64,000 bases of DNA from Muricea muricata (Eukaryota > Cnidaria > Anthozoa > Malacalcyonacea > Plexauridae): assembly GCA_963855995.1 (NCBI GenBank), contig OY979724.1, forward strand, positions 1,372,858 to 1,436,857, read 5' to 3'. This document shows, in pieces, positions 1 through 64,000 of the stretch. The notes under the pieces were generated by a model. The model saw only the letters and a list, made by a program, of their open reading frames with translations, did not search any database and had not been told where the DNA came from. The position numbers and the translations under genes are program-made. Positions within the stretch are counted from its first letter, which is position 1. Each line of letters opens with the position of its first letter.

Positions 1-116
1 ACTTGTTCATATCGTTTTTGGAGCAATCCTAGTTTTATTTCAAGGTAATATGCCATATTTTGTATCAGAAATTGTAGTAGAGTGTTGAGATGGTAAATAT
101 GTTGTTTACTATTGTC

Positions 117-322
117 CCCTTTGCCAGTGGCATAGTTAAGGGGGGAGGGCAAAGGGGGGAGGGCAAAGGGGGGTGACCGCCCCCCCCAAGTGTGTTCAAG
201 ACCATTCGAAAAGTCTAAATCCATGTAGAAGTTCGGGGGGGTGGACCCCCTAGAATGCCTTTTCTGCTCGCTACTTGCCCCCCCCCCAAAACAATGACCC
301 TTGCTACGCCACTGCCCTTTGC
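117..322. mobile_element. hAT-like MITE with 8-bp target duplication
   Basis: Terminal inverted repeats start CAGTGGCATAG at 125 and end CTACGCCACTG at 314. The element is flanked by an exact 8-bp direct repeat CCCTTTGC (117-124 and 315-322). An 8-bp duplication with a CAGTGGCGTAGC-type terminus is typical of hAT non-autonomous elements. The interior is G-rich and C-rich tracts with no credible coding region. Confidence 0.75.
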
Positions 323-571
323 GAAACGAAATTCAGAAAATGTCTGGTCAAACTATCATTTGCTCATGAGCTTGTCTTATATCTTGACATTGCTTGTAGA
401 TCTACAGTGCATTGAAAGTTCCATGAATGCTTATCCAGCTGAACAGTGATGAGAAAGAGAATACACTGATGAAAAGTGCGCAAAAGGTCTTAGTATTTTC
501 ATGTTTTATGTTGAATTGAAGTGCTTCCAAAATTGTTTGGGTGCAAATTCTCCTGTCACGCATGTGACATT

Positions 572-820
572 AGGGACTGGTCATAAAGTATTGGGGGGCT
601 GTAGAAATTGAGGGGTAGGTCATGAATTTTTCAAGTCACAAATAGGGGTGAGTCATGAAAATTTTATGGATAACACGGGGTGGGTCATTATAATTTCCAG
701 TGCCAAATAGGGGGTGGGTCATGTATATTTGTAGGAAAATCAGGGGTGGGCCACACAAAATAATCCTTTTAATAATTAAATTCTTATAGCCCCTCCCCCT
801 ATAGTTTATGACTAGTCCCT
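572..820. mobile_element. MITE with internal GGGGTGGGTCAT tandem units
   Basis: Ends AGGGACTGGTCATAAA (572) and TTTATGACTAGTCCCT (820) are inverted copies. The interior holds about four diverged units of roughly 40 bp, each carrying a GGGTGGGTCAT or GGGTGAGTCAT core followed by AT-rich sequence. It abuts the next MITE directly. No target-site duplication was identified. Confidence 0.55.
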
Positions 821-967
821 CAGAGAGGTTCAAATTTGACTTTCACTACCACTACCTTAATCAATCTTTCAGCCAATCACATAAGCTTGGTCTACCCAAC
901 TGACCAATCAGATTACTTAAAAATAAGGTAGCAGTAGTGGTAGTGGAAGTCAAATTTGGACCTCTCT
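821..967. mobile_element. Short MITE with about 40-bp terminal inverted repeats
   Basis: The left end AGAGAGGTTCAAATTTGACT and the right end AGTCAAATTTGGACCTCTCT are inverted copies. The match extends inward through a CACTACCACTACCTTA / TAAGGTAGCAGTAGTGG segment. About 145 bp in total and non-coding. Confidence 0.7.
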
Positions 968-1349
968 ATTGCTTTTTATGTAATGTTTAGAAACACCATG
1001 AAGACCAATGGAATTGCCATACCAAATATGTGTGACGAGAGATTCATTCACTTATAATTTTTACAATTACGGGCTGATTACATGGAGAGTTTCAGCCCAC
1101 GTAACTGATCTGAAATTGTTTTAAAATTCCAATTCAAACCCGGGCTGAGATTCTGCCCAAGCCGAGACACTAAAGTCTGAAAATGGAGCTATTTTGCCTT
1201 ATTATGCCATCTAAATTTGTCATGTATTATGTCATCATTGCACTTGTGTTAGATTGACTGTTGTGTTTTGAAAACAAAAGGAAGAAATAAAACACGAACA
1301 CACAGTTAAACGATGTGTTAGCAATAATTTCAGCCCGGGCTCAACCATC
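968..1349. other. Non-coding stretch, nothing recognised
   Basis: AT-rich sequence with several CAGCCCGGGC-like words but no open reading frame, RNA gene or clear repeat boundary that I can support. Confidence 0.5.
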
Positions 1350-2451
1350 ACCCCCCCCCCCCCCGCAGCTAATGACTGCATGCACCACCACCACCACGTC
1401 GACTGCCACCCAATCCTAAAATTAAAGAATTGAAATTTCAGTAAAGTATATGTTTTAAATGTAATTTATTTACATATTCTAGGTCAAGCATTACCAGAAA
1501 GAGGTCGAATGTAAAAAAATCAAAGGTCATATATAAAAACAGGTAAGAATTCTCCCAGATTGACAATCTTGCCAAGATCCCAGTAAGATCTTGCCAAGAT
1601 CTTAGCCAAGATCCTGTCATGATCTTGCCAAGATCTTGACATAAATCCTGCAAGATCATGGAAAGATCTTACAGGATCTTGCAAGATCTTTCCAAGTTCT
1701 TACAGGATTTTACCAAGATCCTGCAAGATCTTGCCATGATCTCGCAAGATCTTACCAAAAATCCTGCAAGATCTTGCCATGATCCCACAAGATCTTATTA
1801 AAAATCCTCCAAGATCTTACCAAGATCCTGCAAGATCTTGTCATGATCCCACAAGATCTTATTAAAAATCCTGGAAGATCTTACCATGATCCCACAAGAT
1901 CTTACCATGATCCCACAAGATCTTATTAAAAATCCTGCAAGATCTTACCAAGATCCTGCAAGATCTTGTCATGATCCTGCATAGTCTTACCAAAAATCCT
2001 GCTAGATCCTGCCATGATCCTGCAAGATCTTATCAAGAATCTTACATGATCTTACCAAGATCCCACATGATCTTACCAATAATCCTGAAAGATCTTGCCA
2101 TGATTTTGCAAGATAATACTATAATCTTGACATAAATCATGTAAAATCATGGAAAGATCTTGTGGTTTGTTTTTAAGATCAGAAAATGAAATAGCTTTTA
2201 GAATTATTCAGGCAAGCCAGAATTCCCTGATACCTATCAAAACGTACTCACGAGACAAAATACCACAGCATATATGTGCTCTACATTAAATTTAATTAAA
2301 TTTATCAACAAATTCATGTATCGCACCATTATAGTCTAGTGCTAAATGTCTTAATACAAGTATGAGTGTTGAAGAAAACAAAGTGCATATGATGGGAATA
2401 TAGAATCAAAGATATTTCCTGCGCTATGATTCATATCATTGTGTCTTTAAA
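1350..2451. repeat. 1.1-kb direct duplication, copy 1
   Basis: Begins with a poly-C run and GCAGCTAATGACTGCATGCA, then an AT-rich stretch, then a GATCTTGCCAAGATCC minisatellite (about 1565-2160), then a unique tail ending TTGTGTCTTTAA. The whole unit recurs in the same orientation 1,236 bp downstream (2582-3688) with only scattered substitutions. The array portions differ in unit composition yet keep nearly the same total length. A diverged relative of the first 150 bp lies in both palindrome arms (about 15140-15290 and 32680-32830). Confidence 0.85.
1565..2160. repeat. GATCTTGCCAAGATCC minisatellite, array 1
   Basis: About 25 imperfect units of roughly 22-27 bp built from GATCTTGC, CAAGATCC and AAAAATCCTGC. 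Because GATCTTGCCAAGATC is its own reverse complement apart from one base, neighbouring units can pair as hairpins on either strand. Confidence 0.85.
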
Positions 2452-2581
2452 GTGATTACATCTCGTCAGCTTAGATCTGCAAATTGCTAAGTTGATTTTC
2501 TCTAGAGAGCAACAACAAACGTTAGTGTCTGAACTACTTTAAATGTAAATTTGATTACCAAAGCTAAAATAATGACAAGTG

Positions 2582-3688
2582 CCCCCCCCCCCCCCCCCCC
2601 GCAGCTAATGACTGCATGCACCATCACCACCACGTCGACTGCCACCCAATCCTAAAATTAAAGAATTAAAATTTCAGTAAAGTATATGTTTTAAATGTAA
2701 TTTATTTACATATTTTAGGTCAAGCATTACCAGAAAGAGGTCGAATGTAAAAAAATCAAAGGTCATATATAAAAACAGGTAAGAATTCTCCCAGGTTGAC
2801 AATCTTGCCAAGATCCCAGTAAGATCTTGCCAAGATCTTAGCCAAGATCCTGTCATGATCTTGCCAAGATCTTGACATAAATCCTGCAAGATCATGGAAA
2901 GATCTTACAGGATCTTGCAAGATCTTTCCAAGTTCTTACAGGATTTTACCAAGATCCTGCAAGATCTTGCCATGATCCCGCAAGATCTTACCAAAAATCC
3001 TGCAAGGTCTTGCCATGATCCCACAAGATCTTATTAAAAATCCTGCAAGATCTTACCAAGATCCTGCAAGATCTTGTCATGATCCCACAAGATCTTATTA
3101 AGAATCCTGCAAGATCTTAACAAGATCCTGCAAGATCTAGCTATGATCTTACAAGATCTTATTAAGAATCCTGCAAGATCTTACCAAGATCCTGCAAGAT
3201 CTTGTCATGATCCTGCATAGTCTTACCAAAAATCCTGCTAGATCCTGCCATGATCCTGCAAGATCTTATCAAGAATCTTACATGATCTTACCAAGATCCC
3301 ACATGATCTTACCAATAATCCTGAAAGATCTTGCCATGATTTTGCAAGATAATACTATAATCTTGACATAAATCATGTAAAATCATGGAAAGATCTTGTG
3401 GTTTCTTTTTAAGATCAGAAAATGAAATAGCTTTTAGAATTATTCAGGCAAGCCAGAATTCCCTGATACCTATCAAAACGTACTCACGAGACAAAATACC
3501 ACAGCATATATGTGCTCTACATTAAATTTAATTAAATTTATCAACAAATTCATATATCGCACCATTATAGTCTAGTGCTAAATGTCTTAATACAAGTATG
3601 AGTGTTGAAGAAAACAAAGTGCATATGATGCGAATATAGAATCAAAGATATTTCCTGCGCTATGATTCATATCATTGTGTCTTTAAAA
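2582..3688. repeat. 1.1-kb direct duplication, copy 2
   Basis: Second copy of the unit at 1350-2451 in the same orientation, starting with a 19-base poly-C tract and ending CTTTAA before diverging sequence. The internal array (about 2800-3400) has a different order of variant units from copy 1, so it has evolved by unit shuffling since duplication. Confidence 0.85.
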
Positions 3689-5040
3689 AAGCAAACGAGA
3701 AATATCTTGTCTCGCCTTGATTTTGTTTTTGAGGTAACTTTCATTTGGGTATCATTCGGATTCCTGAAGCTTTATTCATGAACTTTGTTTAACATCTATT
3801 GCGGTTTCGTGATTGGATGCTTTGGATTGTCTTCTTATATCCCAGCACTTTTGGTTACAAGCATCAGCAATGACTTGATGTGTCTTCTGCACTCGTTCTT
3901 CACCATACTTGGCGTTGAGGACATCTACATCATGGTAGAAATTACTGCAATTTTAGTTATAGATATATACTAGGCTTTCCTTTTGGTAAATTAATTCCCC
4001 CCTACAATTAATTAATTCACATACCATATTTCATAATTGCTAAAATGTATGTTTACGCATTTTCTAATCAACAGTGACAGAATAATTTGTGCAAAATATT
4101 TCACATATGCTCAGACTAATAAAATGGAATAGCCCGCGTCATATATTTTCTTACTGATAGATAGACATTATATTAATACAAAACTTCATTAAAAAATGCA
4201 GTTCAGCTTAAGAAGACACACTAACCTTCAATACTTTTGTTTTGAATCGTTCGGCAAGTCATCTTATAATACTCAATTTCTTTCTGTGACTGATAACATG
4301 CACATATGATACGCACGATATTCATATTCTTTCTGATGCATGCACAGTTGCGCATGATATGATATATTGGTTTAAATACACGCAAAAATTATATCACTAC
4401 CGTATAGCTCTGTTTTTAAAAAAATTATGGATTGTATTCGGAGTTTTTTTCATATATAGCCATAGGTATCGTGTTTTTGTGTTGCCAATAGCTAGCTTGT
4501 ACAATAAAAACACTCTAGATTTTTCATACTTGACATACTGTATACACTCTAACTTTATTCAAGCTTCCGTAAACTTTCCTTATACAATGCAAATAACGGT
4601 GCATGGAAATTATTCGTGAGTAAAATATATCACAAATTCAATAACGAATGGCATTAAAACTTGTAAAATAAGCTGCCATGTAAGGTCTCGAATTTAATCT
4701 CATATGATTAAGTCCGCTAAAGATTTTCCATTATTTTTCAAGGTCTCAACGAAGTTTTCGCTTTGTTTCGGGACGCTTGCATAATGTTTAGTCACGATGG
4801 ACCCCATTCCGCTAAAATCGTGATTTTTTTAAAAGCAACTTGCCCACCTACCGATTTGCGTGTATTTTAACGGCAGTCTCATTTAAAATTGATGCGTCAG
4901 TCTAAATTTAGTTTATTAGAGTCACGAAAATCTTTCGCTCTTCAAATTGCTCTTCAAGGTTGTATTCAGAATATATTCGGCCCAAAGGGAATCAAATTTG
5001 TAAGTTCCTTGTAAGTTTGTGTTTATAACTGAGAAGCGTG
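3689..5040. other. AT-rich non-coding stretch
   Basis: The only reading frames are short (the longest about 86 codons at 4359-4619) and show no recognisable protein family, codon pattern or splice context. I see no repeat structure within it. Confidence 0.5.
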
Positions 5041-5044
5041 GAGA

Positions 5045-5850
5045 AGTGAATGGAAGATCATGATTCGATCTTGCAATATCATGGCAAGATTGTTGTAAGA
5101 TTATCCTGGGATCTTGGCAAAATCGTGATGGGATCTTGATGAGATTATAACAGGATCTTGGCAAGATTAGGTTAAATCTTGAAAATATTGTATGTTGGGA
5201 TCTTGGTGAAATTATGTTGAGATCTTGGCAAGATTATACTAGGATCTTGGCAAGATTTTAATAGAATCTTCACAAGATTATGATGGGATCTTGGGAAGAC
5301 CGCGATGAGATCTTTATACGATCATAATAGGATCTTGGCAAGATTATGTTGGGAACTTGGCAAGATTATGTTGGGATCTTGGCAAGATTATGATGGGATC
5401 TTGCGAAGATTATAATTGGATCTTGATAAGATTATGATGGGATCTTGGCAAGATTCAAATGGGATCTTGGCAAGATTACAATGGGATCTTGGCAAGATTA
5501 CAATGGGATCTTGATAAGATTATAATAAGATCTTGGCAAGATTACGGTGGGATCTTGACAGATTACAATGGGATCTTGGCAAGATTACAATGGTATCTTG
5601 GCAAGATTACAATGGGATCTTGACAAGATTACAATAAGATCTTGGCAAGATTTTCCAAGATCATAGCAAGAAAATGACCAGATTATCTTTTTTCAATCTT
5701 GCCAAGAACTTGGCAAGTATTTTGAAAAAATCTTGCCAAGATTCAAAATCTTAGCAAGATCTTGACAACATCTTGCCAAGATCTTGCCAAGATCAGCATG
5801 TTTGCAACATCTTGCCAAGATCTTGGCAAGATCTTGCCAAGATCTGATCC
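5045..5850. repeat. GATCTTGGCAAGATTA minisatellite, array 3
   Basis: Some 30 units of about 22 bp, consensus GGGATCTTGGCAAGATTAYR. Compared with the arrays at 1565-2160 and 2800-3400, this one presents the opposite strand of the same core. The last 150 bp changes to tight CTTGCCAAGAT repeats that are locally perfect palindromes. The flank after 5855 (to about 6110) is homologous to the palindrome-arm sequence at about 15285-15545. Confidence 0.85.
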
Positions 5851-6182
5851 TGAACCTGGGCTATTTAAATTCACTTGCAAAATGTACAAAATTAATTTGC
5901 ATTTTTTGGTTGATGATCATAATAGGCCAATTTAGTTGATGTTGAGGCTTACTCTTAGCTGCTTTCTTAGAAGTGACTGTAGATTTTAGTTTTTTAGCAT
6001 ACTTCCAAAAAAATTAATTCTAAGCCAAACCCCGTGCAACTTACACTGTTACACACAGGGCAGACCCTTGGCGCAGATACATTTAGCTTATAAATTACGT
6101 TATAAACAAAAAAGTTAAATAAAAGGGGAATTAACTCAACTAACGTTGTTCTTTTATTAAGACTTGTCTATGGCAATTTAAA

Positions 6183-6540
6183 GGGGTACTGCGTCAGGCT
6201 ACTTTTACCAAAAATATTCAGTGTTCAAAAAACTGAAGTGAAATCTATTTCAATTTATTTTGCAACAATGTATGGGTAGTATTAATCAGATTAAGCTCCA
6301 CAAACAATTAGGCAATATTCTATCAAAATTTGACAAAACGTGTAAAGGTTGTTTGCCAACAACTTTTCAAGATGTCAAATACAATCCAACTCAGTCCTCG
6401 ATCAATCATGACCATCCGCACTCCTGTACTAACTTTTTGCATTTGTTATTGATTTATTTTGTGTTTACAGTCATTATTTGTGAGTTTTATGCAAAATTCG
6501 CAGGTGTGCGAATTACTTAAAATGGCCTGACACCGTCTCT
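6183..6540. mobile_element. Possible MITE (TIR around CTGCGTCAGGC)
   Basis: Left GGGTACTGCGTCAGGCTA and right TGGCCTGACACCGTCTC are imperfect inverted copies. The sequence on both sides continues a repeat family also present in the palindrome arms, so this 350-bp piece looks inserted. The boundaries are approximate and no target duplication was confirmed. Confidence 0.35.
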
Positions 6541-6811
6541 TCAAATCCCTAAATGTAGTTTACAATAAATGTTTATAATGTCCCTATAGTTAGTATAGTT
6601 ACTCTATATAGTTCAAATTTAACCAAAACGCCTTCATTTGCATGCTACCAATGTGAAACAAAAGAAATAAAGCTTTTGAGCTCGTAAACCCAGTGGATCA
6701 ATATATGTACTCTACTTCCTTGAATTTTGAACCAACTGGCTGCAATATATCGAATGATGTCGTTAGCCTCAGTGATTATCTATTCAGTAATTACTTGCCC
6801 TCTCTGGTACC

Positions 6812-7480
6812 TATTAACATAACAGTTCTTTGCTTATCTTGTTTCTTGTAAACAGTTTTTCAAAGGATGCCAAGTAAAAAATGCAACCAATGACAGAACA
6901 AGATGGGCAAGAATTGATTACGGCCAAAGAAGCGAATAACTGGCCGTGTCTATTAGAAATGCCAAGATTCAAATACTGTAACAATGTATACGGTTTGTAG
7001 AAGTCACTTAGGAACAAATTTTCGTTCAGTTTCCAATGTAATATTTTGAAATATTTTGTAACTTGACTGGATATGAGTGAGCTTGTTACCTACTGGACCG
7101 GCGTGATGTTCTGTGAAGAGAGAATGCCAACCAGATGAAACCATAAACAGCATGATAAAACGAAACCAAGCCAAAGCCACGACGATCCAAACATAGAGTA
7201 AAAGTAAGTTTGTTCATTTTAAATTTTCTGCGGCGTTTTGTTATTTCAGGCACATACCTTATTACTAAGATTTACCAAAAAAAAATGCCCCTGGAGGGGA
7301 CCTAATTAGAGTGGACCTAATTAGGTTTCCAGGTTCAATTCCTGGAGACAAAGTATAGATGTGCGCTAACTAATCTACACTAACTATATTTAGTATAGTT
7401 AGTAGAGGTAAGTACACTAAATTTATATTTGGTACTTGGTACTTACCTGTACTTAGAATAGTTTACTAGTACACTAACTA
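6812..7480 (+). repeat. Outer inverted-repeat arm, left (diverged)
   Basis: Matches the reverse complement of 39390-40212 in the same order of landmarks: TTTGCTTATCTTG, the AACAAGATGGG block, GATGAAACCATAAACAGCATGAT, the ATTACTAAG block, then a GCCCCTGGAGGGGACCTAAT segment and a T-arm-like hairpin at about 7331-7353. Identity looks roughly 80-90% by eye, and the left copy lacks about 200 bp. A shorter version of the first half recurs in each inner arm (19387-19870 and 28100-28575). Confidence 0.7.
7331..7353 (+). other. tRNA T-arm-like hairpin (B-box relic)
   Basis: CCAGG, loop TTCAATT, CCTGG forms a 5-bp stem with a 7-base loop containing a GGTTCAATTCC B-box. I cannot fold a convincing acceptor or D arm around it, so it is probably a tRNA-derived piece of a repeat rather than a gene. 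The mirror copy is near 39520-39540. Confidence 0.4.
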
Positions 7481-8720
7481 TAGGTAGTAGAGGTAAGTAT
7501 ACTAAATTCATATTTAATACTTCGTACTTACAATAATGGTAAGGGTGCTTCTTTGTAGGAGCTCTATCTATATGACATGCGTTTGTACAAGGTAGCTGTA
7601 GTCTACTATAGTTAGTATATTAAAGTTACCTTAGACCCTTAGTTGACTAACGTAACTCTAGTCTACTATTAAGGTAGACTAGAGTTACTTTGTTAACAAA
7701 GTTAGAGTCACAGTAAACTCTACCTTAGTTGACTAAGGTAACTCTAGTCTACCTTAGTGGTAGACTAGAGTTACGTTAGTTAACTAAGGTAAAGTTTACT
7801 GTGACTCTAACTTTGTTAACAAAGTAACTCTAGTCTACCTTAATAGTAAACTAGAGTTACGTTAGTCAACTAAGGTAGAGTCACGGTAAACTTTACCTTA
7901 GTTAACTAACGTAACTCTTGTCTACCACTAAGGTAGACTAGAGTTACCTTAGTCAACTAAGGTAACTCTAGTATACTAACAATAGTAGATTAGAGTTACC
8001 TTCTGAGCATGTCAGATAGACTTACCTACCTAACAGTAACCGTAATAACTAACGAACAGTGAGAGCTATAAATTTATGAAATTCTATGGGGTGGTAAGGG
8101 TGGCGGGGTGGTTAGTGGGATTAGTTTGAACTGTAAGCACCAATCACTAACAGTTCTAATTACCTTTACTAAATTCATATTTAGTAATTGGTACTTGGCT
8201 TACCTTAGACCCTTAGTTGACTAACGTAACTCTAGTCTACTATTAAGGTAGACTAGAGTTACTTTGATGACAAGTTAGAGTCACAGTAAACTCTACCTTA
8301 GTAGACTAAGGTAACTCTAGTCTACCACTAAGGTAGACTAGAGTTACTTTGATGACAAGTTAGAGTCACAGTAAACTCTACCTTAGTTGACTAAGGTAAC
8401 TCTAGTCTCACTGTTCGTTAGTTATTACGGTTACTGTTAGGTAGGTAAGTCTATCTGACATGCGTACAAGGTACCTCTAGTCTACTATAGTTAATATACT
8501 AGAGTTACCTTGGTTAACTAAAGTAACTCTAGTCTACCTAATAGTAGACTAGAGTTACGTTAGTTAACCAAGGTAGAAGAGTTAGAGGTAACTCTACCTT
8601 TGTTAACTAACGTAACTCTAATCTAGTACTAAGGTAGACTAAAGTTACCTTAGTTTACTAAGGTAAACTCTAGTAAACTAACTATAATAGACTAGAGGTA
8701 CCTTGAGCGCATGTCATATA
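7480..8720. repeat. Palindromic minisatellite (TAGACTAGAGTTACCTTAGT)
   Basis: Dozens of copies of TAGACTAGAGTTAC and its reverse complement GTAACTCTAGTCTA alternate, joined by TTAACTAAGGTA-type linkers. Adjacent units are inverted relative to one another, so the region is a chain of potential stem-loops of 30-150 bp. A roughly 200-bp block, including the GTCAGATAGACTTACCTACC segment, recurs inverted at about 8410-8470. Confidence 0.85.
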
Positions 8721-9222
8721 TAGGTACCCAATATTCTGTGCTAATGCTAACCGTAACAAGTGAATAACAGTGAAAACTATAATGTTGTGAAATACTATGG
8801 GGTGGTAAGGGGCACCCTTACAATTATTACTCCGCCTGCCGTAGGCGAGGCGGAGTTTTAAATTCGCCCCGTTTCTGTTTTTTTTTTTTTTTTTTATTTT
8901 TTTTCGGTGTCAGAAGTCGGTGCAGCGCTCATGGGTGATACCGCTGGCACAAACCGCGTGAGCCGAGCTAAACACGGCGTTTAAACTCAATTTCTAGCGA
9001 AATGTGTCAACAAAACACGCATTTAAACGTGCATGCTAGAACATCTAAACCGCAAGAAGGTTTTACGTGCAAAGATTCTCATGCAAAATGCTTTAAAACG
9101 ACAAATTCCAGCGATGTGTCGCGGTGAAGTTTTGAGAGCGTGTTTCCGTCATTTTCTGGTTTATTCCTACTTTTAAGGAAATTTAGAAATTTCTACACAA
9201 GAATCAAACGCAAATTCTACTG
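8721..9222. other. Non-coding flank of the left arm
   Basis: Holds a short CTCCGCCTGCC...GGCGAGGCGGAG inverted repeat near 8830-8855, a T-rich tract at about 8878-8905 and otherwise unremarkable sequence. A related GGCAGGCGGAGTGAACGCC segment occurs on the other side at about 39272-39300. No gene is visible. Confidence 0.45.
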
Positions 9223-9476
9223 AAATATCTACATACATACAAAATGAAGATCGGTGAAGGAACTTCGCAAAAATATTCATTTTTGTACTTTCGAACGGCG
9301 TTTTTCCTATGCTTTTGACTGAAAACACGACGAACGACACTTGCCAGAGCAATTTGCGTGGCGCGTGGAATGACGTGAGCACGGGGACACAAAAATTGAG
9401 GTTATTGAGTGCGAGTTCCCTATCTGTATATATCTGATCTGTGATACAGCTTCTTCTGAATCAGGAACAAGGAACT

Positions 9477-9998
9477 TGCTCGGAGCATAGACAATCAATA
9501 GAATGGACTGGAAACGCAAGCTAAAGTGTCAATGTTGCTGACGCGACATCCGTGATACGGCCTGATATGCTATACTTTGGAACCCTGTTACTTCACTTTA
9601 AATATACTTCAGGACTTTCTATTTACATATTTTAAACAAGAACGGCAATCTCTAAGGAACTATCGACTTTTAAAATTCTTTATGGACATAACAAAGCTAA
9701 AACCCAACGCTGAATGTTTGCATTCTTTTTGACTGCAGAAATGTCGCCATTGTTGTTGTTGAAAAAGGTTTACGGAAACATTAAATGGTGATTTTCCGCC
9801 TCGTTTATCTCTCTGAAAAGTTTTAAAAGCCGATAGTTCCATTCACATCTCTGTTCTTGTTTAAAATATGTAAATACGGAGTCCTGAAATGTATTTAAAG
9901 TGAAGTTACAGGGTTCCAAAGTAAAGCGTATCACGGATGTCGCGTAAACTTTAGCTTGCGTTTCCAGTCCATTCATTAGATTGTCTATGCTCGGAGCA
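9477..9998. mobile_element. 500-bp MITE with 11-bp TSD, left arm only
   Basis: The element spans 9488-9987 and begins TAGACAAT and ends ATTGTCTA. Long inverted ends of about 180-200 bp include GAATGGACTGGAAACGCAAG. It is bracketed by an exact 11-bp repeat TGCTCGGAGCA (9477-9487, 9988-9998). The right arm carries the uninterrupted single site near 38041-38051. Long TIRs with a 9-11-bp duplication are the habit of Mutator-like (MULE) elements, so I infer a non-autonomous MULE. Confidence 0.8.
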
Positions 9999-10651
9999 TG
10001 TCGACACAAAGTGGTAGTTTCGGCGTTCCTCGGAATTCGTCGGTTTCCGACGCTGCTCGAAGATGTTCCGAATACTATTTTTTCAAAATTTTTCTCTAGC
10101 TCGAAGATTTTGCTCCTTGAAAGTCCTCTAAATTTTCATGCATCCTAACTTTGTTTTAAGGTAATATGCTTTATTTTCTATCATTATTTGTAGCAAAGTA
10201 CTTAGATTGTGCATAGAGATCGATTTTTGAGAGATCAGACTGGAAATAAGTACAATTTTCGAGTATTGTAAGTTTGTGCTTTCCAAGCATGGCTATGGTC
10301 GCATGTAAGATTAAGGCTACCGTTTTCAGTTGAAGTTGGTTCGATAATAATACCATGAAATCCGCTATAGAAACTGAATGAGGTCTTGAATTGTTGAGAT
10401 TGTCGAAGAAAGTATGCTGAGACAGTTCTATGTATAGAGTTGGTTCTGGTTCAAATTTATTGAAAAAAGGCAATTTAATTTTAATTTTGTGAATTTCGAT
10501 TACAAAACATGCCTTGGACTGTCGACCAATTGATTTCGTCAGGCGATTACAGACTTGTGAGAGGAGGGGGGTAGCCTAATTACTAAAATGTAGTGAAAAA
10601 AGGACTTTCCATCTAATGGTGCGAGCAGGTTGGCGGGAACACTGGAGAATA

Positions 10652-11082
10652 AAGGTCCTGTCACAATGCAATTTTTCTTGCAACTTGAAATGCAATTCTA
10701 CTATTGGGAGATGTAAAATTGGCAAATGCAAGTTTCCATCACAGTTTGCTGGGGTTTTTTAACGTACCAAACATTTGTCACAAATTTACTTGAGAGTAGA
10801 TTTTCCCTGTAGCAAAAAAGATGGCAAATGTCGATTTTACCAGAGTGCATGGCAGTCTGAAATTGTTTAAAAAGGCAAATTAACGTCTTTTGAAGAACAG
10901 ACAGAAGACAATAGGTTATTTTCACACTTGTGTTAAAATTTCAATCCTGTAGCTTTGTTTCTTGTCATCTTTTCCCACGTATTCTTTCTTGATACCTGCA
11001 ATGCATTCTGGTAAAATCGACATGTCGCCATCTTTTTTGCTACGGTGAATGCAAGGAAAAGTGCACCGTGTGACAGGGCCTT
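10652..11082. mobile_element. MITE with AAGGYCCTGTCAC termini (left arm)
   Basis: Starts AAGGTCCTGTCACAATGC and ends GTGTGACAGGGCCTT. Inside are two inverted copies of a segment containing AAAAAGATGG and GTAAAATCGACAT. Mirror copy at about 36958-37388. The same termini occur at 46781-46992 and as a single end at 52447, so it is a dispersed family. Confidence 0.7.
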
Positions 11083-14000
11083 AAGGGTAAGAGGTGGATA
11101 GAGAAGGAGACGGAGCAGGATGTGGGAGTCGTGCAAGGTCGGGGAGGTTAAAAAAGAACAAGGAATGTTATGTTTTTAATGCCTTTTAGACTTTTCTTGA
11201 GGCAATTAAAATTCAAACTGTCAAATCCAAACACTGTACAGAATGGCCGACTTTACGTGGTCTTTAGTTTTTACACAACCACTTGCATTGTTATCTTTTG
11301 CAGTTTGTTTACCATTTCAGTTATCTATCTTCAATAGAATTCTTTGAAATTTGTTTGTAGATCGACAAAATGCTTAACCTCCTCTCAACAACTGGCAGAT
11401 TATGAAAAATGAAATTGTTAAAGGTATTGGAATATTGCATGTACAATATTGAATATGGGACAATTTGGGACAGTATAATTTTGGACATGACGGTTTCATT
11501 CTCACCTAATTTGACGATTATTTTGTGGGTACACATACCGTGGAATCTCATGTGCTCCAGAAGCATTTTAATCTTAGAAAAAGTCAAATAATGATGAACT
11601 GTGTTTTAAAAGAAAGTTAGAATCTTATTTGGTTCAAATCAATTGAATTATGGCCCAAGAGTTCATGAAAACACATACAAAAGGCTTTCTTAAAAAACTG
11701 AAATATCAAATCTAGCAATTTTATATGTTATGCCTCTAAACAACACAATTCTGTTTCTAAAAATTGGTACCCTACTAGACCTATATGCATGATTATACTA
11801 ATTTGGACATATTTATTTTTACCCATTAAAATATAAATTTGTGTTTAATCATTCGTGTTTGTCATTATTTGACTTTGTAATGTTGGTTAAACATAAGGAG
11901 ATTGAGGTGACTTTGCCAGAAACAAAAACATCCATTATTATACTAAAATTTCAATATATGTAGCAATTAAAACTAACCACAGGAAATATATTTCTACTTT
12001 TTAATTGAAATGTTTCTGTTATATGCACTATATCATATTTTTGATAAAAAATTACAACACCTATGTTATTTCCTGGTTTACTATCTCAATCATCTTTTGT
12101 TTAAGCTGGCTTTGAGTGTTCATTTGAAAGTTTGGAAAGTTCATTTGAAAATCACAATAGTTCTCAATGTTATATTGGACCCTTTAAAGTTAAAAAAATA
12201 CTTTGTAATATTTTATACTACTGGTAATTTATCTTAGATACAGACTTTGTGATTTTGTACTAGAATGTTGACTTTCAAACTTTAAGATGAACTACTTATT
12301 AAGGACAAAATAAGCTAGCATATTGTCTTTTGTTTACAAAGTGGAACTTGTTTGGAATTGAGATGAACTGATGCAGTTGTTCTTTAACTTTATCAATTAA
12401 TTACATATCTTAAATGAAAAAGAAAACCACAACTTGCCAAATAAATTCTGTGGGCTCTTTTTATTAGCAAAGAAAAGATGTGGCGGATGTAAGAATTTAA
12501 GAGTAAAAAAGTTTCCTTGGACTAAAAAAATTGACAGTATGCCAGATTTTCTAGATAAACAAGCAGTACAGATGTTGGCCAATAATAAGTATAAGTAACT
12601 ACAATTTTTAATTTTAAAAGTTTTCTATTGATGCCTGGATACAGTAAATACTTTACCAGAGTTCTTCGTATTACATCAACTTGAAAAAGTTTTAAGTCAC
12701 ATGAAGCTTTTAGTTGATACTATGCAATTTCAAATTTTACAGACTTCTTAATTAACATGCCAAATTTACCTTGTTGAACATAAGGTCTTTCCTGAGAAAA
12801 AGTAAAACTGTCTGGCATTATATGGAGTAGAATAATTTAAATTAGTTTGAGACTTTGATTTGATAACAATTTTGATTTGTACTATTTACAATACAAGTGA
12901 CCGGGTTGTATCGGATATACAAACCCAAGCTGAAGGCGAGATATCTGACATACACAGATGCGAATGTTGTAAATGGCTTGTGAAACTCGTCAATTTTATA
13001 CATCAGATCTATAGCAAAGTGATTTTGAAAATACCGATTCTGTAAGATGAGAAAATGATTTCTTTTGTGTTTCCTGTATGATTTATTACTTTATAAGTTT
13101 CTTAATTAAAATTACAACATATTGCCTACTGGAACTTTTTATATTGTTTGGTTGTGGTGAATTTGTATTTTGGCAATTGAAATATTTCTGAATTTGTATG
13201 TGCATTTCCTTTGCTTCAGTTCAAGTTTACATTTCAAATATTCCACTTTGTAATACTTGCGTGGTAATAATAATATCAGAAAACAGGTTTACATGGCTCT
13301 TGAATATAGTCTTTTCAACAAGTAAGTAAAGGTGAATTTATACTTCAAAGAGATATGTTCCTAACCTGACAATGGTACCTTCCAAAAAGACTAAATTTAA
13401 ATTGATTCTTCGAATAAATTTTTTACTTTTCAATCCAAGATCAATCTAAGTTATGTATTTCTACTTTTATTTTGGTCTCTTTAACACTGAAACTATCAAT
13501 TGTATATAAAGCAACTTCACTATCGAGTGACTTCATTAGTTGCTGGGCAAAGCCAAAGCATTGATTTTTCGGCTGTTTTCAATGAAAAATAGAATTTTGC
13601 CCAAAGTTATCTCAAATAAATTATCACAATTTGAACAAAAAGCTTCTGTTCTTGTGCCCACCAGAAAAATGAGATGTCTGAGACTTTCTTTGTATTTTTT
13701 TGCGAAAAATAGATCGCATGCACTGTTATGCAAAGAAAAGTGTAAGAGATTGGTTTCTGAAAAATGTCGTGCTACACACAATATTCTAAAAATGCTTGGT
13801 TTTTATTCTATGTATTTTTGAATTTTTTGTTAAAAAAAATAAAGGTAGCAATGTTTAGTGCATTTCACATTGTCAGGTTAGAAACGCAATAAGAAAAATG
13901 TGGCTCCGAACATTACAGCTTGGTCAATTTGGAATTTATAAAAAAATCGTTTCTTCGTTGTTTTTCGACGTTTTGAAGGGTTGTTTCGAGTACAAAAAAG

Positions 14001-14160
14001 TATTTTTAGGAAGAATTATGTGCCCACGTTACATGTCTCAAAGCCATCAAAATTCGTTGGTAATTCGTGCATGTATTTTTTCTGACTTATAAAAGCACAA
14101 TTGATTAAAAATGATATTTTTCTTTTGACAAAAATACCTTTTTTCTGTGAGGCTGGCTGT
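11083..14160. other. Left-arm non-coding stretch
   Basis: AT-rich sequence. The frames at 11321-11587, 13536-13781 and 13540-13821 are under 95 codons. They are present in mirror form in the other arm because the DNA is duplicated, and they resemble no known protein. Overlapping open frames on both strands here argue against coding use. Confidence 0.45.
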
Positions 14161-14270
14161 ATTTGAAAAAGCGTTGGTCAACGCTCCGCCAAAACTCGTG
14201 GGTTTTCTCCGGGTACTCCGGTTCTTCCCACTGGGAGAGTTGACAGGGTAGTTACATATGGTTATAAAAA
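14150..14270 (+). repeat. SINE-body-like segment (GGGTACTCCGGTT)
   Basis: Contains CGTGGGTTTTCTCCGGGTAC followed by TCCGGTTCTTCCCACTGGGA. The same GGGTACTCCGGTTT word occurs in the tRNA-like element at 20490-20640, which suggests both derive from one SINE family. Mirror copy at about 33700-33815. Exact ends are unclear. Confidence 0.4.
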
Positions 14271-14733
14271 TGTGACTAACTTTTGAAAACCTTTCTACTT
14301 AGACTTGTTAAGCCTTCTCGTCATCTCTATCAGTTGCATGTTTTGAGCCACATGTTTTTCTTTGTAATTGTGAAACAACTCGTTATATGCTGGGTAAACC
14401 TTTGCAAAACTCTCAAAATTTATCACTTCAAGTTGTTTCATTGTTATAATATATTTTGAAGTATAAACATTTACTTACGTTGAAAAGACCCAAGTTTTTT
14501 AGGACTTTGTTCATTCACTTGTGTTATTGTTCTCTCTGCCATGTTCTGTTTTCTTCTGTTGTTATTTTAATAAGTACAATGTGTGGTAGTTAATCTCTTT
14601 TTATTGTTATTCAAATTGTATGTAATCTTTACAAATTTTTTCAATAAATTGTTTACAAAATTTACTTGTGACCCCTTTTTAATTAAAAATTCAATTCCCA
14701 TGGGAATTGAGAAATTGAATAAAAAAAATCCCC

Positions 14734-14851
14734 CTACCCCGGCCAGCTCCCAAAGTGCCACTTCCACCTAAGTAGAAGTACTTATACATGTAGTACAAGT
14801 ACTTCTACTTATTCACGGTGGAAGTAGCACTCGGAGAACTGGCCGGGGTAG
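14734..14851. repeat. 118-bp palindrome, left arm
   Basis: CTACCCCGGCCAG at the left pairs with CTGGCCGGGGTAG at the right. The arms run inward through TCCACCTAAGTAGAAGTACT and its complement, with a nearly central TACATGTA. Imperfect only at a few bases. Mirror copy at 33116-33233. Confidence 0.75.
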
Positions 14852-15685
14852 CCGGCAAAGAGAAGACCAACTTTGCAAGTGCTAATACAATTGCTAAGTT
14901 GATCTTCCCTAGAGAGCAGCCGCGCGTACCTAACAAATTAAAACAACAAACGTTAGTGACTTAAGTACTTAGCATGCAAATTTGATTCCCAAAGCCAAAA
15001 TGTCAAGTGCCCCCCGCTGATCCTACCAACTGCCTACCTGCCTCAGTTCTAAGCTGTCTTCCTCAGTTCTAAGCTCCTGCATTCCATTCGTTACCTTCAC
15101 TTTCCTCACCATCGCACAGTCACTCACAGCTGATAAACCCGCATGCACCACCACCACCCCGACTGCCACCCAATTTCGAAAATTAAAAGAGTTAAAATTT
15201 CGGTAAAGTATGCATTTTAAATGCAATTTATTTGGATATTTTAGATCAAACGTAAACAGAAAAAGCTCGTACATAAAAACAGGTGAGAATTCTATTTAAA
15301 ATTTGCTTGCAAAATATAAAACTTAATTCGCATTTTTCTTAGTTAATAGTATAGATCAATTTAGTTGATGTTGAAACCTACTCTTAACTGTTTTGTTAGA
15401 AGTGACGACAGATTTTGGTTTTTAAGCATACTTTCAAAAATTTTAATTCCTTTAATAAACCTAACCCCATGCAACTTACACACGGCGCACACCCTCGCAG
15501 TCCATACATTTAGCTAATAAATTACGTTATAAACAAAAAAGCAAAATAAAAAGATAAATTACGTTATCTCTAGCTACTTAAACCCACTTAGACTGAGTTT
15601 TTGATTGAATTTTCAAACGTAAAACCTTAGCTGAATGGGCATGGGCTTTTCGTTGTGTTAACTGTTCCGGAGTAAATATAAACCT

Positions 15686-15927
15686 GGGGCCGGTTGTATC
15701 AAAGGCGTTTAGCTTAAACGGTGGATAAGTGAAATTTAAAAATCAGTTTTACACCTAGTACGGAACCGAAATTATGAGTTGAAATAGAATAAATATTTAG
15801 TTTTATATATAATTGTTCTTCTCAGGTCAAATAACTTCAGCTGGTTTGTTTATACAACATGGAAACGTGTTTCATATTTTTGACTTATCCACCGTTTAAG
15901 CTAAACGCCTTTGATACAACCGGCCCC
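15686..15927. mobile_element. MITE with GGGGCCGGTTGTATCAAAGG termini (left arm)
   Basis: Terminal inverted repeats of about 45 bp: GGGGCCGGTTGTATCAAAGG followed by CGTTTAGCTTAAACGGTGGA, inverted exactly at the other end. The interior is about 150 bp of AT-rich non-coding DNA. Mirror copy at 32040-32281. Confidence 0.8.
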
Positions 15928-16129
15928 TGATACTTACCAAAGTCCAAGGCTGGGTCAAATAAGCATGAGAATTAGGCAAAAATAAAAAGCAATTGAAACT
16001 CAACAGATTCACTAAAGTTGTTTTTTTTTTTTTGGCAACTTATATCCTTAAGTGTAGATGACATGCAATTTTTAATGCCGTAATTCTCACACTTATTTAA
16101 CCGAAACGCCTTCATTTGCATGGTACCTC

Positions 16130-17600
16130 GCAGCTGCTCTCAAACCACCTTCGTAATTTGCTTTAGTGTACACAAACAATGACTTCATTGTTCCTGCTTA
16201 CCAAAACAAATCTGAAAGCACCAAGATACTTATCATATTAATAATCAAAGAGGATTCGCATTATGCAGTAATTACCATAAACAGACGCATCACCATTGAA
16301 ACAAAGCATGCCGTATTCCCATGGGAATTTAAAATGCACAAAAAAATATAATGATCCTACTGATTTGCATGGATGTATGAACCAAATTAGCTAAGAAACA
16401 AAGAAATGATATATTCCCTTGGGAATTTAATGTAGCAAAAAGATGGCGGGTGTTGATTTTACCAGAATGCCTTGCGGTCTGAAATCGTTTAAAAACTTAA
16501 GGTAAATTAACCTCGTTTGAGGAACAGACAGATAGGTTATTTTGTCACTTGTGTTAAAATTCCGTCCATTAGCTTATGTTAAATATCATTTCACTGCTAT
16601 TCTTGATTGATACCCGCATTAAATTCTGGTAAAATCGACATGCCACCATCTGTTTTGCTACGGTGAATTGGAATACAAGTCACATTTTCTCGCTTTTTAA
16701 CCAGAGAACACATTCTTTAAAGGTAGAACGACGGAATTGATCGTTTGCAATCGACGCCATCTTTGTTGACGTTTGAAACACATGGCAACCACAAAGTATC
16801 TATTCATTATATCTGATCCTATCGAGCCATACATCTTTAAAGTATCATTCATAATACGCTAAAACTAACGATGAAATAGTAAATTGACACTAGTGTTTCG
16901 CTGTAAACAGCTGAAGTAATCTGCAGAGTCAACCAAGATGGCGCCCAATCACACGAAATGACGTCATGTGCAAACCAAGAATAGTGACAAAATGCATCAA
17001 CTATAATTTAGTGGCATTATTACGAAACTTATTTTTGTAAAACGTTCAATCCTACATGTTATTTTGTTTTGTTTTTAGAAATATCCAAATCCAAATGTTA
17101 GAGACGAAATTTCCAGGCGTTAAGGTATTGTTTCTTTAAAAAATATTGTCGACATTTACCATATTTTTACCTGTTTTTTGACTCGAAAATTGACTGCCAA
17201 ACTCCTAGATATTCTATTTAATTATTTTGTTGAATGTATTTGATATCAATGTTATTTCAATCCAATTTTTTTCACTTAATTTGCTGTCTTTTCTTTTTCA
17301 TTAACGAGAAATATCTATTAAATCCTCTTTGATCCCTCAATAATAAGTATCTTGTTTTCTACTAACTTGCACATTACCACTACTTTCTATTACAATGTCG
17401 TGTTTTCTTATTCTTGTGGATTGTTGTTTTGTGGGTCTTGCCGTCCAGGATCGTTCATTCTTTTCTCTTCTTGTGCGTTTTTTTCACATCCCATCACCCT
17501 TTGCAATAGTAGAAAGAATTAAGTCATGAGATGATAGTTACGAATAATTTATAAACTATAACATGATAAGTTTCTTGTACGTTTGCATGGTGAATACAAT
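16130..17600. other. Left-arm non-coding stretch with repeat relics
   Basis: Includes two inverted short segments around 16430-16680 (AAAAAGATGGCGGGTGTTG against CCACCATCTGTTTTGC) related to the interior of the AAGGYCCTGTCAC MITE, and a TTCCCATGGGAA word twice. The 61-codon frame at 16166 shows no family. Confidence 0.4.
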
Positions 17601-17601
17601 A

Positions 17602-17687
17602 TACTTATTAAGCTTTGTGGAAACACCACGTAAATTTATTATTGCAATAATAAATTTACGTGGTGTTTCCACAAAGCTTAATAAGTA
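17602..17687. repeat. 86-bp perfect palindrome, left arm
   Basis: TACTTATTAAGCTTTGTGGA...TCCACAAAGCTTAATAAGTA is self-complementary with no spacer around the central ATTGCAAT. Mirror copy at 30280-30365, so four identical half-sites exist in the window. Confidence 0.9.
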
Positions 17688-18057
17688 AACTATAGCATAT
17701 TAAGCACTTATTGGATGAGGTTTTTGTGATATGCGAAATGATCAATGTCGAGGTAAGAGTTATCAGCCGAGCCGAAGGCGAGTCAGATAACTCTTACCAA
17801 GACATTGATAATTTTGCATATCACAAAAACCGAATCCGATAATTGCTTTATTATACATTGTAAGTCTTTTTCCTCGAGCAATTGACGAATTTCGCCTTCG
17901 GAAGAGCTTAAAAAGCAAGATGCCATAACATGAAACAGAAAATATCGAAAAAATGTTGTTGCCATGCCAACCATTGATGCCAACGAATACCGCATACTGT
18001 AATAATCTGCACCGTAGGCTCAACATGCAGATAACTCAGTTATCTGCTAGCAGATAA

Positions 18058-18292
18058 CTGAGCCATAGAATAAGAATACATAGAAGGGCCACTCGCGTCG
18101 GAGCCTTTGGAGTTTTTGAAGCCGCGCATGTCGCATTACGCACGTTATTAGCATTTTCTCAGCCAGTCAATTGCATTTTCTGGCCAATAGGAATGCTGAA
18201 CTGGCTGGTGGCAGCCAGTAAACTGCATAAACATAGTGTGACATGTTGCACTGCTGAGTGGCCCTTCTATGTATTCTTATTGTATGACTGAG
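18058..18292. mobile_element. Nested MITE in a larger repeat (left arm)
   Basis: Ends CCATAGAATAAGAATACATA (18063) and TATGTATTCTTATTGTATG (about 18286) are inverted copies including GAAGGGCCACTC. ACTGAG or CTGAG flanks both sides. A third copy of the surrounding repeat at 44690-45062 lacks this 224-bp segment and keeps a single intact site, so the insertion is demonstrated by an empty site. Confidence 0.75.
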
Positions 18293-18381
18293 TTATCTGC
18301 AGATTGTGTGATAGTCGCATTTATCTGCATACAACTGACCAATCACAACGCATAAAACAACTGCAATGTATAGTAATTAAC

Positions 18382-18487
18382 ACTTATTGACTGAGACCGA
18401 GGGAAACAGTATGTTTTGTGGACCAGAGACTGTCGATGTCGAGGGTCCACAAAACATACTGCTTTCCCGAGGTCTCAGTCAATAAGT
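18382..18487. repeat. 106-bp near-perfect palindrome, left arm
   Basis: ACTTATTGACTGAGACC pairs with GGTCTCAGTCAATAAGT and ATGTTTTGTGGACC with GGTCCACAAAACAT, around a short AGAGACTGTCGATGTCGAG loop. Mirror copy at 29480-29585. Confidence 0.85.
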
Positions 18488-18489
18488 AT

Positions 18490-19386
18490 TTTATTATATA
18501 CTGAGTGCCAAAAGAGAAGAAAAGTACCACAAATCAATCAAACATGTGTAAAAAGGATTACCTTTTACCTGACATGGCTACGTGAGGCTTTGTGGATTTG
18601 TTGTCTACCGGTGAATAAAAGTAATGTCCACCGCTTAGCTACGTTGCCAGGGAGACAATAGAATTTCTCCACTATCACGTGATACGTTCTTAACCAATAA
18701 GAAACAGGAATAAATGAACTTTGACACTCAGTATATTATAAAATAGTATTAATTAGGCCGGCCAAATTATTGTGTAAGCTGTTAATATGAAATTTTTTTA
18801 TTAAAATCTCGAGAATCATTAGTAAATCGTGAACAAAACACAAAAGAAAATCATAGCCGTGAAGGAGTCTTTATTTCTCACACGCACACAACTTGCAGCT
18901 ACCCTAATTTATGATTTTAAATCAAAATATCTCGAGAATTAAACAACACGTAAGGAATGTGTAAATTCTTAAAGCTCTTTCGAACAATAAAAATTAATAT
19001 CTCGCACTAATCTCTCTCAAAAGCTCTCTCAAATTTATTACCAATATCTCTTCAACTATTACTTTGCAGGTGAAATGTAACTTCTATCAAAACTAGCTTA
19101 CTTCAAGCTGTTTGGGAATCAAGATTTTACGTGTCAACGAGATCAAATATGAATCTAAGATGGCAGACAGCGCATTAAATTTCTATCTTTACGACCAACT
19201 CCCCAACGAAAGGCTTTAATTCGCTCGAAAGTCGAATTTTGTTTTTTTTTATTGTTTCAGGTAGTGAAAGATCCTGTGTGCTTTTTACAGTACTACCGAC
19301 ACTGGCAACGTTAGTGCGAGATGTTAATTTTTATTGAAACAAAAGCTGAACTGCTAAAGAAAATAGAAACGACAAGATAAAATCAA
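18490..19386. other. Left-arm non-coding stretch
   Basis: Includes two ATCTCGAGAAT-type words and a TCTCTCAAAAGCTCTCTCAAA stutter near 19012. No coding, RNA or transposon boundary can be supported. Confidence 0.4.
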
Positions 19387-19870
19387 AAAACTTACTTTCA
19401 CTCTATCTTTGGATCTTCTTGGCTTCGGTTGTTCTCGTTTCATCATGCTGTTTATGGTTTCATCTGGTTGGCGCACTCTCTTCATGGAGCATCAAGGCGG
19501 TCCAGTAGGTAACTAGCTCACTCGTGTCCAGTCAACCAACATAAAATAAGGAGAAAATTAATGTTACAAAATATTTTAGAATATAGGACACTAAGCTTTA
19601 ATTGAATTGACTTTAACAAACCGTACATTGTGATAGTATTTGCATCTTAACATCTGATGGAGACGGCTTGTGATTTACTTCTTATGTCGATATGAATTCT
19701 TTCCCATCTTGTTGCGTCATTAGTTGATGGTTGTTGTATTCACTTTTTACTTGGCATTCTTTGAAAAAAAAATTACGATGTTCAGAAAACTGTTTACAAG
19801 ATAAGCAAAGAAAACTACGTTCACAAGCATTAGAGAGGACTAAGTAATTATAATAGGCGTGACAGGTCAC
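19387..19870 (-). repeat. Exon-like dispersed repeat, left-arm copy
   Basis: On the minus strand a run reading GATGAAACCATAAACAGCATGATG then continues about 55 bp to AGTGAAAGTAAGT, a strong splice-donor match, as if copied from a spliced gene. Further copies: 7060-7215 (+), 28430-28575 (+), 39786-39935 (-). Upstream conserved words are CTTTGCTTATCTTGTAAACA and ACAAGATGGG. The short frames differ between copies and none is conserved, so the copies are not expected to code. Confidence 0.6.
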
Positions 19871-20420
19871 AGAGGTTAGTCGACGAAGAAACTCATGGAC
19901 AAATTCCCGGCATGATGATATTCCGATAGCAAGAAGTACAGCAAGTGTAGAACGTGTACGTGTAAGCTTAAACTGTATCTATGCAACTCCAAGAAAAGCG
20001 CAACACAAAATGGCGGAATTTAAAGACATTTCTGGTGTCATTTCCAGTTCCCTAACTTTCGCGGACAAATATATTTATATATTTTTCTCAAATTTTTTTG
20101 AAGTAAATCTAGATGGATTTTGTGAATAAACAAATTGAAAAAAGTATTGCCCACGTTAGGAAACTAGAACGGGCGCCCAAGAATGCCCACAATTTCTCCA
20201 ATCTGGATTATATTTATTGATTGCGCAAATGACTGATAAAAAATAAGAGAGTAATAAAATACCAAATGGTTTCCTCTTCAAGATAGTGTCATACATGCGC
20301 GCGGCATTTCGGGATATTTGGGAAAACTCATGTTGAAGTTGAACCTAAGGCAACATGCCAAGTACATGGATGACGCTATCCTGCTCAGGAAACTATTTAG
20401 TAATTGTCTTACAAAATGAT

Positions 20421-20746
20421 TACAGTGAAACACAAGTCAACGCCACGGCATTTAAATTTCTCGTGTAGGATTGTTTGATCCTGCACAGTAATAGCCAAGT
20501 GGCGCAATCGTCAGAGCAAACGCCTATCACATGTGAGGTCGTGGGTTCAATCCTTACTTCAGACTCGTGACACCCATGTGAGGAGTTAGTCAGTCGTGGG
20601 TTTATCCCGGGTACTCCGGTTTGCGAATGTTGACTGGACGGTTAAAATTGTAAAATATCAGTAATCACCGGAACACGGGTACTTAACTAAACTGCTGACG
20701 ATGAGGCGGAACTCATAATGAATTAATGAAAATGTGTTTCACTGTA
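20421..20746. mobile_element. Tc1/mariner-like MITE carrying a SINE (left arm)
   Basis: TA at 20421-20422 is followed by CAGTGAAACACA, and the other end is GTGTTTCACTG (20744) then TA. TA duplication plus short TIRs is the Tc1/mariner pattern. A tRNA-derived segment lies inside at 20490-20640. Mirror copy at 27221-27546. Confidence 0.65.
20490..20640 (+). repeat. tRNA-derived SINE-like segment (left arm)
   Basis: An A-box-like TGGCGCAATCGTCAGAGC is followed about 40 bp later by B-box GGTTCAATCC (20544-20553) with a GTCGTG lead-in, as in a tRNA gene. The body continues GTGGGTTTATCCCGGGTACT then CCGGTTTG, the motif also seen at 14198. An acceptor stem cannot be closed, so it is a SINE head rather than a working tRNA. 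Confidence 0.55.
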
Positions 20747-22380
20747 GTTATCATATAATGTAATTGCCAAGCTGAATGAATAATTCTCCAGTAACTACGT
20801 CATATGAATAATTTACAATTATGAGAGTAGTGGGGGGGGGGGGCAGCATAAAGATTGAAGTAGTGTCAAGGAAGGGGTACTACCCTGACGGGTACTAGGC
20901 GAAGAAGTAGAGTAAACAGGAGGAAGAAAATTAAATTGGAGTAAATAAGGGGGATTGGGGTAAAGAAGGGGAGAAGCAGGATAAAGAAACCAGTGGAAGG
21001 GGGTGCTATCCTGGAAGGAGTACCCGGGAAAGAAGAGGGTGAACAGGAGGAAAAGTAGATTGGAGTACAGAAAGGGGAAATTAAACGGATCAGGAAATTC
21101 AGACTTGCAATTCAAATGAAAGGCAGCTCATTGGTCATGTAAACACTCGTTAAATCATGGTTCTCGCTTGCCTTTAGCTTGGAATCATCTTTGAATTTGA
21201 ACTGAAAGTCTGAATTTGCATGTTTCTTGTATAGAGTGCAGTGTATCAGAACAGAAGAGGTTTTGAAGAAAAAGAAAGAAAGAATAAAAGTAAGTTAAAA
21301 TTTGTAAAGAATAATGAAGAAACTATTGGTACAGCACTTGATACATGATGATAATCATCATTATAAACTCTCTATTAATCCGGGGGGGGGGGGTATAATA
21401 GAGAATTTGCAATGATAGTAAGTATATTGTAATATTTGGGTTTTTACCACTAAATCCTCTTGAAAGTTCTTTTTGGCTGTGGCTTCTCTCATCACAGTTG
21501 TCTGTGCTTGTCTTGCAAAATCTCTGGAATATCTATAACGTGAAGGTCAATATTTAAGATTAGAAAAATAGAAACCGTAAAATAGAAAGAAATTTAAATC
21601 GTGGCGAATACTTTTTACGGTCTTGCTGGCATGACAAAAAGAGAGTATAGATTTATAAGATCATGTTGATTTATCCTTTATCTGAACTATATTTAACTTA
21701 GATTTTAAAATAGATTTCACCCTGGTAAGCAGACCGAATGGGTTTTCAAACAAGATAACATTTAATGACTAAAACGTGCACAGAATAGTTAGAGAATGCT
21801 TACATGTCGAATAAAAATCCAATACTTTTAATGTCCAACTACACAATAGCGATTTTCGTTGCATTTCTAGACTGGAGAAGAAGACGACGCCATTTTGATT
21901 TTGATTTCTCCCGACAACGGCAGATTTGTCTTCGCAATTTTTTTCCATTTCTTCGTCGTTTTAGCTCCAATTTGCTCGTTGTGTTTCTTTCGTACCTTCC
22001 TCGCCATTTTTGTACAACCAATGGACATTTATACTCAAGATTAAGACTGTATTGAGACTTTCAAAATGTTCGTCAGGAGACATAAAAATCGAAGCTTCTT
22101 CTTCGGGTTGCAGAAGCAAATGACGTCAGACGACCTTTGTCCGCCAGCAAATACCCGTATGTATAACATTCAATGATCTTTTTAGGAAGCTGAAAATCAG
22201 TTTTTATTGCGCGAACGAAATGTTTTTGCCATTATTTCTTACTCAGGTCTTTGTTCTACTACTTTACTTCCAGTTTAGTTAGGTAACTTGCCAAAAGAAA
22301 CGCCTGTAAGGGACAATTTTGCATTTTTTTTTTATTTCGATGCTGATGAAGAAGAGAAGACTCGTTAGAGCTTTCATTGG
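20747..22380. other. Left-arm non-coding stretch
   Basis: Contains two related AGGGGGTACTACCC/GGGTACTAGG and GGAGGAAAA purine-rich blocks (20865-21080), which give an apparent frame at 20819-21115 of low-complexity composition, and G-runs at 20831 and 21381. The 83- and 60-codon frames at about 21804-22055 overlap on opposite strands and match nothing I know. Confidence 0.4.
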
Positions 22381-22387
22381 CAAATAT

Positions 22388-22470
22388 CTTTCCCTCCGTG
22401 GCCGAGAGGTAAAGACAACTGTCTTGACTTCGATTTTGGGTGGATCGAGGACCGGTCCAGTTCAACTGAG
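22388..22470 (+). repeat. tRNA-like head (A box GTGGCCGAGAGG)
   Basis: CCGTGGCCGAGAGGTAAAGA resembles the A box of class II tRNAs (Leu/Ser), and a weak B-box-like GGTGGATCGAGGACC follows at about 22439-22453. No acceptor stem closes. Probably a SINE relic. Mirror copy at about 25495-25580. Confidence 0.35.
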
Positions 22471-22669
22471 TTTGGTAAGAATTTAATTCTGATCGGTGCT
22501 CGATCCACCCAAAACTGAATTCAAAGCTGGGCGTGGAGTGCAGGAAAACACTAGGCAGTACCGCGAGGCCAAGGAGGCAAACGTTATTTTCCTAGTGTTG
22601 TTAACTAATATTTAAGCAAATTTCATTAACTTGACTGTTGGGGACAGACCTGTAGGGTTGGTGCATTGA

Positions 22670-22816
22670 AGACTTCTCGTCGTTATTTCCCTTCGTTCAA
22701 GAAGACAAGTTGTCTTCATCGAGAAATAACGACGAAAAGACTTCAAGACACCACTAAACCACTACACTTTAAAGCTACAGTGTAGTGGTTTAGCTAGCTA
22801 AACCACTACACTGTGC
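22670..22816. repeat. Two adjacent hairpins (left arm)
   Basis: GAAGACTTCTCGTCGTTATT pairs with AATAACGACGAAAAGACTTC (22671-22745). Immediately after, CACTACACTTTAAAG and CTACAGTGTAGTGGTTTAGC run into GCTAAACCACTACACTGTG (22752-22816). Mirror copies lie at about 25150-25297. Confidence 0.7.
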
Positions 22817-23682
22817 CAATAATATATGGCTGACTTCTTCCTAACGCTTACGGTACGACCATGGATGCGCAAACACATTAAAGCCTTGAAAGCAAGTGTT
22901 TTCTTTTAGGAAAGAATCAAGGACGACAACGCTTACTAAATCAAAGCCGTCTAGTCATGTTTTAAGTACTTCAGCTATGTTTAACGATCTTTTACCAGAT
23001 CTTTGCTAGAGGAAAAGTAAAATTTTGCATCATTATTATTAACTTTCCGTCAGTCGTTTCTTTCTTGATCGAGCATTATATGCCATTGTGTTCAGTGTCC
23101 TTGATATAGGAGCCATATACTTATGGCCTTGGGTTTAATTCCCAAACACTGAATGGCAGTGTTTTGCTCTTCCAATGAGATAACAAGATGGCACTGTAGA
23201 ACGCGTGGTTTTATATAAGCTACGAGCGTCAAGATATCCTTGATAGGTAACTATTGATCCTACAATGGACACTTATGTTCACTGCCAATAGGAACGTTTC
23301 CAACTCACAGCTTGTACATAATGGATTTTATAGGTTGTGTCACAAGGAAACTGCAGTTCGGTCGTAAAATCAACTTGTTTTCAAGGTTGCCGGGTTTTAA
23401 ACATTACTGACACTGTTAATGTTGTAGCTCGGAATTGTAAAACAACGGCGGCAATGCAGTTTTCTTGTGCCATAACCATATAAGCTACGACCGCCAAGCT
23501 TTATCCTTGATAGGAAAGAATTGATCCCACCAACGACATTTGTATTCTCTACCCATAGGAACGTTTGAGACTTACAGCTTGTACATAACGCATTTTATCG
23601 GTGAGTCGTAAAACCAACCTGTTACTGCCCAGCAAACTACCATTTCCCTCGATCAACGATAGTCGATGAAGCTTGGCGCTCG

Positions 23683-24256
23683 AGTTGTTCAGCTAAGTTA
23701 AACGATCTTTTATGGCGAGGTCTTTTCAAGAAGGCATGAAGCATAGATGCGCAAACACTGTACAGCCTGTAAAGAATATGTCTTCTTTCGGGAAAGAGTC
23801 AAAGACGATAACGCTTATTAAATCAAAACTGTGTAGGCATGTTTTAAGTTGCTCAGCTATGTTTAACGATCTTTTATGACCAGGCCTTTGCAAGAAGGAA
23901 AGTCGAAGTTTGCATATACTATTGACTTTCCGTCGGTCGTTTCTTTCTTGATCGAGCTTTATATGTCATTGCGTTCAGTGTCCTTGATATAGGAGTCATG
24001 TATTTATGGCCTTGGGTTTGATTCCCAAACACTGCATGGCAGTCTTCAGCTCTTTCAAGTAATAAGATAACTTTGGAACAAGATGGCAATGCGTTATTTA
24101 CTATATGCCTGGTCATGCTGTAACTAATCATGTAGTATATTCTACAAACCTTAACTCAGAACGTTGGCTGTCAGTTTCTATTCGTGGTTGCTTTGAAACA
24201 TTGCAGATACTGCTAACCTGGCTATAACCTGTAAAATGCTTGGTTTTACACAACCT
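23683..24256. repeat. Spacer of the giant palindrome
   Basis: The only unpaired part between the arms. It is a diverged direct copy of arm-interior sequence: GATGCGCAAACAC, GATAACGCTTATTAAATC, CAGCTATGTTTAACGATCTT, CTTTCTTGATCGAGC and ATGGCCTTGGGTTTGATTCC occur in the same order at about 22862-23160. So the spacer is a unit of the same local repeat, not foreign cargo. No gene is present; the frame at 23919-24131 is unconvincing. Confidence 0.75.
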
Positions 24257-27220
24257 ACGAGCGCCAAGCTTCATCGACTATCGTTGATCGAGGGAACTGG
24301 TAGTTTGCTGAGCAGTAACAGGTTGGTTTTACGACTCACCGATAAAATGCGTTATGTACAAGCTGTAAGTCTCAAACGTTCCTATCGGTAGAGAATACAA
24401 ATGTCGTTGGTGGGATCAATTCTTTCCTATCAAGGATAAAGCTTGGCGGTCGTAGCTTATATAAATGATAAAACCACCCATTTTACAGGTTATGGCACAA
24501 GAAAACTGCATTGCCGCCGTTGTTTTACAATTCCGAGCTACAACATTAACAGTGTCAGTAATGTTTAAAACCCGGCAACCTTGAAAACAAGTTGATTTTA
24601 CGACCGAACTGCAGTTTCCTTGTGACACAACCTATAAAATCCATTATGTACAAGCTGTGAGTTGGAAACGTTCCTATTGGCAGTGAACATAAGTGTCCAT
24701 TGTAGGATCAATAGTTACCTATCAAGGATATCTTGACGCTCGTAGCTTATATAAAACCACGCGTTCTACAGTGCCATCTTGTTATCTCATTGGAAGAGCA
24801 AAACACTGCCATTCAGTGTTTGGGAATTAAACCCAAGGCCATAAGTATATGGCTCCTATATCAAGGACACTGAACACAATGGCATATAATGCTCGATCAA
24901 GAAAGAAACGACTGACGGAAAGTTAATAATAATGATGCAAAATTTTACTTTTCCTCTAGCAAAGATCTGGTAAAAGATCGTTAAACATAGCTGAAGTACT
25001 TAAAACATGACTAGACGGCTTTGATTTAGTAAGCGTTGTCGTCCTTGATTCTTTCCTAAAAGAAAACACTTGCTTTCAAGGCTTTAATGTGTTTGCGCAT
25101 CCATGGTCGTACCGTAAGCGTTAGGAAGAAGTCAGCCATATATTATTGGCACAGTGTAGTGGTTTAGCTAGCTAAACCACTACACTGTAGCTTTAAAGTG
25201 TAGTGGTTTAGTGGTGTCTTGAAGTCTTTTCGTCGTTATTTCTCGATGAAGACAACTTGTCTTCTTGAACGAAGGGAAATAACGACGAGAAGTCTTCAAT
25301 GCACCAACCCTACAGGTCTGTCCCCAACAGTCAAGTTAATGAAATTTGCTTAAATATTAGTTAACAACACTAGGAAAATAACGTTTGCCTCCTTGGCCTC
25401 GCGGTACTGCCTAGTGTTTTCCTGCACTCCACGCCCAGCTTTGAATTCAGTTTTGGGTGGATCGAGCACCGATCAGAATTAAATTCTTACCAAACTCAGT
25501 TGAACTGGACCGGTCCTCGATCCACCCAAAATCGAAGTCAAGACAGTTGTCTTTACCTCTCGGCCACGGAGGGAAAGATATTTGCCAATGAAAGCTCTAA
25601 CGAGTCTTCTCTTCTTCATCAGCATCGAAATAAAAAAAAAATGCAAAATTGTCCCTTACAGGCGTTTCTTTTGGCAAGTTACCTAACTAAACTGGAAGTA
25701 AAGTAGTAGAACAAAGACCTGAGTAAGAAATAATGGCAAAAACATTTCGTTCGCGCAATAAAAACTGATTTTCAGCTTCCTAAAAAGATCATTGAATGTT
25801 ATACATACGGGTATTTGCTGGCGGACAAAGGTCGTCTGACGTCATTTGCTTCTGCAACCCGAAGAAGAAGCTTCGATTTTTATGTCTCCTGACGAACATT
25901 TTGAAAGTCTCAATACAGTCTTAATCTTGAGTATAAATGTCCATTGGTTGTACGGAAATGGCGAGGAAGGTACGAAAGAAACACAACGAGCAAATTGGAG
26001 CTAAAACGACGAAGAAATGGAAAAAAATTGCGAAGACAAATCTGCCGTTGTCGGGAGAAATCAAAATCAAAATGGCGTCGTCTTCTTCTCCAGTCTAGAA
26101 ATGCAACGAAAATCGCTATTGTGTAGTTGGACATTAAAAGTATTGGATTTTTATTCGACATGTAAGCATTCTCTAACTATTCTGTGCACGTTTTAGTCAT
26201 TAAATGTTATCTTGTTTGAAAACCCATTCGGTCTGCTTACCAGGGTGAAATCTATTTTAAAATCTAAGTTAAATATAGTTCAGATAAAGGATAAATCAAC
26301 ATGATCTTATAAATCTATACTCTCTTTTTGTCATGCCAGCAAGACCGTAAAAAGTATTCGCCACGATTTAAATTTCTTTCTATTTTACGGTTTCTATTTT
26401 TCTAATCTTAAATATTGACCTTCACGTTATAGATATTCCAGAGATTTTGCAAGACAAGCACAGACAACTGTGATGAGAGAAGCCACAGCCAAAAAGAACT
26501 TTCAAGAGGATTTAGTGGTAAAAACCCAAATATTACAATATACTTACTATCATTGCAAATTCTCTATTATACCCCCCCCCCCCCGGATTAATAGAGAGTT
26601 TATAATGATGATTATCATCATGTATCAAGTGCTGTACCAATAGTTTCTTCATTATTCTTTACAAATTTTAACTTACTTTTATTCTTTCTTTCTTTTTCTT
26701 CAAAACCTCTTCTGTTCTGATACACTGCACTCTATACAAGAAACATGCAAATTCAGACTTTCAGTTCAAATTCAAAGATGATTCCAAGCTAAAGGCAAGC
26801 GAGAACCATGATTTAACGAGTGTTTACATGACCAATGAGCTGCCTTTCATTTGAATTGCAAGTCTGAATTTCCTGATCCGTTTAATTTCCCCTTTCTGTA
26901 CTCCAATCTACTTTTCCTCCTGTTCACCCTCTTCTTTCCCGGGTACTCCTTCCAGGATAGCACCCCCTTCCACTGGTTTCTTTATCCTGCTTCTCCCCTT
27001 CTTTACCCCAATCCCCCTTATTTACTCCAATTTAATTTTCTTCCTCCTGTTTACTCTACTTCTTCGCCTAGTACCCGTCAGGGTAGTACCCCTTCCTTGA
27101 CACTACTTCAATCTTTATGCTGCCCCCCCCCCCCCACTACTCTCATAATTGTAAATTATTCATATGACGTAGTTACTGGAGAATTATTCATTCAGCTTGG
27201 CAATTACATTATATGATAAC

Positions 27221-27546
27221 TACAGTGAAACACATTTTCATTAATTCATTATGAGTTCCGCCTCATCGTCAGCAGTTTAGTTAAGTACCCGTGTTCCGGT
27301 GATTACTGATATTTTACAATTTTAACCGTCCAGTCAACATTCGCAAACCGGAGTACCCGGGATAAACCCACGACTGACTAACTCCTCACATGGGTGTCAC
27401 GAGTCTGAAGTAAGGATTGAACCCACGACCTCACATGTGATAGGCGTTTGCTCTGACGATTGCGCCACTTGGCTATTACTGTGCAGGATCAAACAATCCT
27501 ACACGAGAAATTTAAATGCCGTGGCGTTGACTTGTGTTTCACTGTA
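27221..27546. mobile_element. Tc1/mariner-like MITE carrying a SINE (right arm)
   Basis: Mirror of 20421-20746, with TA-flanked CAGTGAAACACA ends. The tRNA-derived segment lies on the minus strand at about 27327-27477. Confidence 0.65.
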
Positions 27547-28099
27547 ATCATTTTGTAAGACAATTACTAAATAGTTTCCTGAGCAGGATAGCGTCATCCA
27601 TGTACTTGGCATGTTGCCTTAGGTTCAACTTCAACATGAGTTTTCCCAAATATCCCGAAATGCCGCGCGCATGTATGACACTATCTTGAAGAGGAAACCA
27701 TTTGGTATTTTATTACTCTCTTATTTTTTATCAGTCATTTGCGCAATCAATAAATATAATCCAGATTGGAGAAATTGTGGGCATTCTTGGGCGCCCGTTC
27801 TAGTTTCCTAACGTGGGCAATACTTTTTTCAATTTGTTTATTCACAAAATCCATCTAGATTTACTTCAAAAAAATTTGAGAAAAATATATAAATATATTT
27901 GTCCGCGAAAGTTAGGGAACTGGAAATGACACCAGAAATGTCTTTAAATTCCGCCATTTTGTGTTGCGCTTTTCTTGGAGTTGCATAGATACAGTTTAAG
28001 CTTACACGTACACGTTCTACACTTGCTGTACTTCTTGCTATCGGAATATCATCATGCCGGGAATTTGTCCATGAGTTTCTTCGTCGACTAACCTCTGTG

Positions 28100-28575
28100 A
28101 CCTGTCACGCCTATTATAATTACTTAGTCCTCTCTAATGCTTGTGAACGTAGTTTTCTTTGCTTATCTTGTAAACAGTTTTCTGAACATCGTAATTTTTT
28201 TTTCAAAGAATGCCAAGTAAAAAGTGAATACAACAACCATCAACTAATGACGCAACAAGATGGGAAAGAATTCATATCGACATAAGAAGTAAATCACAAG
28301 CCGTCTCCATCAGATGTTAAGATGCAAATACTATCACAATGTACGGTTTGTTAAAGTCAATTCAATTAAAGCTTAGTGTCCTATATTCTAAAATATTTTG
28401 TAACATTAATTTTCTCCTTATTTTATGTTGGTTGACTGGACACGAGTGAGCTAGTTACCTACTGGACCGCCTTGATGCTCCATGAAGAGAGTGCGCCAAC
28501 CAGATGAAACCATAAACAGCATGATGAAACGAGAACAACCGAAGCCAAGAAGATCCAAAGATAGAGTGAAAGTAA
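28100..28575 (+). repeat. Exon-like dispersed repeat, right-arm copy
   Basis: Mirror of the copy at 19387-19870. From about 28493 the frame beginning ATGCGCC-adjacent CCAACCAGATGAAACC runs open and basic to a GTGAAAGTAAGT donor-like end near 28571. Resemblance to a spliced exon is inference from the donor match alone. Confidence 0.55.
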
Positions 28576-29479
28576 GTTTTTTGATTTTATCTTGTCGTTT
28601 CTATTTTCTTTAGCAGTTCAGCTTTTGTTTCAATAAAAATTAACATCTCGCACTAACGTTGCCAGTGTCGGTAGTACTGTAAAAAGCACACAGGATCTTT
28701 CACTACCTGAAACAATAAAAAAAAACAAAATTCGACTTTCGAGCGAATTAAAGCCTTTCGTTGGGGAGTTGGTCGTAAAGATAGAAATTTAATGCGCTGT
28801 CTGCCATCTTAGATTCATATTTGATCTCGTTGACACGTAAAATCTTGATTCCCAAACAGCTTGAAGTAAGCTAGTTTTGATAGAAGTTACATTTCACCTG
28901 CAAAGTAATAGTTGAAGAGATATTGGTAATAAATTTGAGAGAGCTTTTGAGAGAGATTAGTGCGAGATATTAATTTTTATTGTTCGAAAGAGCTTTAAGA
29001 ATTTACACATTCCTTACGTGTTGTTTAATTCTCGAGATATTTTGATTTAAAATCATAAATTAGGGTAGCTGCAAGTTGTGTGCGTGTGAGAAATAAAGAC
29101 TCCTTCACGGCTATGATTTTCTTTTGTGTTTTGTTCACGATTTACTAATGATTCTCGAGATTTTAATAAAAAAATTTCATATTAACAGCTTACACAATAA
29201 TTTGGCCGGCCTAATTAATACTATTTTATAATATACTGAGTGTCAAAGTTCATTTATTCCTGTTTCTTATTGGTTAAGAACGTATCACGTGATAGTGGAG
29301 AAATTCTATTGTCTCCCTGGCAACGTAGCTAAGCGGTGGACATTACTTTTATTCACCGGTAGACAACAAATCCACAAAGCCTCACGTAGCCATGTCAGGT
29401 AAAAGGTAATCCTTTTTACACATGTTTGATTGATTTGTGGTACTTTTCTTCTCTTTTGGCACTCAGTATATAATAAAAT

Positions 29480-29585
29480 ACTTATTGACTGAGACCTCGG
29501 GAAAGCAGTATGTTTTGTGGACCCTCGACATCGACAGTCTCTGGTCCACAAAACATACTGTTTCCCTCGGTCTCAGTCAATAAGT
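29480..29585. repeat. 106-bp near-perfect palindrome, right arm
   Basis: Mirror copy of 18382-18487. Confidence 0.85.
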
Positions 29586-29674
29586 GTTAATTACTATACA
29601 TTGCAGTTGTTTTATGCGTTGTGATTGGTCAGTTGTATGCAGATAAATGCGACTATCACACAATCTGCAGATAA

Positions 29675-29909
29675 CTCAGTCATACAATAAGAATACATAG
29701 AAGGGCCACTCAGCAGTGCAACATGTCACACTATGTTTATGCAGTTTACTGGCTGCCACCAGCCAGTTCAGCATTCCTATTGGCCAGAAAATGCAATTGA
29801 CTGGCTGAGAAAATGCTAATAACGTGCGTAATGCGACATGCGCGGCTTCAAAAACTCCAAAGGCTCCGACGCGAGTGGCCCTTCTATGTATTCTTATTCT
29901 ATGGCTCAG
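29675..29909. mobile_element. Nested MITE in a larger repeat (right arm)
   Basis: Mirror copy of 18058-18292, flanked by CTCAGT on both sides. The homologous repeat at 44690-45062 has the empty site. Confidence 0.75.
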
Positions 29910-30279
29910 TTATCTGCTAGCAGATAACTGAGTTATCTGCATGTTGAGCCTACGGTGCAGATTATTACAGTATGCGGTATTCGTTGGCATCAATGGTTGG
30001 CATGGCAACAACATTTTTTCGATATTTTCTGTTTCATGTTATGGCATCTTGCTTTTTAAGCTCTTCCGAAGGCGAAATTCGTCAATTGCTCGAGGAAAAA
30101 GACTTACAATGTATAATAAAGCAATTATCGGATTCGGTTTTTGTGATATGCAAAATTATCAATGTCTTGGTAAGAGTTATCTGACTCGCCTTCGGCTCGG
30201 CTGATAACTCTTACCTCGACATTGATCATTTCGCATATCACAAAAACCTCATCCAATAAGTGCTTAATATGCTATAGTT

Positions 30280-30365
30280 TACTTATTAAGCTTTGTGGAA
30301 ACACCACGTAAATTTATTATTGCAATAATAAATTTACGTGGTGTTTCCACAAAGCTTAATAAGTA
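30280..30365. repeat. 86-bp perfect palindrome, right arm
   Basis: Mirror copy of 17602-17687, identical by eye. Confidence 0.9.
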
Positions 30366-32039
30366 TATTGTATTCACCATGCAAACGTACAAGAAACTTA
30401 TCATGTTATAGTTTATAAATTATTCGTAACTATCATCTCATGACTTAATTCTTTCTACTATTGCAAAGGGTGATGGGATGTGAAAAAAACGCACAAGAAG
30501 AGAAAAGAATGAACGATCCTGGACGGCAAGACCCACAAAACAACAATCCACAAGAATAAGAAAACACGACATTGTAATAGAAAGTAGTGGTAATGTGCAA
30601 GTTAGTAGAAAACAAGATACTTATTATTGAGGGATCAAAGAGGATTTAATAGATATTTCTCGTTAATGAAAAAGAAAAGACAGCAAATTAAGTGAAAAAA
30701 ATTGGATTGAAATAACATTGATATCAAATACATTCAACAAAATAATTAAATAGAATATCTAGGAGTTTGGCAGTCAATTTTCGAGTCAAAAAACAGGTAA
30801 AAATATGGTAAATGTCGACAATATTTTTTAAAGAAACAATACCTTAACGCCTGGAAATTTCGTCTCTAACATTTGGATTTGGATATTTCTAAAAACAAAA
30901 CAAAATAACATGTAGGATTGAACGTTTTACAAAAATAAGTTTCGTAATAATGCCACTAAATTATAGTTGATGCATTTTGTCACTATTCTTGGTTTGCACA
31001 TGACGTCATTTCGTGTGATTGGGCGCCATCTTGGTTGACTCTGCAGATTACTTCAGCTGTTTACAGCGAAACACTAGTGTCAATTTACTATTTCATCGTT
31101 AGTTTTAGCGTATTATGAATGATACTTTAAAGATGTATGGCTCGATAGGATCAGATATAATGAATAGATACTTTGTGGTTGCCATGTGTTTCAAACGTCA
31201 ACAAAGATGGCGTCGATTGCAAACGATCAATTCCGTCGTTCTACCTTTAAAGAATGTGTTCTCTGGTTAAAAAGCGAGAAAATGTGACTTGTATTCCAAT
31301 TCACCGTAGCAAAACAGATGGTGGCATGTCGATTTTACCAGAATTTAATGCGGGTATCAATCAAGAATACCAGTGAAATGATATTTAAGATAAGCTAATG
31401 GACGGAATTTTAACACAAGTGACAAAATAACCTATCTGTCTGTTCCTCAAACGAGGTTAATTTACCTCAAGTTTTTAAACGATTTCAGACCGCAAGGCAT
31501 TCTGGTAAAATCAACACCCGCCATCTTTTTGCTACATTAAATTCCCAAGGGAATATATCATTTCTTTGTTTCTTAGCTAATTTGGTTCATACATCCATGC
31601 AAATCAGTAGGATCATTATATTTTTTTGTGCATTTTAAATTCCCATGGGAATACGGCATGCTTTGTTTCAATGGTGATGCGTCTGTTTATGGTAATTACT
31701 GCATAATGCGAATCCTCTTTGATTATTAATATGATAAGTATCTTGGTGCTTTCAGATTTGTTTTGGTAAGCAGGAACAATGAAGTCATTGTTTGTGTACA
31801 CTAAAGCAAATTACGAAGGTGGTTTGAGAGCAGCTGCGAGGTACCATGCAAATGAAGGCGTTTCGGTTAAATAAGTGTGAGAATTACGGCATTAAAAATT
31901 GCATGTCATCTACACTTAAGGATATAAGTTGCCAAAAAAAAAAAAACAACTTTAGTGAATCTGTTGAGTTTCAATTGCTTTTTATTTTTGCCTAATTCTC
32001 ATGCTTATTTGACCCAGCCTTGGACTTTGGTAAGTATCA

Positions 32040-32281
32040 GGGGCCGGTTGTATCAAAGGCGTTTAGCTTAAACGGTGGATAAGTCAAAAATATGAAACAC
32101 GTTTCCATGTTGTATAAACAAACCAGCTGAAGTTATTTGACCTGAGAAGAACAATTATATATAAAACTAAATATTTATTCTATTTCAACTCATAATTTCG
32201 GTTCCGTACTAGGTGTAAAACTGATTTTTAAATTTCACTTATCCACCGTTTAAGCTAAACGCCTTTGATACAACCGGCCCC
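32040..32281. mobile_element. MITE with GGGGCCGGTTGTATCAAAGG termini (right arm)
   Basis: Mirror copy of 15686-15927. Confidence 0.8.
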
Positions 32282-33115
32282 AGGTTTATATTTACTCCGG
32301 AACAGTTAACACAACGAAAAGCCCATGCCCATTCAGCTAAGGTTTTACGTTTGAAAATTCAATCAAAAACTCAGTCTAAGTGGGTTTAAGTAGCTAGAGA
32401 TAACGTAATTTATCTTTTTATTTTGCTTTTTTGTTTATAACGTAATTTATTAGCTAAATGTATGGACTGCGAGGGTGTGCGCCGTGTGTAAGTTGCATGG
32501 GGTTAGGTTTATTAAAGGAATTAAAATTTTTGAAAGTATGCTTAAAAACCAAAATCTGTCGTCACTTCTAACAAAACAGTTAAGAGTAGGTTTCAACATC
32601 AACTAAATTGATCTATACTATTAACTAAGAAAAATGCGAATTAAGTTTTATATTTTGCAAGCAAATTTTAAATAGAATTCTCACCTGTTTTTATGTACGA
32701 GCTTTTTCTGTTTACGTTTGATCTAAAATATCCAAATAAATTGCATTTAAAATGCATACTTTACCGAAATTTTAACTCTTTTAATTTTCGAAATTGGGTG
32801 GCAGTCGGGGTGGTGGTGGTGCATGCGGGTTTATCAGCTGTGAGTGACTGTGCGATGGTGAGGAAAGTGAAGGTAACGAATGGAATGCAGGAGCTTAGAA
32901 CTGAGGAAGACAGCTTAGAACTGAGGCAGGTAGGCAGTTGGTAGGATCAGCGGGGGGCACTTGACATTTTGGCTTTGGGAATCAAATTTGCATGCTAAGT
33001 ACTTAAGTCACTAACGTTTGTTGTTTTAATTTGTTAGGTACGCGCGGCTGCTCTCTAGGGAAGATCAACTTAGCAATTGTATTAGCACTTGCAAAGTTGG
33101 TCTTCTCTTTGCCGG

Positions 33116-33233
33116 CTACCCCGGCCAGTTCTCCGAGTGCTACTTCCACCGTGAATAAGTAGAAGTACTTGTACTACATGTATAAGTACTTCTACTTAGG
33201 TGGAAGTGGCACTTGGGGAGCTGGCCGGGGTAG
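33116..33233. repeat. 118-bp palindrome, right arm
   Basis: Mirror copy of 14734-14851; one visible base difference lies near 33217. Confidence 0.75.
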
Positions 33234-36200
33234 GGGGATTTTTTTTATTCAATTTCTCAATTCCCATGGGAATTGAATTTTTAATTAAAAAGGGGTCACA
33301 AGTAAATTTTGTAAACAATTTATTGAAAAAATTTGTAAAGATTACATACAATTTGAATAACAATAAAAAGAGATTAACTACCACACATTGTACTTATTAA
33401 AATAACAACAGAAGAAAACAGAACATGGCAGAGAGAACAATAACACAAGTGAATGAACAAAGTCCTAAAAAACTTGGGTCTTTTCAACGTAAGTAAATGT
33501 TTATACTTCAAAATATATTATAACAATGAAACAACTTGAAGTGATAAATTTTGAGAGTTTTGCAAAGGTTTACCCAGCATATAACGAGTTGTTTCACAAT
33601 TACAAAGAAAAACATGTGGCTCAAAACATGCAACTGATAGAGATGACGAGAAGGCTTAACAAGTCTAAGTAGAAAGGTTTTCAAAAGTTAGTCACATTTT
33701 TATAACCATATGTAACTACCCTGTCAACTCTCCCAGTGGGAAGAACCGGAGTACCCGGAGAAAACCCACGAGTTTTGGCGGAGCGTTGACCAACGCTTTT
33801 TCAAATACAGCCAGCCTCACAGAAGAAAGGTATTTTTGTCAAAAGAAAAATATCATTTTTAATCAATTGTGCTTTTATAAGTCAGAAAAAATACATGCAC
33901 GAATTACCAACGAATTTTGATGGCTTTGAGACATGTAACGTGGGCACATAATTCTTCCTAAAAATACTTTTTTGTACTCGAAACAACCCTTCAAAACGTC
34001 GAAAAACAACGAAGAAACGATTTTTTTATAAATTCCAAATTGACCAAGCTGTAATGTTCGGAGCCACATTTTTCTTATTGCGTTTCTAACCTGACAATGT
34101 GAAATGCACTAAACATTGCTACCTTTATTTTTTTTAACAAAAAATTCAAAAATACATAGAATAAAAACCAAGCATTTTTAGAATATTGTGTGTAGCACGA
34201 CATTTTTCAGAAACCAATCTCTTACACTTTTCTTTGCATAACAGTGCATGCGATCTATTTTTCGCAAAAAAATACAAAGAAAGTCTCAGACATCTCATTT
34301 TTCTGGTGGGCACAAGAACAGAAGCTTTTTGTTCAAATTGTGATAATTTATTTGAGATAACTTTGGGCAAAATTCTATTTTTCATTGAAAACAGCCGAAA
34401 AATCAATGCTTTGGCTTTGCCCAGCAACTAATGAAGTCACTCGATAGTGAAGTTGCTTTATATACAATTGATAGTTTCAGTGTTAAAGAGACCAAAATAA
34501 AAGTAGAAATACATAACTTAGATTGATCTTGGATTGAAAAGTAAAAAATTTATTCGAAGAATCAATTTAAATTTAGTCTTTTTGGAAGGTACCATTGTCA
34601 GGTTAGGAACATATCTCTTTGAAGTATAAATTCATCTTTACTTACTTGTTGAAAAGACTATATTCAAGAGCCATGTAAACCTGTTTTCTTATATTATTAT
34701 TACCACGCAAGTATTACAAAGTGGAATATTTGAAATGTAAACTTGAACTGAAGCAAAGGAAATGCACATACAAATTCAGAAATATTTCAATTGCCAAAAT
34801 ACAAATTCACCACAACCAAACAATATAAAAAGTTCCAGTAGGCAATATGTTGTAATTTTAATTAAGAAACTTATAAAGTAATAAATCATACAGGAAACAC
34901 AAAAGAAATCATTTTCTCATCTTACAGAATCGGTATTTTCAAAATCACTTTGCTATAGATCTGATGTATAAAATTGACGAGTTTCACAAGCCATTTACAA
35001 CATTCGCATCTGTGTATGTCAGATATCTCGCCTTCAGCTTGGGTTTGTATATCCGATACAACCCGGTCACTTGTATTGTAAATAGTACAAATCAAAATTG
35101 TTATCAAATCAAAGTCTCAAACTAATTTAAATTATTCTACTCCATATAATGCCAGACAGTTTTACTTTTTCTCAGGAAAGACCTTATGTTCAACAAGGTA
35201 AATTTGGCATGTTAATTAAGAAGTCTGTAAAATTTGAAATTGCATAGTATCAACTAAAAGCTTCATGTGACTTAAAACTTTTTCAAGTCGATGTAATACG
35301 AAGAACTCTGGTAAAGTATTTACTGTATCCAGGCATCAATAGAAAACTTTTAAAATTAAAAATTGTAGTTACTTATACTTATTATTGGCCAACATCTGTA
35401 CTGCTTGTTTATCTAGAAAATCTGGCATACTGTCAATTTTTTTAGTCCAAGGAAACTTTTTTACTCTTAAATTCTTACATCTGCCACATCTTTTCTTTGC
35501 TAATAAAAAGAGCCCACAGAATTTATTTGGCAAGTTGTGGTTTTCTTTTTCATTTAAGATATGTAATTAATTGATAAAGTTAAAGAACAACTGCATCAGT
35601 TCATCTCAATTCCAAACAAGTTCCACTTTGTAAACAAAAGACAATATGCTAGCTTATTTTGTCCTTAATAAGTAGTTCATCTTAAAGTTTGAAAGTCAAC
35701 ATTCTAGTACAAAATCACAAAGTCTGTATCTAAGATAAATTACCAGTAGTATAAAATATTACAAAGTATTTTTTTAACTTTAAAGGGTCCAATATAACAT
35801 TGAGAACTATTGTGATTTTCAAATGAACTTTCCAAACTTTCAAATGAACACTCAAAGCCAGCTTAAACAAAAGATGATTGAGATAGTAAACCAGGAAATA
35901 ACATAGGTGTTGTAATTTTTTATCAAAAATATGATATAGTGCATATAACAGAAACATTTCAATTAAAAAGTAGAAATATATTTCCTGTGGTTAGTTTTAA
36001 TTGCTATATATATTGAAATTTTAGTATAATAATGGATGTTTTTGTTTCTGGCAAAGTCACCTCAATCTCCTTATGTTTAACCAACATTACAAAGTCAAAT
36101 AATGACAAACACGAATGATTAAACACAAATTTATATTTTAATGGGTAAAAATAAATATGTCCAAATTAGTATAATCATGCATATAGGTCTAGTAGGGTAC

Positions 36201-36845
36201 CAATTTTTAGAAACAGAATTGTGTTGTTTAGAGGCATAACATATAAAATTGCTAGATTTGATATTTCAGTTTTTTAAGAAAGCCTTTTGTATGTGTTTTC
36301 ATGAACTCTTGGGCCATAATTCAATTGATTTGAACCAAATAAGATTCTAACTTTCTTTTAAAACACAGTTCATCATTATTTGACTTTTTCTAAGATTAAA
36401 ATGCTTCTGGAGCACATGAGATTCCACGGTATGTGTACCCACAAAATAATCGTCAAATTAGGTGAGAATGAAACCGTCATGTCCAAAATTATATTGTCCC
36501 AAATTGTCCCATATTCAATATTGTACATGCAATATTCCAATACCTTTAACAATTTCATTTTTCATAATCTGCCAGTTGTTGAGAGGAGGTTAAGCATTTT
36601 GTCGATCTACAAACAAATTTCAAAGAATTCTATTGAAGATAGATAACTGAAATGGTAAACAAACTGCAAAAGATAACAATGCAAGTGGTTGTGTAAAAAC
36701 TAAAGACCACGTAAAGTCGGCCATTCTGTACAGTGTTTGGATTTGACAGTTTGAATTTTAATTGCCTCAAGAAAAGTCTAAAAGGCATTAAAAACATAAC
36801 ATTCCTTGTTCTTTTTTAACCTCCCGACCTTGCACGACTCCCACA

Positions 36846-36978
36846 TCCTGCTCCGTCTCCTCCTATCCACCTCCCACCCTCAAGGCCCTGTCACACGGTG
36901 CAATTTTTCTTGCACTTGTAACTGCTCCGTCTCCTTCTCTATCCACCTCTTACCCTTAAGGCCCTGTCACACGGTGCA
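36846..36978. repeat. 73-bp tandem duplication, right arm only
   Basis: CTGCTCCGTCTCC ... CACGGTGCA occurs twice in a row. The two copies differ at several bases, and the left arm has one copy at the mirror place (about 11065-11125). It accounts for the 73-bp offset of mirror coordinates outside this point. Confidence 0.7.
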
Positions 36979-37388
36979 CTTTTCCTTGCATTCACCGTAG
37001 CAAAAAAGATGGCGACATGTCGATTTTACCAGAATGCATTGCAGGTATCAAGAAAGAATACGTGGGAAAAGATGACAAGAAGCAAAGCTACTGGATTGAA
37101 ATTTTAACACAAGTGTGAAAATAACCTATTGTCTTCTGTCTGTTCTTCAAAAGACGTTAATTTGCCTTTTTAAACAATTTCAGACTGCCATGCACTCTGG
37201 TAAAATCGACATTTGCCATCTTTTTTGCTACAGGGAAAATCTACTCTTAAGTAAATTTGTGACAAATGTTTGGTACGTTAAAAAACCCCAGCAAACTGTG
37301 ATGGAAACTTGCATTTGCCAATTTTACATCTCCCAATAGTAGAATTGCATTTCAAGTTGCAAGAAAAATTGCATTGTGACAGGACCTT
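36958..37388. mobile_element. MITE with AAGGYCCTGTCAC termini (right arm)
   Basis: Mirror copy of 10652-11082; ends AAGGCCCTGTCACACGG and TTGTGACAGGACCTT. Confidence 0.7.
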
Positions 37389-38306
37389 TATTCTCCCGTG
37401 TTCCCGCCAACCTGCTCCCACCATTAGATGGAAAGTCCTTTTTTCACTACATTTTAGTAATTAGGCTACCCCCCTCCTCTCACAAGTCTGTAATCGCCTG
37501 ACGAAATCAATTGGTCGACAGTCCAAGGCATGTTTTGTAATCGAAATTCACAAAATTAAAATTAAATTGCCTTTTTTCAATAAATTTGAACCAGAACCAA
37601 CTCTATACATAGAACTGTCTCAGCATACTTTCTTCGACAATCTCAACAATTCAAGACCTCATTCAGTTTCTATAGCGGATTTCATGGTATTATTATCGAA
37701 CCAACTTCAACTGAAAACGGTAGCCTTAATCTTACATGCGACCATAGCCATGCTTGGAAAGCACAAACTTACAATACTCGAAAATTGTACTTATTTCCAG
37801 TCTGATCTCTCAAAAATCGATCTCTATGCACAATCTAAGTACTTTGCTACAAATAATGATAGAAAATAAAGCATATTACCTTAAAACAAAGTTAGAATGC
37901 ATGAAAATTTAGAGGACTTTCAAGGAGCAAAATCTTCGAGCTAGAGAAAAATTTTGAAAAAATAGTATTCGGAAAATCTTCGAGCAGCGTCGGAAACCGA
38001 CGAATTCCGAGGAACGCCGAAACTACCACTTTGTGTCGACATGCTCCGAGCAAGTTCCTTGTTCCTGATTCAGAAGAAGCTGTATCACAGATCAGATATA
38101 TACAGATAGGGAACTCGCACTCAATCACCTCAATTTTTGTGTCCCCGTGCTCACGTCATTCCACGCGCCACGCAAATTGCTCTGGCAAGTGTCGTTCGTG
38201 GTGTTTTCAGTCAAAAGCATAGGAAAAACGCCGTTCGAAAGTACAAAAATGAATATTTTTGCGAAGTTCCTTCACCGATCTTCATTTTGTATGTATGTAG
38301 ATATTT

Positions 38307-38835
38307 TTAATACTTTGTCAGCATGTCGAAAGTCTAACTGACAACTTGTGGGCATGTACAGGTCAAAGTCTAACCGACATCTTGTCAACAAGCCAAAAGC
38401 CTAACTGATATCTTTTCAACAAGTGAAAAGCCTTACCGACATCTTGTCAACAAGCCAAAAGCCTTACCGGCATCTTGTCAACAAGCCAAAAGCCTAACCA
38501 ACATCTTTTCAACAAGCCAAAAGCCTAACTGACATCTTGTCAACAAGCCAAAAACCTAACCGACATCTTGTCAACATGCCAAAAATCTAACTAGGAGCAT
38601 ATCAACATGTCAAAAGTCCATTTCAAAGCTTGTCCACATATCAAAAGACTAACTCAGATCTTATCAACATGTCAAAAGTCTGCTCGAAAACTTGTCAACT
38701 AGTCAAAATCCTTACCAACATTTTATAAACATGCCAAATATTTACCTGACACCTTATCAACACATCAAATATCTAATTCAAAGCTGGTCAATATATCAAA
38801 AGGCTAGCCAACATTTTCCCAACAAATTATATCGT
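38307..38835. repeat. 31-bp minisatellite at the right arm edge
   Basis: About 16 units of CATCTTGTCAACAAGCCAAA AGCCTAACCGA. Units are most regular at 38345-38580 and degrade to the right. It begins exactly where arm pairing stops and has no counterpart beyond the left arm. Confidence 0.85.
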
Positions 38836-39270
38836 GGAGACTTCAGGCAGTGTGCTACAGAATAGATTTAATAAATTGATGGATTTAATAGACTGATGTA
38901 TTGTATACACTTTTAGTAAAATTTTCTTTACTTGCAAAATAAAACAGCTATTTGTTGGTGGCATTATGGCAAAAGAATCTTGTTTAACATATGTACTATT
39001 AAAGTCTTTAATCTAAATTAAATTCTAAAAAATGCAATCCTACTAGGACTCTGGACAGAGTGCCTGGCAGGTCACTCAGACATTGATTTTTGGTTATCTT
39101 AGTGATTGCATAAGATGTGCTAGCAATGTCTTAAAATGCCTTGGAAGGTACCGTAATAATAATTGATTTAAAAAGGAATTAGTTGGACAGAACAGAAATA
39201 AGTGAATGTACCCCACCCCCAATGAACTCTCTAGTTACAGCCCTGCCTGGCCTTGTGCCCATTTTCGTTT
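38836..39270. other. Non-coding stretch, nothing recognised
   Basis: AT-rich unique-looking sequence between the minisatellite and the outer arm; no frame over 60 codons and no repeat structure seen. Confidence 0.5.
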
Positions 39271-39389
39271 GGCAGGCGGAGTGAACGCCTTAGCAGGCGT
39301 CTTGTTGTAAATACGAAGTACTAAATATGAATTTAGTATACTTACCTCTACCAACTATACTATGTATATACTATGTATAGTTAGTGTAC

Positions 39390-40212
39390 TAGCAAACTAT
39401 ACTAAGTATAGTTAAGTACCACGTACTAAATATAAAATTATAGTGTACTTACCTCTACTAACTATACTAACTAAGTATAGTTAGTTTATATCAGTTAGTG
39501 CACATCTATATTATGTCTCCAGGAATTGAACCTGGAAACCTAATTAGGTCCACTCTAATTAGGTCCCCTCCAGGGGCATTTGTTTTTGTTAAAACTTAGT
39601 AATAAAGTTACAGGCGTGACATTAGAAAACCCAGTAGAAAATATAGTAATAAGATTACATGCGTCACATAAAAAACATAGTATATAGAATCTACTACCCA
39701 TGTTTTTGTGTATTTTCGACTGCCGGCATTGAAACGAAAGCTGAACTGACAAAGAAAATGGAAACAACAAAATAAAACCAACAAAACTACTTTCACTCTA
39801 TCCTTGGATCGTCGTGGCTGCGTTTGGTCTCATTTTATCATGCTGTTTATGGTTTCATCTGGTTGGCATTCTCTCTTTATGGAACATCACGCCAGTCCAG
39901 TAGGTGACAAGCTCATTCATATCCAGTCAAACATCATAAAATAAGGAGAAAATTAATGTTACAAAATATTTCAAAATATTGGACACTAAACGAAAGTTTG
40001 ATTGTAAATAACTTTAACAAACCGTACATTGTTATAATCATATCTTGACATCTACTGATTGACACGGCTAGTGATTCACTTCTCAGGCGGACATCAATTC
40101 TTTCCCATCTTGTTCTGTCGTTGGTTGGTGTATTCACCTTTTCCTTGGTATGCTTTGAAAAAATTGAACAATTAGAGATGTTCAGAATACTGTTTACAAG
40201 ATAAGCAAAAAT
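39390..40212 (-). repeat. Outer inverted-repeat arm, right (diverged)
   Basis: Reverse-complement counterpart of 6812-7480. It keeps about 200 bp (roughly 39600-39780) missing on the left. The inner end carries AGTATAGTTAGT-type words related to the start of the left palindromic minisatellite. The frame at 39934-40137 is open on the minus strand but not conserved in the other copies. Confidence 0.7.
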
Positions 40213-40516
40213 AAACTACATTTCTAAAGAGCAGAACATATAACTTTGACTAATCAGTTGCATGTTTTTGAGCCATATAATTTTTGTAATAATTAAATAA
40301 CTTGGTGTTACATGCTGGGCAATACTTTAAAAATTTTTCACTTCATGGTCATTTTTACAAATTCTTTTCAATAAATTCTTGACATAATTTACATGTGACC
40401 CTTTTTAATTGAAATACTATCCCTATTCGCAGAATAAATATCAAAGCCCAACATAGTGTTTTTAGTAGAGCCATAAATAGACCAGTTTCATAAGGTTATA
40501 TATGTTTATTAAAAGT

Positions 40517-40547
40517 GACGTTTCGTCTTAACATAAGACATCTTCAG
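40517..40547 (-). ncRNA. Hammerhead-like motif, inverted copy
   Basis: Reverse complement of the motif at 41194-41224, located in the left terminal repeat of the fold-back Penelope-like element. Confidence 0.3.
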
Positions 40548-40779
40548 ACTAAATAAAGATACATTAGCATGCAATATTTGAATATATAAGTTTAAGTGTT
40601 ATGTTACAGAGTGTCAAATTACAAGGGACAATTAGATTAGACTAGGACAACGTAGGACAGTGTGATACAATTAGGACAACAAGGACATTTACACACAAAG
40701 ACAGTCGAACTAGAAAAGGTTGAGAGGAATCGAACTGCCTTGGACATTAGTGGGGCCATTACACTTAGTGGGGTTAGAG

Positions 40780-41031
40780 GTATGTTTTCCCGTAATAGGA
40801 GAGCATCTGGGTATCTCTCCTATCACGGGAAAACATACCTCTAACCCCACTAAGTCCAGTGTGCTTTCCCACTCGTGTGCCTCTGGTCACAAAGTGGACT
40901 TTGACGATTTCAAAATCCTTTCTTGTTGTTCTGATTCGTACGAGTTAATGATACACGAGAGCCTTCTCATAAATAAATACAAACCTACTCTTAATGTCCT
41001 AGGCAGTTCGATTCCTCTCAACCTTTTCTAG
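40780..41031 (+). pseudogene. Penelope-like endonuclease C-terminus (fragment)
   Basis: The open frame ends with SHSCASGHKVDFDDFKIL, then ESLLINKYKPTLN and a final SSIPLNLF before TAG at 41029-41031. This pattern (HxxxxGHxxDFxxxxIL, ESLLIxxxxPxLN, PLxLF) is what I know from the end of GIY-YIG endonuclease domains in Penelope-like retroelements. The GIY-YIG core itself and all of the reverse transcriptase are missing. Upstream residues come from an inverted duplicate and are not genuine protein sequence. The stop codon lies inside the right terminal repeat. Family assignment is from memory of the motif, not a search. Confidence 0.65.
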
Positions 41032-41193
41032 TTCGACTGTCTTTGTGTGTAAATGTCCTTGTTGTCCTAATTGTATCACACTGTCCCACGTTGTCCTAGT
41101 CTAATCTAATTGTCCCTTGTAATTTGACACTCTGTAACATAACACTTAAACTTATATATTCAAATATTGCATGCTAATGTATCTTTATTTAGT

Positions 41194-41224
41194 CTGAAGA
41201 TGTCTTATGTTAAGACGAAACGTC
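41194..41224 (+). ncRNA. Hammerhead-ribozyme-like motif
   Basis: CTGAAGA, then a stem GTCTTA/TAAGAC with loop TGT, then GAAAC and GTC follow the order of a type I hammerhead core (CUGANGA, stem II, GAAA, NUH). Penelope-like elements are known to carry minimal hammerheads in their pseudo-LTRs. One extra T sits between CTGAAGA and stem II, and stem III would be only about two pairs, so activity is doubtful for this copy. Confidence 0.35.
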
Positions 41225-41374
41225 ACTTTTAATAAACATATATAACCTTATGAAACTGGTCTATTTATGGCTCTACTAAAAGCACTATGTTGGGCTTTGA
41301 TATTTATTCTGCGAATTCGATTTCCGCCCGGCAGTTCTATCGCCACAGTATTGAACAATCGCTACTGTCCCTAT

Positions 41375-42403
41375 GTACAACCCCCCCCCCCCAATTAACA
41401 TTCTAGCTACTTTAATGTCCCTATATTTAACGTCGTTAGTCTATATATTTCAAATTTAACCAAAACGCCTTAATTTGCATGGTACCAACCTATATTAGAC
41501 AAAACAGATAAAACTCATGGGTTCGTAAACAAAGTGATCAATATATGTACCCTGTCAATATTTTGCACTCTTTCAGGTTAGCGCTGAAGTTTTAACAATA
41601 GGCCGTTTTTAATAGCTTTTTTTTGGTACACCCTGTATTTTTTGTGCATTTCTAATTCCCATGGTAGTATACAATTGTACCTCGCTTCGCCCTCAACTGG
41701 CAGCAATGTATCGATTGAGGCAGTTGTGGTGATAACGAGGTCTGAAAAATATCATGCTCGACCTCATCTAATAATTGTTTTCTAATACATTCAAAACTAT
41801 TGTAGTATAGTGGAAAAAAACTCAAACAACTTACAATGCTAAATTATCTGTATTAAAAACTTCCGTTAGCAAACCATAAAACATTTAGTGGTGTTCTTGT
41901 GGCGAAGATACTCTTGGAAAATGTCTTCATACAAACCTTTAGTGCTTTTGCTATCTTTTTCTGACAGCTTTGAAGCTAGGGTTTTAATAGAAGCTGGGAA
42001 ATGCTTATTTTTGGCTCGGAAACCATTTTCCTAGAGATATGGGAATGATAAAAAAACGAACATAAGATTAAAGAGGAGGCGATTAAGATTCAAGCACTAG
42101 AATGATAGGATTTTTGCGCTGGGAAAATAGAACTTAGTCAAAATGTGTACTTGCGTCAGTAAATAAAGAAGCACACTGAAGCACAATCAGTAATATTTAT
42201 TTGGTAATAAGAATATAAACTTGTTTTATATCGTATTCTAATGGCCGAATACCATAACAATATGAAAGTGTGCCTTGGGGGAATTACCTAAACTACAATA
42301 ACACCAAGTATATAGCGTTGGAAAATGACAATATTACATTGGTCTGATTACTGTAAAAACCCAAACTATACCTCACTGTGTTTTATTAGATTACAATACA
42401 CAT
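41375..42403. other. Repeat remnant and 3' flank of the sulfotransferase gene
   Basis: The first 250 bp (AACCAAAACGCCTTAATTTG, GATCAATATATGTAC) is a diverged copy of sequence at about 6600-6720, and part also occurs at about 16100 and 31850. The rest is AT-rich. Minus-strand AATAAA signals for the upstream gene lie at 42382-42387 (17 bp past the stop codon) and 42196-42201. Confidence 0.5.
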
Positions 42404-44122
42404 TCAGCTACGTTGTGCGCGGTTAGCCTTTTCATTTTTGAAGGCACTTCTTAATTCGTTGTAGTCTTTCACACCAATCTGTTCTCCAACCACCTCCCGC
42501 CATTTTGCCTGAATGGCTGCTTTAGTTTTGTCATCCATCATCTCCTTCCCCAGCGTTGCTGATCCTTTGACAAGCATATCGACCTGACAGTCAGCCGGCA
42601 AGCCAAAGGCTTCTTTGTTATACGGCATTTCACGGCATGAAAACTGAACTCCATGCCGTTTCATGTACTCAAAAGAACTCATTTCCACAGCCTTTTTTAT
42701 CTTCTCTTCATCTTGGATTCCAATGAAAGACGCAACGTCTCTGACAACACCTTCCAAATCATCCTTCATGTCCTCAAAGAACAAGAAAAGGACGTCGTTG
42801 TCGTGTCTAGAAAACACAAATAATTTTAGAAAAGCACATTGTTCTGTTTCAATAAGAGAATTTTAATCTGTATGAGGCAGAAATGCTGGAGCGATAGTAA
42901 GGCTATGAAAGACAATGTAGAAGCAAGGTTGGTTCTTTTCTCTTCCATCATACACGAAGGAGAGACTTGAATGTTAAAAAGGCAAAATATTTGTTGGTTG
43001 AGTATTTCACGACGACATTGAAGAACTTTAGAATTGAGTACGACCACGAGAATGCGAGTTTTCTTCTTAAAATCCTCCACAGCAAACCTCACGTCTTCAC
43101 TTTACATCATCTGTTGTTTTTATTGTTTACAAGTTTGCAATGGCTGATTGTTTCGATATTCATGATTCTAATTTAACATAATTTCAAAGTTCAACATAAT
43201 CTAAGTTTAACATAATTACACAATTTCATATTTTATCTGTGTTATAAGAATACATACCTACGCTCCCACCACGAGACAAGATGAGCAAAATATGATGCTC
43301 TTTCCATGCGGGTTTTTGGGACGTCCTGTTTGAGCAAATAACGGGTCACAAATTCGGAAAGAGTAATCTCACCAGGTTGGAAAAACCAGTCTTTGAAAAA
43401 GTTGAAATAACTGAAGAAAGCCGCACATGGCTCACGATACAAGAGAATGTATTTGCCGGCGCCTTTTGGACAGTGGGCATACCAAAAATGAGTTTTGAAG
43501 CACCTAACAATAAGAAAAAATATCTTGAAAATATGTCCAGGGGCGTAGCTGGGAAAACAAGTTTTGAGAATCAACTTGCAGCGTGTCTGTTGGCAATTTT
43601 CAACAGATTTCTCGTGAATAATAAGCTGTCTCAAGCCATCACTTATGCAAGCTTGTTGATAACGAGTCTGTTGCAAGATGATGTCAGACCTCACATTGAT
43701 GTGTACCAGCTCTGATCCGAACTGACGTTCTTGCATGGTTCATGACACAAAATTGACTTGACTTGTTGCAACTTGCGCGTCTGGGCCTCGTATAATGGCC
43801 AACAATCCGACCTAGGAACTACACATTACCTCGGTTGGTATTCGTGTTCAGCATCAAGGTCTATTTCATGTGCCATTTCGATGAAAGGAACTACATCACT
43901 GATGTTGCGATAAGACATGTCGCCACCACTGCGCAGCTGATGTACGACCTGTTGCATCCACGTAGTGCCACATTTACCCGGAGTTACAATGAGCACATCA
44001 TTTCCGCTAGGTCTGAAATTGATTCCCTTCATCCAAATTTCAACTGGTCTGAAAGGACGTAGTTTTTCCTTCATTCTTCGCATTGCGACACTGTCATGTC
44101 CCGTATCATCGGAAGAGGACAT
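42404..44122 (-). CDS. Cytosolic-type sulfotransferase, three exons
   Basis: Complete 313-residue protein in exons 44122-43830, 43503-43258 and 42806-42404 (942 nt; introns of 326 and 451 nt with GT and AG ends, both splitting an Arg codon in phase 2). Role in the family: transfer of sulfate from PAPS to small acceptors in the cytosol. No signal peptide or membrane segment is seen. The PAPS 5'-phosphosulfate loop TPGKCGTTW is at residues 47-55, and KTH (candidate catalytic His103) follows. The 3'-phosphate site is Arg121 with Ser129 eight residues on, as in SULT enzymes. The C-terminal motif reads VKG (259-261) where R-K-G is usual. Starts at ATG in context AAAATGT. The substrate cannot be told from sequence; length and motifs make the family secure. 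Confidence 0.9.
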
Positions 44123-44689
44123 TTTACGCGATTTCTAGAAGACGTGTTGGAAATTATTTGGCTTTATACGAGACCAGCTGTGTGCAAGTCTGTGTCTAAA
44201 TAACTGACGATCATTCACCTCGGTAAATTCCAACCACGAAACTGAGACTCTGGGATCATAAAGAGGAAAAATTCGTCCATTTCCGACAAGTCAGTTTTTC
44301 CTTGACATCGGCGAAATGAAATGGGACGACCAAACGCAAGGTCAACATATGACTATAAACGTTCAATTCACTCTGACCAAGGCTCGAAACCGCCAAAGTC
44401 TCGAAATTTTATACTCATTTTGATGATGTCAACGTGCCGATGTATATTATAGACTTGTTTGATGACTGTCATCAAACAAAGCTATTCTCTGCAGCCGACA
44501 CTGTCTTCGACTGATTCGCTGGAATACATGTCCTTCCACAAAATATGAGCTTCTTAAATTATCTGACGATACGAATCACGCTGAGTGGAGACCGGACCGG
44601 CAGGCTTTTTTTCAGCGGTCTTAAAATTACAATTTCCGGCAGATCGCCATTTTGAGGAAAAATTTGTGCGCACATTCTTATTCTTTATT
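44123..44689. other. Upstream region of the sulfotransferase gene
   Basis: Holds the 5' flank and probable promoter of the minus-strand sulfotransferase. No TATA box or motif is clear enough to call, and no other gene is seen. Confidence 0.4.
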
Positions 44690-45062
44690 ATATACATTGC
44701 AGTTGTTTTATGCGTTGTGATTGGTCAGTTGTATGCAGATAAATGCGACTATCACACAATCTGCAGATAACTCAGTTATCTGCTAGCAGATAACCGAGTT
44801 ATCTGCATGTTGAGCCGACGGTGCAGATTATTACAGTAGGCGGTATTCGTTGGCATCAATGGTTGGCATGGCAACATTTTTTTTTCGATATTTTCTGTTT
44901 CATTTTCCAAATAAATCTATCCTTTCGTTACCATGTTTATTTTCTCCGCTTACAATGCATAATAAGACAATTGTCGGATTCGGTTTTTGTGATATGCTTC
45001 GGCTCGGCTGATAACTCTTACCTCGACATTGATAATTCCGCATATCACAAAAACCTCATCCA
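44690..45062 (+). repeat. Third copy of an arm repeat, with empty MITE site
   Basis: Matches the right arm at about 29593-30258: TACATTGCAGTTGTTTTATG, CAGTTATCTGCTAGCAGATA, GTATTCGTTGGCATCAATGG, CACAAAAACCTCATCCAATA. It lacks the 224-bp nested MITE and some sequence before CTTACAATG. It lies outside the palindrome and shows more divergence, so the repeat family predates the palindrome. Confidence 0.75.
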
Positions 45063-46430
45063 ATAATTGTTTATTATCATTCTCTTTATATTCATTCTTA
45101 ATTCTGATTGGTCAATTTAACTGCAAATAACTGTGTACAGATAACACTCTGGGCATGCGCATTTGCTAAAAACGCGAGTGAGCTACAATCTGGGCATGCG
45201 CATTGCTTTCAATTTGGTAAACAATGGCTGCTCGCTTTGCAGAACGTTCAAAACGTTTGTTTGAAAAGCTTGTTGTTCCTAGTTATAAAGTCTCATAAGA
45301 AATTTTGCAAGAGAATGAAAAAACAATTATTAACGCCCCCCCCCCCCCCAGTTTTTTGCGAATGTTTGGCCATTTTGAGGTTCAAGTCTTTGACGAATGT
45401 TTGGCCACTCTGAGGTTCAAATTTATCAACATTCGAAATCGATCTTTTTTAAATGGAACATAATATATTTTGGCTTACCCACACGATTTTTTTTAATATG
45501 GCATTAGCAATAGGAGCAATATTAGGAATTTACAGAAAACTTTTGCAATTATGAAAACACCCAGTAGAGCCGTGCAATGACCTAAACTCAGCTTTACACG
45601 TGCAGTAGAAATGATTCTAAGGCGAAAGACCAACAATGTGCCATGATTTAGACCGTCGAGCCACCTTAATTTAATTTGGGCATATAAAATGCGGCGCTAG
45701 GACGCGAGTCTAACTCATTCAAGAAATATTTCAAAATACAGAAATGCAAATAAAATTAACTTCAGATAAACATTGCACCGAACAATTTAAAAGTTTATAC
45801 ATAACTTCATAAAACGTGGTATAAGATATACACGTGCAAGTATTTACAATATTTAAATACTGTATATAATTTAGGAATAGAACATTTCAGTTTTGACACG
45901 TGGTTCTGCATAATTCCATTTCAAAAAAAAAATCATCGATACGGACAATCAGGGAGCTTTGGATTTGTCTACGGCTACGAGAGCGAGTGCGTCTGTTCCA
46001 AACTTGACAATATCCTGGTTTTTTGACACAGTAAAACTTGAAAACAGCAGATGAACTAAAGCCACGACGAATAAGGTTTTGTAGGAAAGAGTTTAAGTAA
46101 TCAAAATCTCGTAGTCGTGCTCGTTTTCGTAGCCGTAGTCGAGTCGAGAGCTCTCTTTTGGTTCTCGGCGACGGGCCGTCGCTCGAAGCATCCGATTGTG
46201 CTTGAATCGAATGATCCTATGATTTTGCGTGCTCTAATACTACACTGCCGACAGCGGCAATGATATTTTCAACTTAATTCGTCCAATTCTACGGTTTCAA
46301 AAAGCACCAAAAGAGCTAAGTTGTCCGACAGCCATGCATATCACCACGTAATAGCTTATGATTAAACCCAAGAACACACAATAAAACTGTTGTTCCAATA
46401 AAAGGGACATTTTTGAATTTACACTTGCGC
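45063..46430. other. Non-coding stretch with a possible MITE
   Basis: TCTGGGCATGCGCATT occurs twice (45147-45205). A weak inverted pair at about 45969-46160 (GTCTACGGCTACGAGAGCGA against TCGTTTTCGTAGCCGTAGTC) suggests a degraded MITE. A C-run lies at about 45336. No gene is recognised. Confidence 0.4.
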
Positions 46431-46601
46431 TTTTAACCATAGGCGGCCTAATTCAGTGTGTAGTTTCATATAGAGATCAGTGCGCACGTAAACACACTTC
46501 GTAGGAAATTAACTATATCATAAACTACGAAGTGTAGTGTTTACGTGCGCACTGATCTCTATATGAAACTACGCACTGAATTGGGCCGCCTATGTTTTAA
46601 C
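46431..46601. mobile_element. Palindromic MITE, CATAGGCGGCC ends, 7-bp TSD
   Basis: The element at 46438-46594 starts CATAGGCGGCCTAATTCAGT and ends with its near-exact inverse. Its arms are about 70 bp around an AT-rich centre. TTTTAAC flanks both sides (46431-46437 and 46595-46601). A lone right half of the same family lies at about 53696-53769. Confidence 0.85.
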
Positions 46602-46780
46602 AAGCTTTTTTATTTCCTCAAGCATCCTGTCCTAAAGTCTATTCTTTTCGCTTGTTAGAGGTCGCTAAACACCTGAACGAAGATGTTTTTCAAAGGGATA
46701 TGGCAATATCCCTCATTGTTTATCGATACGGACCTTTGAAGTAATTTTAGTATCTGCTGTTAAAGTTTTGGCAACAGCTG

Positions 46781-46992
46781 AAGGCCCTGTCACACGGTGC
46801 AATTTTTCTTGCAACTTGCAATGCAATTCTTCCCTTGGGAGATGTTAAATTGGCAAATACAAGTTTCCATCACAGTTGGCTCATATATTTTTTAACATAC
46901 CAAACATTTGTCACAAACTTACATCCCTTAAGAGTAGAAAGAGTAGAATTGCGTTGCAAGTTGCAAGAAAAATCGCACCGTATGACAGGGTT
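46781..46992. mobile_element. MITE with AAGGCCCTGTCACACGG termini
   Basis: Left AAGGCCCTGTCACACGGTGC then AATTTTTCTTGCAACTTGC; right GCAAGTTGCAAGAAAAATCG then CACCGTATGACAGGG. A short member of the family found in both palindrome arms. Confidence 0.75.
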
Positions 46993-47656
46993 TTAACTTC
47001 TGAAATATTGCAGGAGGAATTGCACTGGCCATCCGTCACCATGTTTTACAATATTAATTAGGTCAATTGTGGGACGTCGCAAGCGAAGTGGGCCCGATAA
47101 ATCTTTCGGGTAATTTAAATTTCAAAGAAATCTTCTCAATGTTGAACACTTCTTGATTTACGCAAGAAGTATATACACTTATACCATTGATAGATAGTAC
47201 CAAGACTGGAGAGTCCATCGCAATACAAACCCAAATACAATTGAAACCGGAAATACGTCATATTTTGAGATCGGACATGAGGCCACGTTGAATGGTTAAA
47301 TGTTTTAACATTTGCTAATTGCAATTCCACGACAGACGACAGAATTTTACCTTTCTTCTGATGTCATAGATTTTTGAACATCCAAGATGGCGGACGGCTA
47401 GTGTCATTGTCTTTTCAATATTTCATAAACTAAGCATGTTGATAAAAATTTAACAACGGAGATTACAATTACTTTAAAGGTAAGATCACAATTACTTCCA
47501 AGGCCCAGGTCCATTTAGCTACTCCCATCCAGTGGTAAATTTTTCGTAACAATCCGAGAAGAATAAACATCTAGTACTAAAATGCACTAAGGGGTGCACA
47601 TACTGTGCAATACAGAGCCCGTTCGCAGGCTATCATCACAGCCCGTTCGCAGGCCG
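46993..47656. other. 3' flank of the UBAN adaptor gene
   Basis: Non-coding sequence downstream of the minus-strand stop codon at 47657. It should hold the 3' untranslated region, but I could not point to a consensus AATAAA on that strand. A short direct repeat GCCCGTTCGCAGGC occurs twice at 47617-47655. Confidence 0.4.
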
Positions 47657-49211
47657 TCACCATAGACATGATGTTCTTCCGTTGTCAGACTTGCGATATG
47701 ATTGGTTACTCGACGACGACGGTGACGCAGGAGGGGAGGGAGCGGAGTCACTTGACCGCCTCGTGGTAGAGCCAACGTTGTACGTTGGAGATCGAGGAGG
47801 TCTCCCTTGTGAAGGATTCCGAACTAAAATACCCTGAAAGTAAGCATAAGTTTAGGCAAGTTTAGTTTGGCAAAACTACTGGATGATTTTTTTTGTTTGA
47901 CTTCTACTCAAGTTTTTACTTCATTACGTTAAACATTTGAACAGCTACAAATACAATACTTACTCTTTTCAATTGTTCGTGTCTAAAATCTCTCAGACTT
48001 AAATATCCCTCTCTTTTGCTGCACATTGATGGCGGCAAGGCTATGGATGACATGGGATCCGGAGGGTCTTCTTTGTATGACAATGAACTAGTTTCCGGAT
48101 AAGATTTACTCCTATCTATACTCGGATGTCTCTTGATATCCCTCCGTCTCTCCTCTTGTTCATCCTGTAGTCGCTTGCATTCTTTTTTGTAGACGTCTAA
48201 CTAAAGGAAACGAACACTGATGTCAATATAACACCTCGCCAACGCATCCGAAAATGTGAACGTGTCGTTAATTGAAATCAAATATTAATGTAGTTGTTAA
48301 GCCTTGCAGACTTGATCGTTACATGTATTTTTGGAAGAACTCAATTATTTTAACGGCAACAAACCTCTTGTGTGAGAGTCTGAATATGTTTTTGATAATG
48401 TGACAATGTTTCTTGCAAGCATTTTTTCTCCGACTGAATTTTCTCTTTATCTTCGTGTTCAAGTTTGAAATCCTCTTTGTACGCGGCGAGCTAAGGGAAG
48501 AGTTGATGAGAGTTGACAAGCGAGTGTTTGTTGTTCCCTCGACTCTCAGGTCAAACGAGAACATTAGTTGCATGAGAGTTGATGAGAGTAGAGATTCGAG
48601 AGTTTTCTCAACTCTCGTTTCTTGGTCAAACGAGAACAAGAGTTGCATGTTAATGGGAGTTGAAAAGCGTGCGTTTGTATGAGTTAGTTGGAAATGATGG
48701 CGTAAAACCCTACTCAAACAGAACTTGACCGACCTTTATCAGGACAAAACGAGGAAGTCAATAGTAAAACAACAATGACTTCCTATTTCCTTGTTCGTGC
48801 GGAGTGTTTGACATTGCCATTATTCATTGTTACAAAACATGTTACAAAACATGTTACAAATAATCAAAGTCGGTATAGGGGTCGAGACTGTCTAGAGGGA
48901 GGGGATGGGGGTATTCACATCTGCTGGAAATTTTGCTCATGGAAAACGAAGAGTTTGTATAATACCTGCTCTTTTATCAACTCGTCCACATTTCCTTGCC
49001 TCGCTTGATCCGAGCGCCCGTTGCAACAGTCTGTGTTCATATGCGACGAGCCCTCATTCACAGCATGCGCCAGCCTCGTCAATTCCTCTCTCAGCCTCGA
49101 CACTTCAACTTTAAGCGAGTGGTTTTCTTCTTCATATTCTGATTTTTCCCTTACGTACTTCGTCTTGAGCAAATCATATTCTTGCTTCCAACGACGGTTC
49201 ACTTCCATCAA
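47657..49211 (-). CDS. UBAN-domain coiled-coil adaptor, 5' partial (TNIP/optineurin-like)
   Basis: Four exons in one frame, all phase 0: A 49211-48966 (82 codons), B 48490-48365 (42), C 48200-47964 (79), D 47833-47657 (58 plus TGA). Exon A is a charged coiled coil (LMEVNRRWKQEYDLLK, then EVSRLREELTRL). The A-B junction gives VDELIKEQ-LAAYKEDFKLEH, then EDKEKIQSEKKCLQETL, which is the UBAN ubiquitin-binding signature of ABIN/TNIP, NEMO and optineurin (Y-x-x-DF-x-x-ER-x-x-REK). The ER and REK arginines are His and Lys here. Exons C and D are basic, then Ser/Pro-rich, and end GRTSCLW with no zinc finger, which is closer to TNIP than NEMO. Known relatives bind linear ubiquitin in NF-kB control; that role is inference. 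An acceptor (GTTCCAG) before LMEV implies missing 5' exons. Confidence 0.75.
48495..48680. repeat. GAGAGTTGA minisatellite in intron of the UBAN gene
   Basis: Two units of the array family described at 53130-53550 (GTCAAACGAGAACAAGAGTT, GAGAGTTGATGAGAGT). They lie in the intron between exons A and B. Confidence 0.75.
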
Positions 49212-52200
49212 CTGGAACATCGAAGACACGTTGAAGTCAAAACAAAAAAACTAAAAAACTTCTTTATACACATTGAGATCAACAACTGGAAAAATAATCA
49301 AAATTGGATAGAATTGATGTCTGTTGATCAGCTCTAATCAAATCACACGCTGTGCGCGCTGTTTTTGTCGACAGTTTTATCCTTTTGATTGACGGAGGCA
49401 CAAGAACAGACCTCTTCAGCTTGCATTTAAATTAACCCATTTGAGATCACATGATTGTTGAATGGCCAATAAAAGTTAGCCATTTCGGATCACATGATCT
49501 GATATGCGTAGTTTTTTAGGCAAGCCGAGGAGATCTATTGAGCAAACTCTCGATAGAAAGGACCCTTGTTTTTGAGAATCAGGGATATTCGCTTGCCCCT
49601 TCACGCCTCCGGATTTTTCTTCCATATGGACTTAAATATCTTTGAGTCTGTAGCTTCGATCGGTTGGAAACAGAACACTCAAAGTTTTCAAAACTTTCAA
49701 TCTTATGCATTCATCACGAGGGCGGGTCAAAGGACACCAGAGTTGCCAGTCACGAATTGACATTGAAAAATAAACAACGAATGCTATGACTATGTTTTCA
49801 CTTCAGTAAAATACATGCTCGTGTTAGGAAAACAACAAGTACAGCGGTAACCAAGTTTAGCTCGACTGCAAACTCCTATAACGACACGGCCTTCACGAGT
49901 CGCTGTTAACTCTCGTTATCGAGTTAAAACCACACGACAGTTGAAACAACAAGAACGACAATGAAGAAAATGACGAACGCTTGTGCTAGAAGCGGCAGAT
50001 CTACACAATGGCGACACGGGAGAGAGGTCACTTGTCAGGTGCGAAAACGCTGCGGACCGGAAATAGAAGCCACGATGAACCGAGGATGGTAATAATTCCG
50101 TGTTCTCAGTACGGCGAATATAAATCTTAATCCAAGCCCAAACCCTAACCAACGTTTTATTTGTCATGTTTTAACTTTGATGGAGTGAAGATTTAAATAT
50201 TTGATTAGATTTAAGGCAGAAAGAACACGGAATTATTACGCTGAGGATAAATAGACAGCCAACAAGGAAATCTTTTAAACCAAACTAACGAACTCAGTCG
50301 TTTAGAACTACTTGTTTGCCGTGTTTTCGGCACTAGAAACGAGTAAAAAACTGTGTTTGAAAAGACGATATCTCGAGCTAACTTCGTCATAAAAGATGTC
50401 AATGCGTGCGGCCTGGGCACCACGCATGTATGTAGTGCAGTTTATAGCACACGAAAGGTGTAAGTTCCTTCACTAACTTAAACCAGTAAAGTGAGTTGAC
50501 GTTTCAAGCGAAAAGCCTTCGTCGATAATTAATAGTTCAAGGGCTATTGCATGAAAAGTCGATTTTCACTCTGTCGGTTTTAGGTGGTTTAAGGACATGT
50601 GCCTTTCTTGTTTGTAAGAACAATCTGAAGAGCAAAGCGAACCTAATTAGACCATCTTAATGCAGATCACGAGAAACAGGACACAGGTCGTGAAGGTACG
50701 CGATTGGTCAATGATAATTGTGCAGCATTGGATAGCTACACATAACAACGCCATATTAGGAAGAGAATCAGTGAGTAGGAAATCGCGACGAAAACAGAGG
50801 AGATGTCCTTGGGTTAACTTAACATTTAAACTCACCAACGTCCGGACATTAATCGCTTCAGACCTAATCACCCTGCTTCAGAGGATGATTAGGAGCGAAC
50901 TCGGGAAGCCGTCTGTAATTTTGACAGTTTTTCAAGGCGAATTCAGAAGTTATAAATAATTTTTTTACGGAAGAAACACGTCTCTTCGTGCTGTCTGCTC
51001 AATTCCAAAATCGAATTTTATTTTGCCAAAATTAATAAACTGCAATTAACAAACTGGCCAATTTGAAAGTGGGCCGATATTACGTCATCGTTGCCACGAG
51101 TATTTCAAAACATTTCTCATCGCTTACCTTGAGCAGATTTCATGCAATTACACGAAGATCGTTGGAGAGTGTTCGGATATTCAATCACTTTCACAAAAAA
51201 TTACATAGCAACGCAAAGCATACAGGTTTGTACGGAAGATCTGTTGTAATATTTATGAAAGCAAAACCTGTTAGCTCAATATTCAATGATATTGGGTGCT
51301 TGAATTTCCCGCCAGCGTTTGCGAAATCTAGCGAGATCAAGCGAATGAAACGATCTGCGCGAATTTAGAAGTACTGTATGGTTGCTGTTCCCAGCTTTAG
51401 CGTCGTTACACAGCACCTAATAACGGCACGAACATTTAAGATTAACGCATCGCACGAGCTATACGTTAAACTGTACTTAATACAACTATGGGAAAATACA
51501 CCACGAATAATGAAAGGGACAGGCGTCATTTCGAGTCTCTAACTATTGCATATTGACTGCAACTATTTGTTAATTCTAGGTAAATGTCGACCATTGGAAA
51601 CTGTTTGAATTATAACCAACTTGCCTGTAATGGCGTTGTCCTTGCTGGCTGCATAACACATTCGGCTCACCTCGTCCGTTTGAACTTGTAATTATATGCA
51701 TAGAGGCTTTAGAGCTGTTTTTGAATTTACCCTGACAAATGCGACTATGAATCGCGCCTCCTTTGAAGAACACGTGCGTTCATTGCAACAAAATAAGCGA
51801 AAATTAACGCGACGTCTTGAAAGTCCGACCAGCAACATAACAGGAAGTTAAAGTGCTGAAAGAGGCTCTAGTTCAACCTGTAATTGCATATTTCGTGTTG
51901 TCGAATAAATTAAAAATACGAAATATGAACGAGGAAGTATTGGCGAAAAAAATGCATATCAGCGCTTCCTTTTCATGCGAGTTGCCATGTTATTAATGAT
52001 TTATCAGTATGGTGAGAATATTTCGTGCTGGAAAACATTTGCAAGCGAGAAAAAATGTCAATAGTGTCTTCGACATCTCTCGATATCCGAACAAGGAAGT
52101 TGGATCACTGAAGCTTAAAAAATCTTCAATTATTGACAAAAGCCAACACTCATGACAAAAGTACGCGATCAATGTAAACTTATATGGAAATAAACGCGTT

Positions 52201-53129
52201 TATCAATCGTCCTTTGTCAGGCTGTATCCAGCGCGTTATGCATAAAAATTTGAATAGTTTAGATTAAACTAGCTCAGTAAATCTTAAAAATAGTTCAGCA
52301 TTTCCGCAGATTGGGTAAAATCTTCACAGGTGATAACGAAGAATGTCAAAGCTCCAAATTTCATGCAGTTTTCTCAAGTGATGTACGATTTAAACAAAAT
52401 TTATTAATGCTCTATAGCCATGAACAAAGTATGGTGCTACCTTAAGAGGCCCTGTCACACGGTACAAATTTTCTTGCAACTTGCAACGCAATTCTACTCC
52501 TAAGAGGAGTAAATTTGTGACAAATGTTTGGTATGTTACGTTCAAGCATGATGCATCCACAATTTCATGCGTTTGTTCACGCTTCAAACGTAACGTTTCA
52601 TCGAACACTTTTCTCGATGAAATCGTCATGTTTGAGGTTTAATATGTAAACAATTAGGACGCTGAAGAAAACTTTTTGCTACTTTTTCGGCATGTTTATT
52701 GGCTTTATATAGCATGTTTTTCAAAAAAAGTTACGAGCAGAGGAACCTTACAAGTGCAAAATAGAATTAGCAAAACTCGCAGACCATTTTTAGCACATCA
52801 GCCTAGCAAAATACCAACAACTAGCAGAAGTTATCAAGCGAAAACAAACGCGTTAATTTCACCGGGAAAAGCATATCTGGAAACATTTTTTAACGTAACG
52901 ATGGAAGAGTCAGTAGTCACAGACCGCTGAACAACATACATGCTGGCACTTCCGATAACTTGGCTTCAAAGACGGCGGAGAAGTCAACGTTCCAGTTTAA
53001 TATAGGGCTCATTCTAGTCGCATTGCAGCTGATTCGTCAATTCGCTTTTGCATTAATTTTAAACACACGTGCCGGCGATCTCTATACTGGAGCATGTGAA
53101 ACTCTCGCCCCACGTGTTGTGTGATCTCT
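49212..53129. other. Long non-coding stretch upstream of the recognised UBAN exons
   Basis: Should contain introns or promoter of the UBAN gene, but I found no convincing further exon on the minus strand. Frames at 50660-50959 and 51063-51368 (plus strand, about 100 codons) show no family and no splice or UTR context. Another AAGGCCCTGTCACACGG-type MITE end is at 52447-52540. Confidence 0.4.
52447..52540 (+). mobile_element. Single end of an AAGGCCCTGTCACACGG MITE
   Basis: GAGGCCCTGTCACACGGTAC, then TTGCAACTTGCAACGCAATT, then GTGACAAATGTTTGGTATGT matches the left part of the element at 46781-46992. The other terminus is not found, so the copy is truncated. Confidence 0.6.
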
Positions 53130-53560
53130 TATTGTGGTCAAACGAGAACAAGAGTTGCATGAGAGTTGATGAGAGTTGACAAGGAAGAGTTTGTATGAGA
53201 GTTTTCTGAACTCTCATGTCCTGGTCAAACGAGAACAAGAGTTGCTTGGGATTGATACGAACTGACAAGCGAGAGTTTGTATGAGAGTTTTTTCAACTCT
53301 CATGTCCTGGTCAAACGAGAACAAGAGTTGCATGAGAGTTGACAAGCGAGAGTTTGTATGAGAGTTTTCTTAACTCTCGTGTCCTGGTCAAACGAGAACA
53401 AGAGTTGCTTGGGATTGATACGAGTTGACAAGCGAGAGTTTGTATGAGAGTTTTCTCTACTCTCATGTCCTGGTCAAACGAGAACAAGAGTTACATGAGA
53501 GTTAACAAGCGAATGTTTCTATGAGAGTTTTCTTAACGCAATGCCCTGATCAAACGCCGA
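53130..53560. repeat. 76-88-bp minisatellite (GGTCAAACGAGAACAAGAG)
   Basis: GGTCAAACGAGAACAAGAGT begins at 53135, 53223, 53309, 53386 and 53472, spacing 77-88 bp. Each unit continues with GAGAGTTGACAAGCGAGAGT and TTGTATGAGAGTTTTCT. Two units of the same family lie in the UBAN gene intron about 4.6 kb away. Confidence 0.85.
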
Positions 53561-53695
53561 TTAAAAAGGGCAAACAAGAGCTTGTACGCGAGTTTCTGTT
53601 TCGACTTTGCTCAAGTTGTTTTGACCCATACAAACAGCCTGTGAAGCGTCTTATGGTGTCAGCGATGGAAGGCCACAACCAACTGCTATTCTCTC

Positions 53696-53769
53696 TAAAC
53701 TACGAAGTGTGTTTATGTGCGTACTGATCTCGATATGAAACTACACACTGAATTGGGCCGCCTATGATA
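53696..53769. mobile_element. Lone right half of a CATAGGCGGCC MITE
   Basis: CTACGAAGTGTGTTTATGTG through GAATTGGGCCGCCTATG matches the right arm of the element at 46438-46594. No left arm is present. Confidence 0.65.
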
Positions 53770-53963
53770 CAAACAATTCACCATCCGTTTACTGCTGCGA
53801 AAATTGGAAAAAATTGAACGTTTTTTTGAATGATTTAAAATCTACTTCTTCCGGTCCAGATACCTTATCCATTATGTAAGGCATCCGGTATGCTTTCGAC
53901 AGGTCGTGTTTTTTTCGCAATTAGAACTGGCCATAAAACATTAAGCTGAAATTCACTATTTCT

Positions 53964-54101
53964 ATACGAGCATAGGAAGCCCAGGAACGCGGTGTTTTGT
54001 TTTGTTTTTATCGATGTGACGTATGCATAATTATAATTATAAGGGTAACATCGATAAAAACAAAACAAAACACCGCGTTCCTGGGCTGCCTATGATACGA
54101 G
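53964..54101. mobile_element. Palindromic MITE, CATAGGAAGCCC ends, 7-bp TSD
   Basis: The element at 53971-54094 starts CATAGGAAGCCCAGGAACGC and ends with its near-exact inverse, with AAACAAAACAAAACACC in the arm. ATACGAG flanks both sides (53964-53970, 54095-54101). Shared CATAGG ends and 7-bp duplications suggest the same superfamily as 46438-46594. Confidence 0.85.
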
Positions 54102-57100
54102 AGGTCCGGATTAGGCGAAGAGATAGATAGAAGTCTAAAAATTTCGCGGCTCTAATATGTTTTCCTACGATGGAAAAATCCCCCAGTCAAAACTTATAAA
54201 CTCAAAGACAGACTCACACACTAATTAAACAGTATTCAAATGGTTTTGAAGACTTCTTTGATATCATTTTTTCTGTAATTAGCGCCAGGATATCCGTATG
54301 ACCTTGCTATCTTGCCCAATTAGCCGGTCGCCATAGAAACAGCGATTTGGCGAAGATTTCAGAACTGGCCATCCGAAATAATTTTGAGATTAAAACATCA
54401 TATTAAATGACTACACGTCTTGCGTAAGATCTTATAACTGAAGCAACTGCTGTTTTGACAGCAGCTTCAAACTCTCAGTACTTCATGTAAATAGCTATAA
54501 TTGTAACAATATGAAATTGTATTAATTATATTAAACTGTATTAAAATTACATAAATATGGCCCTGGCTGATTTTAATTTGACTGATCTCGTTCTGATGGT
54601 AAAGTATCAAAAGGTATAGCTCGGTAAACATCAGGTAATGTTCCATCACTGCCACCAAATGCTCAAAGCCCACAGGCCTAGGAGTTGTGTTACTACTATG
54701 ATTGCTTAACAAAGCCTTAACAAAGCCTTAACAAAGCCATAACACACACACACACAGAAGCTAAACCATAAAGAAACGAAAACATGAAAGCTTACAGCTG
54801 AGATAGCTTGGACAAGTTATCACTCAAATATGAAAAAGGAAAGGTTGAATTTGGAGCAAACATCACACACACCAATGAGAGAATGACCAACTGACAGAAT
54901 AAACCTCGACATCACAGGACATATATTTGAAAGCTTACCCATCAACATCATAGTCAAATGGCTACCTAAACTAGGATAGAGCCTAACTTGGCAAGATACA
55001 AATATTGATTGACAGCTCATAAGAAGCCACCAGGGAACTTAAAGGGAATCTAGTATTAGAGAGAAAATTAAGAGGATCGGGCATATAGTGAAATTTGATG
55101 GTTTATAACAGCACTTTTAACACTGTTAGTTTGAGATAATCCACAAACAGCCTCAAGGGACTTGAAATTCATTGGCACATGTTATGACCTGGTTGTTCAA
55201 AAGTCAATTAGCTTCTTGTAAGCTTAACAAAAAATGCAAAGGATATTTTCAAGCAGTTACAAGTCTCTAAATGTTCCTTCCTAAGTGTTGCTTAAGATAA
55301 TGGCAAGTTAAACTTAACCTAGTGTTTGCATTGTCTCACCCTTGAGCGGCTCGAACCAGTTGTGCCGAGGAACAGGATAAGATAAAAGAACCAACACATA
55401 CAAATTACATCTAGCTGTCAATTAAGACAGTGTTTCCAGTGATGAGAATTATTTCCCTCAGAGCACAGTAAAACCCAATAAAGTCAAAGTATAATTGAAT
55501 ATTAATCTCGATATGAGAAAGACAGACCTTGCTTGAATGGCCGAACTGTTTTCAACAGCGTTCAATTCTATTAACATGCCCAAGGCATACACATTATATT
55601 TACAACAGCACTGAACAGATCCTACCTCCGTAAAATGGCTGTTTTCTCCACAACATTCATCACAGCTCGAACTGTTACTCCTTTGCGAACCATGCATTCT
55701 AAAAAATCACCAAATCGAACAAGTTGAACTATTTATATCAAAGCCACACAACACACAAGTATTTTCATTGTGCATTTCAAAATTCCCCTTTTCCATTTTC
55801 CAAGTACTCCAGTCAAAATTAATAATAACTGCTTTAAAGATATTACAAAAAAGGAAAAGTGGGATCTCTTCAAGCTTTTATTACTTGAAATTCTACAGTT
55901 TTCGAGTTGTGCTTCAAACAAGAGTAAGGAAAATCTCATTGGTTAATGTAAGCTAGCCAGAATATATTGTAGAAATAATTTTCGGGTGCAATGTGGCACA
56001 TTTACTAAATTACTATTCCGAGAAAACCAAAGGGTTTTCCCTGTCGTTCGAACTAAACAACCAAAAGAATGACTTCTCATTTCGCTATAGTTTTATATGC
56101 CACGACGACGGGCAGAATTGGCACATTTTTACACGATGCCCTGCACAGGAAAGGCAACAGTCCGAGTAATGTGTAATTTTAGATCATTTCAAGCAAGTAG
56201 GCTATATATATACTTACATCGGTTAAAATTTGTCGTTAGCTTCGATATCATAGCAATTGTAGACAGTCTGTAGCCCGTAATTATGCCAAGTTTTCTTCAA
56301 CACAAACAGAAAGACGTTCAATTAGTATGGCAATTTTAATATATACATTATGATATCCAAAAGGAACTTCAAAACTGTTCCTTTCTAGTTCGTTGTCCGC
56401 TTTGGCCGGACTGACGTATTTGTCAATGAGCTCGCCCACACCAAATAACTACCGGGAAAGGTTACTTTGAACACGAACACTTCAAAAGCATTAAAACCTA
56501 TAAAAGCACCTCATTGTAATAATACTCGAAAGCACTTTCTCGATATTCCATCGACAATGAGTCACCATTGCCAATTGTTCAACGTTTGTATTGAAACGAA
56601 AACCAGTAGTTTACCAGTAGCGGAAGACGATGTTCGCGGCGCGAAAACTTCCGGCATCGCTGATCAAAAAATTATTGAAATTACACCGCGAAAATATTTC
56701 AGCGCTAAGGCTAAACCAGAATTTTTTTACAGCATCAGAATTACAACAATTTTATCTCTTATATTTCATGTTTTACATTCGTTTCCAAGTGTCTTGTTTG
56801 CAAGAAAAGTCACTTGAAAAAAATTCGCCGTCAAATCTTGTAGACTTCCGCTACATTAGCAATGTTTATATTTATGGCAAGACTATATATATATGCAAAA
56901 TTTTCGCAATTTGAAAATTCTTAGGATTACTAAATTCAATCAAATTCGCCTCGAGTAAAAAGCGAAAACTCGGAAGAGCTACAGAATTTTAATAAACGAA
57001 ATGTTCTCTTTCACAAAGTGGAGAAGATCCGCTCGTGAAAACAAGTAATAATCTCTTATAGTATGCATAATAACACTGTTACAATTTCAAAAAAAAGGGT

Positions 57101-57330
57101 GATAACTTGAAGACTAAACATGCATAGTCTACAGCTGTAATTTCTCATGAATTTATACCTGCGTTTCAGAAGAGCTTCCACATTTGCCTGCAACAAATTG
57201 TCATGTGTCAGTCTCGTTTGAGATCATGATTGAATTGTGAAATAAAGAAAGGTCAGACGTTAAAAGACATCTTTGAAATTCACGCGATTTTTTTCAGCGG
57301 AAACCAAATGGGCCACGTGAAATATCAAAA
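54102..57330. other. Non-coding stretch with possible weak exons
   Basis: On the minus strand two open pieces have plausible splice borders: about 55692-55530 (acceptor TTTTTTAG, donor AAG/GTCTGT) and about 54702-54590 (acceptor TTGTTAAG). They are phase-compatible, but the peptides resemble no family and no coding bias is evident, so I do not call a gene. A TTAACAAAGCC triplet and a CA run lie at about 54708-54755. The 116-codon plus-strand frame at 56467 is unsupported. Confidence 0.3.
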
Positions 57331-57715
57331 CCCAGGAGGGGGGGAGGGGGGGGGAGGAGGCATGGGCGGCACAAACCTCATCTTCCTGGAGTTGTGTGTA
57401 TCTCCCACTATTATTTTGAAAAATCTTGTAACCTTTCCCAGGATAACATTATGCCCCTCCAATGTATCACCAAAGAATTGTAAGGTACAGAAGGTCATAT
57501 TCAGTGTTTTTTTGCAAGTCCTACTAATAGAATCATCAGGGCTTATTTCAAGAATTGGCTTAAGAGTATCAACCCCCCCCCCCACTAAACTTGTAGGCAA
57601 TAAAGCAGCTTTTGAGCCTGAAATAACACTTTTACAATATTTTGATAATATAGAGAAGGGGGGGGGTCCCATCCCCAGTTATGTCACTGGGGGTAAAAAA
57701 CACTGCTCATTCTAA
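57331..57715. repeat. G- and C-tract repeat remnant
   Basis: Opens with GGAGGGGGGGAGGGGGGGGG and ends near CCCAGTTATGTCACTGGGGG, with C-run and G-run tracts at 57571 and 57659. This resembles a degraded element of the CAGTGGCGTAGC type seen at 117-322. Long apparent frames on both strands come from the low-complexity tracts. Confidence 0.4.
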
Positions 57716-57891
57716 AAGCTGAGTATAGGCAGGTACAGTGTACAATTTCTCCAAATTTTACACTATTACTAGCATGCTTATTGTGAAATTGCTTTTGCAT
57801 CATGCTGAGTGGTTAATGTGTAACTTCAGGTGATTTTCTATTTTTGTTTTTCAAAGTGATTTCCAATGTTGTCTAAGTGTCCCAACTTCTG

Positions 57892-58273
57892 GTACTTCAT
57901 ATGGGCAGACGTTATCTCGGTTCCCGAGAAAACATTTCGACAGGTCAAATAATGTTGTTCTGTTCATATGGAGAAATGTTTTCCCGCTTATCGGGTAAAG
58001 TTTCCCACGGCGATGTAGATTTTGTAAAGTGTAAACAGGAAGTTTTCCCGCTAGGCAGGAAAGTTGTGTTCATATGGGATAAAAATTATCTTGGTCACCG
58101 AGATCTCGCCTGTCATCAAGCGAGATCTCGGTTAACGGGAAAACTTTTTGTCTCATACGAACGCAAGGTAACTTTTCATACTATTTTCGTAAGAAGGCGA
58201 GATCTCGCTTGTAAACTTGTCGAAATGTTTTCTAGGGAACCGAGATAACTTCTGCCCATATGAACAGGCCCTT
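57892..58273. mobile_element. MITE with CATATGGGCAGAmGTTATCTC ends
   Basis: Left CATATGGGCAGACGTTATCT then CGGTTCCCGAGAAAACATTT; right is the inverse (AAATGTTTTCTAGGGAACCG then AGATAACTTCTGCCCATATG). Internal CGAGATCTCG palindromes occur around 58102-58136. This structure explains the 123-codon frame that spans the element. Confidence 0.75.
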
Positions 58274-59144
58274 ACACTTTATAACATATATTGTGTAATT
58301 ACAGAAACCCAAATTATTACATGAAATTAGTTCACAACATACAGACCATAACAGTATGGCACTGAATTCAACACACCTTATTTCACTGAAGAATTCACCA
58401 TGTTTTTTGAACCAATTCCTTTTATCTTGTTGTGAGAAAATTCATGTGATGCACTTTCAAGTTTTACATTTGAAGTACATTTTGCTTCCTCGACAGCGCA
58501 CAAAGTTAGCAGCTGAAATAGCAACAGTTTCAGAACTGTCGATTTGCCACAATTGGCAAAACAGCACAGTCGACAAGGCAGCAACAACCCAAAAGGGCAG
58601 CGTCTCTTTAAAAAACACCCACTGAAAACTATGTTGTTTCTTAAGGGAGAAAAATTATAAACAGCTCAGCAATTGTCTGCTGGAAACTGCAACTGACAGC
58701 ATACAGGCGGAAATACAGCAACTGCTACACTGCACAGGCGCTGCTACACTGCACTGCAACTGAACGGCAACTGCTTAAAAACAGCTCAGCAACAGACATC
58801 AACTGCACATGTTTCAGGAACGTTGCAGAGAATTACAGCTTAAAACACAGCAACTACCACCACACCTTACGTAGTTACTGCCTGTAAAATATCAGAATTC
58901 ACAAATCAGTTTTACATAGAAACACCAATTTACTTCAGACACACTATCAACAAAGCATTCTTTTTAAGCAGTTCTTTCTTCTATTGTACATGAATTTAGG
59001 ACATCTAAAATTGACATACTTGGAATAACCTGTACTAAACTAGACTTGAAGGTCAATAATCGAGGAGAATTCATAGAGGAGAAATTACCTCTGTGTTCTT
59101 AAAATGCTACGCTTTCTAATTGTTATGATGAGTTTGACTTGAAA
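58274..59144. other. 3' flank of the SRSF2-like gene
   Basis: Non-coding. A diffuse CAGCAACTGC/CTACACTGCA stutter lies at about 58680-58800. The 3' untranslated region of the minus-strand splicing-factor gene must lie at the right end, but no clear AATAAA was found. Confidence 0.4.
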
Positions 59145-60740
59145 CTAAGATGACTTTTCAGGTGAGGATGACTTTCGATTTCTTGTTGGGGAACCATTTC
59201 TCTCTGGCGACTGGCTTGTCCGTCTAGGGGAAGCAGATCGGGAGCCCCGACGACGATCCTGTTGTGGCGATCGTGATGAACGACGGCGCGGTGATCGTGA
59301 TCTTGATCTCCTGCGTGGTGACCGAGATCTGTAGTTAAATGCAAAAAAATTGATTAAATTTGAGTTAAAATATCTGATCTCTGTTAATAAAAGACAAGAT
59401 TTTACTATTATTGTCATGTTATTAATTTTACCTTCTCTTTGGCGAGTACGACCTTGATCGAGATCTTCTACGACGAGGCGAATATGACCTACACGCCAAG
59501 GAAAACATGTTATCAACCAAAAGTTACAACTCGAATGCCCAAAGGTTACAAAACATACTTTGGAAAGTCTTTGCCAGTGAAACGGGTAAGCATCAAACAA
59601 TTGGCAATAGACAAATTTAGTGATCTCAAAAGGCAAAGAAATGAAAATCTATGACCACATTCAAAAAGAGCACTCCAAAATATTAGGATATTATTGCCAT
59701 GCAAAGTTTATAGATTTCATATATTATTGTACTGCACACATCAAGTGAAAGAGGCTGTTCAATTACGTCTGCCATTAGAACAGCATAAAAATTGTACAAA
59801 CTTTCACGGCCATAACATTTGTATTTTACAGTATTTCTCTATGAAATTTTGCAATTATACTAATTTCGATACCCTCGCCGTATACCCTCGCCGTAATAAA
59901 TTTTCCATTTCTTTGCTCAAATCAAAACTTTGAGATTTCTAAATTTGTCTATTGCAATGCTTGGGGTGGAGCTATTCCCATAAAAGTAATGAACAAATCA
60001 AATCAAATGTAATCACAGTCATCCACAACAGCCCCGGCTGCCAGGAACTTGACTATGTTTATAACAAACACACACAGCTAAGTATGGGGGTGGTGGTTGG
60101 CCATGCCACAGGGAGGTGACCTTTGCCAGGGGGGGTGACCCTTGCCAGGGGGGTGACCCTTGCCAGGGGAAGGGGGTGACCTTTGCCAGGGGGGAGGGGG
60201 TTGACCTTTGCCACCGGGTGCATTTTGGCCGGGGGGGGAGCTTTTCCGCGTAAGTGGGGGGGGTGGATTTGACTCGCAGAAGTTGCAACCCCAAATGCCA
60301 AAGCAAAATGCTTGAACCACGTTTTTAAAAAGAAATCTAAACATTTTTTATCAAAACATATTAGGAGGCTAAACCTCCTCTACAAACCTTCGTCCTCTGC
60401 TACGATCATATCTATCTCTGCCGCCTGAGCGGTGTTTGTAATCACTTTGAGGTCGGCCATACTTGGCATGCTGCACTCGAATCTCGCGTCCATCCAAAAC
60501 TGAGCCGTCTACCTTGTCCATGGCGTCCTCAGCATCTCGTCTTTCGTAAAAACGGACAAAAGCGAAGCCCCTTGATTGATTTGTTCTTGCATCGCGTGGA
60601 ATATAAACGTCCCCGACATCGCCAAACTCGCGAAACACTTTCTTCAAGTCGTCCACCGTCGTGCGGTAGGTCAAGTTGTCGACTTTTAAGCTCGTCATTC
60701 CTTCAATTTTTGGCGGTCCTCGCCCTCTGTCGTAGCTCAT
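59145..60740 (-). CDS. SRSF2: SRSF2/SC35-like serine-arginine splicing factor
   Basis: Complete 197-residue protein in exons 60740-60388, 59488-59432 and 59328-59145 (594 nt; introns 899 and 103 nt, GT-AG, both phase 2). It starts at ATG in ACCATGAG. One RRM at about residues 16-92: RNP2 LKVDNL (18-23) and RNP1 RGFAFVRF (57-64), with [12 protein letters not shown] and VGDVYIPRD nearly identical to animal SRSF2. A Gly/Arg linker follows, then an RS domain (about 117-197) of SRSRSP, SPRRRSR and RSPERN repeats for SR-protein kinases. SR proteins bind exonic enhancers and recruit spliceosome components in the nucleus. The RS tail is somewhat shorter than in vertebrates. A G-rich minisatellite lies in intron 1. 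Assignment to SRSF2 rather than a close paralogue rests on RRM similarity from memory. Confidence 0.92.
60085..60265. repeat. G-rich minisatellite in SRSF2-like intron 1
   Basis: About six units of GGGGGGTGACCYTTGCCAGG spaced roughly 20 bp, followed by G-runs of 7-8. G-rich on the plus strand, hence C-rich in the transcript. Runs of four or more G could form quadruplexes in the template DNA. Confidence 0.8.
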
Positions 60741-62226
60741 GGTTATAGAAAGAAGGTGGAAAAAACAATATACGGTAAGGAAAACTGGTTCACGGTAGAA
60801 TTTCTTGCTAAAAAAAGTAAAACTAACGAACTTTCAAATTTTGCTTTTTTACACAAAGCGATAGAGCGAGGCCTTCGAATTTTTGAGCACGTGATACAAC
60901 GGACGCTATACACCAACTGGAGTGTGCTGGAGTTAAGCGAAGCCGTTAGTTACATCTACATGTGAACATCGGCAAATATACAGCCGCAGATTCAGCCGCA
61001 GTTGTTTCCGAGCTTTTTCCCGAGAGCCCAAGAAACGAGTTTAAAAAGTAATCTCTGATCTTCCACCTTCCATCTCCAGGATAAACGGCCCTTATTGATA
61101 GATATGCATGTTTATCCACAAATATTTTTGAGCTAATAGTACTTGTAGTGAGGCATAAATAAAATACCTTAGTATATAGCCGAAACAAACTGTGTGGCGA
61201 AAATACAAAGCTCAAATGTAAAAAAGTAAGGGTTCAAATTTCACCCATGGTAAACCGATTAAAGAAATTTTGTCATAAGTCAGCTAAATATTGTTAATAA
61301 GTTTTCTAAATGAAAGATCTTTTATCGATAATTTGAGGACTCTTCAAACGTACAATTACTACAATATTTGAAAGAGAATCAGGGAATGTAAAGCATCCGG
61401 TTATGGTAAAGTACCTAAAACCTAAATAAGTGAACTTGGCTTTTAATCAGTGCTTTTAACTCTTTAACCTGAACTATAACGAGAAAGTTGCACAGCCGAA
61501 TTCACTCTGGAAAGTATAAGAGTAAGCCTCAGAAGCATCCTACTTTAGGAAGAAAACTGTATGATCAATACACACAGCTCTCTGCAGTATCTTTACTGCA
61601 ATTTTCGCTCCTCAAATTGCCATATAAACGGTGCATGAAGTACGTTTCTGTGACCACAGTATATAGGAATTTCGCATGAGTGAATGGATCCTGCTTCGAA
61701 GAAATGTAAAGAAATCTTCCAGGAAATTCCCGTTAATACTTGGGAGCACAATATTTAGTCATGGTTTCTCATGATCTCTCACAAATTCTTCCAAACTTAG
61801 AATTTACCATTCTGGAGTTGTGGAATTAAACAGTAGAAACCATGTATGTTTTTGAGGCAGTTTACTCGATGGTGGACTATTTCTGAGGGGCATATGTCTT
61901 CTAAGCTCGGGTCAACGTAAATCTTACATATGCTGCAATTCAAGCCAGGAACAGTCGAGAATTCATCATTGATTATACAAATCCCGCTCCGGACGTCTCA
62001 GCCGCGTGGGTTTGATTACATACTGTCGATGAAGAATTTTTCTCAACTGTTCCCAGCTTGCAATCTCTCATTTCGAGATGTCAGATGTGTATGATTTATT
62101 GATTTCCACTTGAATTTCAAGACACATTTACCATCGGTAGAAACCATAAACCGTCTAAATTGCCGGAGGTTCTTTCGTTTTTTCCAATCCAAACAAAGAT
62201 TATTGACCAAGAATTTAAAAATGAAA
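60741..62226. other. 5' flank of the SRSF2-like gene, otherwise unassigned
   Basis: The first few hundred bases should hold the promoter and 5' UTR of the minus-strand gene; no TATA box is clear. The remaining sequence shows no gene, repeat or RNA that I can support. The frames at 60946-61215 and 61488-61679 lack any family resemblance. Confidence 0.4.
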
Positions 62227-62440
62227 TTTATTAAAATTTATACTTGACTTACAAATTCCTAGTAATGATTACACAATGGTGAAATTACGTTAATAAGGCT
62301 AAAACCTACAAATGCCCAACTTATTCTGGGGCTCTAACTACACGCTTCCTAACAAAATATTTCGCTTTTACGGTCGTGACAAGTTTGTTTCGACTTTATA
62401 TTGGTCTTTACTCGTTACTTTGAGAGCCACGGCGGGAACC
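62227..62440 (-). CDS. Probable last exon of a gene running off the right edge
   Basis: On the minus strand a strong acceptor (TGTTTTCTTATAG) precedes GGT at 62440. The frame reads GSRRGSQSNE and stops at TAA (62408-62410). An AATAAA signal follows at 62227-62232 (plus strand TTTATT), giving a 3' UTR of about 180 bp. The remaining exons would lie beyond position 64000. A basic Gly/Ser/Arg tail fits an RNA-binding protein, but eleven codons are too few to name a family. Confidence 0.4.
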
Positions 62441-64000
62441 CTATAAGAAAACAAATATTTACAAATGAGATTGGAAATCGACTTAATTAAGATAATATAT
62501 ACAGATAAGTTACTTTATAGTTTGTTTTGTATAGATACGAAGTACATGGTTGTATAAAACACACGATTAAGGTATTTAAGCACGAAATTACTTTAGTTTC
62601 ATTATTTAAATATTTTATCACATATCGCCTTCAGGCGATTTCGGATGTTATTTTATCACATTCTTCTGTTCGAGTCAGACTTTGGTCCTTAAATTTGACC
62701 TTTTATCAAAATTGTTCTATTCTTTTAGCACTTATATCTGGCAGATTATAGAGCATTTAGTTTTAGAGCACACCAAATGTTGGCAAATATCATCACTAAT
62801 ACGTGCATTAATTTGGGTGTTAAAATAGCAGTATTTTGTTTGGCATATTTTTTAAGTTTATTTCACACGAACTGCTCGTCACTCGACGAGCATATGAAAT
62901 TTAAGATGTTTTTATTAGTTCTTTAGCCAAATTTGGCCAGTAGGTATTTATACGATGGCAGTAATTTAAACCAAATGTTTGAATTAATTTTACCGTAGCC
63001 ACGAAGGAATTTAAAGATTTTTAGATATTAACGCTCAATGTTGATATTGTATTAGCATATTTAAGTAAAATAGTCGAGGAGAAGCCTTGGAATTTCAGTG
63101 AAATTTTACCAAAGCTCACTTTTGTTTTTGAGTCGTCTGAGTTTTGGTAAACTTTGCCAAGTTTATAGCCTGTGAATTTATCGTCATCGTTTAAACTAAG
63201 CCTGCAAATTCGATCAAGAATTTGCGAAATTTTTACGTTCACAATAAATTTGCATAATATGCAAAGTTGTGTGCATATTTGATATCAAAATATTTTATTA
63301 GTATTGATGATTATATTCTGCTGTGATCTTATTCCAAACTTGTAGTTTAGGAATATTCAGATGTACAAAACTAAGCAGTCCATTGTCTTTTACTCCTGAG
63401 AAGACTTGTGGGAGTTGTCTAATTGGTGCAATTCTGATAGCATTACTCTTTAGGCCTTTTAAATGTTTGCTTATACCGGAAATTGGTTCTTAAAAATCAA
63501 AATATGTTAAATATTCGAATAATTATACATTTTATGGACAAATATTGGACTAAGCTGTCAGCTGGCTGTAATAATTAAGCCACGATGTGTAAATTATACA
63601 TAAATTTTAATCAAGAATTCTTGGGATATTTTAGGATAAAAAATTTACGTAACGTGCAAGGCTTTTAACCAAGCTAAATTATCAAATTGCGATTGAAAAA
63701 TATTTTTATTTTGAATAGTAGTAGATTAATAAAAAAATTAGATTGTATTTAAATCTCAAATTCGAGGAAATAACTTAAATTAATTCTGTAAAATTTAATA
63801 TTGAAATGATAAATTAATATGTTTTAATTTAATTACTACTTTTTTTAAAGATTCGTATGCTTGAAAAATTTAGTTTACTTTAATCTTATCAAATGTAATC
63901 ACTAACTTTGATAAATTATAATGCCATGTCACTTCTATGGAAACACCGCGTAGTTATCTACAGTTATTTTTACTGTATATATATTATATTGTTGACATAA
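62441..64000. other. AT-rich stretch, possible intron of the edge gene
   Basis: Very AT-rich, no frame above 75 codons, no repeats with clear borders. Compatible with an intron of the gene whose last exon is proposed at 62440. Confidence 0.35.

Follow-up and report, generated by a model that had tools for sequence, protein, structure and literature searches.

A giant inverted repeat in the octocoral Muricea muricata is probably, at a probability of about 0.6, a real structure of a known kind: a stretch of repeat-rich DNA, seemingly without genes, that was recently duplicated in inverted orientation by fold-back. It lies in a stretch of 64,000 nucleotides of contig OY979724.1 (assembly GCA_963855995.1, positions 1,372,858 to 1,436,857), called here the window, in whose coordinates all positions are given. 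Both a comparison of the window with itself and a direct alignment of the arms confirmed the inverted repeat. The left arm (9223-23682, plus strand; 14,460 bp, including a 511-bp insertion without counterpart in the right arm) is the reverse complement of the right arm (24258-38306, minus strand; 14,049 bp), and a 575-bp spacer (23683-24257) lies between them.

Structure and divergence of the two arms

The direct alignment, taken from 9223 to 23681, showed 25 substitutions in 13,947 aligned columns, an identity of 99.82%, together with seven indels, three of them of a single base and the others of 511, 74, 25 and 2 bp. The claim of a near-perfect inverted repeat, made in a first-pass annotation of this DNA, is thereby borne out; its coordinates for arms and spacer also stand, except that the right arm starts at 24258 and the spacer measures 575 bp, not 574. 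In the self-comparison the arms appeared as four inverted matches: 11050-23477 with 24488-36914 (99.8%), 9988-11118 with 36922-38052 (99.4%), 9223-9488 with 38041-38306 (99.2%) and 23478-23688 with 24250-24462 (97.7%). The innermost perfect pairing joins 23644-23682 to 24258-24296 and thus sets the limits of the spacer; mismatches at 23686 and 23688 were left out of the substitution count, since both fall within it. Thirteen of the substitutions are transitions and 12 are transversions, a CpG is present in either arm at 7 of the 25, and they amount to 24 events when the adjacent pair at 22010-22011 is counted once. As to the indels, the 511 bp have no counterpart in the right arm and the 74 and 25 bp none in the left, the others being a 2-bp edge difference and three single-G differences. 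Matches this long and this alike cannot have arisen by chance.

On the evidence of the assembled sequence, the arms are separate pieces of DNA and not one sequence read twice, since one of them carries a one-sided insertion whose empty site is seen in the other, and since third copies side with either arm. The 511-bp insertion (9477-9987) is 74% self-complementary, an imperfect palindrome bounded on either side by TGCTCGGAGCAT, a 12-bp direct repeat; a single copy of TGCTCGGAGCAT marks the empty site in the right arm (38041-38052). P0123, a protein from another contig, reads straight through this empty site, and the insertion is therefore most simply the derived state; we take it to be a palindromic MITE. 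The 74 bp (36862-36935, end points placeable at equivalent positions), absent from the left arm at 11104, correspond to a single unit of the tandem at 36848-36990 (76 bp x 1.9), and because its units match at 89% a loss from the left arm would be the simplest account. Likewise the 25 bp at 24463-24487, missing from the left arm at 23477/23478, are most simply explained by a left-arm deletion, as a similar stretch exists in the repeat unit B'' described below.

Third copies also gave a polarity to several substitutions. It is the left arm that has the derived state at 10065 (by comparison with P0123), at 10622 (P0121 and P0122) and at 22010-22011 (P0124 and P0129), and the right arm that has it at 9329 and 10144 (P0123). 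Position 10643 is mixed, with P0121 showing the left-arm and P0122 the right-arm state. Both arms thus seem to carry private changes, with the polarity taken from dispersed copies that may themselves exchange sequence.

The differences are not spread evenly along the arms. The outer half holds 20 of the 24 substitution events (P 0.0015 by a binomial test), and a substitution-free run as long as the longest one, 5,413 bp, came up in 19 of 100,000 uniform placements; these two are the fairer tests, the regions that follow having been picked after inspection. At the outer arm end (9223-11141) there are 9 events in 1,407 aligned bp where 2.4 would be expected under even divergence (Poisson P 0.0009), and the innermost 205 columns hold 3 substitutions where 0.35 would be expected (P 0.006). 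Between these, 16601-23476 is a candidate homogenised stretch, with a single event in 6,876 aligned bp. Within the inner 6.9 kb this is the sole substitution event, a tandem CC/TT difference at 22010-22011 (right arm 25954-25955), and P0124 and P0129 speak for CC as its older state.

Gene conversion is expected to be weaker near arm ends. The uneven divergence is the pattern that partial arm-to-arm homogenisation would give, and the same pattern would also arise from a patchwork of ancestral variation or from polishing that mixed reads between the arms. G+C content is 35.5% in both arms and is not raised above that of the flanks (36.2 and 37.8%), so that the arms bear no mark of long-lasting GC-biased conversion. 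Judging by the one sequence analysed, conversion between the arms may have kept their inner halves alike. The earlier suggestion of recent formation, arm-to-arm conversion or both holds in the light of the arm alignment and of this uneven divergence.

Genes and dispersed repeats in the arms

Pfam gave no match at an E value of 0.1 or less in any of the six frames of the left arm, a transposase domain included, which upholds the earlier statement that the arms hold no recognised gene. The Pfam searches covered six frames each of three stretches (the left arm, 1-9222 and 38300-42406) and ten single ORFs, six of them in 42407-64000. Across the whole window, Rfam yielded no match at gathering scores and ARAGORN found no tRNA. 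A gene in the arm was considered and rejected: the longest stop-free frame, 134 codons in the left arm minus its insertion, is within chance, this length being reached by 67 of 300 first-order Markov sequences. Matches below the cut-offs were seen in one frame of the left flank (three weak ones), beside the sulfotransferase gene of the right flank (one) and for the ORFs 48918-49250, 40714-41028 and 9773-10135 (several).

Dispersed copies were probed with arm ORFs only, at three places and in a protein collection, which gauges the arm and not whether it is richer in repeats than its flanks. Close relatives on other contigs were found at all three places. The outer place (9310-10781) gave three proteins from six candidates; a joined query for the middle (13582-14109) and inner (21804-22279) places gave nine from 20, of which six match the middle place and the other three the inner one; one of these three, P0130, is only 48% alike. 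Over stretches of tens of residues several of the dispersed relatives reach 98-100% identity. Their clusters count 14, 1 and 1 member sequences for the outer place, 82, 6, 1, 1, 1 and 1 for the middle one and 2, 1 and 1 for the inner one, and their contigs differ in size except for those of P0123 and P0131 (both 830,768 bp). Since P0121 to P0123 track the DNA across different frames, the matches reflect repeats and not a conserved protein. From these close relatives on other contigs we conclude that the arm contains young dispersed repeats.

The proposal that the same block be sought at other loci was answered in part: relatives of the arm ORFs occur on other contigs, and DNA-pattern and protein-guided scans of viral and genome contigs returned no relatives. 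Within the window, relatives in the flanks were seen for 1,986 of the 15,034 bases that arm and spacer comprise. The stretch 10652-11080, presumably a MITE, is repeat-like, ends in GGTCCTGTCACAATGCAA and GTGCACCGTGTGACAGGGCC and has relatives at 16431-16668 and 46781-46938. A small dispersed repeat in the right flank (44684-45081) is related to 17697-18380 of the arm, up to 97% in parts.

Junctions and origin of the palindrome

Common repeated units, in the same orientation, occur in the spacer and at the arm's inner end. Unit A (22860-23184) recurs in the spacer as A' (23742-24071; 83% identity, same orientation), unit B (23213-23335) recurs as B' (23478-23602; 80% identity, same orientation), and a partial B, termed B'' (24221-24275), lies mostly in the spacer. 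The longest relative of the spacer within the window is 317 bp long and 84% identical. When B'' was cut at 24268 and compared with B', the score was 27, the best of 5,000 simple letter shuffles reaching 17. The perfect match to the left arm starts at 24258, within B''. Here the 14-mer CGAGCGCCAAGCTT (24258-24271, plus strand) is the exact reverse complement of AAGCTTGGCGCTCG (23669-23682, plus strand), the inner end of the arm, and it differs from B' at one position. As background, an exact inverted 14-mer was found 100-2000 bp away at 402 of 24,254 positions of left flank, left arm and spacer (1.7%) and at 297 of 25,694 positions of the right flank. The junction match is thus a coincidence at the 1-2% level, which is suggestive and not proof.

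At their outer ends the arms part abruptly, at 9223 and 38306. A comparison of 9190-9226 with 38303-38340 revealed no direct repeat of at least 5 bp, the longest common word being 4 bp, and this junction shows no target duplication and no clear second homology. About 60 bp to the right of the right arm's outer end a 31-bp tandem array begins (38365-38738). Farther out, the matches between 1-9222 and 38307-64000 are confined to repeat-like pieces, which do not exceed 83% over 100 bp. One set of these pieces (6821-7536 and 39302-40194) is inverted, 75-83% alike and in mirrored order outside both arms; the others are a direct match (6576-6713 with 41413-41553, 81%) and two shorter ones inside the same stretch. 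The pieces 6788-7228 and 39728-40222 represent a repeat, as they have a relative inside the arm at 19333-19850; for 7220-7536 and 39302-39645 there was no arm copy among the matches listed. The latter, mirrored in order, could be the worn remains of a longer, older palindrome.

Human inverted duplications provide the model for the reading that we prefer. In the available text of one study of them, all 21 sequenced junctions have a single-copy spacer of 766-70,466 bp, and 16 of the 21 show inverted homology at the spacer end, of 2-8 bp in 13 cases and within LINE or Alu pairs in the other 3; they are explained by fold-back of a broken chromosome (PMC3907307). In yeast, according to the portion available of another report, widely spaced and diverged inverted repeats rearrange once exposed as single strands (PMC10164571). 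The coral locus has a spacer between inverted copies, single-copy within the window, and a 14-bp junction homology if the left arm is the original. Because this junction anatomy is the same as in the human duplications, fold-back appears to be the best account. The spacer units share the orientation of the left arm, and we therefore tentatively regard this arm as the original; relatives of its inner end in that orientation are what would be expected of a spacer once contiguous with it. Were the right arm the original, the junction would be 23682/23683, with an inner homology of only about 4 bp. Counting against fold-back are the lack of a clear second homology at the outer junction, a spacer shorter and a position seemingly more interstitial than in the human cases, the mirrored flank pieces, which leave room for an older and longer palindrome, the dispersed copies, which would also suit a mobile element, and the fact that inverted 14-mers are not rare, occurring at 1.7% of positions.

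The event may be pictured as follows. The 14-bp match would at the start have been part of unit B'', adjoining the arm. A DNA end or stalled strand would then have folded back, the arm end pairing with B'' and 575 bp being left as a loop, and synthesis would have run back through the arm outward to about 9223. Joining to the sequence now at 38307 would have resolved the copy; such an interstitial resolution could have come about by a further template switch, or by joining of ends in which the original right neighbour was lost. Afterwards both arms would have mutated independently, the inner half probably being homogenised by gene conversion.

It is unlikely that the structure is an artefact, whether from a chimeric read that folded back or from two haplotypes or paralogous copies that the assembler joined. 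Palindromic chimeras are known from amplified libraries and, in the text available to us, are described as common after whole-genome amplification (PMC6218980). An arm identity of 99.8% is within the range of two haplotypes, few inner and more outer differences could result if reads of the other haplotype had lengthened a single folded molecule, and the mirrored flank pieces could be a trace of allelic flanks. However, a folded molecule would be identical at its centre, where 3 substitutions occur in the innermost 205 columns and a 25-bp indel borders them; the outer flanks match only in the repeat-like pieces described, and third copies place derived changes in both arms. A haplotype join was rejected as first choice because 1-9222 and the sequence from 38307 onward share only such pieces. 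Two haplotypes joined by the assembler, named at the outset as what would refute the inverted repeat, are thus disfavoured by the flank comparison, within the assembled sequence.

Quite unlikely is the idea of a giant non-autonomous mobile element with terminal inverted repeats of 14 kb, a single copy of which would make up the entire 29-kb palindrome. It could draw on the relatives of arm ORFs on other contigs at all three places probed, one of whose clusters has 82 member sequences, and on P0123 from the outer and P0131 from the middle arm, which may share one 830,768-bp contig. Against it, the arms are flanked by no direct repeat of at least 5 bp, six frames of the left arm gave no Pfam match, and units of the arm's inner end occur in the spacer. 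Cluster counts, which depend on copies keeping the ORF, moreover vary along the arm, more as in a mosaic of separate repeats. A mobile element with a target duplication was rejected, as the outer ends show nothing of 5 bp or more. We consider it very improbable that two dispersed 14-kb repeats inserted independently, head to head and 575 bp apart; arm pieces are indeed dispersed repeats, but the spacer is related to the arms' inner end and is not unrelated host DNA, and where third copies differ from the window the two arms often agree with each other, P0125 giving one such residue and P0121 two, for instance, as would be expected if the arms had a recent ancestor in common. Between the two identities offered by the first-pass annotation, a palindromic duplication is favoured, and a giant fold-back element is unsupported, with no flanking direct repeat and no transposase domain in the left arm; the dispersed repeats in parts of the arm leave the latter some probability.

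Related structures, possible roles and neighbouring sequence

Foldback-type transposons have long terminal inverted repeats around a short middle. The coral palindrome differs from them in its far longer arms and in that neither a target duplication nor a transposase was found. In the sections available of Hermetz et al. 2014 (PMC3907307), human fold-back duplications combine inverted copies, a short single-copy spacer and junction homology, as here; those cases are large, were found in patients and accompany terminal deletions or translocations or occur in rings, whereas the coral locus is 14 kb, apparently interstitial, and has a 575-bp spacer, shorter than their minimum of 766 bp. Mammalian sex-chromosome palindromes have arms more than 99% alike, as far as the accessible text goes (PMC8981503, PMC3723533), to be compared with 99.82% in the coral. 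Set against such palindromes, the coral arms have no raised G+C, and no gene families were found in the left arm.

The palindrome needs no function. Transcription across it would produce a long hairpin RNA with matches to dispersed repeats. According to the text available, Mu killer of maize silences its relatives, with a hairpin RNA of about 4 kb from a transposase gene proposed (PMC3440606). As in Mu killer, mobile-element sequence is present here as an inverted duplication, and a hairpin RNA is possible in principle; the coral locus differs in its 14-kb arms and in that no transposase was found, and it is for Mu killer that silencing has been shown (PMC3440606). It would be a highly speculative step, taken by analogy, to see in it an animal counterpart of Mu killer, in which fold-back would have made a cluster of young dispersed repeats into a locus coding for a 14-kb hairpin, whose double-stranded RNA would silence matching octocoral repeats genome-wide while arm conversion would keep the hairpin near perfect.

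Among the papers listed in searches of the literature, none concerned such a structure in an octocoral nuclear genome, and two dealt with mitochondrial genomes. If real, the locus would be an interstitial fold-back duplication of natural origin in a lineage of animals that branched off early, with junction and seed sequence still readable because it is young. Its polarised marks in both arms would then allow conversion to be measured outside mammalian sex chromosomes, and its young dispersed repeats in hairpin form would be a possible source of small RNA against mobile elements.

The window extends 25.7 kb beyond the right arm, and on that side lie a sulfotransferase gene and an RRM gene. The exon ORFs of the former lie between 42407 and 44134 on the minus strand, and all three match PF00685 above the cut-off. 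Its best named matches come from two octocorals, Paramuricea clavata (62% identity) and Dendronephthya gigantea (60%), in line with an octocoral source, and another match is 64% alike over 88% of the query. The RRM gene (60372-60833) was identified by a profile match, and we take it to resemble SRSF2. A second inverted repeat (40425-40749 and 40992-41316), with 325-bp arms that are 99.1% identical around 242 bp, lies 2.1 kb from the right arm. The ORF at 40714-41028, with one Pfam match below the cut-off, is presumably the GIY-YIG end of a Penelope-like element. To the left of the palindrome, 1351-2451 and 2587-3687 form a direct repeat of 1,101 bp (98.0%), about half of which is a AAGATCTTAC-like tandem array, and an array of partly self-complementary CTCTAGTCTAC-like units occupies 7569-8720, about 500 bp outside the left arm.
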